Source: Tribonema minus (Eukaryota; Sar; Xanthophyceae; Tribonematales; Tribonemataceae). From it: a stretch of DNA of 64,000 bases. Where the stretch lies: positions 868,001 through 932,000 of the forward strand of contig JAFCMP010000001.1 in the NCBI GenBank assembly GCA_017506865.1. Reading direction: 5' to 3'. Positions 1-64,000 of this stretch are shown here, piece by piece (position 1 is the stretch's first letter; each line of letters opens with the position of its first letter). The notes below the pieces were generated by a model. The model was not told the DNA's origin, made no database searches, and saw only the letters and a list, made by a program, of their open reading frames with translations. The translations under genes were made by a program, and so were the position numbers.

Positions 1-72
1 GACAGTCCCTGATGATGTGAAACACACTTGCTGCAACAGAGCAACACCATCAGGTGCACGAGAGATTCAGTA

Positions 73-593
73 TAGGCCCTGACACAAAACCTGCAGGACT
101 GTTTCAGGAATTGGGGGCACTTTTGAAGCAAAACAGGAAAACAGGAATTGTCTTTTAAGCGCTGTTTTTGTGCCTGTATCCATCGTCTGAGTGGTGCATC
201 TGATAGCACTCACCGAGCTGCATCGAATGCACCACTTCCTGGCCGAATCTATGATGTTGGTAGCAGTGGCAGCAGCGGGGGGGGGCAGGGGGAAAAAAGG
301 GGAAAAGGGGGGAAAAGGGGCTGGGGGGAGGGGGGGGGGGGGGAGGAGGGGGGGGGGGAGTGGGAAGTTGGACGGGGAGCGGTGCTGGAGCAGGCAACGG
401 CGAGCGGCGGAGGCATCACAAAGTTGCCGTCTACGTTCCACGTGTCGAACTCATCGCATACAAGCACTCGGGGCCTGAGGGGGCAGTTTTCGCTGCAGGA
501 AAAACAGGATTTTTTTCAGGAATTGGGCGACTTTTGGGCAGGAAAAAAAAAAGGAATTGGGGGGAAACAAAAAAGGTTTTGTGTCAGGGCCTA
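73..593. mobile_element. Non-autonomous DNA transposon (hAT-like MITE)
   Basis: The element is bounded by perfect 20-bp terminal inverted repeats, 73-92 (TAGGCCCTGACAC...) and 574-593 (...GTGTCAGGGCCTA). Directly outside lies an identical 8-bp direct repeat ATTCAGTA at 65-72 and 594-601, the expected target-site duplication. The interior has no transposase. It holds a poly-G stretch at about 286-360 and two related direct segments (around 107-155 and 515-560, both with CAGGAATTGGG). Eight-bp target duplications are typical of the hAT superfamily, so hAT-like is an inference from that length. No second complete copy was found in the window. Confidence 0.88.
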
Positions 594-837
594 ATTCAGT
601 ACATAAGCTTTTCGATTGCATAGGCAACCCGGCCTCCCTTGGGCCTTTATAAATACAAGTCCATACGTACATACTGCATCAAAAAAGGAAATCACTTGAA
701 GCATGACAGCTACATGCGACCATGCCGAATTCAAACACAAATTACATTCATGATACACACCAGAAAAGAACACCACAATCTCCGTCTCCCCTCCTCCAAG
801 CCACCATTTACAAAACCAACACACTGCATCTGCCACA

Positions 838-3800
838 TCACGCGCGCACAAACGTCTTGCCCTGCGCCGTCTTCTTGGCCTTCTCCTCCGCCTCGGGCAC
901 CGCCCTGTTGAGCACCTGCAGCAGGCCCACGACGCGCTTGCGCATGCGCATGTGCATGTACGTCTTGGTCGCCTTGATGTGGTAGTGCAGGTAGTTGCGG
1001 AACCCCGTGAGGAGCGTCACGCATGACTCCAGGCGCCCCTCCTGCACGTGCTGCGGGAAGATGACTGCACACGGGGCAGAGTGCAACGGCGCACCGACAA
1101 TAGAGGTTTAGATGTCAGTATTCAAATGTCAGGATCTACTGCAAGCGCACGAGCGCGTCACCTATCACGGTTGCCGTTGATCCTTGTCGTCCAGAGGTAG
1201 GGGACGCGCTGTTTGCAAGTCAGATGGGGCACCGCAGCATATTCTGAAGTTTGTGTAGTCGCAGCATTTGAAGTCTGAGCGGACGCAGCTTTGAGGCTCT
1301 GGGAGGCTTGCACCAACCCCTGGCACACAGACAACTACAGAGCAGCGGCAGGCTGCGCTCGCGCTCAACGAACATAAGCCGCCACCACTCAGACGGCAGG
1401 TGAGCGGGTGCTGAAAGCGGCAATGGGCGACGGCCATACTGCGCACGGACAGCGACGCGATGATGCACACATTCGATGCAGGCTGTTGCGTCTGCAAGGC
1501 GATGACACGGTTAACTTGCGTTTGCACGCAATGACGATGGCTCATGACAAAGTCGCATCCCGGCGCCGAGACCGCTCAGCATATGACCGTTGACAGGAGC
1601 GCAGCGCCGCTGTGCGCTGCGCACCAGCGGCGCTGCGCCATTTGCCCAGCGATTGACAAGTGCTCGGCCACCGCACGCTTCCCTGTGATGATCGAGGCGA
1701 CTGCATGCACGAACGTGTTGACGTTTTGCACACGGTGTTACGAAGAACAATGACCGCGAGCACTGCTGCACCACAGCTGCTTGCCAGGCAAACGTTAGAA
1801 GCGCGGACGGCACAAGTTGCCTTCCAGCCCTTCAACAGGCAGCGGACGTCAGCGGCTTCCAGCTTGCGCATTACACGAGCCCTGCTGTGGTTCACTTCTA
1901 GGGGACGCTTTTTGAGTGCGGATTCTGCATCAGCCTCGCGTCAGATGCGCACCCCCAGCTATTCACTATGGGTAAGGGTTGGGTGTAGTCTGCATGGTCG
2001 TTGGTTTTTCTGTCATGCTTGTGCTGTTCGTTTGAACTGGTGCATTGACAATGTGGCTGCAGTAACGACTGCCTACTGGAACACAATACCTTCATGTACC
2101 ATATGGGCAGCGGTCCAGTGCATTTCAGGGAAAGGCCTCAGCAGCAGCGCCCTCTCACCTTTGCACGCAATCATGCGGGCGCGCGCATGCATGCAGAGAA
2201 GATATCCAAAGATACGTCAACTTCCACTCAAGTGCTGTGACCTGCGTTGTGACCTGCTCAACGTGTTTGTCGTTGCCTCTTGAAGCGCATCCTGCTGTAG
2301 GATCCTGCACAAACACTGGATCTACGCCAGGAGGTTTCCTCGTCATTCGATCTCTCAACTCGCAATAGACTGATACTCCTCACACTAAGCTGGCCGCTGC
2401 TGCCACTCAACGTCAGGTGCGCATGTATTGCCCTCTTCTCTTTCCGCTGTCATGGCTGACGCATCCACGCGAAAGGGCGGAGAGCACGCACGTGGCCAGA
2501 AAAGACTGAAACTTCAACAGCAGATCTTGCATGAGTGGGACACAAGATCGCACACGCACCACAGATCTCACACACACGCACGGATACCACACCGCAGGTC
2601 CCGCGAGCCGTGCTGGCTGAGTAGGAGCAGGTATCGACATGGGTTCTGTGGTGAGCTCTCCCTGACCGCCAGACTGGCTCCGGTTGGCTCTCGCAGCCAC
2701 GGGTCTCTCCGGCAAAATCACTACTTACAGTACGAGCGTGCCACTTGCAAGCAAACGACTCACTGAAGCTCAGGAAGCCCACGGGCTTGCCGCGCACGCG
2801 CGCGCTGCGCAGCTCCAGCGGCGCCTCCAGGGCAAAGTTGGTGGGCGGCGCGTTGTTGGCTGAGCGCTGCGCGTCCGCAAACTCCATGAGGAAGACCTTG
2901 CACAGCGCGCGCTCGTCCTGCTCCGCAAAGTCCAGCGCGAAGATGACCGTCACGCGGTCCGCCTGCTCGGGAGGGGGGCAAGGGGGGAAACAGGGGGGGT
3001 GATCAGGGGGAGCAGACGCGCAGCGAGCGATGTTGTTGAAGTGAGCAGAGATTGTGCCTTACCAGTCGGTGCGAGCACAAGTTCAACAGCATATTTCAAA
3101 AAGGACGTCCCTGTATGGCGCGCAGATTACACTCAGGCTGATGAGCAGACACTGAGCCCACCACCAGAGGGGTTCAGGGAAGGCACCCTAAGCAAAGACG
3201 GGGGTGGACATCAAGCAACGGCCTGCATAGAGCATTCACACTACATGACACCTGTTGCCGCGTCAGTCTGTGTGAACGGCACGGCAGTGGCTGAGCACTG
3301 CCAAAACTTGCCGTATAGAGCAGCAATGAGCGCGGCGAGCGTGGCTGCAAGCGCCGTGCACATGAGATCTGTCTTCAAGCGCCACAGCGCTCAACAGCAT
3401 CGGCTTGTGGGTGGCGCAGCTCAGCATTTCAGCGTGCTGCAGCACGAATCGCAGCTTTATTCGTTGTATCGGATGCGGTGCTTGGACACCGCGTGGCTTG
3501 CTTTTCACAGTGGCGCACCGTCTCTTGAACACGGTGGCACCGGGGCTGATTCAGGTACAAGTAAGTAGCTCACAGCTTTCACATTCCACAAGGGCCTGTC
3601 GCACATGCCTCAGGGCACGATGAAATGGCCTATGCTTTCTGCCACAGCACACGTGCCGACTCTGTATTTGCACAATGGTACACACCTGAGGCACAATGAA
3701 AACGTCCTCTGATTTCCGCCATGGCAGCGTCATCATCGGCAGCGACCCCGACTGCCCTCCCAGCAGGCTCGCAAACGCCTTGGTAAAGGGCGCCCCCAGC

Positions 3801-4602
3801 ATGTTCCTCTTCAACTCCGTCAAGCTGTCGCCAGAGAAAATGCAGTGCAGCGGAGCGTGATTGGAACGCTGGCGTTCTGCGGAGTGTTTGCGGCAACTTC
3901 ACACATATCTGTGCAAGCCGTGAGCATGCGGCAGGTCTGTCGATTGCCGCAGTAGTGCAATGTGCACAAATGCATGATGGCCCTGCATGGCTGCTTGTGT
4001 CACAGGGTCTAGTACTACTGAAGCCTCCTGACCGCAACGTTGCGGTAGTGGGTGCACAGTGCGCCACGGGTATGGATGCTGTGGTACAGTCCCGCCGCTA
4101 CGCATGTTTAAACCATCAATGCAAGCTTGCACGTCATGCTCACTTTTGCAGCAGTTGATCTGGGTGCAGCGGCGGCTTGTCCAAATCCACTACCAGGGTC
4201 AAGCTGTACCCAGACTCCGTGCTTGATGACAGCATGCCCGGGTACAGCGCGGCTATCATCTCCGCCCCTCCGTTCGCCTTTATGAAGCTCCAGGCTGCCA
4301 TGTTCACGCTGAGGGTCAGCGTGCCCAGAGACTCCCTGTTGACTGCCACCTTGTAGGTGACATCGTCGAAATCACTGACGCGGAGCTCGCAGGGCTTGCG
4401 CACTCCCTCCTTCAGGCGAGAATTTATGCAGTCCTGCAGTATGGGGTTGAAGGCGTCCAGAAATATCTGTCCCTGCGGGTGGGTGCAAAAAACAAGCAGC
4501 AAAAGTCAAGATCCAGAGTTGATGTTGCTCTGGACGCTTTTACATAGTTGCCTGAAGAACGACGCCTACCTGCACGCCGGTTGTCAGCGATCTCCGCGCC
4601 AT
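838..4602 (-). CDS. ARPC2: Arp2/3 complex subunit 2 (p34-Arc)
   Basis: This is a core subunit of the Arp2/3 complex, which nucleates branched actin filaments in the cytoplasm. Exons read on the minus strand: 4602-4570, 4472-4144, 3824-3686, 2962-2764 and 1064-838. They join in phase with GT-AG introns to give 308 residues; the animal protein has about 300. The start ATG at 4602 gives MARRSLTTGVQ before the first conserved block (IFLDAFNPILQDCI). Further family blocks are LTELKRNMLGAPFTKAF in exon 3, DRVTVIFALDF and APLELRSA in exon 4, and the very conserved end FRNYLHYHIKATKTYMHMRMR, VLNRAVPEAE and GKTF in exon 5. The start codon lies 235 bp from that of the divergent plastid gene at 4838. 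A decayed copy of the exon 3 end lies in the next intron (about 3608-3648). Confidence 0.95.
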
Positions 4603-4837
4603 CAGGCCTGCTACGCTGAGACGGGTTCGCCGGACTGACGATTAAATACTTCAACTGCATCTTGAAGTTTCAGTGAAGTTCGCGCCGCGAGCAAAACGAT
4701 TCAGCTGACGCAGAGGGAGCGAGGTTGTGTTCGTCCAGACAGCTGACATACCACAGGCAGATAGGAGCACGACACCACATTCAGCTCTGCGCTTGAAACT
4801 CCTAGTCACCTGCTCACAGGACGTGATCAACAGCAGC
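4603..4837. promoter_or_regulatory. Shared promoter between two divergent genes
   Basis: The 235 bp between the start codons of ARPC2 (minus) and the Rieske-fold gene (plus) must hold both promoters and both 5' leaders. It contains ACTTCAAC at 4648-4655 and CTTGAAGTT at 4661-4669, opposite orientations of a motif found in the other divergent promoters here. No convincing TATA box is seen apart from an AT-rich ATTAAATA at about 4641-4648. Confidence 0.6.
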
Positions 4838-7788
4838 ATGAAGCCTCAAGGATTGCTGTATGCCGCGGCGCTGCTGCAATCAAGCAGTGCTTTCATCGCA
4901 CCAGGGACCGGTGCATCGTCGCAATGGCTAGGCCAACGACAGATTAGTTGCGCAGCTACTCACGCACCAGTAAGGTGAGTTGGGTGGCAAGGGACGCACG
5001 TCTGGCAAGATCAAAAAGTGGTGGAAGTGCTGCGAGGAAACGACGTTCTTTGCTGTGCCCGTTACGTTTAGGTTAGCTCCCAGTAGCTCTGCGCATGAGG
5101 AAACATGGAGACATGATTTTGGCATAGCCTGCGTCTCACAGCCAGCTCCTGCTGTTGTTGCCCTCAGTTATGCGCACGTCTGGCAAGATCAAAAAGTGGT
5201 GGAAGTGCTGCGACGAAACGACGTTCTTTGCTGTGCCCGTTACGTTCAGGTTAGCTCCCAGTAGCTCTGCGCATGAGGAAACATGGAGACATGATTTTGG
5301 CATAGCCTGCGTCTCACAGCCAGCTCCTGCTGTTGTTGCCCTCAGTTATGCACACGACAACGGTGCCCGGGGACTGGTCATGAGGAAAGGGCGCAAGTCC
5401 CCAAGAAAAATGCTCAATGAGCTGAAGGGGCCTGGCGCAGCAAAAAGCGTGGATGCCAACGCCACATGGCTGCAGGTGGGTGTTTCACCGCAATTGCTAC
5501 TGCTTCTATGTGCTTATTGAATAATATCAATAAACTGCACAAAGCCTGTTTTGCTGCACCGTGCTAGGCTGTGCTGGTGATTAAACAAAGCGAGCTGCGC
5601 GCAGTGCGCCTGAGGCATTCTATGGCAGCGGCCAAGCTGTCCTCGTGCACAGCCAAATTGCTCACACGCACATCACTTGCATGAGCTACCTCAGTCCTTC
5701 CTTGCTTCCCCCAATGTCGTATGCCATGTGTGCTGTGATCACCGTGTCTGCACTCGATGCTGCAGCACACGCACTCCCAGACACTCGCGCGAAACTTCTG
5801 CTGACACCAGCAGACCGCGTGCGGTCTCGCAAATTCACACATCGTGCTCTACACGCTAACCCTACCTTCAACTACAACCCTAATTAACGCCACAGGTTCT
5901 CAACACCGACAAGGAGGTGGGCGCTGAGCAGGGCAGCACCAAGTTGGTCAACGGCAAGTACGCGGGGGATGATCTGTACTTCCTGCTGGTGCGCTGGGGG
6001 GGCAAGATGTACACCGTGAGCGAGTCGTGCGGGCGCTGCAAGTTCCCGCTTACGGACGCCAAGGTGAGCGCTGCCGCAGACTGAGACTCGTACACCATGA
6101 GCGAGTCGTGCGGGCGCTGCAAGTTCCCGCTCACGGACGCCAAGGTGAGCGCTGCCGCGGAGTGCGACTCGCAATCAGACTCACGGCGAGGCTGCTGTAT
6201 GAGTCGCATTGACTGCCGGCACAGAGTATTGAGTATTGTTGAGGCAGCGTCCGCAAGAAACCTTGGGACAGCAACTGTGCGGGAGCATCAAGACACCCCA
6301 AGCTGCAGAACTTTAAGCTGTAGACTGTCGCAAGACCCACCGCAATCACAGGTGTGTCACGGTGGGACGGCATGCGCACTGTGATGGAAGGAAGTCGGGC
6401 TGAGCATTGCTGGCAGCTTGCGTTTTGCCTGTTGATTCGAGTGGCGGGCGCACAGACAACAAGTCATGCGTGCACTGCGGCTTCGTGCGGTGCACCCACG
6501 GTGCCGGTGGGTGGCACAGTGAGCGCGTTGTAGATGCGGGAAACAACTTGAAGTTGCACAGTGTGTCGCTGCCAGAGCAAGCATCGCTGATACATGATCG
6601 CTGAGACATGATACGCAGAAAGACCTCTCAGGGCGCTGCAGTGGGGGAGCGGGGCGCTCACAGGGGTCAGTGTGAGCGCTGCCGCATCCGCCGGGGCCTG
6701 TGTGTCAGCAGGCAAGCTGTGCTTGTAGGTGGGCTGAGGTGCTGCGGGAACGAAGGCACCTGCAGCAATCCACCTGGACATGTGCAGCAGCATATCATAT
6801 GATGGCAGTCCGGTAGTCTGGCCGCGGGTGCGGGGGGGGGGGGGGGGGGGTGTGTTCAAGAGCATACACCCTCATGACATTACTGTTTCAATGGCTTGAT
6901 CGTGCGAGACGCGTGCTACGATGCGTCGTCGTGACACACGGCTCGCGCGCCGTCACCCTGTGCCAAGTCGAACCTTGGACGCTGACGTGAGCTGAGCTGT
7001 CATGCAATTGCTGTTGGTCCTGGGGTGGTAGATCTCTGAACAGAGTGCAGGAGCGCGATGTGCATCGTGCGCCTGCTGGGTTGCTGCGCCGCACCGCGCG
7101 CCACTGCGCGCTGTGCGTGTCACGCGTTACTCGAATACATATATGCAGAGATGAGACCGGACACTCCGCCCATGCGCCAGCGGTGACATGCACGCGGCAC
7201 AAAGGCTGCTGGTCCTGGCGCGGTGGATGGCTAACAGTGCAGGGGTGGCGAGCTGCAACCCGAGCCTGCTGGCTTGCCACGCTGCACTGCGCGCCACTGT
7301 GCGCCTCGCTTGTCACGCCGTCATCTGTCACTGAATCAGATATCAGACGAGATGCCCGGCCTGGCGCCAGTGGTGCGCCAACATGACGTCGCCCATCATA
7401 CGGTGCGGAGCGCGTTTCATGCTGCGTATGTGATCATATCACTGTACTCTACGCTGCCCCTGATGCGGATACTTTGAAGTACATAACGTTGCCCTTTGTA
7501 TCTTGCGCCCCAACTGACGCGCGCCCCCCCCCCCCCCCCCCCCCCCTCTTCATCACTCCCATTACCTGACACCAGATCACGTCCGGCGACGGCGGCGCGC
7601 CGATCATGACGTGCCCGCTGTGCGGCGCGACGTACGACGCGCGCACCGGCGAGCGCGGCGCGATCGCGAGCCAGGGCGGCCTGAAGGACGCGTTTGCGGG
7701 CATGATGGCGCAGAAGGAGCCCAAGGACCTGCGCGCGTACGAGACGCGCGTCACGCCCGACGGCGCCGTCGTCGTGCGCATGCAGTAG
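4838..7788 (+). CDS. Plastid-targeted Rieske-fold protein with four-Cys ligand set
   Basis: Exons 4838-4974, 5346-5475, 5896-6063 and 7576-7788 join in phase to give 215 residues. The N-terminus (MKPQGLLYAAALLQSSSAFIAPG) is a signal peptide with the Ala-Phe cleavage motif of heterokont plastid proteins. After a basic linker come the fold segments VLNTDKEVGAEQGSTKLV, DDLYFLLVRWGGKMYTVSE and the two ligand loops: SCGRCKFPLTDAK at the end of exon 3 and MTCPLCGATYDARTGE in exon 4. A normal Rieske [2Fe-2S] site has C-x-H and C-x-x-H; here the loops read C-x-x-C and C-x-x-C. It may bind iron-sulfur in a ferredoxin-like way, bind zinc, or be a degenerate thylakoid Rieske-like protein (the plant PSB33 type is one such). 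Intron 1 and the exon 3 end carry tandem duplications, listed separately. Confidence 0.82.
4995..5351 (+). repeat. 178-bp tandem duplication inside intron 1, with duplicated 3' splice site
   Basis: Two nearly identical units with a period of 178 bp begin at the ACGTCTGGC at about 4998 and 5176. Each unit ends in the same pyrimidine-rich 3' splice site (TGTTGTTGCCCTCAG, at 5167 and 5345). The distal copy is used in the model because it keeps the frame into exon 2. Using the proximal site would add an in-frame segment that stops within the second copy. Confidence 0.9.
6003..6155 (+). repeat. Tandem copy of the exon 3 end and its donor (81-bp period)
   Basis: The last about 60 bp of exon 3, encoding the first Cys loop (SESCGRCKFPLTDAK) plus the donor AAG|GTGAGCG, is repeated 81 bp downstream (about 6093-6155). 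Eighty-one bp is a whole number of codons, but a TGA lies between the copies, so read-through cannot give two loops. Either donor could be spliced only if the intervening stop were avoided; the first donor (6063/6064) is chosen. Confidence 0.9.
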
Positions 7789-8190
7789 CGGCAGTGGGGG
7801 AGGGGGGGAGGGGACTCCCGCGGTGAGGGGGACTGCGCTGGGGGGGGGGGGGGGGGGGAACTCCCCTCTGGGGGGGGGCTCCCCTCCGGGGGGGGGACCC
7901 CCCGGGGGGGGGGGACTCCCCTCTCGGATGTGCCTGTTGGCGGAGGCGCGCACCGCAGTAGCAGTGGCATTAGCTGAGGGTGACTCTCCTCTCGCTGTCG
8001 GCGGCAGGGGGATTGGGGTGTGTGATTTGCCTATCGGTGCGCTGCAGTAGTAGTGGTGGCAGTAGCGGGAGGTGACTCTCCCTTCGCTGCTCATCAGCGC
8101 GGCTGACTGTCAGCGCAACATCTGTCCCCTCGGCGTCCATGTGCGTTGCAGCAGTAGTGGCAGTAGTGGGGGGTGACTCTCCTCTCACTG
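7786..8190 (+). repeat. Decayed repeats of the gene's 3' end
   Basis: The stop region of the Rieske-fold gene (GCAGTAGCGGCAGTGGGGG at 7782 on) is echoed downstream around 7953-7989, 8041-8081 and 8147-8183. Each copy has GCAGTAG or GCAGCAGTAGTGG followed by a GGTGACTCTCC box. Poly-G tracts lie between them (7840-7912). No reading frame continues. Confidence 0.6.
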
Positions 8191-9935
8191 CCAACATCGT
8201 CGGCCGTTAGCGCGTCATCGCGCGCGGCACGGTGCGCGGCAGCGGGGGCGTGCGGCACGGTGCACGTTGAGCACTGCTACCTGCGCAGAGGGCACCGTGC
8301 TAGAGGGCGAGACAGAGCGCTCACAGCGGCAGCGGCTTCTCGAGTTGACACGCGCTGCCTGCCGACTATGCTCTACAAGTGCCAGACGGCTGTGCGCGCC
8401 GCGACTCACTGTGTCCGCAGGGATAGCCCATTCACGGGGGAATACCCCAAAGCACTGGAGATTTAGTAGTATGTGAGATTGAGTCTATCAGTGGAAGTCC
8501 AAGAGAGGGGTTGGGGGTGCTGGCATCGTGCCGCAGGTGCGCCGATTCCTCATGTAGTCGTGAAGCTGTTGCTGCCAGTGCAGCACATGTGCGCCGTGTA
8601 GACGTGACGCTTGTTTGCTAAATAGACACACAAACAAGCAGTCACTCGCCCAATTCTTTCTGGCACATCCTCTGGTGCTTGTGGATCTGTCTGTGCGCCT
8701 CTGCTTTTGCTATGGTCACATGAAACACTTATCCTGCTTTGTGCCCCACTGTGCCTTTGTTGCTCGATGCTGATTGTTTGCCATTGCGTGTGATTGCCCA
8801 TGTCGTCATGCATTCATCAGCATAATCATTATCAGGCTTCAAAAAATCATGCCTTTGCGGCGCATGAGGCGTTTCTGGGCACACTCTGCGGTTACGAAGT
8901 GTGCAGATGCTGTTCACCATACATGCACCTACAGCTGTGCAGCAAGCGTGACAATGGTGCATGCTGCGTGAATCGCATGATTTGCTCTTGGTGACAAATC
9001 AGACGTTGCAGGTGAATGCGGCGGGCATTTGAAGGCACATGGACATGTCAGATGGACGTGCATGACACACATTCTGCTACTTGATGAGTAATAGAAGTAT
9101 AAAGAGTCGAATTCACTGGCTGTGGTTTGTGCAGCCGTTTTTTACATGCAAAAAACCTCAAGGACACTGCACTTGAGCCGCATGACGGCAGCGCTTTACG
9201 AGCACCACATGCCCTATCTGAAGTTTGATGGGGTGAGAAAGGCAGCACATTCAACCTTGCTTGCAAACAACCATGAGAGCATCAGAAACTTCCAATGCAC
9301 AAGCAAGAGGCGCACGTGCGAGATGCATGACAGACCAGCACAATGTTCCATTCGAAATGTTGTTCTGGCAAGAAAAATTGGCCGTAGAGGCACTTGTTAA
9401 CCGATACACCTGTCACCAGTGCAATGCTCGAGTGCACCACAGACCAGCACAACCAATCGTGACATTGCTCAGCAGCGGCAGCAAGCTGCAGGATGCTGAG
9501 ATGACCACAGCATTGACGTTGTTCCCATGCAGTGCCTCGCGTGTGTTCTAAGCTCCCCGAGATGTAGCAGCTGTCGCTCGCACTGCACACACCGTTACAC
9601 CTCTCAAAAAGACGCACGCAGCTCGCTCGTGCGGCCTGTGAGCTTTCAGCAATGCTCAGCTGATCCACGTTGGGGGGGTGGGAGGGGGTGCGTGCTGGCC
9701 GCTGCAGTTCCATTACGATGTGCATCGTAGCTGCCGTCGCAACCTGCCTTAGCGCGACGCTCTTGACGTTAAACGAACCATGCTGCGCTACAGGCGCACG
9801 TCACGGTGCCGTACTGCATGTCAGCGCTTGACAACACGGGGTCCTGTGCCATCCTCAAGCGCTCACTACAGTCCTGATGCTGTAGCATGCTAATCAGGTC
9901 ACGAACGCGGCGTGCGCTGTCATCACCGGTGCGTG
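8191..9935. other. Spacer with no recognisable gene
   Basis: This is the interval between the convergent 3' ends of the Rieske-fold gene and BUB1. Open frames are short, lack homology I recognise and lack exon-like GC content. A weak local repeat (CAGACCAGCACAA at about 9331 and 9441) is the only structure noticed. Confidence 0.6.
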
Positions 9936-12900
9936 TTACAGATGCATGATCATGTTGTGCTGCCGCCGCAGCAGCTCGGCGAGCTCCGCGCGCGCGCCGG
10001 CGACGCGCCGCAGCAGCGCTGCCTCAACGCTCAGCAGCACCGCCTCGCTGCTGTCGCCGCCGCCGTCGTTCAGCAGCGCGTCGAAGACGCCGTCCCACAC
10101 CTCAGCGCGCCAGTAGCGGCGGCAGCGGCGCGTAGGGCGCCAGCGCACGCTATCCGCCGCCGCTGCTGCGCCGCCGCCGCCTCGTCGAGCGCCGCTGCCG
10201 CTGCCGCCGCCGCCGCCAGTGCCGCCGCCGCTGCTGCCGCGCGGAGCGCCGACGTGCGCCTGCGCGCTCAGCGGCTCGCCGAACAGCAGGAAGTGCAGCG
10301 TCGACGCGAGCGCGCACAGGTCGAGCTGGTAGCGCCACGGCGCGCGCGCCGCGAGCTCGGGGCAGCCGAAGCCGCTCGCCGCGTTCCCCGCGCCGCACGC
10401 AAAGCGCTGCGCGGGTGCGTAGTTGCGCAGGTCGATGGCGCGGCCAAAGTCGATGAGCGTCGCGGCGTGCGCCTCCGGCGGCAGCGGCGCGGCAGCAGCG
10501 GCGCCGCTGCCGCCGCCGTCGCGCATCGTCAGCAGCCAGTTGTCGGGCTGGATGTCAAGCGCCAGCGCAGGTAAAGCAGGGCAAGCGCGGTAGATTTTAC
10601 AGTAGTTAGGTTAGGGGCTGGGCACTGCCTCAGGGTTGGAGCTCATCAGTGTGCGGCACTGCAGACAGCCGGGCAGCAGTACAAGCGCAGCGCCAGCAGC
10701 AGCAATAGCGACTTCACGGGAGCAGCACCTTGATGTCGCAGTGCAGTATGCCGGCGCCGTGCGTCGCGCGCACGAACCTCGCCATCTCCGCGCCATAGTG
10801 CGCCGCGACGAGCTCCGGGACGGTGCCGCCAGCGCGGCGGTGCTCGACCTGCGACGTCGCCAGGAGGGGGGCGGAGAACGGGTGGGGGAGCGGGGGTATG
10901 TATGCTGTTAGTAATAGTGGTGGGGAGCGGCACCGGGCGTGCGACGGTCCGGGGCACGCGGCAGTGTGCACTTCCTGAGTGGTGCCTGACGTTGCGGTCT
11001 TCGCCGAGCCATGCGTATGCTGAACACGCGCTCTGACACAAGTATTGCGAAACACGCTGCAAAAGCAGCGGGGCGCTGCTGAGCATTGCTGATGCTTGGT
11101 CTGCTGCGCAAGGATGACACTTTATGTAAGAAGAGCAGGTGTTTGGCTGGGGGGGGGGGGGGGGGGGGGTGATGCAACACCATTATTGTACACTGAAAGT
11201 TAGGGAACATGTGCCACAGAAATTGTGTAGCAGTCGCATCGTCGGCAGGAGCACTGCCGCACGCCGCTGCCTCTTGCATACCTACGTATTTCCGCCGTTA
11301 ACGACCACAAACATACGCAAGTGCTGGGCGACAAGAGCCGGACGAACCAGACCATTGGAGCTTCGTCTCTGAACCCGATGTTTGGCGGGGGAGAGGGGCG
11401 CGAGGCTTCTGAGACAGGCGGTGCTGCCACACACACATACCTACATACCCTCACCCACCGCGGCCACTCACCACGAGGTCGTGCAGCGTCCCGTACTGAG
11501 GGGTGGGGGGGGCTACTAGGAAAGTGGGGGCTGCCACACTCACAAACCTACGTACCATCGCCCCTCCAACAACCGCGCAGCCACTCACCACGAGGTCGTG
11601 CAGCGTCCCGTACCGCCCCATGCGCATCGGCATCGCGCAGCCGTCCGAGTACCTGAACAGCTGCTGCGGGGTCACCAGCACCACGCCGCCCCCTGCACCC
11701 CCCTCACCCCCCTCCCCCATCTCCGGCGCGGCGCGCGCGAGCGGCGGCGCCGCCGCGAGGCGCGCCGCGAGCTGCTGCCCTATGTAGAACTCCCACGGCA
11801 GCGACGCGAGCGGCCGCTCCACCTGCGCAGGCGCGAGCGATCGTTGACGGCAACAGCGGTTTCTTGCTGGATTTGTAACTTCAGCGCACGTGTGGGTAGG
11901 GACGGGGCCAGAGGTGGCGGCGACGAGGGCGGAAGTGCTGTGTGAGCGTGAGCGTAAAGCAACTGCCTGGGATGCGGCACGCGCTCCCATGCTCGCACAG
12001 CTGCGGCGCACGAGCTGCTGCCCTGCGTAGAACTCCCACGGAAGCGACGCGAGCGGCCGCTCCACCTGCGCAGGAGGAAACCGCCGTTGCCAACTCAATT
12101 GTTTTCTTGAAACTACCGTCTCAGCACATCCTGTGGTAGGGACGAGGACGGTCAGCTTGTTGGGGACTGGCGCGCGGGTGAGCGCTGCTGCCTGGACTGC
12201 GGCAGTGTGCTCCCACGCTCGCGCAGCTGCGGCGCGCAGCGAATACACCCCGACACTATACCGTTGTAGCGACAGGTTGAGCGCTGCTGCTCTGCGCGGC
12301 ACCCCCGCTGCGGCGACAACGGCCCAGGCGCGAGCGGTTGCGTGCGTGCAAGAGAGGCCGGCTAGGGGGGTGGGGTGGGGTTAAGGCCCCCATCGCCTGT
12401 GCAGCAGCATTTATTGGAGCAGCGCCGAAGGCTAGCGTGCCAGTCGCTCGCGCCAAGTGCGGCTTTCTGCGCCTGTGCCCCTGTTGCGCCAATGCCAGCG
12501 TCTCACTGCTGCTCAAGACAAAGTCGGCACGCAAGTCGGGTGACGTGGGTGGGACTTGCATGTGGCACAGGTGCTGGCGGATTTCAGTTGTGAGCACCGG
12601 GGCACAAGAAACTGTGCGCTAACGGCGCGTGGGCGGTCGTTGGCGTGCGGCCTGCGGGGGCGGCGGCTGTTGCGCGTGTGCCATGTTATATCATGAAGCA
12701 GCGAGACACAGACGTGCGTGCACCGCCTTTGGCACAGCACATCAGACACCTCAAACTTCCGAGTACAACCGCAGACCGATCTGGAGTACTGTACAAACGC
12801 GTAAAAAGTACACACTTCACCTTGACGGCGCACGGCTGGTCGTTCGCGCGCAGCCGGCACCGGTACACCGCCGCGTACGCGCCCGTCCCGAGCATGCCCT

Positions 12901-13873
12901 CCACATGCACGGTGCGCGAGCCGAGCCGCGCCTGCGCGTGCGTGCGCCCCCCTCCCCCTCCCCCCCCCCCCGCCGCCGCCGCCGCCGCGCCCGCCGGCGG
13001 CAGCGCCGCCGCCATCTTCCGCGGCCACGCGCGCAGCGTCTCGCCCGCGGCGTCGTGCACGAGGCGACCCTCCGCTCTGCGCGCCCACGCGAGGAAGCGC
13101 GCCGACTGCGTCGTCGCCTGCGCGCGGTGCGGCTCCGCGTACGGGTGCAGGGGCGCCACCGCCGCTGCCGCTGCAGTGCGCTGCCGCTGCTGCGGCGGCG
13201 GCAGCTGCGCGGCGGCAGGTGGGGCGTGTTGCTGCGGAGCTGTTGGCAGCACCCTCGGAGCGGTGTTACGAGGCTTTGATTGCTGTGGCGGAGGCAACTG
13301 CGGCTGTGCTGCTGCACTGCTTTGCTCGTCGCAGAGGGTGCTGGCGGTCGGGGGGCGAGGCGGCAGCTGCCTCGGGCGCTTCAGCGATTTCTGTGGCTGC
13401 TGCTGGGTTTGTTCGTTGCGGCTTTGATTTTCGCTGGAGGTGCGTTTCACCCCTGACGCTCGCCTCGGTGATTTACCTGGCGATGGACGCGGCAGCACCA
13501 AGCCCAGTTCGCGCTGCACCTCCTCTAGCATGGAGAGGGGCTCGGCGCCGCAGTTCCGACCGTCCCTGAGGGCGGCCAGGGCCTGATCGGCGTGCCCCTG
13601 GGCATGTGCCGCCGCAGCCCACGCAGCCCAGAACAGGGCGCACTGCAAGCCTATGCCCTTCGCTTTCATGCGGGCGAAAGTGGCATTCGGCGTGTCGGTG
13701 CTGTCCGCGAGGGCGATCCACAGGTGCACGTAGCGCAGGTCATTGCTGTACCTCTTGTCGAACTGGAGAGTGGTGCAACACCGTTTGAGCTTGGCGAGCA
13801 GCGCCGCGGGATCGTGCTGGAGCTGTTCCAGCCGATCCATCCACACCTCGAGAGCATCTGTGTCGCTGTCCAT
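9936..13873 (-). CDS. BUB1: Spindle checkpoint kinase BUB1
   Basis: Exons on the minus strand are 13873-12821, 11822-11589, 10848-10729 and 10547-9936, all joining in phase 0, for 672 residues. Residues about 30-125 are the Mad3/BUB1 N-terminal homology region (FDKRYSNDLRYVHLWIALAD, KGIGLQCALFWAAWA), which in this family binds the kinetochore protein KNL1. A long Pro/Gln/Ala linker follows. The C-terminal kinase domain has the Gly loop GMLGTGAYAAVYRC, the lysine CAVK at the end of exon 1, the BUB1 signature LPWEFYIGQQL in exon 2, HCDIK|PDN spanning the last intron, and IDFGRAID. The DFG and HxD-K-N residues are all present, so catalysis is plausible. It acts at kinetochores in mitosis. I see no clear KEN box. 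Introns 1 and 2 carry copies of the edges of exon 2. Confidence 0.93.
11461..11500 (-). repeat. Decoy copy of BUB1 exon 2 end with intact donor
   Basis: The last codons of exon 2 (YGTLHDLV) and the donor GTGAGTGG (exon end at 11589) recur about 120 bp further into intron 2. The coding sense and splice signal are unchanged. Confidence 0.85.
12005..12075 (-). repeat. Decoy copy of BUB1 exon 2 start with intact acceptor
   Basis: The acceptor CTGCGCAG and the first 20 or so codons of exon 2 (VERPLASLPWEFY, then AGQQL instead of IGQQL) are repeated 240 bp upstream of the real exon, which starts at 11822. The copy runs into unrelated sequence (VRRSC...) and cannot replace the true exon without losing the rest of the kinase N-lobe. 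Confidence 0.85.
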
Positions 13874-15133
13874 GGCGTCACTGTCACCTAAGCTGCGACT
13901 GCACTGCCTGAGGCATCACTGCCGACAACCGCACCACCGACGTCAGTCGGCATGAACCCGCTGGCTACTCAAGGAATGGGTGCTGTACGCGCCAACAAGT
14001 GGCACACACGAGGCTGCCAGGCAGCTTTGACAAAAAAATCACAACTGTCACTTGCTCAACTTCAATGTCAACTGACACTTGAACTTCAGTAGACGTTACT
14101 AAAACCGAGTGTGTTGCAAGACGTTTGTCTCTGAATTCTCAACATGCAATGCTCTGCAATGACCTGGGTGCCATGTCTGTTGGCGCCATCCACGTCAACT
14201 TAAAGATGAACAAGCCACGTGAACATCACATCACGTCAGACATTTGCAGCATCGCAACACTCAACCTTGCCAACACACATCCTAGTGCATAGAGACATTT
14301 TCATTCAAAGAATACACCACCCTGGTGCCATGAACTTACCCCGCCTCCCCCCCCCCCTACCCCCAACGCCCTCGATAGGAAACAGGAGCCACTTGAGCTG
14401 TGTAGGCAGGGACCCCTGCCCGCAGGATCCTTTTAACATTGGCAATGGTACAGCCTACACGTGCGCGCGCGGCGGAGTGTGTTGTGCCCCCCCCTCCCCC
14501 CCCGCTTCCATTCGGGGGGGAACGATGCGACTCGGTACGACCAATGTCCAAATGGCGCCTCCAGTGCTCTGCACGCTGTAAATGCCGCAAAGGCCGCCGC
14601 CCGCCGCTATGTCCGATGTTCTGCATGTCCTCTAGCGAATGCCCCTCCCCCCGCCCCCATTAAGAGGGGGAAAGGCAGACGCTCAGCGGCGGCTCGGCGG
14701 CGGCGCAGCACCCAGTTGCCGCGCGGAGAGCACAGGCCGCACCCCGCATGCGCGGTGCGTAATGGCGAGAGAAACTGGCCCTCTGCAACCCTCCGCTCTG
14801 CCCCTGTGCTCCGAATCTTATCCTCGATCTGAACTTACATCCCCCCCCCTCCCTCCCCTTTCCCCCTGGCACCCCCCGCTCGACCGCCTCTCCCCCAAAG
14901 CCTCCAGCAGGCCTGTGGATCGAGGGCGGGAGCGAAATGGTGGTGCGAGCGGCACCAGCGACTGCCGCGCCGCTGCTGGACGCAGTGCGGCGCTGCCGCC
15001 AGCGCCCTGCCGGCAGCAGCACGCCACACCTCACGTGCGGTCACTCAGGCGCCTACTGCGCCGCCGCTGTCGCTGCCGCCGCCGCTCCTGCTGCTGCCGC
15101 CGCCCCTGCTGCTGCCATCCACCACGGCAGCGC
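13874..15133. other. Spacer upstream of BUB1 and downstream of NOT1
   Basis: This holds the BUB1 promoter side and the NOT1 3' flank. Motifs of the ACTTCAA type occur at 14058-14070 and 14076-14089 in both orientations, about 200 bp upstream of the BUB1 start. From 14340 on the DNA is C-rich with poly-C and poly-G runs. I see no gene. Confidence 0.6.
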
Positions 15134-18100
15134 TCACATGGCCTGCTGCAGCGCGCCGTCCGCGCCGCCGCCGCCGTCGTGCGCCGCGCCGCCGTCGGCG
15201 CCGCTGCCGCCGCCGCCGGGCGCGCCGCCTGGCGCCATGCACGAGCGCGCGACGCTCTCAAACACGCGCTCGAGCTCCGGCGCGCAGTGCGTGAAGCGGT
15301 GCGACCAAAAGTCGTAGCGCGGGTTCTTGATGAGCTCGATGAACGTGATGAGCAGGCCCCACGGGTGCGGGCGGTGGACGATGAGGCGCTCGAGGAGGAT
15401 GCGCGTGATCTGCTCGCGCACGTCCTCCGCGCCCGCCTCCGCGAAGAGGTACAGGAGGACGCATGAGAAGTAGTGCGTGTGGTTGTTGGGGTAGCGCAGC
15501 TGGTTGGCGACGGCGTTAAGGAAGAAGTAGCGCGCCTCCGCGTCGAGCGCCGCCGCGAGGTGCTGGAACACGTCCATCGGCGCGCTGTGCGTGATGTTCG
15601 CCGCCTTGCTCTGCATCTGCGCGATCGCCTGCGGAAGAGGAGGATTGGGGGAGGGGGACACAGCACTGGAGCGTTGGCAGCTGTTCCGCATGCGCTGCAT
15701 GGGAAGTTCGACATGGCTGGGCGACGGATGCGGCGTGCAACTCTGCGGTGAGCGCTGCTGCGAGGTGTTGGGGGACACCAACGACGCACCAGCGCCTGCA
15801 CGTTGTGCTGCATACACGCAAGACTTCTAGAAGTACTTCAGAATCCATTTGCAGCGCATCCTCTAGCACAGACAGCCACAGACACGCGCTGTCCTCACGC
15901 CGCTGCCCCACGCATCACGCGCGCACCTGCGACCCTACGTACACCACCAGCGCGCTCTCAGCGCCTGCACGTTGTGCTGCAAACTTATATGTATGCCCTT
16001 CACACAAAGTACATGCTTCAAAGTAATTCATAAAGCCACAAGGACAACATCCCGACGGCGCTGCCTGATATCAACGCAAACCGCATGTGCGCACCTGCGA
16101 CCCCACGTACACCACCAGCGCGCTCAGCGCCTGCACGTTGTGCTGCGAGCCCGTGCGCGCGGCGTCCACCGCCGGCAGCCGCAGGCGCGCCGGCAGCTCC
16201 ACCAGGAACTGCGCAGGGCCGCGCGTCTGCAGGTACTTGTCCAGGTCCGCGCTGATGCCGCTGCTCACGAGCGCCGCCGTGTAGTTGCTCAGGATGCGCG
16301 GCGGCTGGCTGATCTCGGGCAGGAGGTCGACCTGGGGGGTACGGGGGGGCGAGCAAGGGGGAGGGAGGGGGGGGGGGGGGGGGGGGGGGCAAGTGAGATT
16401 GGGGCCTGTGGGGTGCGGGCAATGCAGGTGGCTGAGATCATTGGAAGAAGGAGGGTAAGCGGGGTGAACGAACAGATGTCACGGCAGTGCTGTCATCGTG
16501 CGCAGAGTGCGATGGCGGACGTTGTCAGCGCAGCAGCAGACAGCAGACGGCAGTCAATGGAAAGTCACCCACACCAGATTGGGGCAAAACACATCCTCAC
16601 ACTTGGCTGAACATGACCGAAGGGGCAACGTGCGAGCCATCAAAAGTGCAGCATGACCGTTGTGTGAACGAGCATTGTCTGAGGAGAGGAGCGGACAGAT
16701 TCTGAGGCGTGTCGAACGCGGCACGAATGGGAAATGGATACATAGCTGACTACTATCAAAACTGCACGAGCCCGTGATGCACACAAAATAGAAGTAAGTG
16801 AACAGGTGCGTCACCTTGAGGTTGAACCTGAACGGCTCCGACTGCGTCAGCTACTGCACAAATGCGCTGGGCTGGAAAACTGCAGCCATGCACACCACTT
16901 TCATGGATTAAAGTCACGTAAAGTAACGAGGCGTGAGGCGCAGACACCGTGATGCACGCAGAGGATTTGCGGGGCCAAACTTCACCTTGAGGTTGGGCGT
17001 GAACGGGTCCGGCAGGCGCATCGACCGCGGGAACGCGCTCAGCACGAGGTTGCGCAGCTGTATGCACGACGGCGGTATCACGTCGCACAGCGAGAAGTGG
17101 TACTCGCACAGGAACTCGGGGAAGTCGTGGAGGAGGACGAGCAGGACGCGCAGCATGCCGCGGTACAGCGTGCGCACCGCGCCGCCGAGCGCCGCGCGGC
17201 GCAGGCGCGGCTCCATGAACGACAGGAGGTCGACGAGGAGGCGGTGCATGAGCATCCAGCCCTTCTGCTGGCGCGCGAGCAGCAGCGTCGGCATGAACAT
17301 GCGGTGCGAGACGAGCTCCAGCCACGCGAACGCGAACGCGGGCGCCGTCGCGGGCTGCAGCACGTGGAACGCGCTCGCGAACGCCGCGAGGACCTGCGGC
17401 GCGCAGCGGCGGCGGCAGCGGCGGCGGCGGCGGACGGGAGGGAGGAGCGCTTAGAGCAGCGCAGAGCGGTGAGGGGGTGTACCGCGGTTGGGACCAGGGT
17501 GAGGGCGATGGGCAGTGACGCATGGTGGGAGGCGAAGGATTGCGCGGCGTTCATGGAGGGTGGTGGCGACGCAGTCGACAGGAGGCGGCAGTGCACATAT
17601 GGAACCACAGGCGGCTCGAGGAATATGCTGGTGTGCCGTACTGACGTGGCTGGGGGTGGGAGAACGCTCGGCACACACCACGCACGTGAGGTGCTGCCGG
17701 CACCGCTGTGCTGTGCACATGACAGCGATGTGATCCACCGCACTGCACACACACAGCAACCGCCTCACCAGCCTGAGCGCAGACATTGCTGTTTACAGGC
17801 GTGGCGCAAGCATCCAAACGCGTAGCGGCGCCGCCCACCCAACATGCGCTCCGTGGGCGCTGCATCTACCTTACCCACACGCAAACCCTAACCCTAATAC
17901 TGAGACAGCGCAGGCGCGCACGCACCTGCAGGTTGCTGCTGTCGAGCACGCGGTCCGGCGCGTTGAAGTCCTGCAGCAGGCTCAGCAGGAGGCGGAAGTA
18001 CGGGCGCTGGTCGAACGGCGGCGCGCCGCCGCCGCCCGCCGCGGCGGCGCCCTTGCGCGCGTCGAGGTCCTGCAGCAGCACGCGCACGAGCGTGCTCAGG

Positions 18101-21100
18101 ACCTTGTTGAGCAGCGCCACGCGCGCCGTCGTCGCCGCCGCGGGGTCCCCCGTGTTGACGCTCTTCACCAGCAGCACGAGCAGCTTGCCATATGCGTCCA
18201 CGACGCTGTACGAGAGCGCGGGTCGCGCCGCCGCTGCGCCGCCGCCCTCCTCCTTCCCCTCCGCCGCTGCCGCCGCCGGCGCGGGGCGCGCGCTCTTGAG
18301 GCACGACTCCACCACGAGCTCCGTCGCGACGCGGAAGAAGCGCTCCGTGGCCTCGTCCGTCTTGAGCGCGCCGCGCGTCTGCAGGAGCTGCAGGTACGGG
18401 CCGTGCGCCTTCTCGTCGCTGGGGCGCTCCGCGCACAGGCGCACCCAGTGGTCCAGCAGGAACATCACCTGCCAGGGGGAGGGGGGGAGGGGGAGGTCAG
18501 CCTCGCAGCGGTGCGAGGGGTGTAGCGTTTCCTGGGGCTGCGCACAGAAGCGGTGAGACGCAACGACAGAAAGCAAGTACAGATGCGGGGAGCGGTGCCT
18601 GTGCGCGGCACCATGGAGCTGCGCGCCGCTGTCGCATCCGGCAGCGCCAGCAGTACCACGAGGTTCTGTGTGTGCGTACTTGGTGGGGGGGGGGGGGGGG
18701 GGGATGCTGATAGCGGCATGCGCCGAGCCATGCAGCGCGAGGTGCAAGTGCGTGTCTGTCTTGTGAACGTGCGCAAGCCAAAACGCTGGTTCCTACGTGT
18801 GCGCACCACAATGGCTGCGCTTCTCATACCAGCTCTGCAATGATCGCTTTGACAGGGGATGAGAGGGACACTCAGTAGAAATCATAAATTGTGCAAGGCG
18901 CACAAAGAAAGCCCAGCATAACATGGCTGCTACACTGTCAGCTCGACTGCGCCGGCGCTGACAGCTACCCGCTGCCGCAGCCAGGCGCAGCACACTGTGT
19001 GTCAAGTGCGCGCACGAAAGAGCAGCGACGACGCACCTGCTCGCGAGAGCCTGGCGGATCGCTGCGCGCCGCCGCCGCCGCCGCTTTGGACGCCGCAAAC
19101 GCCTTGGCGGCAGCCTCACTGCCGCCAGCGCCGCCGCCGCCGCCGAGCACCGCCGCCGCCTGCTGCTGCATGAGCAGCTGCTGCTGCTGCTGCTGCAGCG
19201 AGCCGAGCGACGGCGACGCCGCCGTCGCCGCGGCGGCGGACGGCGCGAGCGCCGGCGACGGCTGCGCCGCCACCGCGCGCAGGTCCGCAATGAGGCGGTC
19301 GTACTGCTTCTTGACGCCGGGCGCCTTGCCGTGCTGAGCGTTGCGCGAGAGCGCCTCGAGCACATGCGCGAACTCCTTGATGATGGCGGGCGGCGCCATG
19401 CCCACGGCGCCCTGCGTCGCCGCGTCGAAGACGCACTGGCGCACGAGGCTCAGGCCAAACTCGGACCACGCGACCGCGGAGAGCTCCGCCGTCGGCGCCG
19501 CCGCCGCCGCCGCCGCCGCCTCCGGCCACGCCATGGCGCGCGCAATGTACACGTCGAGCTCCGCAAGGCGCAGCATCTTGGCGCGGATGAACATGGTGAG
19601 CGCCGCCTTCTGCAGCTTGCGCTCACCCTCGCCGAGCATCGCCGCGGGCGCGCGCTGCGTGTACCAGCGCGTGATGACCTCGTCCTTGGGGAAGCGCTTG
19701 AGGTCGCGCAGGCACAGCTCCAGCACGGCCACGAGCACCTGGGGGGGGGTGGCGGGGGGGGGGGGGTTAAGAACTTTACTTTGTGATCAATGTGCATGTG
19801 TGGTTCGTGAGCTTCCCAATCCTTGCAGTAGATCATGAGCACCTTCTGTATGTATCTTCAAGTTTCAAGTAGGTTTCCACCGTGCACTTCTGCCAATGCA
19901 CACCCATCAACTTCAACTGATGTACTGATGACATCCGTTTGCAGCAGCAGCATGTGCGTTGCGTTGTTCTCCTTGCCACGCGGTTGTTGTTCAAGGAACA
20001 GGCGCCAGAACACTGCATGACGCGTTGAACTTTGACTACTTTCAAGTATTGAGCTCCAACACACTGCTCGCATCCACGTGCAATAGCGGCCAACCCGCCG
20101 CGTCATCCGTCCTCGCCATGCACGCTGTCAGGCAGGCACTGGCATACACACAATGCACACAACTTCAACTTCAACTCCAGCTCGCCACGCGCAGCAGCGG
20201 CACGTGCGCTGCACTGCCGCCCTTGCCGCGCGCCATCTCGGAGAGGTGCGCTGGGACGACGCGCTTTACTTCGGCTTCTACTGCGCGCCCTCATCTCCAC
20301 GCGCAGCAGCGGCACGTCCGCCGCGCTGTCCTCCTTGCCGCGCGCCGTGTCGAAGAGGCGCTGGAAAGAACACGCCCTGCGTGAACAGCGTCAACTTCAA
20401 TGATGCATTCAACTTTACCTTCAACTGTGCGCCCCACTCACCTCCACGCGTAGCAGCGGCACGTCCGCCGCACTGTCCTCCTTGCCGCGCGCCATGTCGA
20501 AGAGGCGCTGGAAGGAACACGCCCTGCGCAAGCAGCGTCAACTTCAATGATGCACCCAACGCCAACTTCAACTGCTCACCTCCACGCGCAGCAGCGGCAC
20601 GTCCGCCGCGCTGTCCTCCTTGCCGCGCGCCATGTCAAACAGGCGCTGAAAGACGCCCTGCGCAAACAGCGTCAGCGCCTCCTCGCGCCGCTCCGCCGGC
20701 ACGCGCTGCCCCACCACCACCACCTCGTGCAGCGCAGCGCTCAGCTCCGCGTCGCTGCCCACCATCACCAGCGAGAGCTCGCCCGTGTGCCCCGCGCCGG
20801 CCGTCTGCGCGCGCGCGGAGCGCCGGGGGTGGGGTAGGTATGGTGTGGGTGACACGTTGAGTTGTGTTGTGACAGGATGCAATGCATCGGCGGTGGTGCA
20901 AGTCGATGTGTCGTATGGGCGTTACAGATGCTCATGAGCCGGCAGCGGAAGTAGAAGGGGGGGGGGTGGTGAGCGAGGGGATGCGGCTTCATGAAGCCTG
21001 CGCAGCGCACCGCATCCTGAGGCAATTGGGTGTTGCTCGTCGACTATGACTTGAGGAATGCAAATAATTGTTTGCGTCATGGCTTACTTGAACCCATCAG

Positions 21101-24100
21101 ACTTTGCTGGCAATACGCCTAATGAAACCAACAGGCATGATGTAGATGAACTCGTGCAGGCGGCATGGAACGATCTCACTCAGCGCCGTTAGCGCAAGGC
21201 GCGGCGCACATCGCCGTCGCTGTTCGCGCCAGCGCTACGCTGCGAGGGCAGTTACGCGACAGTTACGCCAGGTGACGCACCTGCGACGTGAGGACCTGCA
21301 GCGCCACGTCCAGACGCCCCATGGCCGCCTGCCACGCCGCCAGCGCGCCCTCCACCGTCAGCTCCCCCTTCACTGCAACGCCCGCCGCAGGCGCCTGGCG
21401 CGCCGCTGCCGCCGCCGCCGCTGCTGCCGCCGCGGCCGCCGCCGCAGCCTGCGCGGGGGCCGCGCCCGCGGCCGCCGACGCCGGTGCCGCCGCGCCGCCT
21501 GCCGCGGCGCCGGCGCCGCCGCGTGCCGCCGGCGGCCGCGGCATGCGCTGGAACGCCTCGTACACGAGCAGCTGCTGCGGCTGCAGGCCGCCGGGCTTGG
21601 GGCGCAGCGGCTCCGGCAGCGCGCCGGGGTAGCGCCCGGCGGTGAGCAGCGCGGCGTCGTAGTACGGCGCGGCGCTCGCCTCGCGGTGCTTGCGGCGCGC
21701 CGACAGCGCGGCGCTGAGGCCGTCGTCGATGTCGCGCATCGCCTTCTCCGTCGCCGCCTTCTCGATGAGCATGCAGCCGAGCTCGAGGTTCTCCGCGGAG
21801 CACATCTGGACGACGAGCTCCACGGAGGGCGCGTCGAGCGCGGGCGACGCCGCCGCGAGGAGCTGGCGCATGTGGTTGCCGATCGACACACGGAGCGGCT
21901 CCTTGCACGTGACGAGCGCGAGCGAGCCCGCGAGGTTCGAGACCATGAGGTGCGCCGCCTTGCGCATCTTCACGTCGTCTCCCTGCGGCAGGCAGGGGGG
22001 AGAGAGGGGGTGTTGGCGTGTTGAGTCGCGGACGACAGTATTGTTGCAGTTATAGTGGTGATACCTGAGAGTGAAAAGACTGCGTATGTACAGACAGCAG
22101 GATATCGCAATACGTATTACAAGACGCAATGAGGCAGCGCAATACCCCTGAAACTAACGGCCTACAATTGCAAGATGGTCAAAAGGGAGGAACAGTGCAC
22201 TGGCGCGCGCTGGGGCGGTCGGGCAGATGACAGCCCGATCATGTGCTGTAGAGCGGTGGCAAGTGCGCGTGCAGGAAGAGTCATCTATGGGCTGGATGCT
22301 GGTCAGGATTCGACATTGCTGCGGGCAGACCAGATTGGTAGGGGTACAAGGGTCAAGCACAGTTGGGGTGAGGCTGAGCTGCGATGGAAAGCGCCCTGCA
22401 GCGCATGATGCCGAAGGACACCTTCTGAAGTTCAACAACTTCAAGTTAGTTGCGCTGACTCTAGTGCTGAGCATCACGGGCAGGAGCGGCAACAGCGCGC
22501 GACAAGTGGCGCCCTGCACAAGCACGCCTCGAGACTACGTATCATTCTTCTGTCACCACCGACCACCCGGCCGCCACAAACCAACTGTAACTATAACTTC
22601 AAGGCCGGATGAACTGCAGGTTTATCATAGCATGTACTTGGAAGTGCAGCATGACAAGGGAACAAACAGCAGGCGGGCAGATACTGTCACATTGTAGCGA
22701 CAGGCAGCGCACCTCCGTGGCAAAGTCCTTGAGGACGAGCTCCTTGGTCGTGATGCCCGCGATCGTCACGCTGCGCTCCACGACGGGCTGGATGATCTCG
22801 CGGATCGCGCGGTCCACCGCCACGGGCACCACGCGCTTCAGCTGCGGCTGCGCCGCGAACACCGCCAGGTTCGCGTTGATCGTCACGTACGCCGACAAGT
22901 TCGGGATCACAGTCTGCTCCGCGGCGACGCCGCCCGCCGCCGCCGCCTCGGCGCTCTGCGGCGGCAGCAGCGCGCCGCCGTCCGCCGCCGCTGCTGCTGC
23001 CGCCTTGTCCTCCTCTCCGGGCGGCGCTGTCAGCGGCGGGCCGCCGCCGCCGCCACCGGCCGCGGGGGCAGCGGAGGGGGTGAGCGCCGGCGACGCGGCG
23101 GAGGCGGCGGGCGCCGCCGCCGCCGCTGCCGCCGCCGCTGCGGCCGCCGTCGCCGCCGACTGCCGCACGTTGAAGTCGGGGTTCTTGTCCTTGACGGGCG
23201 GGCGGCGGCGCGCGAGGCGGCCGTACTTGGGCACGTCCTCGAGGCGTATGTTGAGCTTCTTGACGAGCATCTCGACCTCAAACTTGATGTTCATCTTGAG
23301 GTCCTCGAGGTCGTACATCTCGTGCAGCGCCGAGAGGAGGCCCATGAGCCACGGGTTCGGCGGCTGGAAGACGGCGGAGCGCTGCGCGCCCTCGAGGATC
23401 TTGGCGACAAACGGCGTCACTGCGATGAGGCGGCCCGTCTCGTAGCCGCGGAACAGCAGCTCCTTGAGGTCGAGCTGGCGCTGCAGCACGGGGCGGTTGC
23501 GCGCGAGCGTCGTCTGCCCGAGCCAGCTGCCGAGGTTCTTGAGCAGCGAGCGCTCCGACGTCGACGTGATTATCTTGCCGGAGCGCAGCAGCTTGCCGAC
23601 GTTGTGGAAGACGCTGCGCAGCACCGCGTCCGCGAGCCCCGGCGCGTCGAGGCAGTCGATGAACTGCAGGTACAGCGCGTGAAAGTTCGGCTGCGTCGAG
23701 ATGCGCTTCACGACGAGGTAGTTGGCCATCCACGCGTAGTACTCGGGGTGCCCCGCGATCTGCGCGCGGATCTCGGCGACCTTCGCCTCCAGGTTGCTCG
23801 GCGACACGTTGTTGATGATGAAGTGGATCCTGTCCATGATCGCGTCCGGCGGCGGCTCCGCCGTCGGCGGCTCGCGCGTCGACAGCATGATGCTGTCGAT
23901 GTCTGGCGCGTCCAAGCCTGCTGCGGGCGGCGGCGGCTGCGGCTGCACGGGCGGCGGCGGCGGCGCGCCGCCGTTGCCCGCGGCGCCGAGCGCCGCGACG
24001 AGGCTCGGGCCGCCGCCGTCCTCCTGGACGCCCATCCCCGGCACCGCGGGCGGCTTCGAAGGGCCGCTGAGCCCCAGCACGCTCTGCATCTGCTGCGCGA

Positions 24101-24978
24101 GCTGCGCGACGCCGGCGGCGGACGCAGGGTCCGTGAGGGAGCGCTGCTGCAGCGGCGCGGCGCCGCCCGCCACGTCGCCCAGGGCCGCCGCAGCCTGGTG
24201 CTGCTGCAGCGCAGCCAGCTGCGCCGCTGCGCGCTTCTGCAGCTCCGCCTGCTGCGCCGCCGCCGCCTGCAGCTGCATGTGCTGCAGCGGCGCGCCGCCC
24301 GCCGCCGCCGCCGCCAGCGCCGCGGCCGCGTCCAGCGCCGACGCCGCGTCGACCGGCGACTGCTGCTGCTGCTGCTGCGCCTGCTGCGCTGGCGGCGGCG
24401 GCGCGGCGTCGCTGCGGTGCCCCATGGCCCTCTCCATCTCGCGCACGAGCTCCGGGTGCTGCGCTGCGAGGTGCTGTATCGACGCAATGTGGCTGCAGTA
24501 CTGCGGCCACTCCCCCAGGCGTCCCTTGAACTGCTCGAGCGCGAACATGCCGAAGCGGAACATCTTGCCCTCCGCACCGGGGCCCGGCGGCTTGCGCAGC
24601 GCCTCGAGGACGTAGCGCAGCGCGATGCCGAGCGTGATCGACGAGACGAGGCCCTGCTGGATGAGCATGCCGAAGAGCACGCCCGTGATGCGCAGCTCCT
24701 TCTCGGGGTACTTGTGGAAGAAGCGGTACTCGTCAAAGAGGTTGTGCACCATGCACGCAAAGATGTCCTGCTCGCGCTTGTCGTCCGACGCCTGGAAGCG
24801 TCGCAGCATCTCCAGCACCTCGGGGATGGACTGTTCGCTCGTGTAGATGCGCTGGAAGTACGCATTCGCCATCTCCATGATGTCGCTCGCGGGCTGCGAT
24901 GCCGCCGCCGCCGCCGCCGGCTGCTGCTGCTGCTGCTGCCCCGCAGCCGCTGCCGCCGCCGCCGCCTGCTGCTGAGCG

Positions 24979-25010
<32 letters not shown>

Positions 25011-25015
25011 TGCCA

Positions 25016-25047
<32 letters not shown>

Positions 25048-28000
25048 GGAGGCGTGGCGACCGCGCCCATGAGCTGCGCGAACGCCGGGTGCATGCGCTG
25101 CGCGGCGTCCGCCACCTGCTGCGCGGCGCCGCGGAGCTGCGCCGACGAGCCGAGTGCTGCCGCGCCGGGCAGGCCCGCCACGGCGCGCAGGCACGCCGCC
25201 AGCGCCTCTATGCAGAGCATGCACGAGATTCCGACGTCGCCATCCGCGGCGTTCGCCTGTGCCTGCAGAGAGCGAGCGGCAGGAGTGGCCGTACGTACGC
25301 GTGAGCACAGAGATGTATCGCAAACGTAGGGCGACTGCATGCGGTTCGCGTTGCTGCAAGAGCGCCGCCGTGCTGAAGGTTTCAAAGCACTAACCGGAAA
25401 CGATAACTGTAGAGTGACTTTTCCTCAGCGCCATGCACGCGCACATCTTGGCCACACCGGCAGGTGGCTTGCACGTCAGGGGCGGTGTGACTTGAATGGC
25501 GCATTTCAGCACCCGCATCGTCTGCAGTTCGCAGCAACCATCGCAATGCGAACAAACAAGCGCACAACTGCAAGGCAGGCCGCGCCAGCGCTCCGCGTGC
25601 GCCCCCCTTTCTCGCCGCCCTCACCTGCGACACGTCGCGCGGCAGCGCCGTCGCGACGTTCGTGTTGAGGAACGACAGCAGGCGCGCCGCGAACGGCTCG
25701 CCCTCGCGCCGCAGCCGCTCGGACGCCCACGCCTCAAGGTCGATGCGCTCACGCGCGGGCGCGTCCGCGCGCTCCGCGCCGTACGCAATGCACGCGAGGC
25801 AGATGGCGAACGGCGCGTCGTCCGAGCCCAGCAGCGCCGGCAGCGCCTCCGGCACGACGCGCGCGACGCGCAGCACGTGCGTCAGCGTCGGCAGCCCCGC
25901 GGCGTCCGCGTGGAACACCTCCTCGCACGAGTTGCGGAACAGGTGCGGGTTCACGGCGTGCAGGCGCCGCAGCAGCGCCGTGAGCAGCGGCGCGCGGTTC
26001 GGGCGGAAGTAGCGCGGCAGCAGGCGCGCGAGCAGCTCCTTGCGCAGCGCGCCGCCCGCGACGGGCGGCATCGCCGCGAGCGCCAGCAGCAGCAGCTCGG
26101 GGCATGCGTACGCCGCCGCCGCGAGCGTCTCGCGGATCGTCGCAAAGAGCTCCGCGTCCGCGGCGAGCGCGAGCAGCACCGCCACGAGGTCGAGGCTGAG
26201 CCACGCCTCATTGGGCGTCCCCGCCGCCGCCGCGTCCATGCCCTCCAGCGCCGCCTGGCGCTGCGGCGACGCCGCGAAGGAGTACAGCTGCGGCGGCGCC
26301 GCGATGAGCGCGCGCAGCAGCGACAGGTGGCCGCGGCGGTTCGCCCAGCGCCCGAAGACGACGTCCGGCGGCAGGTCCGCCTGCGCCGCACTGCGGTACA
26401 GCTGCAGCAGCACCGCGAGCCCCGCCTGGTCGGGGATGTCAAAGTCGTCGTGGTCGAGCGCGCGCGCCACCAGCTGCCAGTTCAACTGCGGCGGCAGCAG
26501 CGCGCGGGCGGCGGCGGAAACGGCGTGGGGATGCGGTGAGGCTGAGTGAGTGGCACAAAGTGCTGTGGGCTTGGCTGCAAAGAGTGCAATGCACTGTCTG
26601 TCGAATCATTCAGGTGCAGGCAATGCGAGCTAGAGGCAAAATAGAGCTCTCGTTATGAGGCAATGGATCTCTGGCAACTGCAAGCATTCGCAAACACACA
26701 CATTATGAGGGCACTCAAGACATGCTGCGGGCAGCGGTACGGTATGTGCACTCACTGGTTGCTTTCCTGAAGCACTATGATACACATTGTTGACAGCAGA
26801 TGAGTGATTGCCGCCCTAGCGACCCTTCTCCGTTGTTGCTCATGCATCGACACCGCCAATGAGCGCATAACTGCAACCCATAAGGGTGGCTGCCAGCAAC
26901 TGTGCCAGTTCAGCCACTCTCAACCATAACCCTAACCCCAACCCTAAACCTAACCCTAACCCTGTGCACAATAAGAAACTGCACCAGTGCACTGATAACA
27001 TATGCTTCGTTGGCCAACCAGGTACTGCGAAGTACATATGCATGTTCGTTTGCACAGGATCACTGACCTTAGATGCGTAGTCGGCAACCAGCACCTGCCG
27101 GACCACCTCCAGGTTCCACGTCCCCCCGCTGACGTCCTCCCTGCCCCCCCCCTGCCCCCCGCCGCCCCCCCCCGCGAGCAGGCTGCCTGTCAGCACGCTC
27201 GACAGGTCTGCGTCGCCGCCGCCGCGCGGCGCGCGCTGGTGCTCGCGCGCGAGCAGCGCCAGCAGGCGCGCCACCTGGCGCTCGTCTGCGGCGACGCCGC
27301 TCTCGCGGATCGCGCCGCGCAGCGCCGCCGCGCTGCTGGTGCACGCCGGCCCCATGTCCGCCAAAAACCCCGCCAGGCTCGCCTCCGCGCCCGCGATCGC
27401 GCCCGAGAGCGCCGCGAGGTCGCCGCGCAGCGCCGCCGCCGCGCCCGATCGTCCAAGGTAGTTCATCTCGCCGGCATGCTCCACGAAGAGCGGCGTGAGG
27501 CTGAGGTCGAGAGGCGCTCCGCTCCCGTTCGTGCTGCGCGGCGGTGCGTAGACGGCGGCAGGGGGGGGTGGGGGGGCGGGGGGGGGGGTAAGCTCAAGTG
27601 CCGATGCGCTCTAGTGATGGCAATCTTCAGCCGTTTCGCTTCAGCGCCGAGCTAACTGTGAACTTTGAGGCGAGCCCTGAATATCTGACAGCACCGAGTC
27701 ATGCAGCAGTGGGAGTATGCATTACAGACTGTAGAAACATTGAGCAGTCAACCCTGCCGCCGGCGTAGGTCCTCGCCGCTACAGACACTGTGATACACTT
27801 CTTGCTGGCGCACCTCGCCCTCTGTCTTGAACACGACCTCTCACGGCGCAAACCAGATAGGGACTACCAGCAAGACGCGTGTCAGGCATTGCGCTGCATG
27901 CTTAGCGGCCGCCACAAGCGCCACATGCATCGCGTTGCGGTGCCTTGTGCGCACAGCAGTACAGTCAGGGCCCAAGCGCCCGTGCCAGGCCTCACAGAAC

Positions 28001-29076
28001 CACCGGGCAGGGGCGGGTCGCGCATGTGTGGCGAGGGGGGGAGGGGGGGGGCGCACCTGGCGTTGCCGCTGTTAGCGACGCCTATCAGCGCCTGGTGCAC
28101 GTCGCGCAGCTTGCGAACGACGTCCTGCGTCTGCGCCGCGTCCTTGCCGTCCGACGCCGCGTCCACGTTGAGCAGGTGCACGAGCAGCGCCTGCAGCACA
28201 GCAGCGCTGAGCACGCCGGAACCGCCCGCAGCGAGTTCTGCGGAGCGCGCCTTCAGGAACCGCGCAGCCTCCGTGCGCGTGCCCTCTGACTGCGCCTGCG
28301 CGAGCCCCAGTCCCAGCGCTATCGACTGCGGGAGGCTGAGCTTGAGCGCCTTGGTGAGCGCTGTCAGGTAGTCCGCGGTGAGCGGCGGGACTTGAAGTTG
28401 GTGCGGACCTTCCGCGTCGTCGGCGGGCCCGCCGTTACTGCCGCCGCGCGCTGCGGCCGCGGCGCCTTCGAGCGCTTGGCAGAGGAGGCTCACAAAATTC
28501 GCGGAGCCCGCTGCCTGCGCGACCTCGTGCTGCAGCAGCAGCAGCCGCGGTGACTGGGGGGAGTTGTCCCTGGTGAGCTCCTTCTGGTAGCCCTGGCCCA
28601 GGTCTAGCGCGTCCAGCAAGCACTGTATCAGGTAGACCTTGGACTCTGCGGGCGGGGAAGGGGCGTGCATGGGGTAAATGGGGGAAGTGCCCGCAGCAGT
28701 TGCCTCAAACTGTCAGCTCCGAGCGCGAGAACGGCCAGTGATTGGAGGCAGTGATAAGCTCTGGACCATGAACGAGTGTCCTGGCCTAGATGGTGTACTG
28801 CTCATAGTACTTCCTTTGAAGAACGGCCAGGGCGAATATTGTGAACATGAGTGGTTCACGGGCAAGAAGCTCAACATCAAAAGCTCATCGCTTGCCACAC
28901 ACTCTCTGCTCTTGCACGAGGCCAAGACGCATCGCTGAGGGCTGCTGCAGATTGAAAACGCACACGGAAAAATAGCTCATGCACTCACCGTGGCCATACA
29001 AGTTGACCAGCTGATTGAGCTCCGCGACGCTGCTCTTGAGGTTTTTCTTCGTAAGATTTGAGACTAGATACCGGAT
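15134..29076 (-). CDS. NOT1: CCR4-NOT complex scaffold NOT1 (5' exon unresolved)
   Basis: NOT1 is the cytoplasmic scaffold of the deadenylase that shortens mRNA poly(A) tails. Exons on the minus strand: 29076-28989, 28645-28057, 27533-27068, 26485-25625, 25262-22713, 21982-21281, 20804-20580, 19738-19037, 18468-17926, 17393-16986, 16331-16095 and 15628-15134. All phases agree, giving 2621 residues without a short first exon. Order of domains: N-terminal HEAT repeats ([13 protein letters not shown]), then [18 protein letters not shown], the MIF4G domain that binds the CAF1 nuclease ([17 protein letters not shown] ... [13 protein letters not shown]), the CNOT9-binding domain ([20 protein letters not shown]), and the NOT1 superfamily domain at the C-terminus ([35 protein letters not shown]). 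The animal protein has about 2376 residues; the excess is Gln and Ala runs. The starting exon must lie between 29077 and about 29700. Confidence 0.95.
15781..15980 (-). repeat. Two decayed copies of the penultimate NOT1 exon end
   Basis: The end of exon 16331-16095 (coding [15 protein letters not shown] plus donor GTGCGC) is copied at 15921-15980, donor kept, about 170 bp into the intron. A shorter piece (15781-15811, sharing AGCGCCTGCACGTTGTGCTG) lies further on. Confidence 0.85.
16808..16850 (-). repeat. Decoy copy of NOT1 exon 17393-16986 end
   Basis: CACCTTGAGGTTG..TGAACGG at 16812 on repeats the exon end at 16984-17010 (PDPFTPNLK with donor GTGA), about 174 bp into the following intron, with substitutions but an intact GT. 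Confidence 0.7.
20163..20660 (-). repeat. Four-fold tandem repeat of a NOT1 exon end
   Basis: The end of exon 20804-20580 ([20 protein letters not shown] with donor GTGAGC) recurs at about 20441-20520, 20294-20370 and, more decayed, 20178-20245. Spacing is about 138-147 bp. The 20441 copy keeps GAG|GTGAGTG, and the 20294 copy has CTCC..ACG with a mutated donor (GAG|ATGAGG). Most of this 841-bp intron is therefore made of exon-derived DNA. Confidence 0.92.
24898..25053 (-). repeat. CAG/CTG triplet repeats coding poly-Gln in NOT1
   Basis: Runs of CTG/CTC on the plus strand (CAG in the message) encode two Gln tracts of ten or more residues and flanking Ala runs within exon 25262-22713, between the HEAT segment and the FQRIY block. 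Triplet repeats of this kind vary in length between individuals. Confidence 0.85.
26925..26963. repeat. Interstitial telomere-like repeat
   Basis: A degenerate array of CCCTAA units (ACCATAACCCTAACCCC and following) lies in a NOT1 intron. Shorter arrays occur at 17882-17899, 29563-29615, 57666-57696 and 61196-61295, and a long degenerate one at 44590-44903. None is at the end of the window. Confidence 0.75.
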
Positions 29077-29796
29077 CTGCCAGAACACTGGGGATGCGAA
29101 CATCGCGGTCGCTAGTGATCGCGGGGCCGCTGCTTCCTCACAGCGGATCGCCGCATCTCGTTATCGCTGCAGGTGCAAGTGGCGGTGTCGAGGGACACAC
29201 AGTGAGGTCAGCACTAGGGGCAGCTGAGCCACTGAAAGATGTCTGCGAGAGCCAGAGGAGCCAACCAACGATGCGGACGACATGCAACACTGGTGTGACG
29301 ATTGAAGCTTTGATGACAGGGGCAGGCAAGCCCACAGCTGCGAGCCCGCCCTCCCTTGCCACAATATCCTGCAAAGCGAACAAAAAGTCTCCTTCTGCTG
29401 GCCGCGTCCTCACCTTTTTTTTTCTATGAAGCCATGCCCACACACTGAGGCTGCCAGTTGCACGAACTAGATCAGCTGCACGCTCTGTGGCCTCCCTCGC
29501 TGCTCCTGCCTCTCTCGCTTGCACTCCTGGCAGGCTAGGTTTACTCGATCACTGTTAACTCGCGAGTCTTAGGGTTAGGATTAGCGTTCGGCTAACCCTA
29601 GCCCTAACCCTAAGTCTACTCCCTCTGGACATTGGGAACCAGAGAATAAAAACAGGGTAGGTAGGTAGGCTCAGTGAAACGTGACAGTTGAAACAGAGAG
29701 TACATCACTCTCTGAGATTCATGGCATGCCAGAGTCTCGTCGAAAGAACGTGACCAACAATCCACAACACTTGCAGCAATTACTGAGGCCACAGGA
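29077..29796. promoter_or_regulatory. Divergent interval between NOT1 and the TRAF/SAM gene
   Basis: This interval must contain the first NOT1 exon (minus) and both promoters. A possible donor AAG|GTGAGG is seen near 29422 on the minus strand, but no upstream in-frame ATG could be tied to it with confidence. A CCCTAA array lies at 29563-29615. CAGTTGAAAC at about 29687 is a partial match to the promoter motif described elsewhere. Confidence 0.45.
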
Positions 29797-32700
29797 ATGG
29801 CTGCTCCCATTCTGGATTGGACCTCCCTGCAGTCGTCCTTGCTGGAACATGTCGACAAGCTGCTGCCGCCAACCTCAGAGCCCTCAGGCACAGACGCGGC
29901 TGGTGCCACTCGCGACTTCTTCACACCTCGAACAGCGCCAGCTCGCCAGCGACAGTACGAGACCTGGACGAACCCCACCTCGAGCAAGATGGACGCCATT
30001 CTCGACAGGCTCAGGGAGCAGCAGGCCCACCTACAGGCGATGGACCGCGCGCACAGGCAGCAGGTGGAGGCCCTCTCCCTGGACTCGCGCGTCCTGCAGA
30101 GAAGGGTCGAGGGCCTGGAGCTCAAGCTGGCCGCGCACCAGGCCTCCGCCTCCGAGGCCCTCGCCGCGGCGCAGCGCCTCGAGACAGTCGGCATGCAGCT
30201 GACGGCGCGCCAGGACCAGGCGGAGGCGCGCGCCGCGGGCGCCGCCGAGCGCGCTGCGGACCTCGCGCAGCGCGTCCTTGCGGCGGAGGCGCGGCTTCAC
30301 CTCACGCTCGCGCCCGCGGAGGTGCAGGGCATCGTGGCGACGCTGCTCGACCCGGCGCGCGCGCAGCTCGAGGCGCGCATCGCGCAGGTCGCGCGCGGCA
30401 TCGGCACGCTCTCCGAGGGCCTCGCGGCGTCCTCGGCCGCACAGTCGGACGCGCACCGCGGCGGTGGCGGCGGCGGCGGCGGCGGCGGCACAGGCTCCGC
30501 CGTCCAGGCGGCGCTCGCGGCGGCGGACGCGGCGCGCCTGGCGCAACGCGTCGTGCAGGTCGAGGCGCGGCTGCAGGCGCACGAGGCGGCGACGGAGCAG
30601 AAGCTGGCGGCGGCGCTGGAGCGCGTGGAGGCGGCGCTGCGGCGCGCGGAGGAGGCGGGCGGCGCCGCCGCGGCGCGCGCCGCCGCGGAGGCGCGGCGCG
30701 ACATGGCGCAGCTGCTGCACGCGCGCACCGCGGAGAGCGGCGCGCAGCTGGAGGCGGTGGCGGCGCAGGTGCGCAGCGGTGCGCTATTCTTTCTGTGACT
30801 ATGTATAGCGGGTTGTGCAGGCTGAAGTGGGCTCCGCTCGAATGTCGACGAGCGGCAGCATTGTCTGCGCGTGGCGGCACTTTGTCGCTGCTGCCTGGAA
30901 TGGGCGGCGGCGCTGTGTAGCACGGCGCAGGAGGCCGCGGGTGTGCACGTGGTCGTGCTGCAGCGCTGCAGCAGCGCGGGCACTGCAGGGCGGGTGTGGT
31001 ACGTACATCGCAGCATTGCTGCCACACCAGCTGTTGCATTCCCCCTATTTTGCTAGAACATTGCCGGTGGGTATAGCTCATCTACAGCATGTATACATGT
31101 ACTTTGAAGTATGTGTGTGTGCAAATGCAGACAAACACGCCGCCGATTGCTTGCGGGGCATGGCATTTGCAGCACTGGAACGTTCTGCCATGTGCTGCTG
31201 CTAGCGCAATTTTCGCGTCAGAACTCGCGTTATCCGGACTCATACTCAGCGCGGCGCTGACACTAAATTCATCCTCAAATCCACCTACCCATATACCCCC
31301 CGCCATCGTTACTTCAACTCAAGCTGAGCACAGTACCCCCTACTCCTGCCCCTAAACATGCCTATCCCCTTGCGCAGTTGGAGAAACTGAGGACCAGGGC
31401 GGCCGCGTGGGACTCCCTGCCGGGCGCGCTGACCAAAGTCAGGACGGACCTCGGCAACATGACGGAGGACGCGCATGCGGACGTTATCAGCAGGTTAGCG
31501 CTGCTGCATCTTTGTGACTGCAACCCTAACCCTAGTAACAATTAGTCAAGCGCCAGGGCGGACCTCGGCAACATGACGGAGAACGCAGACGTGGACGTCA
31601 TCAGCAGGCGATGAGCGCTGCTGCATCTTTGTAACTGCAACGTAGCCCTAGCAGGTGAAAAGAGCTGCCGGGTTGGCGTAATTTGATATAGGATTCTAAC
31701 GTATCCCTGGGGGCCGACATTGGCCGTCGGGCAACAGACGGAAGACATGACATCGACGTCATCAGCAGGCGATGAGCGCTGCCGCACTGTCGTAACCTCA
31801 ACCCTTGAATATAGTTAAATTGTCCGTCTTTGTAACGACCCCGCAACCGCTGCGCGGCGCAGGATTCAGCGGCTGGCGGAGGAGGCGGATAGGGATCGCC
31901 GCGACGCACGCGCCGCCGCCGCGCAGCTGCGCGCCGCCGCGCAGGACGGCGCCGAGGCGGCGCGGCGCGGCGCCGAGGACGCCGCGCGCGCGTCATCGCT
32001 CGGCCTGGCCGTTCTGCAGGTACGCATGTACTCTAAAAATATACACGTACTCGTGTATGAAAACGAATCAAAAGACCGCAGAGCTCTAGGTATGTTGCTG
32101 CGAAGTTATTGTTATTTCAGTGATCAGATACTTGCGCAGCTGGTGCCGCGCGCGCGTCATCGCTCGGCCTGGCCGCGCTGCAGGTGTGCATACACTCGAC
32201 GAGTATATATGAACATAAATATGAAGTGATACTTGAGCGTGACAGCTGCTGCCGGCGACGTGCCAGCTCGGGTTGCGGTCTGAGCTCTGCCGCAATACCC
32301 CTCGTAACGCTCTTGGAGCTGTCACTGCCGCAAGTCTCACGCCGTGACCGCCGCAGATGGGGTTGCAGATTTTTCGTCACTTGCTGGAGCAAGTCAGCGG
32401 TATGCGCTGTTGCGAGGGTGCAGCTGGTGACAGCGTTCGACTTCATTTTGAGGGTCTTGGCGAACGTGAATGACCAGTGAACCGATCGTTGATTAGGCGA
32501 ATGACCTGGTCTAGCAGCCGCTACCTCGACTTCAACCCGCGCTGTGCGCTGCTGCGGCACCAGCCCTTGCGCCGCGCTGTGCTCACAGACACCCGCTGCG
32601 CTGCCGCAGCAGCCTCCGCCCTCACACGCTCCGCGCCGCCTTTGCTGAACGCTGCTGTAGCACGAGGTGCGCTCCATGGCGACGGCCATGCACGGCGCGC

Positions 32701-35700
32701 TCGCGGCGCTACGATCGGACGCGGCAGCGGACGCGGCGGCGGCAGCAGCGGCAGCGGCACCTGCGCACCCCGCCGCCGCCGCCACGGACGCCGCCGGCAG
32801 CGCGGCGCGCGCAGGTGCCCAGCGCGGTTCGTGGGCTGCGCGGCAGCAGCCTACGGCGGCAGGTGTGCAACTCTCGTTGTTTATGGCTGTCTATGTGCTG
32901 CGTCGTGTGGGCTACTTTTCTTTGTTTTGAGGCAGTGCGTTTGGTGGTTGTTGACATCCCCGTCCCAGGCAGCTACAGCTACTTGGCAGCTGGCATGGGT
33001 AGGTTACGCGCATCACACACCGTGGAGGACGAGGACTTTGATGTCAGTGGGACAAGGTAGGCCGTCGCGATGTCCGCGCGATGGCGCGGGCGCTCGCTTG
33101 CCTGCGCTGAGCGGTGATGGCTAATGCATAAAGGCTATGGTTGTGTACATGCATGTTTATGTCCAAAAAAGCATTTGCGCCCGCAGCGCAACGCCGCATT
33201 GATGCTGCCGTTTCCGACACACACCCCTTGTGTCCTGCTGCGCTACCGCGCCAGGGCGCCTGGGCCGCAGCCCTGTACATTATGGAAACGGATCAGAAGA
33301 TCGTGGAGCTCTAGGTGACAAGGAGTTGGCCGCAAGTGCCTTCCACCAGTAACCGTGGTTGCCGCTGCTGCAGTAACTGGCCACGAGTCAAACAGTGCCA
33401 TCATATCCACAGTAGTCAAAAGACGTCTGTGTACAAGCTTTCCCCGTCATCGAGAGCGTCAGAGCACGGGCGCACCTGCCACAGCGATAACGCTTCGTTC
33501 GTTCATTTCCGCCGCCGCGCGCGCCTCAGGCCCGGGCGCCGTGGAGCGCCGCGCGCTCGGCCGCGCCGCCTTCGGCCTGCAGCCCGGCGCCACGTACATG
33601 GCGCCGCTCAACGACAGCGACGCATACAGCGGCTACGGCGGCGGCGGCGCGCAGGGGTACTCGCGCAGCAGCGGCAGCGGCGGCGGCAGCGGCGGCGGGC
33701 TCACTGTGGACTTGCGGCGGCCGGCGCTGGGCATGCCGGAGCCGCACCCGAGCGTGTCGACGGCGCTGTCGGGGTCGCTGGCGTCGTCGCCTGATGCATC
33801 GCCAGTGCATGTGGCGTCGCTGCGCGGGCTGGCGCGCGGCGGCGGCGGCGGCGATGAGCAGCCGCCGCAGCAGCGGCAGGCGGGCGGCGCCGCGCCGCCG
33901 CAGAGGGCGGCGGACGCGGCCGCGCCGCCGCCGCAGCAGCAGCAGCAGCGAGCGGCGGGCGGCAGCGGCGCTCCCTCCTCTGTGCTGTGGGAGGCGGGGC
34001 AGCTTGGCAGTAAGCTCGCAGCACCCGCTGCAGCATCGGCTGCGTTGCCCGTCACCAGTAGGGCCGGCGGCGCTGACAACAGGCCAGCGACGGCGCCAGG
34101 CTACCGCACCGGCCTGCACCCGCTGGCAGCACCGGCGCAGGACGCGCACGGCAGCAGCAGCGCGCCGCCGCTGCCGCCGCCGCAGCAGTCGCCGGTGCCG
34201 GCGCCGCTCCTGTCGCCAACCGCCGCAGCGGCTGCCGCCGGCGCCGCCGTCTCCGCCTCCGCCGCCGCCAGCGAGAGCGCGCAGTGCAGCTTCTGCCTGC
34301 GGCGCGTGCTGCGCGGCGACATGGGCGCGCACCTGCAGGCGTGCGAGCTGCGCATGGTGCCGTGCCCGCGCGGCTGCGGCGCGCGCATGCTCGTGCGCAA
34401 CGTGGAGCGCCACGCCGAGGCGTGCGCCGCAGGTGAGGGCAGCTGCTGCCGCTGGGTACGCAGGTATGAAAATTCATACTTTGAACGCAGTCGCCTCTCT
34501 GCAGCGCCGCGCCGCATGCGATGGGGGTTCTGCGATGAGCAATGCGCGCAGGAAGTGGCGCTGCACGCGCGCCTGCGGCGCGCTGCGCAGCACAGGTCTG
34601 GCCCTGCGCTGCGCGGCGCGCGCGAAGAGCGCAGGCGTGTGGTGTGTGTGTGGTAAACCGGATGATACATGTTGGCGCGTTGGTGCACGGTGCGGAAGCC
34701 GCGTGCGCGCGCTGCTGCTGCGGCGGCACTCACGTGCCTCTGCGCTCTGCCGTGCAGCAAGGCACGCGCAGCAGCCAGGCGTCAGCGCTCTGGGGGGCAG
34801 TAAGGCACTCGAAGGACGTGTACTTTGTTGTCTCCAGCTTGAATCCCATCCAGTGTGCGCGACCTTTGTAGTGTGACACTACATCATGTACGACGAGTCC
34901 GCCGCCAGCTACCGGCGCGCGTAAGAGGGTGCCAGAAGCCTGATGCAGCGCGAAGACCTGCTGAAACACAATGCTCCGTCTTCACGGCACGGCGCATGGT
35001 ACGAGGGGCCATTTTCACTCATCACCATAGACCTTCTCACGATGACATGCAACACAGAGCAGTATCACAGAGCAGTATCACGATGCGCCAATTCACCGAG
35101 TGCGCCTCTCCTTCAAACGCCGCCGTGTCCGCCCGGCAGGAACGCTGCCGCTCACGCAGCAGCAGCAGCAGCAACGCCGCGCCAGCGACGGCGCCGCGGA
35201 CGGCGCCGCCGCCACGGACGCGTGCCGCCACTGCGGCGCCGCCACGACGCAGCGCGCCGCGCACGAGGCCGCATGCTCCGCACGCCCCGTGCGCTGCCCG
35301 CGCTGCCTGTCGGCGCTCCCCTTCTGCGACCTGCCGGCGCACGTCGCGGCGTGCGGCGGCAGCGGCGCCGGCAGCGGAGGAGCGGCGTCGCCGCCGCCGC
35401 GGCCGCCGTCCGGCCCGCCTCCGAGCTCGAGCTCGGGGGGGGCGGGGCACGGCGCACTGCCACAGGGCGGGCGCACGGTTGCGGAGGTGCGGCACTGGAC
35501 GCGCAAGGGGGTGGCAGCGTGGGTCAGCGAGGAGCTGGGGATGCCGGACGTTGCGTCGGTGTTCCTGCAGAACAGGTAGGGCGTGTGCAGGGGCGATGCG
35601 CTGTCACTGCCGACTTGACTCTGCCGGCGGCGGGCGGCAGCAACGGGCAGTGCGCTTAAGTGCCCCCCCAACAAAGCGGCGCTCTCAAGTCTTCCCCCCC

Positions 35701-36635
35701 CCGGGCACTGCGCTTTCTCTCTAGGCTCAGGGACAGCACAACGGCGGAGCCCCTACCCGCACTGCGTTTTCTCTGCAGGGGCAGCGCAGTGGCAGCCGGC
35801 GAGGTGTCGCAGCGGGCTGCTGCGGCGGCGGCAGCGCGTCAGCTGAGGCAGCCCGCCGCCGTCCATGTGTGCTGTGCGGCAGCACGCAGGCGCTGTGCCG
35901 AGCACTCATGTCGCACTGTGCGGATTGACATGCAGGGGTCTCACTGTGCGCCTGCCTTGTGCGGCGCTGAGCACGTGCAGCACCGCTCCCCTTGCTGCCA
36001 ACTGATTCTGAGGTACCAGAGTGCAGCCGCTGTGCGTGTCTTTTCAGCATACCCATCGCAGTGTCAACGGCGCAGCGCGAGCCCAGCCACTTTTGACAGT
36101 GCTCGAACAGTGTCACGGCAGCTCGGAGGGGTACTACATGCTCCCACCCTCAGTGCAGGTGCACACGCGTCGCAGGAGCTGTGGCGCTGCTCAACTCCGT
36201 GGGTGCGCTGCGGCCCTGCACGCCCCGTGGCGTGCGCGTCCGCGACCCACGACCATCGCTACAAATGCGCCAGTCACTGCTCTCCGACTGCGCCGCTTTC
36301 TGATGCCTTCCTCCACACCGCGAATCACCAGCGACGCACTTCACGCGTGCGATGCTGCCCATGCGCGCTCGCCCCTCAGGGTCAACGGCGCCGCGCTGCT
36401 CGACCTGACGGACAGGGACCTCGCGCACCCCGTGGAGGGCCTCGGCATCCGCGACGGCGCGCGGCGCGAGCGCATCCTCGCGTGCGTGCGCGCCATGCGC
36501 GACGAGGAGGAGGACGCGCGGCACAGCGGCGGCAGCGGCGGCGGCGGCGGCGGCAGCGCGTCGGGCACCGAGACGGGTTCGGAGCGCGGTCACGAGAGCG
36601 CGGAGTCCGGCGACGATGACGACTGGGAGGGGTGA
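29797..36635 (+). CDS. Coiled-coil, TRAF-type zinc finger and SAM domain protein
   Basis: Exons 29797-30768, 31378-31493, 31863-32019, 32661-32862, 33530-34432, 35140-35575 and 36380-36635 join in phase to 1013 residues. Residues 1-60 are a non-repetitive head. About 65-480 is Ala/Glu/Arg-rich coiled coil (MDAILDRLREQQAHLQAMDR on). A low-complexity Gly/Pro/Gln region follows. About 733-781 is a pair of TRAF-type fingers (CSFCLRRVLRGDMGAHLQAC, then CPRGCGARMLVRNVERHAEAC), and about 809-854 a second pair (CRHCGAATTQRAAHEAAC, CPRCLSALPFCDLPAHVAAC). About 900-985 is a SAM domain (VAAWVSEELGMPDVASVFLQ, then LLDLTDRDLAHPVEGLGI) split by an intron. The acidic end is SGDDDDWEG. The architecture suggests an oligomeric adaptor; no specific function can be assigned. 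The exon 5-6 join is the least certain. Confidence 0.82.
31549..31803 (+). repeat. Two extra copies of exon 2 end filling intron 2
   Basis: The exon end GACCTCGGCAACATGACGGA...ATCAGCAG (real copy 31446-31493) plus about 35 bp of intron is repeated at 31561-31640 (period 115) and, more decayed, 31718-31803. In both copies the donor GT has become GC (CAG|GCGATGAG). These copies make up most of the 369-bp intron. Confidence 0.92.
32141..32186 (+). repeat. Decoy copy of exon 3 end with intact donor
   Basis: CGCGCGCGTCATCGCTCGGCC..CTGCAG|GTGTGC repeats the end of exon 31863-32019 (ARASSLGLAVLQ with donor GTACGC) about 160 bp downstream. Confidence 0.85.
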
Positions 36636-37723
36636 CTGGGGCGGGCGCGCTGCATACTTCAACGTGAGGTTTTTGGTGCCTGTCCTCGACGTGTTTTGTA
36701 AGTCGGGGGTTGGCGGCGTGTGGTGCCGCAAGGCTTGGGGTCATTGACGCATGTATGTACATGCAGTGTGACATGTTTTGGTACATTTTGAGGCGATGGC
36801 CGTTGGTTGACTCCTCGATTACTTAGATGGCAATACAGCGTGCTTTGAAGCTTGTGTACTATGGCCAACCCAGGTCATGGTGCAGCTTGGTGAATGCTTC
36901 TGGCTGGTGTCCCGCTGCCCTTTTTGTCACAGCTCATCTGTGCAGTGGTGCAATGCTGTTCAGCCTGGCGCATTGTGTATGTATGCATGCATTGTTGTTT
37001 CAGAACAGTATTACATGGCAACACACACCTCACAGCTTCGTGGGCGGTCCCCTATAAAGACAATTTTTTTATAGGTTGCTGAAGCTAGTTGTTTTTTACT
37101 GTTCACATTGTGCCTCCCATAGGAATTGAACTCGCATTCAAGGCCTTATGAGCCCCACAAGTGCGCAGCTGGGGGCTCTACAGCGCAACTGGCTCGCCGG
37201 GAGACCGAGTCGGAGTCGAGTCCGACCTACCGATACCAATGCAGCAGATCAACTCTCCCAAAGAAGCTGCTTGATTGTACACTTGCTGGGTGCCATTGCG
37301 CGTATGCAGCATACTTCGAAGTACAAATGTCACTTAACATTTATGTTGTGATTTTCTTGAAAGCACGCTCTCAGTTACTTTCCCACCCAGATGCTGCTGA
37401 TGCACAGCACCGCTGGCTGCACGTCTTCATGCGCATAGGCAGCACAGACTATCGCCAAATGTCACTGCAGCATTTCCATCAACTATGCCAGCGCCTGCGG
37501 ACTTGGAAGTCGAACATTTGCAGCTCAGTAAGCTGAGCTTACCTACCTACCGATGACGTCCCTTAGAGCTGCAACCCCCCCCCCCCCCCCCAAAACCACT
37601 TCCACGGGCCTGCAGCCCCCACTGCTGCAGTACGACTGGTGCCTGGACCCCTGCCCTCTCCCTTCCCGCCCCCCCCCCCCAATTGGACGGCTTGAACGGC
37701 AGCAAGACTTGAAGTGTGCAGCG
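36636..37723. other. Spacer with tRNA-like traces
   Basis: This separates the convergent TRAF/SAM and ankyrin-like genes. AT content is higher than in the genes. A segment at about 37108-37230 contains pol III-box-like strings (CAGCGCAACTGG near 37180; GAGTCGAGTCCGAC near 37213; and on the minus strand GAGTTCAATTCC near 37120), but no complete cloverleaf folds. A poly-C tract lies at 37570-37590. Confidence 0.5.
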
Positions 37724-39522
37724 TCACGCGAACTCGTCGTCTGACTCGTCCTCCGGCTCGTCCTCCGACGCGTCCTCCTCGGCGTCCGAGGCGGCGGCCG
37801 CGCAGCCGCACAGCGCGCCCGCCGCGTGCGCCCACTCCAGCGCCGCCGCCGCAGCGGCGCGCCGCGCCTGCCTCCCCCGCGCGGCGGCGGCGCGCAGGCG
37901 CGCGCACACCGCCGGCGACCAGCCGCGCCAGGGGCACCCGGGCGCGATCGCAAACTGCAGTGCTGGCAGATTGTAATGTAGCTGGCCGGCATCGGCCGCA
38001 AGGAGCAGCGGCCACTGCGCTCCCTCCCGTAAGGAGGTAGTCGGCCATGGCGAGGTTGCCGGCTTCCAGGGCGTCCAACAGCATGTTGTCGCGCCCGGAC
38101 TGGCTCCAGTCGCCGCCGCCACGCTCGCGCACCCACTGCAGCTGGCTGGGCTGTGTGGTCTTGCCTGCAGGGGCGGGGGGCGGTGGGGGCGGGGCAGGGG
38201 CAAGTCAGAGTTCATGCCGCTGAAGAGCTGTCGCAGAGTGGGTGAATGCTGGTGTGACATCAGAAGCACGGCGCAGCTGAGAGTGTCATGTCATATCGTC
38301 GCGCACGCTGTTGCCGCTTTATCCGCCATCGAGCAGTTGCAGTTACGGGTTGACTGCGCTCCAGAGGCGGCGCCCGTCGATGCCGGCGCACGCCCAGTGA
38401 GCCAGAGAGCATCTGCAAGCGCGCCCCGCAGTTCTCACCTTCAACCAGCGCCTGACAAACATCGTCCATTACCAAAAAGGACCCCGGCGCGTTCATGATG
38501 TCCTGCGCCAGCGCCCAGTGCCCGCCGCGCGCCGCCGCGCTCGCGGACACCCAGCTCTGCCGCACTTCCAGCAGCTTTTCGAGCCAATGCATGACGTCGC
38601 GGTGGCCGCCGAGCGCGGCGGCGTGCAGCAGACGAGGCACGGCGGGGTTCAGCGGGCGCGTGACCGGCGGGCACGCGGCAAACAGCCACTGCAGCGTCCG
38701 CAGGCGTCCGTGGTGCGCCGCCACCTCCCAAAGCGGCAGGACAACATTGTTGAAGTGGCGCGCCTGCGCGTCGTCGCCAAAGTCCGGTTGCTGGAGCTGC
38801 GGCCATACCCAGCCGAGGATGTCCGTGTCGCCGCGCGCCGCCGCGTCGCGCAGTATCGTGGACACCGGCTCGGACCACAGATCGAGGCCGTAGTGATACC
38901 CCTGCCAGGCGAGCACGTCCAGGCGGCCGCAGCGCGCGGCGCTTATAATCAGGGCCTGACACTTAAACTCAAATCTGGCGAACCTCAAATGGTCCAGCAC
39001 GCACACTGGCGCGTGCTCGCCAGCGGCGCGGCTGAAGGCTTTGCGTTTCTTACAGCTGCACACGTTTGCCTGTTCCGCCACTTCAAAGGTCGCCATTGTT
39101 GCCAGCGCTGCCTGAAAAGAGGTTTTGCGCGAGGCGCCTGCGCTGCCCCGCTTTCTTTTAGGGACAGAGGAGAGATATGTGCCTCGTACACCTCTGCTGA
39201 CTCCGGCAACGTACAGCCAGTAGCCCGGTCCAAGAAAAGTGAACACTGTGTTCAACAAGCCGTGTTCCAGCAGGGAACTAAAAGCATGCAGCTCCTGCCG
39301 CTGGAGCTTCATCTTGTCGAGCAATTGCAGCTCAGTTTGACGTAAGCGCTTTTGCATGACCGCAGCAGCAGCCTCGGACCTGGCCAGCTCTGCTCGCAGG
39401 GCCCAAACCTCCATCACGAGTTGGTGTTGCTCGGCAGAGTGTTCAGTTGGAATCGTCTCGGACAGGCAGTTGATTGCAATTGCGCGTGAGTCAAGACAGA
39501 GCCAAAACCAACTGAACGACAT
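37724..39522 (-). pseudogene. Ankyrin-like repeat protein with F-box-like head, frame broken once
   Basis: Exons are 39522-38439 and 38164-37724. The start ATG gives MSFSWFWLCL, followed by a heptad-like segment (VMEVWALRAELARSEAAAAVMQKRLRQTEL) and a LLNTVFTFLGPGYWLYVAGVSRGVRGTYL block resembling the F-box-like head of protist ankyrin proteins. Degenerate ankyrin units follow (ISAARCGRLDVLAW, VAAHHGRLRTLQWLF, AAALGGHRDVMHWLEKLL, LLDALEAGNLAMADYLL). In exon 2 the frame shifts by one base near 38025-38036: after MADYLL the homologous continuation (EGAQWPLLLAADAGQL ... CPWRGW, acidic tail DEPEDESDDEFA, stop at 37724) is in another frame, and no intron fits. It may be a pseudogene, a sequencing error or a real frameshift. 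Large families of such genes are known in heterokont algae. Confidence 0.7.
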
Positions 39523-42416
39523 CAACTTCGAACAGAGGCGTCACCGTTAATATTCTACCTAGGCTCAAGAAGCGCAGAGGTTCTTCTCAACGCGAGGGCC
39601 ATTTTACGGCAGTGGAGAATCGGGGTTTTCGCAACTACCCCTAATTGAGCAAAGGAGGAAGCGATAGCGGCCGCTCTTGTCAGAATAGGCGTGAGTGGTG
39701 AGCAAACTGAGATACACGCCGGGCATGACGGGCGTTGTCTCATGACTGGTGTGGCCCACAGGCAAAGCTGCAACATGGCACCCGGAAGGGTGCTGATGGC
39801 AATGCATGGCAAGGAAGTCAATCTGCCATGCATATGCCACACCTCACCAGCGCGGACCTTGCAAGCGTGATACCACTCTGCATGCTTTCGTGTGCCCTCC
39901 CTCCTCCTCAAGAAGGGCATGCATTGCAATGAACTGGTAGAAAGCCGTGTGGTGCGCCTCTCGCTCTCACAGTAGGCGCCGCTCTTCCACCATCCGCGGC
40001 CCTTCCCCTTCACCCTGTCGCCCCCTGTGAGGCCGACCAGGACAGTGCCCGCAGCGGGACTGCGTTGTTGAAGTTCAGTATCAGGTACCTGCATGTTAAT
40101 ATGCCCAAGACAAATCCCAAAGACCACGCTGCCGAGCAACACCAATGCACGATGGACGTTTGGGCCTTGCGAACAGAGCTGGCCCAGGTCCGAGGCTGCT
40201 GCTGCGGTCATTCAAAAGCGCCTATGCTTGTGAGGCCGGCAAATAGAGAAGATACACATTCAACTTCAAATAGAGGCGCGTCCACCGTTGAAAACTTTTC
40301 TGCTTTCATTGTTCGGAAAACAGCAGAGCCCGCTGCAAAGACGCGCAATGCCATAAACTCTGGTAGATTGGAAAAAAAGCGGGGCGCGATTAACGCCACA
40401 GGGCTGCGTGCTCCGCCGGCGGCAAGCGTGGCAACGCGAAGACAAATCAACCGGCAGCGACGCTGTTACACACAAACGCACTGCTGACTGAGACAAGCGC
40501 GCAAACACCGTCGAGACATAGCAGCGCGCGCCAGCGCCACCACGGGCGGCAGTGCGCAAGACGTGAACAGCATCCCCAGAGCAGGCATGCGGGCGCCGCC
40601 GCCGCAGCAGCGCACACATGCAGGCAGCGCCGCCGCGGCGTATGTGCAGCCACGGTGTCAAGTTGAGCGCTGCAGCGCGTGCTGCGTCACGCACAAGCGC
40701 CGCAACTGACATGCAGGCGTTGCTGACCAAGACACGGGTGCGCATCGTGATGAGTTAAGCGCTGCACGATGTGCAGTTCGCGCACAGGCGCCGCCGACTG
40801 ACAGGCGTGCAGACAAGACAGCACAGCGCTGCGCAAGCGCCGCCGGGCGCAGCGCACGCGACAGCGTCATCAGCTATGATGCAGGCAGCGATGCGCGCAA
40901 GCTGCAGCGCGTACAGCGTCGCGCACAGGCGCCGTCAACTGAAAGGCGCAGCTGTGACAGAACAGTAGCGCGCATAGGCAGCGCCAGCTACCAGACGAGC
41001 AGCATCATCATGTTACTGCAACTGCACGCAGCTGAGTTGGTTTCTAATCAAACGGCACAGTGCGATGTGTGCGCATGCGGCAGTGCCGCGAGGCCTCTGC
41101 AGCAAAGACACTACACCACAGACCTTGGCCTTTGGGGGTTGAGGAGAATGCCCCCCCCTTGCAGGAGTGTGGGAGTTTACAGTGACAGTGGCGCCTGCTG
41201 CCAATCACGCTGCCCTGGCGGGTCACACTGTGCCTTGCACACATTGTCTTGGCGGACGGACGTTGGGTGTGCTTGATGCTCATACATAACTGTGCAGGTG
41301 CAGGTGCATTGGATATGAGTACATAGCACAGCAGTCAATGGAATACCTGCAATCCATCGTTCAAAGTCTATGAGGCGGTAGCAATGCTGCATTACGCCTT
41401 GCCATCTTGCTTTGCACACATGCTGCGCACCATTTGGCATATCGCGATCTGTTGCATGAAAAATCATTAATGCCAGTGGTAATGGTTGCAATGCTCAGAC
41501 AGCACCACTGCTTGAGCAGTGTGGAGAACGAGTCCACACACCGGCGACTTGTTAACATGTGATGTTAATGCATGATTTCTCATGTGTCATGATGTTGTTG
41601 TTCACTTGCCCAAAACTCAAAAGTTGAAATAGCAGTACTCAGCTTGAGCTTGCAAAACATTGTGAGTGATTCAACATCTGGTGCCCCTGTGGGCCATCAC
41701 AGGGCACAAAGGGAAAATGACTGCTTCCGAAGCAACAGTTGCTGCATACAATAATAGTGTGGATTGACAAGAAGGAGGTCTCATCACAGAGTCAAACTAA
41801 TTGGAGTCAGGGCTGCTGCACCTGTAGGCTGTGTTTTAAACAAAATTAACTGTGATCGCACACCATATGTCAACTTTTAAAACAGCTCGCGGGCTCAATG
41901 GACACAAGTGCTGCTTCCGCACGCCCCGGCTGGCATATGCTCATCCACCACCACCATGGTGGACGGCCAGTGGTGACAATTAACGACACACGCCCTTGCA
42001 GCATGCGCACTTCTTGTTCTATTCGCCCGCTTGTTGATCTAAATTTGACCGTGATCCTGAGTCCATCAGGATGGCAGCCGGCCAGTGGCAATGGTCTACG
42101 GCATATGCCTTCGCAGCGTGCACGCCCTCTTGCTCTGTGCACCTTAGCCTTGCTGACCAATGCGACGCATCTCGGTACCTGCATGACACCTAGTGTTGTC
42201 CAGCACGCCTATACCGAGTCCTGTACTGGGGCCTGTACTGAGTCCTGTACTGAGTTGTGTACTGACTCAAGTGCGACTCCCAGCGTCATGCACGTACCGA
42301 GATGCATTGCACCGAGTCGCCATCGACAGCACCTGCACTGACGCCGGTACTGTACAGGCACCGAGTTGCGTTGCGTCCACAGCACGTGGGCGTGTAGCTT
42401 TAACGCCCTGGGCATC
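39523..42416. other. Spacer with gene fragment, degenerate repeats and minisatellite
   Basis: Apart from the inverted fragment at 40110-40228, no gene is seen. About 40500-40970 is built of degenerate units containing GCGCACAGGCGCCGNCAACTGA-type strings (40689, 40781, 40921). At 42211-42256 a minisatellite of CTGTACTGAGTC-like units occurs. The 41290-41880 part is AT-richer and featureless. Confidence 0.55.
40110..40228 (+). pseudogene. Inverted, truncated copy of the ankyrin-like gene's 5' end
   Basis: On the plus strand this segment encodes AEQHQCTMDVWALRTELAQ, matching AEQHQLVMEVWALRAELAR of the minus-strand gene at 39522. After that an extra C (GCCCAGG versus GCCAGG) shifts the frame, although the DNA stays alignable through GAGGCTGCTGCTGCGGTCAT. 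The downstream frame is unrelated. It is a broken relic in inverted orientation some 700 bp from its parent or a sibling gene. Confidence 0.75.
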
Positions 42417-45400
42417 TCATCCCTTCTGCTTTGCCGCAGCAGCAGTCGCGGCGGCGGACGACAGCACCTCCGCCCACCACTCCGACGAGTCCTCGCGCGT
42501 CCGCCGCTGGTCGAGCAGGAGCTGCAGCGCGCGGTTCACGACGGGCGTGCGGTAGCGCTTGTTGTACTGCGCCGCCGCCTGCCGCACCGCCTCCTGCAAC
42601 GCGCGCGTAGTAGAGCCATCAAGGTGAAAGCCTCTCATCAGCCCCTGAAAGTGGTGGTGTTCATGATGATGTGATGGGACATAATTGAGAGACACAAACC
42701 AAAGGACCCGAGCAAGTCTTGTTGTAATGCGCCATCGGCTGCCGCACTGCCTCCTGCAGCGCGCGCGCGCGCGCAGTCATGGAAGTGATAACTTTCTTCA
42801 GTGTCTGTGCCCGCCTCCCCAGAGAGATACGTGATGACTGTCGCGACAAAGTTGAGAAACACATGCCAGAGTACCCGCACAACATCTTCTTGTGCTGTGC
42901 CGTCGCCTGCCCACCAACTCCCGCAGCACGCGCGTGCAGTGCGGGCAAGCACCTGTCGTGAGCACATCAGCCGATGGTGAGCGCTTCAGAAGCAGTGCAT
43001 CTGTTTCACAAATGTACATTGCGCGGCTTGCTGCGCGGCCTGAGCACGGTGACGCGCGCCGCTCGCGCTGGTGGGCTTCCGGAGGTGATCTCGACCGCTG
43101 TTCCGCATGTGCTAGAGCTTCAACTCAAGAGTGGCGACGTGACATGAGCCGCAGCGGCAAGCCGACACAATGACAAAAGCATGTGTGTAAGACCACGTTT
43201 GAAATGCATTGTTGCCATGCGCGCTCGACCCACAGACTGGATAGGAGAGAGCCGTTCAATACCTACTCCCTCTTACCATTGTGTAAACGTAATGTGCATA
43301 CACTGTGCATGCGGTATCGTTCATGTCTCTGATACCTACCCCCAGGGCCTCCCCTGTAGTCACCAAGTACGCAATGTGCACATTGTTACATATGCCATTT
43401 CACGGTTTCCCGAGCATGCTCAAACTCTTGTGCTTATGACAGGCGTCATTGAGTCATCAAAATCCTTCCCCATCTCCTGTGACTCCTGACACTTCGCACC
43501 GTACATGGCACAATGCAACATCCTGTGCGCATACGCTTCGCACATGAAGACCCGTGGACACTTACACACAGAAAAAAATCGACAACTCCTTTCTACCTCC
43601 GAACGGTGGTGGCGAGGGACCCCCCAAAGCCAACGTCGTCATGCGCACACGTGCGGATGCCTACATAAACACACGTTCCTACTTCTCTACGTACGCACCT
43701 GTGTAGTGGGATACGGGTGTATCACGCCCGCCAGCCGCCCCGCGCCCACGCCGCACTGCATCGCCACGCTGACCTCGCTGATCATGTCCCCCGCGCGCTC
43801 CGCCACAATAGTCGCCCCCAGAATCTGCCCCCCGCCCCCCCCCTCCCCCCTTTGTCGTCATCCGCCGCCACCAGCAGCTTCACGAACCCCTCCGCGACCC
43901 CCTCGCAGCGGCAGCGGTCGACGTCCGCCAGCTGTCGCGTGTACGTCTCGAAGGCGACGCCGCGCTCGCGCAGGTCGCTCTCGTACAGCCCCACGTGCGC
44001 GACCTCCGGGTCCGTGTACGTCGCCCACGGGATCATGAGGTCTGCGAGGCGCTCTGCGCGCGCGCGCACGAGAGCAGGCAGGTATGAAGAAGTATTAAAT
44101 CAGGAATAATTCAGTTATATGATGCGGTATCATGAGCTCTGCCGCGCCGTTGTACATGGAGCTCTGCCGCGCGCGTGCGTGCGCGCCGGCGGGTTCCTAG
44201 GTCCTAGGCATGACGCGGTGAGGTCGAGGCCCGCAAGCCGATGTGCGCCCGCCTGAGCAGGCAATTTGTGCAGGTGCAGGCTGTAATGCAGGAAAAGCGA
44301 AGGGGTGTGTCTGTGTGCTCGAGGTTCCATTATCAAAGTCCGGCGTGTACCGTGCTTGATATGCGTACGTACGTATGATTGCACTCCCTACAGGGACTAT
44401 GTGAACAGTGGCACTGCATGCTGCTGGCAACTTGCGATGAGTCAAACGAGTCTCAATGCCTCAAAACTATTAAAGCTACGAGGCGGCTTCGGCATGCACC
44501 AATCATCACATCGTCACATGACGCACTGAGCAGAACAAGCCCCAGCGACACCGAGCGCTGCCATCGGTGGAGTACCAGCCCCCATACCGACCCGGCCCCG
44601 TAATCCCCACCCTAACTCCAGGCCTAACCCTACCTTCGATTTCCAGCCCAACCCTAAGCCGAACCATCACATCCCCAGCCTATTTCCCGCCCTAACACTA
44701 GACCTAACCCTAACACCGCACCTTAGCCCCAGCCCTAAGCCAGCTCACCGCGCGTCCCGAGGAACACAATGCGCACGGCACCCTACCCTAAGCTATTCCC
44801 CCCCCCCCCCCCCCCCCCCCCCCTACTCCAAATCTAGCCCCAACGCTAACCCCAGGCCTGACTCCACCACTTCTAAACCCTAAGTAGCCCTAACCCTAAG
44901 GCAGCTCACCGCGCGTTCCGAGGAACATGTTGCGAACTGCGGCGCGCGCCTGCCAGTCCGCGGCGTGCGTGAACTTGTACGGCGACGCGCAGTCGCCGCA
45001 CGCGTACACGTCGCCGCTGGGCGCCGTCGTGCGGAACGTCTCGTCCACGATCACGCCGCGCCGCGCGTCGTACTGCACGCCGACGCTCTCCAGCCCTAGC
45101 CCTACGACATTGGGTACGCGGCCCGCGGCAACCAGCACTGCGTCGCACTCGAGGCCGAGCAGCGCGCCGCCGCCGCCGCCGCCGCTGCCCGAGGCGGTGG
45201 TGCTGTAGGAGACGCGGTAGCGGTGGAACGGGCGGCGGTACAGGGCGCCGCGGCACAGCAGCTCCACGCGCTGCAGGGACGCGCCGGTGACGAAGGTCAC
45301 GCCATCGCGCTCCATGGACGCGCGCACGGCGGCCGCGGCGTCCTCGTCCTGGGGTAGGTAGACGGAGGTAAGTGTATGAGTAGGGCTGCACAAAAGCGTA

Positions 45401-48400
45401 TTATTAGAAGTTTGATTCTGAGTTCAAGTGCCCCTTGTCTGGTGGATTGTATGCTCGGAATCGAGCAGACTCACCACATGCCCCACAAATACGCCCTTCG
45501 TGCAGCATGCTATCATGCCGAGGATTGCTCAAGACGTATCCATGGTTGCCAAATACGCCCCAAACACGCTTGTCTTCGGTTGCCAAATGCGCCCCAAATA
45601 CGCCGTCCATGGTTGCCAAACACGCCCCAAATACGCCGTCTTCGTGTGGCCGAATACGTTTTCGTGCAACCCTATATACGAGGGTGGGTATATGAGGATA
45701 GGTATACATATGAGGTATATGATTGAGGGTAGGTATATAAGGGTAGGTATATGAGGGTAGGTATACGAGGATAGGTACATGAGGAAAGGCACGATGAGAG
45801 TAGGCATATGAGGGTATGTAGGTGTACACGGAACTACATGAGGGTAAGTGTATGAGGTTAGGTATATGAGCATGATGGGGGGCGGAGCGCAGCGGGCGCC
45901 ATCGCACGGCTTGCGAGAGCGCACTTGCATGCTCTTGCACTGACGCACAGCAGTGGGATGCGCGATGATTCAACCATGCGCTCATGCGCACCCGCAGAGG
46001 AGTAGGGTTAAGGTCACGATCAGCGTTTAAGCGAGGCGCTGGCGACGGAGGACACGCTGACGTCGCGCACCACGCACGACGCCCGCAGGCCAGGGCTAGG
46101 GTTAGGGCAACGGCTGCGGAGTCCACATCCCGGGCATTGGGCTTGCAGCGACGGGCGGAGCGCAGCAGGTGTCGCCTCGCGGCACAGGTACATTACAGCG
46201 GGGGGATCAGGTCCACTGAGCGCTGTCACCTGGCATGGCTGAGCTCTGCAGCACAAAGTGTCTGTGCGCAGCTCGTACCGAGACTGCGGCGTCCGCGGCG
46301 CAGCGTTAAAGGGGCAGCGCGCGGGGCGAGGCGCGGCGGGCGGGCGTCATGCACGGCTCAGCTCATCATGGGGGGGGGGGTGCGCTGAGACTGGACGCAT
46401 CCGGGGCCGCCAGTGCATGTTGCGCAGTTAGCTCATGGCATGTTGAGCTGTGAGCGCTTCGCTTAGCCCCCCCCCCCCACCCCTGCCCCCCGCCCCCCCC
46501 GTGCGGCAACTCAGATCCTACAGCGAGCAGTTGCCCGAGGTACGCAACTTCAAGCTCATACATACACGCCTCGCGTCCCATGATGCGCGCGCCGCGCTCC
46601 GGGCGCGTCACGCACGCGTCGTGGCGCGCCGTGCTCTGCGTGTACGTAACTTCAAGTACGCGCATTCGGTATACAAGTACGTACATACCTCACGGCCCAT
46701 GATGCGCGCGCCGCGCTCCAGGCACGTCACGCGCGAGCCCAGCCGCGCCATGCTCTGCGCGAGCTCCAGCCCAATGGGGCCCGCGCCGACGACGCACAGC
46801 CGCGGCGGCAGCTCCTCCAGGTTGAAGAAGTTGGCGTTGCTCAGGTAAGGCACTCCGCCGCTGCCGCCGCCGCCGCCGCTGCCGCCGCCGCCGCGCAGCG
46901 CCGGCGGCACCGCCGCGCTGCCGCCCGTCGCGATCATGGCCTTGCGGAAGCGCAGCACGCGGTCGCCGGCGGCGCCGCCGCTGACGATTACGGAGTGCGC
47001 CCCGGAGAACGTCGCCTGGCCGAGGAAGACGTGCTCGCAGAAGTCGCGCGCGTAGCGCGCGACGCCGTCGGCCGCGGAGATCTCCGCGCGTATCGCGCGC
47101 ATACGCTCTGCGCAAGACGCGGCGAGGGGGGGGGGGGAGGGGGTTGAGGTGAGCCCCTCGGACTCTAATGCACATTTGACACGTGATGACATGTGACACG
47201 AGGTAGGTTGGGGCCAGGGGGGGGGGAGCGGACTGAGTCCCACAGACTCCTCTGATGTTGTTACAATGCACTGTCAGGCATCCCGAGCGACAGAGGAGAC
47301 CACGTGCATGAGAGGTTTTTCCATTCAGTCAAACTTCCATCAAGCAGCACAGGCAGGTACTTCCCGCTTGCAGCACTGCTCATCCTGACCGCAAAAGTGC
47401 AAAAGTGTCTGAGTTTGCTTCCTACTCACCCATGATGGCCGGGAAGTCGACTTCGACGGCGTCGGCGCGGAGCCTGACGCCGAACGGCGCGGCGGTGCGC
47501 ACGTCGTGGACGCGGCGCGCGCACGCGATGAGCGCCTTGGACGGGACGCAGCCCACGTTGAGGCAGTCGCCGCCCATGTAGTGACGCTCCACGAGCGCGC
47601 ACCGCATGCCCAGCCCCTGCGGCAGCGGAGGCAGGGGGGGGCGGGTGGGGGGGGAGGGGGGGGTGCTCGTGGTGCGAAGATGTCAACAGATTACACTCAA
47701 AATGTGGCAGCGGTGACGGCAGTGAGGCAGGTGCTGCGCATGCCCAGCCCCTGCGGCGGTGGGGGAGGCGCACCGGGGGGGGGGGGGGTGCTGGTGGTGC
47801 GCAGCTGTCAACAGATGGCATTCGAATGCGGTGGCGGGACGGAGGGGGGAGCAGACCTCGGTGCGAAGGACTCTGCGGATGGCACTCAGCTGTGGCGGTG
47901 GTGACGGCGGGATGCGGCAATGCTGCGCGTGTGCCGGCGCGTGGCGCGGCGCAGGTGATGGAAGCACCGCCGGCGCGGTGATCGTTCTCAATTGCGCATG
48001 TCTGACACCGGCGAAGACGATACGAGCATGTACTACTGCGCTAAAGGGTGACGCCGCGCCAGCGTAAACTTCATGGCTGAGCACTGCAGACGGTGGTAGA
48101 GGCGGCGACGTCGTGGCCGCACGCCGCCCCATATTTGTACTGAAACATGACTTTGGAGCAAGCGACGAACCGGAGACCGCGGCGCCGCGAGCGGCCGTGC
48201 AAAGGCACGAGCGCATGCGGCAGCGCCGCCGCACAGAAACTTCAACTTGCATGCAAACTTCAACTTTTGATGCACCTTGGCCATGATCACGGACAGCAGG
48301 CCGCTGACGCCGGCGCCGATCACCACCAAGTCGTAGCAGTCCGACGGCGCAGGGTTGACGTAGTCTGGCGGGTGAACATTGTCGACCAGCGCCTTGTTGA

Positions 48401-49818
48401 ACTTGTCCTCCGCCGGCAGCGCGGGGGCCTCCTCCGCTGCCGCGAAGTCTGCAGCGTTGACTTGGGGCTGAGGGGTCGGGGGGGGGGGCGCCCCCCCCGT
48501 GGTGAGGCCGGTTCGGGGGCCGTGGAGGGGACCTGCGGGAGGTGATGATGATCAGCGGCTCGTGCAGATCAGCATCAGGCAGTGATGCTGGTGGTTCTCA
48601 CTCAGCATACAGGGGTACAGTACTTTCTATTGTGTACTGGTGCGACGGCACCAGGGGCGGGGTTTCTGGTCGCCACTTGTCTGCACTGCGAAGGACGCAT
48701 GGCAACAGCACTGGCGCAAGGCGCCACCCAAGCCGTCAATGTCAGCTCGCAAGTAATCCAGGTGCTCGCATCATGTGCACCTTCGTCTCCGTCACCACCT
48801 GACAGAGTATAGCATGACCACTTCCTCTTGTAATCCATCTAGCCCTGGGAGCGTGTATCGCGGGGCACAGCGCGAGAGCACAGCGACTGCAATGTGCTTC
48901 CAGCAAGTGAGAGACAGTGCTCTGCTGCGGAAACAAGGTCTAGCTTTAGTTGCTATAGTTGTTTGCATGTGGAAGGAACAAGGATTGATGGCTCCCGTCC
49001 GTGCTTCCGGCAGCGGCAGGACAGCCCCAACAACGAGTCCTGTTGTTCCCGCCAGGAATTATATACACCTTCTATACTACGCGCATTCAAGAGCGCTGTC
49101 ACTGGCTGCTGAACCTCTGTGTTGGGCTGCCGGCTGGAGCTGGCCTACCGAACACGTGAGACCTTTCCAATACTGAACACCCATGCCTCAAACGCTAAAA
49201 GCTTGCACACAAAATCTTTTATTTGAGTGGTGGATACGGTGGTACTGTTTGACTCGTGGCCAATTGCTGCAGCAGCGGCGACCACAGTTACTGGTGGAAG
49301 GCACTTGCGGCTAACCATCCCTTGTCACCTAGAGCTCTACGATCTTTTGATTCGTTTTCAAATTGAGCTATGTAGGCACTCTGCTGCAGGTTAGAAGCGT
49401 GGGTGAAATGCCATGAATCAAGCAGCACATTGATGGTGACACGCAGCTGCTGGTCAAGCTTCTGGATGTTTATCCACTCGCTGCTAATACAGCATGTGCG
49501 TGACAAACTTTCGTGTGCCCCTCAAGAGTGTGACCAGCCACCCTACGAGAGCACCAGGCACACATGTCGCAATAACTCCTCTCCAGTCGCTATTGACATC
49601 ATCTCCTCACCCAAGAGATCAGCCATGGCCACCTTGCCCGCCTTGAGATCCACGAGCAACTGCAGTGCTGCTGCCTCCACGCCGGCATCGCTCATGGCCG
49701 CCATTTCAGCGACTCGGATGGGCACTCCGCTGCTGCTCTTTTGCCCAGGTGTTGGGGGGATGATGAAAGCTCCAGTGAGCACGACTGCGCCAAGCAGCGA
49801 CAACAGCAGCACCTGCAT
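42417..49818 (-). CDS. Plastid-targeted FAD/NAD(P) disulfide oxidoreductase (mercuric-reductase-like)
   Basis: Exons on the minus strand: 49818-49611, 48532-48276, 47616-47430, 47107-46689, 45348-44910, 44053-43699 and 42593-42417, about 680 residues. Exon 1 encodes a signal peptide with Ala-Phe motif (LLGAVVLTGAFIIPPTP); its phase fits exon 2. Then come the FAD site DLVVIGAGVSG (about residue 134), the redox disulfide GGDCLNVGCVPSK (about 170-182), the NAD(P) site CVVGAGPIGLELAQ, a second FAD segment VYACGDCA, the interface YTDPEVAHVG and the catalytic-base motif HPYPTT. This is the flavin disulfide reductase family; the substrate is unknown and mercury resistance is not implied because no metal-binding HMA domain is present. 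A 23-nt G/C tract at 43828-43850 puts exon 44053-43699 out of frame by one base; either a homopolymer sequencing slip or a lesion. Intron 1 (48533-49610) contains a dispersed repeat. Confidence 0.82.
42718..42772 (-). repeat. Decoy copy of the last exon's start
   Basis: GTTGTAATGCGCC...GCCGCACTGCCTCCTGCAGCGCGCG repeats the true acceptor region (42561-42607; coding EAVRQAAAQYN on the minus strand) 160 bp upstream in the transcript, with an intact CAG acceptor. A third, more decayed copy may lie at about 42870-42930. Confidence 0.85.
44741..44776 (-). repeat. Decoy copy of exon 45348-44910 end
   Basis: CAGCTCACCGCGCGTCCCGAGGAACA repeats 44902-44927 at a distance of 161 bp with the donor CGCG|GTGAGC intact. 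It sits inside a long degenerate CCCTAA array and just before a poly-C tract (44797-44823). Confidence 0.9.
45535..45885. repeat. Two adjacent minisatellites in an oxidoreductase intron
   Basis: At about 45535-45655, units around CCAAATACGCC and GGTTGCCAAA repeat at roughly 20-36 bp spacing. From about 45680 to 45885, units of the type TATGAGGGTAGG repeat with small changes, giving a purine-rich plus strand. Both lie within intron 45349-46688. Confidence 0.85.
46569..46640 (-). repeat. Decoy copy of exon 47107-46689 end, donor mutated
   Basis: The end of the NAD-binding exon (coding RGARIMGRE) at 46688-46760 recurs about 119 bp into the following intron. The true donor is GAG|GTATGT; the copy reads GAG|GCGTGT and should be inactive. 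Confidence 0.9.
47733..47765 (-). repeat. Decoy copy of exon 47616-47430 start
   Basis: GCATGCCCAGCCCCTGCGGC, coding GLGM after a CAG acceptor on the minus strand, occurs at the true exon start (47604-47623) and again 134 bp upstream in the transcript (47738-47757). Both are preceded in the transcript by poly-C. Confidence 0.88.
49082..49372 (-). repeat. Dispersed repeat, most complete copy
   Basis: This copy runs, on the minus strand, from TGAAAACGAATCAAAAGATCG through AGAGCTCTAGGTGAC, CCTTCCACCAGTAAC and GGCCACGAGTCAAAC to GACAGCGCTCTTGAATGC. Related copies are at 32058-32092 (short), 33281-33430, 51351-51600 and 56930-57185 on the plus strand. No terminal inverted repeats, poly-A tail or target duplication were found, so its class is unknown. 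All copies lie in introns or spacers. Confidence 0.85.
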
Positions 49819-49968
49819 CACAAACTCATGCCTGAGCTCAAGGCAGCGGACCTTTTGGTGTGTGCATTCACACGATTTATTTCAGCTTCAACTTCAACTC
49901 GCAGACAGCGAGAAAATGTGTGTGTGCGTGAGAGGTGTCAGCTGTCAGTGCGCGCCATCAGCGGCACG
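49819..49968. promoter_or_regulatory. 150-bp shared promoter between divergent genes
   Basis: Only 150 bp separate the start codons of the plastid oxidoreductase (minus) and the CRAL-TRIO gene (plus). It holds CTTCAACTTCAACTC at 49886-49900, two abutting copies of the motif shared with the other divergent promoters. Confidence 0.65.
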
Positions 49969-52558
49969 ATGGTGCGCAGAGTGCTAGTGGTGGCGCTGCT
50001 GCTGACAGCACGACCCGCCAGACCAGACACCGTGCCGCGGGAGACTCTCACACGTGTGAGACCTTACAGACGTCACGCTGAACTATTACGAGGAGGAGGC
50101 GATGCTTACATGCAGCATCACTCTCAGCATGCGGCCATTGATCGCCAGCACCAGCCGAACATCGCCGTCCTGCTTACGCAACAAGTGCCCAGGTGGCTGT
50201 GCTTCCCTGTCGCTCGGGTGAGATATTGGTTTTGTAACCTCTGATTGAAGTACGCCCGACTCGCCGGGCTGGCATCTCACTGTGGTCGCCTCAATCCCTG
50301 TCCTGCCAATGCTCGTGCAGGTATTCTCGCCGAGCTGGCATCTCACTGTGGTCGCCTCAATCCCTGTCCTGACAATGCTCGTGCAGGTGTTGAGGTTTCT
50401 GGGCTGGCTGCTGCGGCAGGGGCCATTGAGAGTGGGGGGGCAGCAGAGGAAAGAGCTGGAGTGCAGCAGCAGCAGGGCGCACATGCCTCCGGACAAGCGG
50501 TGGACGCTGGATGAATTGCAACGGCAGGTCAGGGCGATGCCTGGGCTGGAAGCACGGGCAAGGTGAGCCTTTAGTAGACACACACGGTACGGACGAATCT
50601 GCGTGTGCCATTTTTTGTTGCGGCGAAGCACACTTTAATGATCTCGCCGAACATTGAACCTGAGGTTTGGCAGAAGCATGTTTTCAGGGACCGACATGGC
50701 TAAAGGTCAGACTTTTTTTGGTGACCTGCAATGGGAATGCCGGTACATTTTTGGCGATTTCCATCAACCGGTTGGGTTGTTTGGGCTTTGGCAGTGTTGA
50801 CGTGCCTTGATGTAGTGGGGTGGTTACAGAAAGGCCACAGTTGTAAGGCTGCGTGCAGCATGCCACTTCGTATCAGCTGAGCGCCCCGACTCGGTCACAG
50901 GGCTGAAAATGGAGACCTGCACATCAGTGCTGCTGCACCAACACTCTTGCGAACTGTTTTGCTTTTTGAGGCAACAGCAGCAGTGGAGCACATGTTGAGA
51001 TGGAATGTGAGCTCGTGCAGGTGAGGGCCGCACTGAATACATTTGCGCTGATTCATGGCAACAGCTGCATAAGCATATTCAGAACTGCTGTCAAGAACCA
51101 ATAATTCACGCATCGCAACTGCAGCTTTGCGAGTGCTATGTCCTGCCACAGCAGTGACGTCCAATTTGAGCACCGACGAATTTCCACCCTTGTGTACTGT
51201 AGTTTATTGGAAGCCGCCGTCTTGGGCGCGAGCGCTGCGTGCGCTGGCTGCTCATCATCACCATGCGCGCGCAGCCATCGACCCAGTCAGCAGAGGCACA
51301 TTGCATGGCTGAATGGTGGCATGACCTGGGTTGTGAAGCTACATAAAAATATCAAAACGAATCAAAAGATCGTTGAGCTCTAGGTGACAAGGGATGGTTA
51401 GCCGCAAGTGCCTTCCACCAATAACCGTGGTCGCCGCTGCTGCAGTCATTGGCCACGAGTCAAACAGTGCCACCGTATCCACAGTAGGCAAAAAGACTTC
51501 TGTGTGCAAGCTTTTTAGCGTTCGAGGCATGTGTGTTCAGTATGGACAGGTCTCACGCCCAACATAGAGGTTCAGCAGCTAGTGACAGCGCTCTTGAATG
51601 CACGTAGTACAGAAGGTAAAAATAAGGATCGTGGTGTGACCTGAATTGGGATTTTAATACGAGGAGCTGTGGGGCATTGACACGTATGGAATTGCTGTGA
51701 TCTGCGCGCTCTGGAGAAGGCTGCCTTGCGCAGTCAATGACCCCTCGAGTCCGACAAGCATTTATTCAACTCATATTGGAGAGCACAGCGCTGGTAGGGC
51801 TCACTACAGCAGCACACAGTTGGAAATTGGCTTGAGATTGCAGTAACCGAAGTGTGTGTCACACATGTCAGCGCTGAGAACTGCTCACAGCGCTGCTGCG
51901 CGCCGGCGTCCGCTGCTGATGACAGAGCCGTCGGTCACGAGCTGGATGAGGCCATGCTGGTGCGCTTCATCGAGGGCGCGTTCTGGAATCTGGAGGTGAG
52001 CACTGCCACTCAAAGTTGCAGTTATCTGAAATTGTAACTTACTTCGAAACAGTCATGCAGGTGAAGTGATGCCTTCACTGGCGCTGAGCACTGCCACTTC
52101 AAGTTCAAACAGTGAAGGCCACGTACCCCATGTAGTGGCAGCCTGGAGCCCTGGTACAGCTCTCTGACTTGTCATCACCTGGTCAACGGCGTCATTAGTG
52201 CATCTTCGATAGTGCACTTATCACAAGTTTGGTTCACGATTTGTAAAAACTCTAGACGAGTAAGTATCAAACGAGGGGCACCCAGTAGCTTAGGTCCGAG
52301 TTATTGTGCACTCGATCAAGTTGCTCATTTCAATACACCCTGCGAAGTACCCGCCCACAAGTGCTGGAGACTGCCTGCAATGACACATGCTGCAAAGCAC
52401 ACGGCATGGATGCTGGCCGCATCCCTCGGCGTGCGGCGCTGTGTCGCCCGTGACTAACCCCCTCGCATGACACGGCACATACACCGAAGTATCATGCGGT
52501 GGCGGTCGCCGCCGCACCTCGGTGTGGAGCCACTGTGGCCCCCCCCTCTCACTCTCTC

Positions 52559-52589
<31 letters not shown>

Positions 52590-53359
52590 CTCCCACTTCC
52601 ACGCCAACGGTGCCGCTGCGGGCCCTCACTCTCTCAGTCGCCGCCGCTGCTGCCGCGCCGGGCCCTCACCCTCTCCGCCGCCGCTGCCGCTCCGCGCTTC
52701 CGCGTCGCCGCGCGCAGCACAAGGGCGTCCCCGTGAGCGCGCTCATCGAGGAGACGGTCGCGTGGCGCGAGAGCGTCGGCGCGCACGCCATCACGCCGGC
52801 GTCGCTCGGCGCGCGCGCGCGCGGCCGCGACATCGTCGGCCCCCTCGCCCCCGCGCTGCGCGCGGGCGCGATCGTCGTGCACGGGCGCGACCGCGACGGC
52901 CGCCCAATCATGCACGTGCGGCTCGGCGCGCTGTTCGGCAAGGGGTACTCCGCGGAGCAGTGCCTGCGGTACGCGGTGTACACGGTGGAGCGCGCGTGGC
53001 GCGCGCGCGCGCGCGGCGTCGAGGCGTACACGATCGTCGCCGACTGCCGCGGCTTCGGCCTCACGCACCTGCCGCCGCTGCCGTTCCTGCGCGCCATGTT
53101 CGGCATGCTCTCGCGCCACTACCCGATGCGCCTCGGGCACATCCTGCTGTGCAACGCGAGCGCGAGCGTGCACCTGTGCTGGCGCGTCTGCTCGCCCATC
53201 GTGCCGCCGCGCACCAAGGACAAGATCGTCTTCGCGCGCGAGGGCGACAGGGCGCTCGTCGCGCGCTACGTCGCGCCCGCGGAGCTGCCGCGCGCGCTCG
53301 GCGGCGCGAGCGCGTATGAGTACGACGCGGCGCGCTACTTTGCGGAGGCGCACGCGTGA
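49969..53359 (+). CDS. CRAL-TRIO (Sec14-like) lipid-binding protein with signal peptide
   Basis: Exons 49969-50217, 50387-50562, 51926-51995 and 52718-53359 join in phase to 378 residues. The N-terminus MVRRVLVVALLLTARPARP looks like an ER signal peptide without the Ala-Phe plastid motif. Residues about 120-175 form the CRAL-TRIO N-terminal helices (PDKRWTLDELQRQVRAMPGL, ELDEAMLVRFIEGAFWNLE). The lipid-binding domain spans about 205-355 (GAIVVHGRDRDGRPIMHVRLG, AYTIVADCRGFGL, HYPMRLGHILLCNA, RALVARYVAPAELPRALGG). The family moves phosphatidylinositol or tocopherol-like lipids between membranes; a secretory entry is unusual. The stop TGA overlaps a perfect donor (CACGC|GTGAGTT), so an extra 3' exon is possible. 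The exon 2 acceptor is tandemly duplicated (66-bp period, 50275-50388). Confidence 0.8.
50270..50390 (+). repeat. 66-bp tandem duplication ending at a 3' splice site
   Basis: TCTCACTGTGGTCGCCTCAA...CAATGCTCGTGCAGGT occurs at 50275 and again at 50341. Each copy carries a CAG|GT acceptor (after 50320 and 50386). The second is used in the CRAL-TRIO model. Confidence 0.9.
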
Positions 53360-53394
53360 GTTTTGTGTCTGAGCGCTGCTGCTTGGTGCGCGTG

Positions 53395-53485
53395 AGGCTG
53401 AGCGTTGCTGCCGCGCGCGCTTGGCGGCGCGAGCGCGTACGAGTACGGCGCGGCGCGCTACTTTGCGGAGGCGCACGCGTGAGTT
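53395..53485 (+). repeat. Copy of the CRAL-TRIO gene's last coding segment
   Basis: The segment coding ALGGASAYEYDAARYFAEAHA plus GTGAGTT (53290-53365) is repeated about 117 bp downstream (to 53485) with one change (YGAARYF). Because exon-edge copies elsewhere carry splice sites, the repeat hints that GTGAGTT may be a real donor rather than just overlapping the stop. Confidence 0.9.
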
Positions 53486-55836
53486 GGTTTAGTCTGAGCG
53501 CTGCTGCTTGGCGTACGTGGCTGAGCGCTGCTGCGCGCACGCGCTGAGCGCTGGTGCGCGCGTGCGTCAGCGCAGCGTCGGATTCCTGGAGTGGAGGGCT
53601 CGGCTGGCATGTGCGCCGGGGGAGGGGTGTGCAAGCGCTCGCTGCGTGTGTCAGGGGGGTGGGGGGGGGGGGCTGCGCGGCGCACCGTGCACATTGCCAG
53701 GCGCTGAGCACTGCTGCTACTGCGCGGCTGGACGTGCACTGAGCACTGGGGTCGTCGCCCCGCGCTTTTCCGGAGCCAGCTTCGGGTGCCCCGCAGCGAC
53801 GTGCATGCGGCGTGCAGGGAGTGCAGCGGGAGGGGAGGTGAGGGAGGGGAGGCGTTGCTTCCAGCCAGATGCATTGCAGGGCGGAAGGCCCGGCAGCGCT
53901 GCTGCCCTTTGGTCAAATGCAGCGGCGCAAATTTTTGAAGCTGTCTACACGGCTGCTGCAGATCCCTGTAGCGTATGCACCCGGGGGCGCGTGGGGGGGA
54001 GTACGCAACGGTCGCAGTTCTTCTGGGTTCGCAGGCTGGCAACAGGGGGGCGCACCGCAAACTTCTCCGGGAGGCACTCACTAGCAGCAGCGCTCGGCAC
54101 CTGTAGCAGCTGCAGCGCTCAACATTTGTGTGCAGCGGGCGTTCGTACGTGGCTTCGCGGCAGCGGGCGGCAGCTGGATACGGTCAGCACACAATGCACG
54201 CGGAACGCATATATTAGGTAGCAGGGGTGTGAGAGTGCGGGGGGGGGGGGGGGGGGGGGGTAATGTATGCCCCTTTGGTGTGCCCCTGCCCCAGTCAACA
54301 CACGACCGCCAGGTATGCAGCTAGCGGCGGTGTAGCACATTCATTTGCACATGTTGAGGGGCGGCAACCGCGGAAGCAGCAGCAGCGGCAGCAGCGCAGC
54401 GCTCAGCAGCGACTGGCGCGCTGCAGCGGCGTTGTCCTGCACGGTTTAGCATCGACAGAGCGAGTATGGAGCCGCTCGGCGCTGCAATTGAACATGACCA
54501 AATTTCGCGTCGGATCATGCGTACGCAGTGCTCAGATGTGGGGCACGCGTGGCCCTGAGGGTGCTGTTGCACGTGTAAATACATACACATACCCCAGCAG
54601 AGCGGGCGCAACTGGTGCGCTGACAGAGCACATAGTGCAGGTGCTGTTACAGAGGCTGGAAACAGGAATATACAAAAGGGCTGGTTTACATAATGTTGCA
54701 TGTGGCCTTGTTCTGCCCTCGTTGTCTTCAGGTCATGTGAGTGCATTGTCGCCATTTACAACGCAATGGTGATTTCTTTGTCGCGTTTTCCCCTAGATCA
54801 CAATGTGCCTGGAAGATTTGGATACACTGCAGCAGGACATTGGCCTCTGACGCGCTGCGAGACTTGACTGCTTGTTCTCCGTACAGCGGAGCAGCAGTGA
54901 GAGTGAATCATCATTGCCAGCCACTGTCCAAAAATCAAGCTTGGTCCGTTGAACAACGTGTGTGCGCAACACACACTTACACATCTCAAGGGCATGACGC
55001 ATGGCACGACATGCGCCAGTGACGCGGAACGCAAGCGCCAAAGCGCCCCAAAAACAAAGAGGAAAACATTGCGTGCTTTGCAATGTCACCATTTTCACTG
55101 CGGCAGGTGCAGGTGCCGAGCAGTGCGTGCAGGGAGTGCTATGTGTGGGCAATAAGAAGGATCTTCTGCATGTAAACGCGTTTTGTTGTCACATTGGCTT
55201 GTGTTGGTGTGCGTTGTGTAATCCATGGATGCACACACATACACGTGCGTACACATGCGCCATTCAGGATCAGTCACGCATAACACCAATGGCAGTGGCG
55301 CCATGATGCTTCTATGTAGGGAAGATCTATTGGGATCACGCTACCTGGGAGCGCCCCTGAGCAGCCGCCAGCGCTCAACCAGATGAAACTGCCACAGTGC
55401 AAGTGTAACTGCTATTGCAAGCCCTGTGGCCTACTCTAGGATGAATTGCAGCATGCTGACAAGTGGCCTCGCCGCCAACAGACGGCCGCTGCTTCTGCAA
55501 AGTGGGGCGGCACTGTTGGCAACGCAACAGCTACACGTCGCCGCCACTGCCAGTGCAGGCGCCACTACCGAGGTTAACAGCAACACCCGCTGTTGATGCC
55601 GTCATTGCCGGCGCCGCTGCAGCAGCACCACCACCGAAGAACAGCAGCAGTTATGCAGTGACTGCCGCTGCCACAGCGGCGGTCGCTGCAGCGCCTGCAG
55701 CTCTGCCAACATGAGTGCCAACATCAGAACCCCCCTGCATTCGGCCTCTTGCTCAACGCTGCGACAGCAGTGCGAGCGACGCGCGGGCAGCAGCTGTGAC
55801 CGCTGCCTCTATCCCCCGCACGCCGGGCACACGCGC
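53486..55836. other. Spacer between convergent genes
   Basis: No gene is recognised. The DNA holds poly-G tracts (53657-53672; 54239-54262), GAGCGCTGCTGC-type degenerate repeats that resemble the flank of the CRAL-TRIO 3' end, and GCA/CAC-rich low complexity around 55590-55710. Confidence 0.55.
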
Positions 55837-58108
55837 TCACGCGCCCTCTGTTGGCGCTGGCGCCGGCGGCGCCGCGCCCGCACGCGCCACCGCCCCGTAG
55901 TCGCCTCTCTGCCCCTGAGCGCTGCTGACGCTGCGGCGCCGCCTCCATGCGAGGACCGCTGCCGCGGCCGCAGCCGCAGCTGCCGCCGCAGCGGCGGCGA
56001 CTGCGGCATCGCTCGGCCAGCCGCCGCTGCTGCCGCTGCTGCTGCTGCCGCTGCTGCTGCCGCGCGTTGCCGCCAGCGAACCCTTCTTCCCCTTCTTGGA
56101 GTGCTTCTTGGGCTTCTTGCCGTTCTTGGAGGTGTCCAGGGGGGCGACCGCGTGGGGGGGGGGTGTGGCGTTCCCGTACTTTGCCACGTAATCAGGCGAA
56201 CCCGGCCCTGTGTACTTCCACGGCAGCGCGTTGATCTCGTAGAGCATGGAGCCAAGGGCCCAGCCGACCTGCGCACGGGATCAAGGGCTGAGGGTAAGTG
56301 GCAAGGCGGTGCCGGTGGACTCAATTCAAAGACTGCAGTGTGAGCTGAAGGTTTGTAGCAGCACATGCTCGCACGGCACAGAGGGGGGGGGAGAGAGAGA
56401 GAGCATGCTTGATGAAATAGCTCTGACGTCGGCGACCGATCGCCGATGATGATCAGTGCTAACTTCAACTTAGAGTTAGGCCTAACTTGGGGTGAGGCCT
56501 CGCCCCAGGCGAGGCCTACCCCTGAGCTCTCTGGGATCTGTCACCAGTGCCTGATGTGTGAGGAGTGTGGAGAGGCTCATGCATCATTGGGGGCTTCAGA
56601 AATTGGTGTTTCGCAAGCTAAGAATGCATAATGAGCTGAGAGCTGCTGCTGCAATCAAAGTGTGGGTTTGCTTCAGCGTCATATCCACCTTGAGAATAGA
56701 CACCAGAGAAGCTGATGGCCGCGGATCTTCTCTGTAGAACACATATCGCCAAACACCTCCATGGATTGACCACACTGCGGTGCATGTACATCTGCTGATT
56801 GAAGGATGTTCGTTGCAGTATCGTGGCGTTGCCGATGTTGAGCTGGCTACTCCTGTGGGCAGACGGCCACAGCTACTGTCAAGAACTGCCGTACGCGTGT
56901 ATATATGTATATACATACATATATATGAAAACGAATCAGAAGATCGTAGAGCTCTAGGTGACCAGGGATGGTTAGCCGCAAGTGCCTTCCACCAGTGACC
57001 GTGGTCGCCGCTGCTGCAGCAATTGGCCACGAGTCAAACAATACCACCGTATCCACCAGTCAACATGACTTTCGTGTGCAAGCTTTTAGCGTTCGAGGCA
57101 TGGGTGTTCAGTATTGGAAAGGTCTCACGTGTTCGGTAGGCCAGCTCCAGCCGGCAGCCCAACACAGAGGTCAGCATATATATTTATACTTCGAACATTG
57201 AAACCTCGTTTCAAGCGCTAGTAGCATTTTCCGGTGTGCGTCGCCACACCTTGATTCCCTCGCTGCTTGTGCGCATGGCGACAGTAGGGTGATGGTCCAG
57301 CTGCTGCGTCAGTGCACTCATGGTCCACACATAGCTCGCCTTGATGCACGGCGCGCAGTGTGAGGGGGTCAATCTGTACTTCAAGCAATCTCAGACCATT
57401 GACACATCTATAAGTTACCAAGTAATGAGAGGTCTCGCCATCACTGGCATCTGGCATGTGCGCGCCTCGCCCCTAACCTGAGTCTAATTGCGCGCCGAGC
57501 CGCATCGACCTTGTGCCCGTTGAGACTCTTGACGAAGTGGACCGTCGTGTTCAGGCTGAAACAGACTGTGAAGTACTTCGTATCATCGAAAATATACATA
57601 CAGTACCCGCAGACTTCACATCAGCTCGCACTTGTACGTCAAGTACTCTCAACCCACTCCGCGCACCTAGCCCTAGCCCTAAACCTAGCCCTGATTGCAC
57701 GGCAAGCCGCACCGACCTTGTACCCGTTGTAGTTCTTGACGAAGTGGACCGTCGTGTTCAGGCTGAACCCGTACCCCTCAATCAGCAGCGTGATGCAGTA
57801 CGTGGCCAGGAAGCACGTCGCGGCGATCTCGTCCCCCTTTAGGGGCTTCCCCGCCAGCCTGTTGCGCGCCTCGAGCGCGGACTGGTCCAGGGAACAGAGA
57901 ACGCGCGTCTGGTCCAGGAACGCGCCGAGCGCGATCCCCTCGGGCAGCTGCATGAGCGTCCACGCACGGTAGTAGCCGGAGAACGCGTAGAACTGGCGCG
58001 AGTCGTCGAGCGGTATCGCCGGCTGGTACACGCCCGCGATGGAGCACTGCTGCGAGTGCGCGTAGTTGCACCACGTGTTGAGCGCCTTGTGCAGCAGCGG
58101 CAGGACCT

Positions 58109-58142
<34 letters not shown>

Positions 58143-61100
58143 GCAGTGCTCAGAGTCTCGTCACTCAGAGGCGATATCTGGCGGTGCTCGGTACAGAGGT
58201 GGGTTGGGGTTAAGATTAAACTAACCCTCGCCCAATTGGGGTTAAAGCTTACCCTGACTTTAAGCTGCACGTGCGCTGGCACCTGCCGCCCTCTACCGTG
58301 GCTTCTGGCAGGTAGCATTCTTGCCCTGCTGAGGCGTAAGCGCACGCATGCACTTGATGAAACGCGCGCCGTGCAGGCCTTTCAGGTATAGAAGTCAAGC
58401 GAGGTGCTGCAGTGCCTGCCCTGCTGGCAGCGATGACATCCGTCATTGTAAGCACTCTTGAGGCACCGGTCGGCCGCGAGGACGGCAGCGAGGCGGCACC
58501 CCGCACGAAGCGGGCGCAGCGTTGAGTAACGATGCGGCAGGCGCGCAGACTTTGACGTGAGCGCGGCGCGCATCAGAACTGCCGCCGTCCCGGGCGGCGC
58601 AGCTGTCACACACACACATACACACACACCGATGATATGACGACAGACCATGGCAGGCTGCGCGCACGAACGGCGGTGCGGCTATGACGTAATCGTCACC
58701 TGAGCGTGGCACGCGTCAAAGCCGCTGCCGCCCTGCGTGGCGGTGATGTTGTACTCGACGCCGTCCGCCGCCGTGAAGGCCAGCGCGGCGCCCGCGGGCA
58801 GGCACGCGTCCGTTACAACGGGTGTAATTGCCATCTCCAGCGCCGGCGCGCTGCCGAGCGCGCCGCCTTCGGCAGCAGCGCCGCGCTCCGCGAACACGGC
58901 GTCTAGTTCGCCGGCAGCGCCGCCGCCGTGGCCGCGTGCTCTTCGCGCTAATCGCCGCGCAGCTCCGGGTGCCTGGCGGGCGATGGAGCTGGCTCCGGGA
59001 GATGCGCCCGCGACGGCGGCAGCATCAGCGGTGCCGCTGCTGCTGCTGCGCGCGTAGCGCAGGCGCGTGACCTCATCCATCGGGTGCGCCGGCACGTAGG
59101 CCAGCTCGCCGGAGGCGGCGCGCAGCCGCACCGTCGCCGGCGGCTGCTGCGCCAGGTGACGCTCCGCAGACGCTGAGCGCTGACCAAACGCTGCTGACGC
59201 TGCTGCTGCTGCTGCTGCTGCCGCTGCTGCTTCGGAGGCAGTGCCCAGGCTTGAGGCACCGTGCGCCGCTGCCGCTGCTGCTGCTGCTGCTGCTGCTTCA
59301 GGGGCAGTGCTCAGGCTTGAGGCACCGTGCGCTGCTGCTGCTGCTTCGGCAGCAGCGCTCAGTCGCAGAGCGTCGTGCGCTGCGAGGGCGCGCGTGAGCG
59401 GCGGCAGGCCGTTGGCGGCGTCGACGCGGCACTGGTGCATGCGCAGGCGCGTGGACGCCTCGCCAAAGTACAGGAACGAGTGCGTGTAGACATTCCAGTG
59501 CTTCTGGGACCCGATCTGCAGCAGCGGCAGCACAAAAAGGGGGGGGGGGGGGGGGCAGGTGTGTCGTCCATGCTCAGTAGCACTGCTGCGGAACCGCTGT
59601 TTGGAAAAGTACCTGTCGCTACCAGGTTACAAGTGGCGGGGAAGCGATGTGTGGAATTGTCGTCGTCTATGCTCAACGGTACTGCTGCTGAACTGGTGTT
59701 CGACTTTGCTACCACTTCCAGTCTTGCCATGTGGTGAGTCTACCGCAGCGGGGTGCATATTGAATACTTTAACATCAAGTAGGCATCCCCGCATTGCCGT
59801 TGTTTTCCTCCCGACCACAGAGCTCCGCACTCCACAGTGTCTCTGTACAACAGCTCCATCAACCAGTCAACGTTCGTGAGCCTGAATCATCATGACCACA
59901 TGCCAACTCAAAGCGCGCACCGAACGTGATGCCCGCATCGCGCACTGCACAGTCATGAACACGCATCATTCTATTCACACGCTGCCCTGACGCGCACGGC
60001 GGGCGCGGCGATCCGCAAACCGCACCTGCAGCTTGCTCGTGATGTCCTGGTCCTGGCGGAAGAAGGCGATTTGCGTGGACGCCCCGCCTACTGAACACTT
60101 GTATACATGCATCATCCTATTCACACGCACCTGCAACTTGAATAAGTTGCTCATGATGTCCTGGTCCTGGCGGAAGAACGCGATTTGCGTGGACGCCCCC
60201 CCCATGTCCAGCGCGCCGACAGATACATTCGTGGTACTTCCAAGTACATGTTCATGTAGCAGCTTGCACGAAGGAGTAGCACCGCACACACGCTCACCTG
60301 CAGCTTGAACAAGTTGCTCATGATGTCCTGGTCCTGGCGGAAGAATGCGATCTGCGTGGACGCCCCGCCCATGTCCAGCGCCCCCACCGTAACATTCGAG
60401 TTCGCCGTGCCCGCGCCCCCCGAGTCCAGCAGCAGGTGCCCCCTCAGGAAGTTGATGGCGGCCCACGCGTAGATGGACTCCTCCTCGCCGGAGATCACGC
60501 GCGCGTACTCGAATTCGAAGTAGAAGGGGCAGTCGTCGCCGTACAGGTACTGCCTGCGGCGGCAGCGCGGCGCAGCGCACGGCAGGGAGTTCATTCATCT
60601 CAAAGGCGAGTGGGAACGAAAAGGTGGCAAGGCGGTTGCGCAAGCGGATAGCGCCTGCGAGGCAGACGATTGACCCTGCCGCAAAGCAGAAGGGGCAGTC
60701 GTCGCTGTAGAGGTAGAGGTACTGCCTGCGGCGGCGGCGCGGCGGACGGCGCGAACTCAATTTTATAGCGTGCATGGGATCCGTGCGGTGGTGAGGTGGC
60801 GGCTATGGATACATTGATAGCATGCAAAGGCGTTTACGGGTGTGAGGGCGGACAAAGGCTCCGCGGCAAAACTGTAAGTCCAAACCCTTGTCCTAGCCCT
60901 GACTTGAGGACCGCATGTCGGATTGTGTGTTCCTCGGGGTCAGGGGTTTGGGTCAAGCATGGTGGTCATCGCGGCGGCGGCACAACCACAGACGGGCAGG
61001 CGTTGACGAGTGCGCATGTGGTAGGTATGCAAGACTGGAAGATTGTCGCCGATGCCCACATTCGCATTTACCGGCGAGCAGCGTGGCGATCATCCCTGAT

Positions 61101-62652
61101 GTATACCATGGCCCCCACACGAGCCTTTGTCCGCTCACCCCTCTAACAACGGGTAGGCCCAGCCTTGGCCCGATCCCCAAACCCTTACCGTACCTGGAAT
61201 TAGGGTTAGGGCTAGGCTAACCCCAACGCAGCCACGCCGCTCGGCGCTCATGTGATGATTCACGTCATGATTAGGGTTAGGCGAACCCTAACGCGGCCAC
61301 ACGCGCCGCTCGGCGCTCACCTGATGGCCGTCATGATGGCGTCGCGCTGCGCGAAGGGCAGCTGGCGCATGCCGCCCGTCGCCTTGAGAAAGATGGGGAA
61401 CTTCCAGAAGTCGCCCTTCTTGTCCGCGAGTATGTCGATCGCAAAGTCGATGAGCGGCCCGAGGTGCTCCCCGATGTCCTCGGGATGGTCTGCGTAGGAC
61501 GATATGCCGGGGCTGAAGCGCCCCGTCCACGCGTTGCTCGACTCCGGGAAGGAGATCGGCGGCGGCAGCGTGTCGAAGAGGCGCGGCGACCACGTGTACA
61601 CGTGCATCCTGCTGCCGCCGCTGCGAGAGGGCGGCAGGAGAGTGCAGTCAGGCGGCGGCGTCAGCTGCGCTCGCGCTGCCTGCGCTGCGGTGACGGGGTG
61701 TGCGAGCGAAGGCCGGCTCTGCGCAAGACTAAAGTGCTGCGCATGACGAGTGCGGCATGATGTACACGTGATTTCTGCTGCCACCGCTGCGCGCGGCAAG
61801 AGCGCATGATGCAGACTGCACGGTCATGCGCTTGTTTTGAGATATGTACTGTGGCTCAGGGGGAACGCGCCTTGCAATCTGGCTTCGAGTAGCCACCAGG
61901 TATGTACAAATGACTGTGCTATTGTAGCATCTGCCATGAAAAGTTGATGCACTCCATCATGGTTTGGACAACAGGCGTCAGCTGCGCTTGCGCGGCCAGC
62001 GCTGCCGCGGTGACGGACGGTTATGCGAGCTAAGGCCGGCTCTGCGCAAGACTGAAGTGCCGTGCATTACGAGTGCGGCATGATGTGGTCACCGCTTTTA
62101 GCCGCGTGCGAAGCCACCGCCAAGTGTGGAAAGTGTGTTTTTCAAGTTGAGCGTGCATTTGCATGTACACAACCCAAAGTGCTGACCAATCTCGCTGTGA
62201 TACAATCCTGAGCTATGTAGCACCTTTGCCAGCTGCTCCTACAAGTGTCATGCAATCATTCGACGACACCTGCAACGAAAGCACATGTTGTTGACCGAAG
62301 CCACATGATGCGCACACCGACGCCCGCGGTCAGTGCTGTGACAGGCGTGCACACTTAGGATACTGATCTTCTGCAAGCGAAACATGGAGTCTGACATTTT
62401 GCCACATTTGCTTGGCCACGATCTGCCACGCGAAAGGCCTCACTGCAATTAGAGCAGCTCAATACGCGCGTACCTTCCAGCATCTATGATCATCCCATGT
62501 GCGATGGGCAGATAGCTGATATCTATGATTCCCAGGATCCTATCCGGTTGCAGAAGAGCTGCAACAACAGCAAGTGCTGCTCTCCACCCACAGCTGCTTC
62601 TCCGCCCTCTTCTGCATCTGGGAGCAGCATAAGCTGCTGCTATCGCCACCAT
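55837..62652 (-). CDS. GDA1/CD39 family nucleoside phosphatase (apyrase)
   Basis: Exons on the minus strand: 62652-62474, 61620-61321, 60553-60298, 59515-58700, 58106-57717 and 56268-55837, 790 residues, all phases consistent. This family hydrolyses nucleoside di- and triphosphates in the secretory lumen or outside the cell. An N-terminal hydrophobic segment (AALAVVAALLQ) may anchor it. The apyrase conserved regions follow in order: ACR1 IIDAGSGGSRMHVYTW across intron 1, ACR2 LKATGGMRQL, ACR3 VISGEEESIYAWAAINFL with the catalytic Glu, ACR4 VGALDMGGASTQIAF, and ACR5 VGWALG. Between ACR4 and ACR5 is an inserted Ala-rich repeat (about residues 285-345). A C-terminal run of Ala then VLAWRRRR could be a second membrane helix, giving the two-anchor topology of CD39. 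At least six decoy exon-edge copies lie in its introns. Confidence 0.93.
57488..57580 (-). repeat. Decoy copy of apyrase exon 58106-57717 end
   Basis: The exon end coding LNTTVHFVKNYNGYK with donor AAG|GTCGGT (57710-57770) is repeated about 206 bp downstream in the transcript. The copy retains AAG|GTCGAT and the string GACGAAGTGGACCGTCGTGT. Confidence 0.9.
60023..60213 (-). repeat. Two decoy copies of apyrase exon 60553-60298 end
   Basis: The segment coding the end of ACR4 through FFRQDQDIMSNLFKLQ, with its donor, appears at the true site (60297-60395), at 60129-60213 and at 60023-60092. GATGTCCTGGTCCTGGCGGA starts at 60322, 60155 and 60041. All three end in CAG|GTG, so three candidate donors lie in tandem. 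Confidence 0.93.
60686..60745 (-). repeat. Decoy copy of the same exon's start
   Basis: GAAGGGGCAGTCGTCG..GTA(G)AGGTA...CTGCCTGCGGCGGC repeats the true acceptor region at 60524-60570 (coding QYLYGDDCPF), about 170 bp upstream in the transcript. A six-base insertion (GAGGTA) lengthens the copy, and the CCGCAG acceptor is intact. Confidence 0.9.
61200..61340 (-). repeat. Decoy copy of apyrase exon 61620-61321 end with telomere-like flank
   Basis: The exon end ATCAG with donor GTGAGCGCCGAGCGG (61305-61325) is echoed at about 61243-61262, where the donor GT has become AT. Both copies sit next to the same CCCTAA/TTAGGG block, so the duplicated unit of about 65-70 bp includes that flank. Confidence 0.8.
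61665..62085 (-). repeat. Tandem copies around the apyrase exon 2 acceptor
   Basis: At 61750-61800 a decayed copy of the exon 2 start (TGTACACGTG..TGCTGCC.CCGCTGCG) follows the true one at 61595-61625. A larger unit, CAGCTGCGCT.GCG...GGCCGGCTCTGCGCAAGACT, occurs at 61665-61760 and again at 61976-62085, a period of about 311 bp. Confidence 0.8.
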
Positions 62653-62787
62653 CGACAGCTGTGCGCCGCAAGGCCACGAACTTCAACTTCATGAAGTGCA
62701 GACTTGAAGTTCTTTAGGTGTTGCCCTCTCTTTGAGAGGGTAGGGCAACGTCCTTGGATCGCGACAGGCGATCAGGCAGCCTCTTTG
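62653..62787. promoter_or_regulatory. 135-bp shared promoter between apyrase and UVSSA-like genes
   Basis: The two start codons are 135 bp apart in divergent orientation. The interval contains AACTTCAACTTCATGAAG at 62679-62696 and ACTTGAAGTTC at 62702-62712, an inverted arrangement of the ACTTCAA motif, plus a small hairpin CCCTCTCTTTGAGAGGG near 62724-62740. Confidence 0.65.
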
Positions 62788-63402
62788 ATGAAGAGACGAC
62801 GAGAGAGCAAGCCGAAAACGCCGGAGGATGATTACGAGCGACTCGGCACTTTGATAGCTCAGGCCACGAAAGCCAAGCAAGCACAGCAGGCTCCTGATCC
62901 TGATGTGCTGAGATCCATCAAGCTCATCGCTCGCAAGCATGATACATATGCCGTCGCTGCTACCGGCATGGCGCTGCAGAAGCTGGGTGCTTCGGTCAGC
63001 GACTCCCGCCTCTGCGCCCTGCTTATCCTGGAGCAGCTGTTTCCGCGCTCCTCCACTGTGCGTCAGGCGGTAGTCAAGGACCTCCGATCGCTACTGATTT
63101 TGACGGTAGGCCACGACCACAAGAAGCAGATCCCAGGACCCCCCTCAGCAGCCGCAGCCCTCAGAGCCAAGGCGCTGCAGCTGCTGGAGGTTTGGGCAGC
63201 TGCATACGGCGACAGGCACAAGGAGCTTAGGGCGGCGTACCGGTATTTCGCGGAGAGCAGGCGGCTGAGCTTCCCGGGGGCGACAGCGCAGCGGGAGGAG
63301 CAGGCGCGCCTTGCAGAGCGCCGCTCCGCGCGGCGGCAGCGCTTGCTGCACGCGCACTTTGTGCAGGCGAGTGATCGCTTCGCTCGCTGGTGGTGGCGAT
63401 AA
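62788..63402 (+). CDS. UVSSA: UVSSA-like transcription-coupled repair factor, N-terminal part
   Basis: The ATG at 62788 opens a 204-residue frame with stop at 63400. It matches the N-terminal VHS-like domain of UVSSA, the partner of CSA and CSB that acts on RNA polymerase II stalled at DNA damage. Matching features are SDSRLCALLILEQLFPRSSTVRQAVVKDLRSLL, LTVGHDHKKQIPGPP, ALRAKALQLLEVWAAAYGDRHKELRAAYRYF and LSFPGATAQREEQARLAERR. Known UVSSA proteins are over 600 residues with a C-terminal DUF2043 domain, so this is probably the first exon (or exons), with a donor before the stop (GCGA|GTGATC near 63370 is one candidate) and the rest beyond position 64000. The final VQASDRFARWWWR is then likely intron read-through. 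Confidence 0.78.
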   Translation: MKRRRESKPKTPEDDYERLGTLIAQATKAKQAQQAPDPDVLRSIKLIARKHDTYAVAATGMALQKLGASVSDSRLCALLILEQLFPRSSTVRQAVVKDLRSLLILTVGHDHKKQIPGPPSAAAALRAKALQLLEVWAAAYGDRHKELRAAYRYFAESRRLSFPGATAQREEQARLAERRSARRQRLLHAHFVQASDRFARWWWR

Positions 63403-64000
63403 TATATGTAGCCTGGTGCTCCTACGTCAGTGCTCAGCGCCGCCGGGCGCGCGCACGCATTGCGCGTGCGCGCACTGCGCGGAATCCAGCGGCGCGTTGT
63501 GTGACCGACGCTGTGAAGCGGGCAGGGGCTGAGCACGTAACCCAGCACAGCAGCACCGCGCGATTGCGGACTTGCCTGGCGAAGCAGGGGTTGTCTGCAC
63601 AGCACGATGCTGTAACCCTGGTGCACTGGCGGAAAAAACTCTCGTAATGTTGCAAAGCGTGGGCTTCACAGCACAAGCTGCAACAGCCTTCTGCAAGGCA
63701 TGACTGCCTGCGGAGTTTTTGAGATTGTACAGCATCTGCAAACAGTTGTTGGCGCGTGGTCAAGCTGGCGCCAGAATCGTACTTTGCCGCTTTGCTGAAA
63801 TGCTGACTGGACTTAGACTGTTTCATGTCACAGACACCACCCTCGGTTAATGTGCTTTTAAGATGGTGACATCTGATTGTACACCTTGCGGCTGCACTGC
63901 AGCACTAAGCGCGTTGTGGCATGAAATGTGTACTTTGAAGCTATGCCGTCACTGCAACATGCACTGCGTCGACCAGCACATTTGGGTTGATTGCCTGCGG
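63403..64000. other. Downstream flank or first UVSSA intron
   Basis: No exon could be assigned. The only structure seen is a 10-bp perfect inverted repeat GCGCGCACGC/GCGTGCGCGC around 63449-63473. If the UVSSA-like gene continues, this is intron. Confidence 0.4.

Follow-up and report, generated by a model that had tools for sequence, protein, structure and literature searches.

Intron-side copies of exon edges in the yellow-green alga Tribonema minus, probable remnants of head-to-tail duplications

Internal gene duplication, the tandem duplication of segments within genes, was reportedly described by Gao and Lynch (2009, PNAS). The copies of exon edges found here in Tribonema minus resemble it in that tandem segments of exonic plus intronic sequence are involved, with both halves duplicated and the copies adjoining and in direct orientation. 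As that work is cited elsewhere, however, its emphasis is on duplicated or new introns, whereas duplication in T. minus usually lengthens an old intron and leaves dead copies of splice sites in it, as in about a third of the introns sampled. In the intron-gain model of Rogers 1989 and Hellsten 2011, as given in passages of PMC3443670 and PMC4974935, tandem genomic duplication doubles an exonic AGGT and thereby creates a new intron; an 83 bp duplication within an intron is mentioned for potato (PMC4974935). The duplicated segment of T. minus likewise carries splice signals, but it is an existing junction that is doubled, and at the checked edges the copies are unused and no new intron is formed, in contrast to the model as given in those passages. 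In Drosophila, novel intron positions arose via tandem exon duplication, with one copy turning into intron; these are a few proto-splice cases and do not involve existing junctions at genome scale (PMC2891723). Introners, according to an excerpt of PMC9860276, are dispersed mobile copies that affect many introns of a protist genome, whereas the T. minus copies, which also affect many introns, are local, each gene having its own. Minisatellites in introns form arrays of head-to-tail units as well; the T. minus units measure 75-243 bp, are mostly present in one to three copies and form arrays that are mutually unrelated. Compared with tandem exon duplication yielding mutually exclusive exons, most copies bear one edge only, and at 11 of 62 edges a copy overlaps another well-scored predicted exon. 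A literature search that left most subscription papers outside turned up no account of duplications across splice junctions as a feature of introns genome-wide, nor any in Tribonema.

The DNA studied comprises positions 868,001-932,000 of the forward strand of contig JAFCMP010000001.1 (the window, 64,000 nt in full) and 24 further stretches of 10 kb, 304 kb in total. Our own gene finder, in which RNA evidence played no part, gave 40 genes with 279 exons and 239 introns. It fuses adjoining genes and labels many decoy copies as exons. Introns shorter than 60 or longer than 4000 bp, genes scoring below 50 and exons scoring below 15 were left out of the intron count, and the 109 introns tested are those flanked by well-scored predicted exons.

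Of the 109 introns, 39 contained a copy, on the same strand, of the edge of an adjoining exon; donor copies were present in 30 and acceptor copies in 15. Counted by edge, copies occur at 62 of the 244 edges of well-scored exons (38/119 donors, 24/125 acceptors), 11 of the 62 being ambiguous. When other introns were used as targets, 0 of 470 matched exon edges; for own introns, the figures in this test were 28 of 109 at donors and 15 of 109 at acceptors. On the reverse strand, one of 109 introns matched for donors and one of 109 for acceptors, and stretches of exon interior lying 101-150 bp away from the edge matched the intron in 0 of 80 and 0 of 77 cases. Local pairs scoring at least 22 numbered 580 in the real 304 kb and 0 in one block-shuffle; since neither the shuffle nor the other introns yielded a match, chance is excluded. 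Pooled over all sequence classes, 640 local pairs were direct and 22 inverted, the latter searched with an 11-base seed and thus with somewhat lower sensitivity. Among sequences that contained a tested intron, 17 of 31 gene fragments and 11 of 19 ten-kb stretches had edge copies, as did the window. The intron-side copies of exon edges are thus confirmed as real and extend beyond the window. The first-pass annotation of the window had described recurrent, local, same-orientation copies of graded decay on the intron side of exon edges and had proposed comparing introns with their own exons against random exons or shuffles; the comparison bears this out, own matches being far commoner. Its statement that the copies always lie on the intron side applies to 81 of 93 rows and fails for 12, eight of which fall in two arrays whose copies the gene finder labelled exons. 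Donors tentatively exceed acceptors in bearing copies (24 vs 9 among discordant introns, p=0.014), an excess not foreseen by a symmetric duplication model.

In the window, 18 exon-edge rows have an intron-side copy at the analysis thresholds, five of them belonging to a single NOT1 array (edges 20300-20579). The rows fall into 14 distinct loci (6063, 11588, 11822, 16094, 16985, the 20579 array, 31493, 32019, 44909, 46688, 47616, 53355, 57716 and 60297); two weaker candidate edges lie at 40681 and 61320. The nearest copies are 81-243 bp off, in good agreement with the first estimate of over fifteen loci with copies 66-240 bp away. The copies are as follows (position, strand, copied segment, lag in bp, identity).

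6090..6171, + strand: copy of 6009-6090 (Rieske-like gene, donor 6063), head to tail, lag 81, 94%
11459..11488, - strand: copy of 11576-11605 (donor 11588), lag 117, 97%; with gaps allowed, the homology extends into the intron; the gene model adjoins the BUB1 exon
12012..12074, - strand: copy of 11769-11831 (acceptor 11822), lag 243, 95%
15921..15980, - strand: copy of 16089-16146 (NOT1 donor 16094), lag 168, 97%; sole copy genome-wide
16811..16840, - strand: copy of 16982-17011 (donor 16985, NOT1 gene model), lag 171, 87%; intron half not clearly above shuffles
20437..20514, - strand: NOT1 array copy 1, closest to the exon, of 20575-20652 (donor 20579), lag 138, 94%
20290..20393, - strand: NOT1 array copy 2, of 20575-20674, lag 285, 92%
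20153..20239, - strand: NOT1 array copy 3, of 20550-20636, lag 397, 82%
31554..31608, + strand: copy of 31440-31494 (donor 31493, TRAF/SAM gene; zf-TRAF and SAM by Pfam), lag 114, 87%
31749..31802, + strand: further TRAF/SAM-gene copy, of 31588-31641, lag 161, 83%
32145..32197, + strand: copy of 31981-32033 (donor 32019), lag 164, 89%; single local copy genome-wide; intron half not above shuffles
44724..44779, - strand: copy of 44885-44940 (oxidoreductase donor 44909), lag 161, 84%; protein aligns over the junction without the copy
46559..46640, - strand: copy of 46678-46759 (oxidoreductase donor 46688), lag 119, 83%; protein aligns over the junction without the copy
47737..47757, - strand: copy of 47603-47623 (oxidoreductase acceptor 47616), lag 134, 100% over 21 bases
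53407..53485, + strand: copy of 53284-53362, end of the CRAL-TRIO reading frame (53355), lag 123, 96%
57465..57560, - strand: copy of 57672-57767 (donor 57716, apyrase gene model), lag 207, 82%
60122..60231, - strand: copy of 60289-60398 (apyrase donor 60297), lag 167, 89%; protein aligns over the junction without the copy
60033..60088, - strand: apyrase copy 2, of 60314-60369, lag 281, 95%

The Rieske-like gene matches Pfam Rieske_2 with an E value of 1.3e-4, yet stays under the curated cut-off. At NOT1 donor 16094, the Not1 Pfam match crosses the junction without the copy, and the genome-wide search with the array at donor 20579 returned its three local copies and none elsewhere. ARPC2 (842-3802; Pfam P34-Arc) had been listed among the genes with copies and shows none on any exon edge: of the best 14 pairs in positions 1-5000 of the window, five start before 4300, with scores of 11-14, none of them at an exon edge. 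The copy reported for the CRAL-TRIO gene is present; its 'donor' 53355, however, may be a stop codon, as a public protein (P0001) ends ...YFAEAHA there.

The exon-edge copies belong to head-to-tail duplications (lags 75-243 bp), of which they are the exonic portion. The 11 ambiguous edges were left out of the divergence, decoy and codon tests (62 to 51 edges), and two edges with a half shorter than 15 bp were removed for the comparison of intron halves (49 edges). By gapped alignment, the two units resembled each other in the intron half at 42 of these 49 edges (at least 95 of 100 shuffles beaten), with all 100 shuffles beaten at 35; at the other seven, no homology of the intron half was detectable against shuffles. 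Over the first 40 intron bases, gapped identity was 0.75 at 33 donors and 0.69 at 18 acceptors, compared with 0.54-0.56 at random, and the exon parts reached 0.88 and 0.84, respectively. In an ungapped view, the exon parts are long and well kept and the intron parts often fade within 6-15 bases; the exon-only copying suggested by this view was dropped, as gapped alignment recovers the intron halves. The original idea that exon edges as such are copied is not supported, because the unit continues into the intron and because duplications likewise occur in intergenic and intronic DNA. The intron halves appear more diverged than twice the copy rate, which counts against the explanation preferred below.

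In intergenic pairs the median match length is 0.94 of the lag, and certain young pairs abut exactly, head to tail (6009/6090, 50260/50326); the youngest in the window lie at 4995-5356 and 6009-6171. Pairs of the main non-coding and edge classes have a median identity of 0.88-0.90. A unit of constant size near 165 bp, the nucleosome length, was rejected, the lags being spread broadly over 70-210 bp. Overlaps at the duplication ends, inspected for microhomology, ranged from -6 to +6 bases; with the L029 poly-glutamine tract set aside, young pairs were too few to judge by. One RNR1 donor carries six extra copies, other arrays mostly one to three. A search of 158 Mb of genome with five exon edges returned 13 local copies, and distant matches solely at 5 places in apyrase paralogues. 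One of these paralogues (contig C518) carries a local copy of its own, around a donor at a different position, indicating recurrence.

Duplication pairs occur at 0.36 per kb in intergenic DNA, 0.45 inside introns and 0.073 in exons, and are thus about five-fold rarer within exons than in intergenic DNA. Out of 100 collapsed events, 36 span an edge. Uniform placement would give 24.8 if all copies persisted equally, or 35.9 on the assumption, computed together with the observed counts, that edge copies are detectable twice as long. The share of edge-spanning events thus fits uniform placement, and no targeting of exon edges is needed. Detected copies amount to 11.5% of intron bases. The 'large share of intron DNA' first attributed to them stands to that extent, but a larger decayed pool was not found: the excess of local matches vanished against a composition control (net slightly negative), which also removes true duplications and over-corrects.

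Out-of-register copies (4 of 55 donor, 5 of 26 acceptor) were excluded from the decoy set, and copies sharing an edge were counted individually in the retention test and are hence not independent. Decoy sites decay about neutrally: GT was retained in 44 of 51 donor copies (neutral expectation 43.1 +- 2.5) and AG in 20 of 21 acceptor copies (17.5 +- 1.6, slightly better than neutral). Selection against decoys was not seen in site retention or in scores, which are no lower than neutrality predicts; of the 51 decoy donors, 28 equal or outscore the real donor. The 221 differences between exons and copies have a synonymous fraction of 0.52, compared with an expected 0.45 when synonymous drift in the exons is allowed for as well, and 0.29 when the copies alone change. 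Nonsynonymous differences and small indels are present. The synonymous surplus over the model is about two standard errors and counts against the preferred explanation.

At 11 edges (in RNR1, the oxidoreductase, apyrase and NOT1), homology backs the first donor or the last acceptor as the site in use, and homologous proteins pass through leaving no room for the copies. RNR1 without its copies gives a single alignment to yeast RNR1 (residues 2-373), which splits into five stretches in the model with copies. All copies at these edges lie inside an intron that ends elsewhere, and a new intron of the Rogers type was not seen at any of the 11. Of the proposed intron growth by AG/GT duplication, 'growth' is therefore a fair word, existing introns being lengthened, but intron creation finds no case at these edges. 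The copies are probably on the intron side because use of the first donor or last acceptor keeps the protein intact, under purifying selection. Splice choice appears to depend on position or exon context rather than on site strength.

We consider it very probable that head-to-tail tandem duplication is frequent in T. minus non-coding DNA generally, and that copies spanning an edge are kept on the intron side, where they decay. Units mostly of about 70-210 bp would be duplicated. A unit straddling a donor would give the order exon, donor, intron start, copy of the exon end, copy of the donor, intron; splicing at the first donor would leave the mRNA unchanged, and the extra copy would therefore stay as intron and decay. 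The acceptor case would be the mirror image, with the last acceptor used. Units within exons, or use of an inner site, would alter the protein and be mostly lost, and repeated rounds would produce arrays of decoy splice sites and a longer intron. The underlying DNA lesion may be replication slippage, template switching or staggered-break repair, with selection presumably acting as a filter on the duplications.

A process linked to splicing or transcription, e.g. RNA-templated repair, might instead copy exon edges specifically. The long, conserved exon parts of the ungapped view, the seven intron halves without clear homology and the more frequent involvement of donors would suit it, but it is improbable given the 42 homologous intron halves, the unmatched exon interiors, the edge share equal to the uniform expectation and the plentiful like pairs in intergenic DNA. 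That the copies are functional, as alternative or regulated splice sites or as extra exons under selection, is hardly probable either: nonsynonymous differences and small indels occur, GT/AG retention is near neutral and the proteins at the 11 checked edges leave no room for them, even though differences lean to synonymous sites slightly beyond expectation, decoy scores do not fall under the neutral level and in 11 edge cases a copy overlaps a further well-scored predicted exon, so that real duplicated exons may be among them.

Mis-joined or unmerged haplotypes could have produced the few pairs that are 97-98% alike, but most pairs are well diverged, the copies contain indels and the lags fall inside single introns, so that an assembly artefact is highly improbable. 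Introner-like mobile elements or a dispersed repeat family carrying splice sites would account for repeated splice-site modules in many introns; the repeated sequence is, however, gene-specific and includes codons of its own gene, and the five edges searched against the 158 Mb match only beside themselves or at a paralogous exon, which refutes such elements for those five and makes them exceedingly improbable overall.

General tandem duplication filtered by selection may have a further, more tentative side. Possibly it is the main way in which introns of this lineage lengthen, with the spliceosome ignoring site strength and taking the first-transcribed donor and the acceptor of the intact exon, and with doubled acceptors being more harmful. 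Because splicing tends to use the first AG downstream of the branch point, acceptors present in duplicate would be removed more often, giving the donor excess. If this were true, the genome would hold a very large set of natural competitions among near-identical splice sites.

Duplicated splice sites are usually studied singly, by engineered construct. If the sampled rate holds, the T. minus genome contains very many natural pairs of site and decoy 75-243 bp apart in which the used site is knowable by homology, and the choice between competing sites by strength, transcription order or exon context is thereby open to an RNA-seq test. The labelling of many decoys as exons by our own gene finder is a warning for gene prediction. 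For introns themselves, such duplications would be a simple and datable way to grow.

Local direct repeats were scanned in a 304-kb sample of the 158-Mb genome, made up of the window plus 24 ten-kb stretches, and were then compared with the exons predicted by a gene finder trained on this sequence (279 exons and 239 introns, with donors of the AG|GTGAGC or GTGCGT type and acceptors ending in GCAG). As these gene models are sequence-based predictions and not derived from RNA, key junctions were compared with homologous proteins. The window genes include ARPC2, Rieske-like, BUB1, NOT1, TRAF/SAM, mercuric-reductase-like oxidoreductase, CRAL-TRIO and GDA1/CD39 apyrase genes, in agreement with the first-pass annotation; one CRAL-TRIO exon is 100% identical to a Tribonema minus protein. 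The scan yielded 580 local direct-repeat pairs, compared to none after shuffling. Intron-side copies of exon ends or starts, together with the splice site, were found at 14 separate exon edges within the window and at 62 of 244 edges in the whole sample, where 39 of 109 introns carried such an edge copy. The copy previously reported for ARPC2 was not confirmed by the window scan. A TGA within the tandem unit that closes the CRAL-TRIO gene (window 53284-53485) either begins a donor or, in agreement with the public protein, serves as stop codon, and this duplication may span the gene end and not a splice site.

The first-pass annotation had proposed that exon edges are copied into the adjacent intron. 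With the 50 exon bases adjoining the junction as query, own-intron matches were indeed obtained for 28 of 109 donors and 15 of 109 acceptors, as against 0 of 470 other introns. The reverse strand gave one own-intron match in 109 for donors and likewise for acceptors, in long introns the distal 400 bases matched exon edges in 1/38 and 0/38 cases, and exon bases 101-150 from the edge in 0/80 and 0/77. When five edges were searched against the whole genome, 13 local copies were found, and the distant matches fell in only five places, all belonging to paralogues of the apyrase gene (contigs C548, C93 and C518). The C518 paralogue has its donor at a different position and its own local copy, and since this paralogue and its copy have bases in common that are theirs alone, the duplication is a separate one. 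A local copy is also present in the C548 paralogue, where the duplication was probably separate as well; none was seen in that of C93.

In ungapped alignments the copies appear to contain exon sequence only. In gapped alignments, the intron sequence following the junction resembles that following the copy, 42 of 49 edges beating at least 95 of 100 shuffles, although two or three of ten examples viewed singly were unconvincing. Among intergenic pairs, the match length is a median 0.94 of the distance between the duplicate units. Together, the alike intron halves and the nearly full-length intergenic matches show that the duplicated unit is a contiguous tandem block spanning the exon-intron junction.

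Pair density was 0.36/kb in intergenic DNA, 0.45/kb for wholly intronic pairs and 0.073/kb in exons. Given each intron's length and each unit distance, uniform placement predicts that 24.8 of 100 events cross an edge. The figure rises to 35.9 on the assumption that copies at edges, given constraint on the exon side, remain visible for twice the time; 36 were observed (24 donor, 12 acceptor). Targeting of exon edges is not required. By intron, 24 had a donor copy only, nine an acceptor copy only and six both (exact p 0.0135); the event counts show a weaker donor excess (p 0.065), and stricter exon sets go in the same direction (16 versus 7, n=57; 6 versus 1, n=29). This excess may be partly technical, since acceptors are harder to place.

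Introns with edge copies had a median length of 834 bases (n=39) compared to 448 for those without any copy (n=61), a partly circular comparison. Detected copies make up 11.5% of intron bases, and a weak test did not point to any greater pool of undetected, decayed copies in introns. Repeats of other kinds were also seen. Telomere-like AACCCT/TTAGGG repeats and partial units lie inside genes and introns (window 26922-26963, with further motifs in introns near 31493 and 44724-44779), and the oxidoreductase gene model contains two adjoining minisatellites with units of 33-34 and 14 bp (window 45539-45870). In the sampled locus L029, a predicted exon (3669-4176) encodes considerably more than 100 consecutive glutamines in a pure CAG-type repeat, far exceeding the poly-glutamine runs of NOT1 in the window.

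The best case for use of the outer site is RNR1 (sampled locus L015), in which the exon end recurs six times within the first intron. Translated with the copies as exons, it matches human RNR1 in five separate stretches, whereas without them residues 2-373 form a single alignment to residues 19-390 of yeast RNR1, which takes in four donors and two acceptors having copies. Homology of the oxidoreductase (two donors, one acceptor), the apyrase (one donor) and NOT1 (one donor) likewise indicated the outer site, so that the first donor or last acceptor was used at 11 of 11 homology-checked edges.

Of the 51 donor copies, 44 still have the GT, against an expectation of 43.1 ± 2.5, and of the 21 acceptor copies, 20 still have the AG, against 17.5 ± 1.6. 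Mean scores of decoy, neutral and real sites were 4.59, 4.20 ± 0.37 and 5.85 for donors and 4.35, 3.33 ± 0.57 and 4.84 for acceptors, and the decoy matched or exceeded the score of the real site in 28/51 and 14/21 cases, respectively. Neither retention nor scores of these copies gave any sign that strong decoys are removed. As strong decoys persist and often equal or outscore the real site, motif strength cannot be what picks the latter; order of transcription or exon context would decide. Exon and copy differ by 0.071, 0.059 and 0.160 at the first, second and third codon positions, with a synonymous share of 0.52 versus 0.45 expected from neutral decay and exon drift (51 pairs, window and loci), and intron halves diverge more than simple doubling predicts; both effects are modest. 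Two arrays (4683-5248 in sampled locus L020 and window 20301-20804) consist of copies that stay open-frame and were called as exons, and some of these may be genuine exon duplicates instead of decoys.

It is established that tandem duplication occurs inside genes and has a part in intron birth. Junction-spanning duplication as a routine genome feature with decoy sites left standing was not found in the literature searched.
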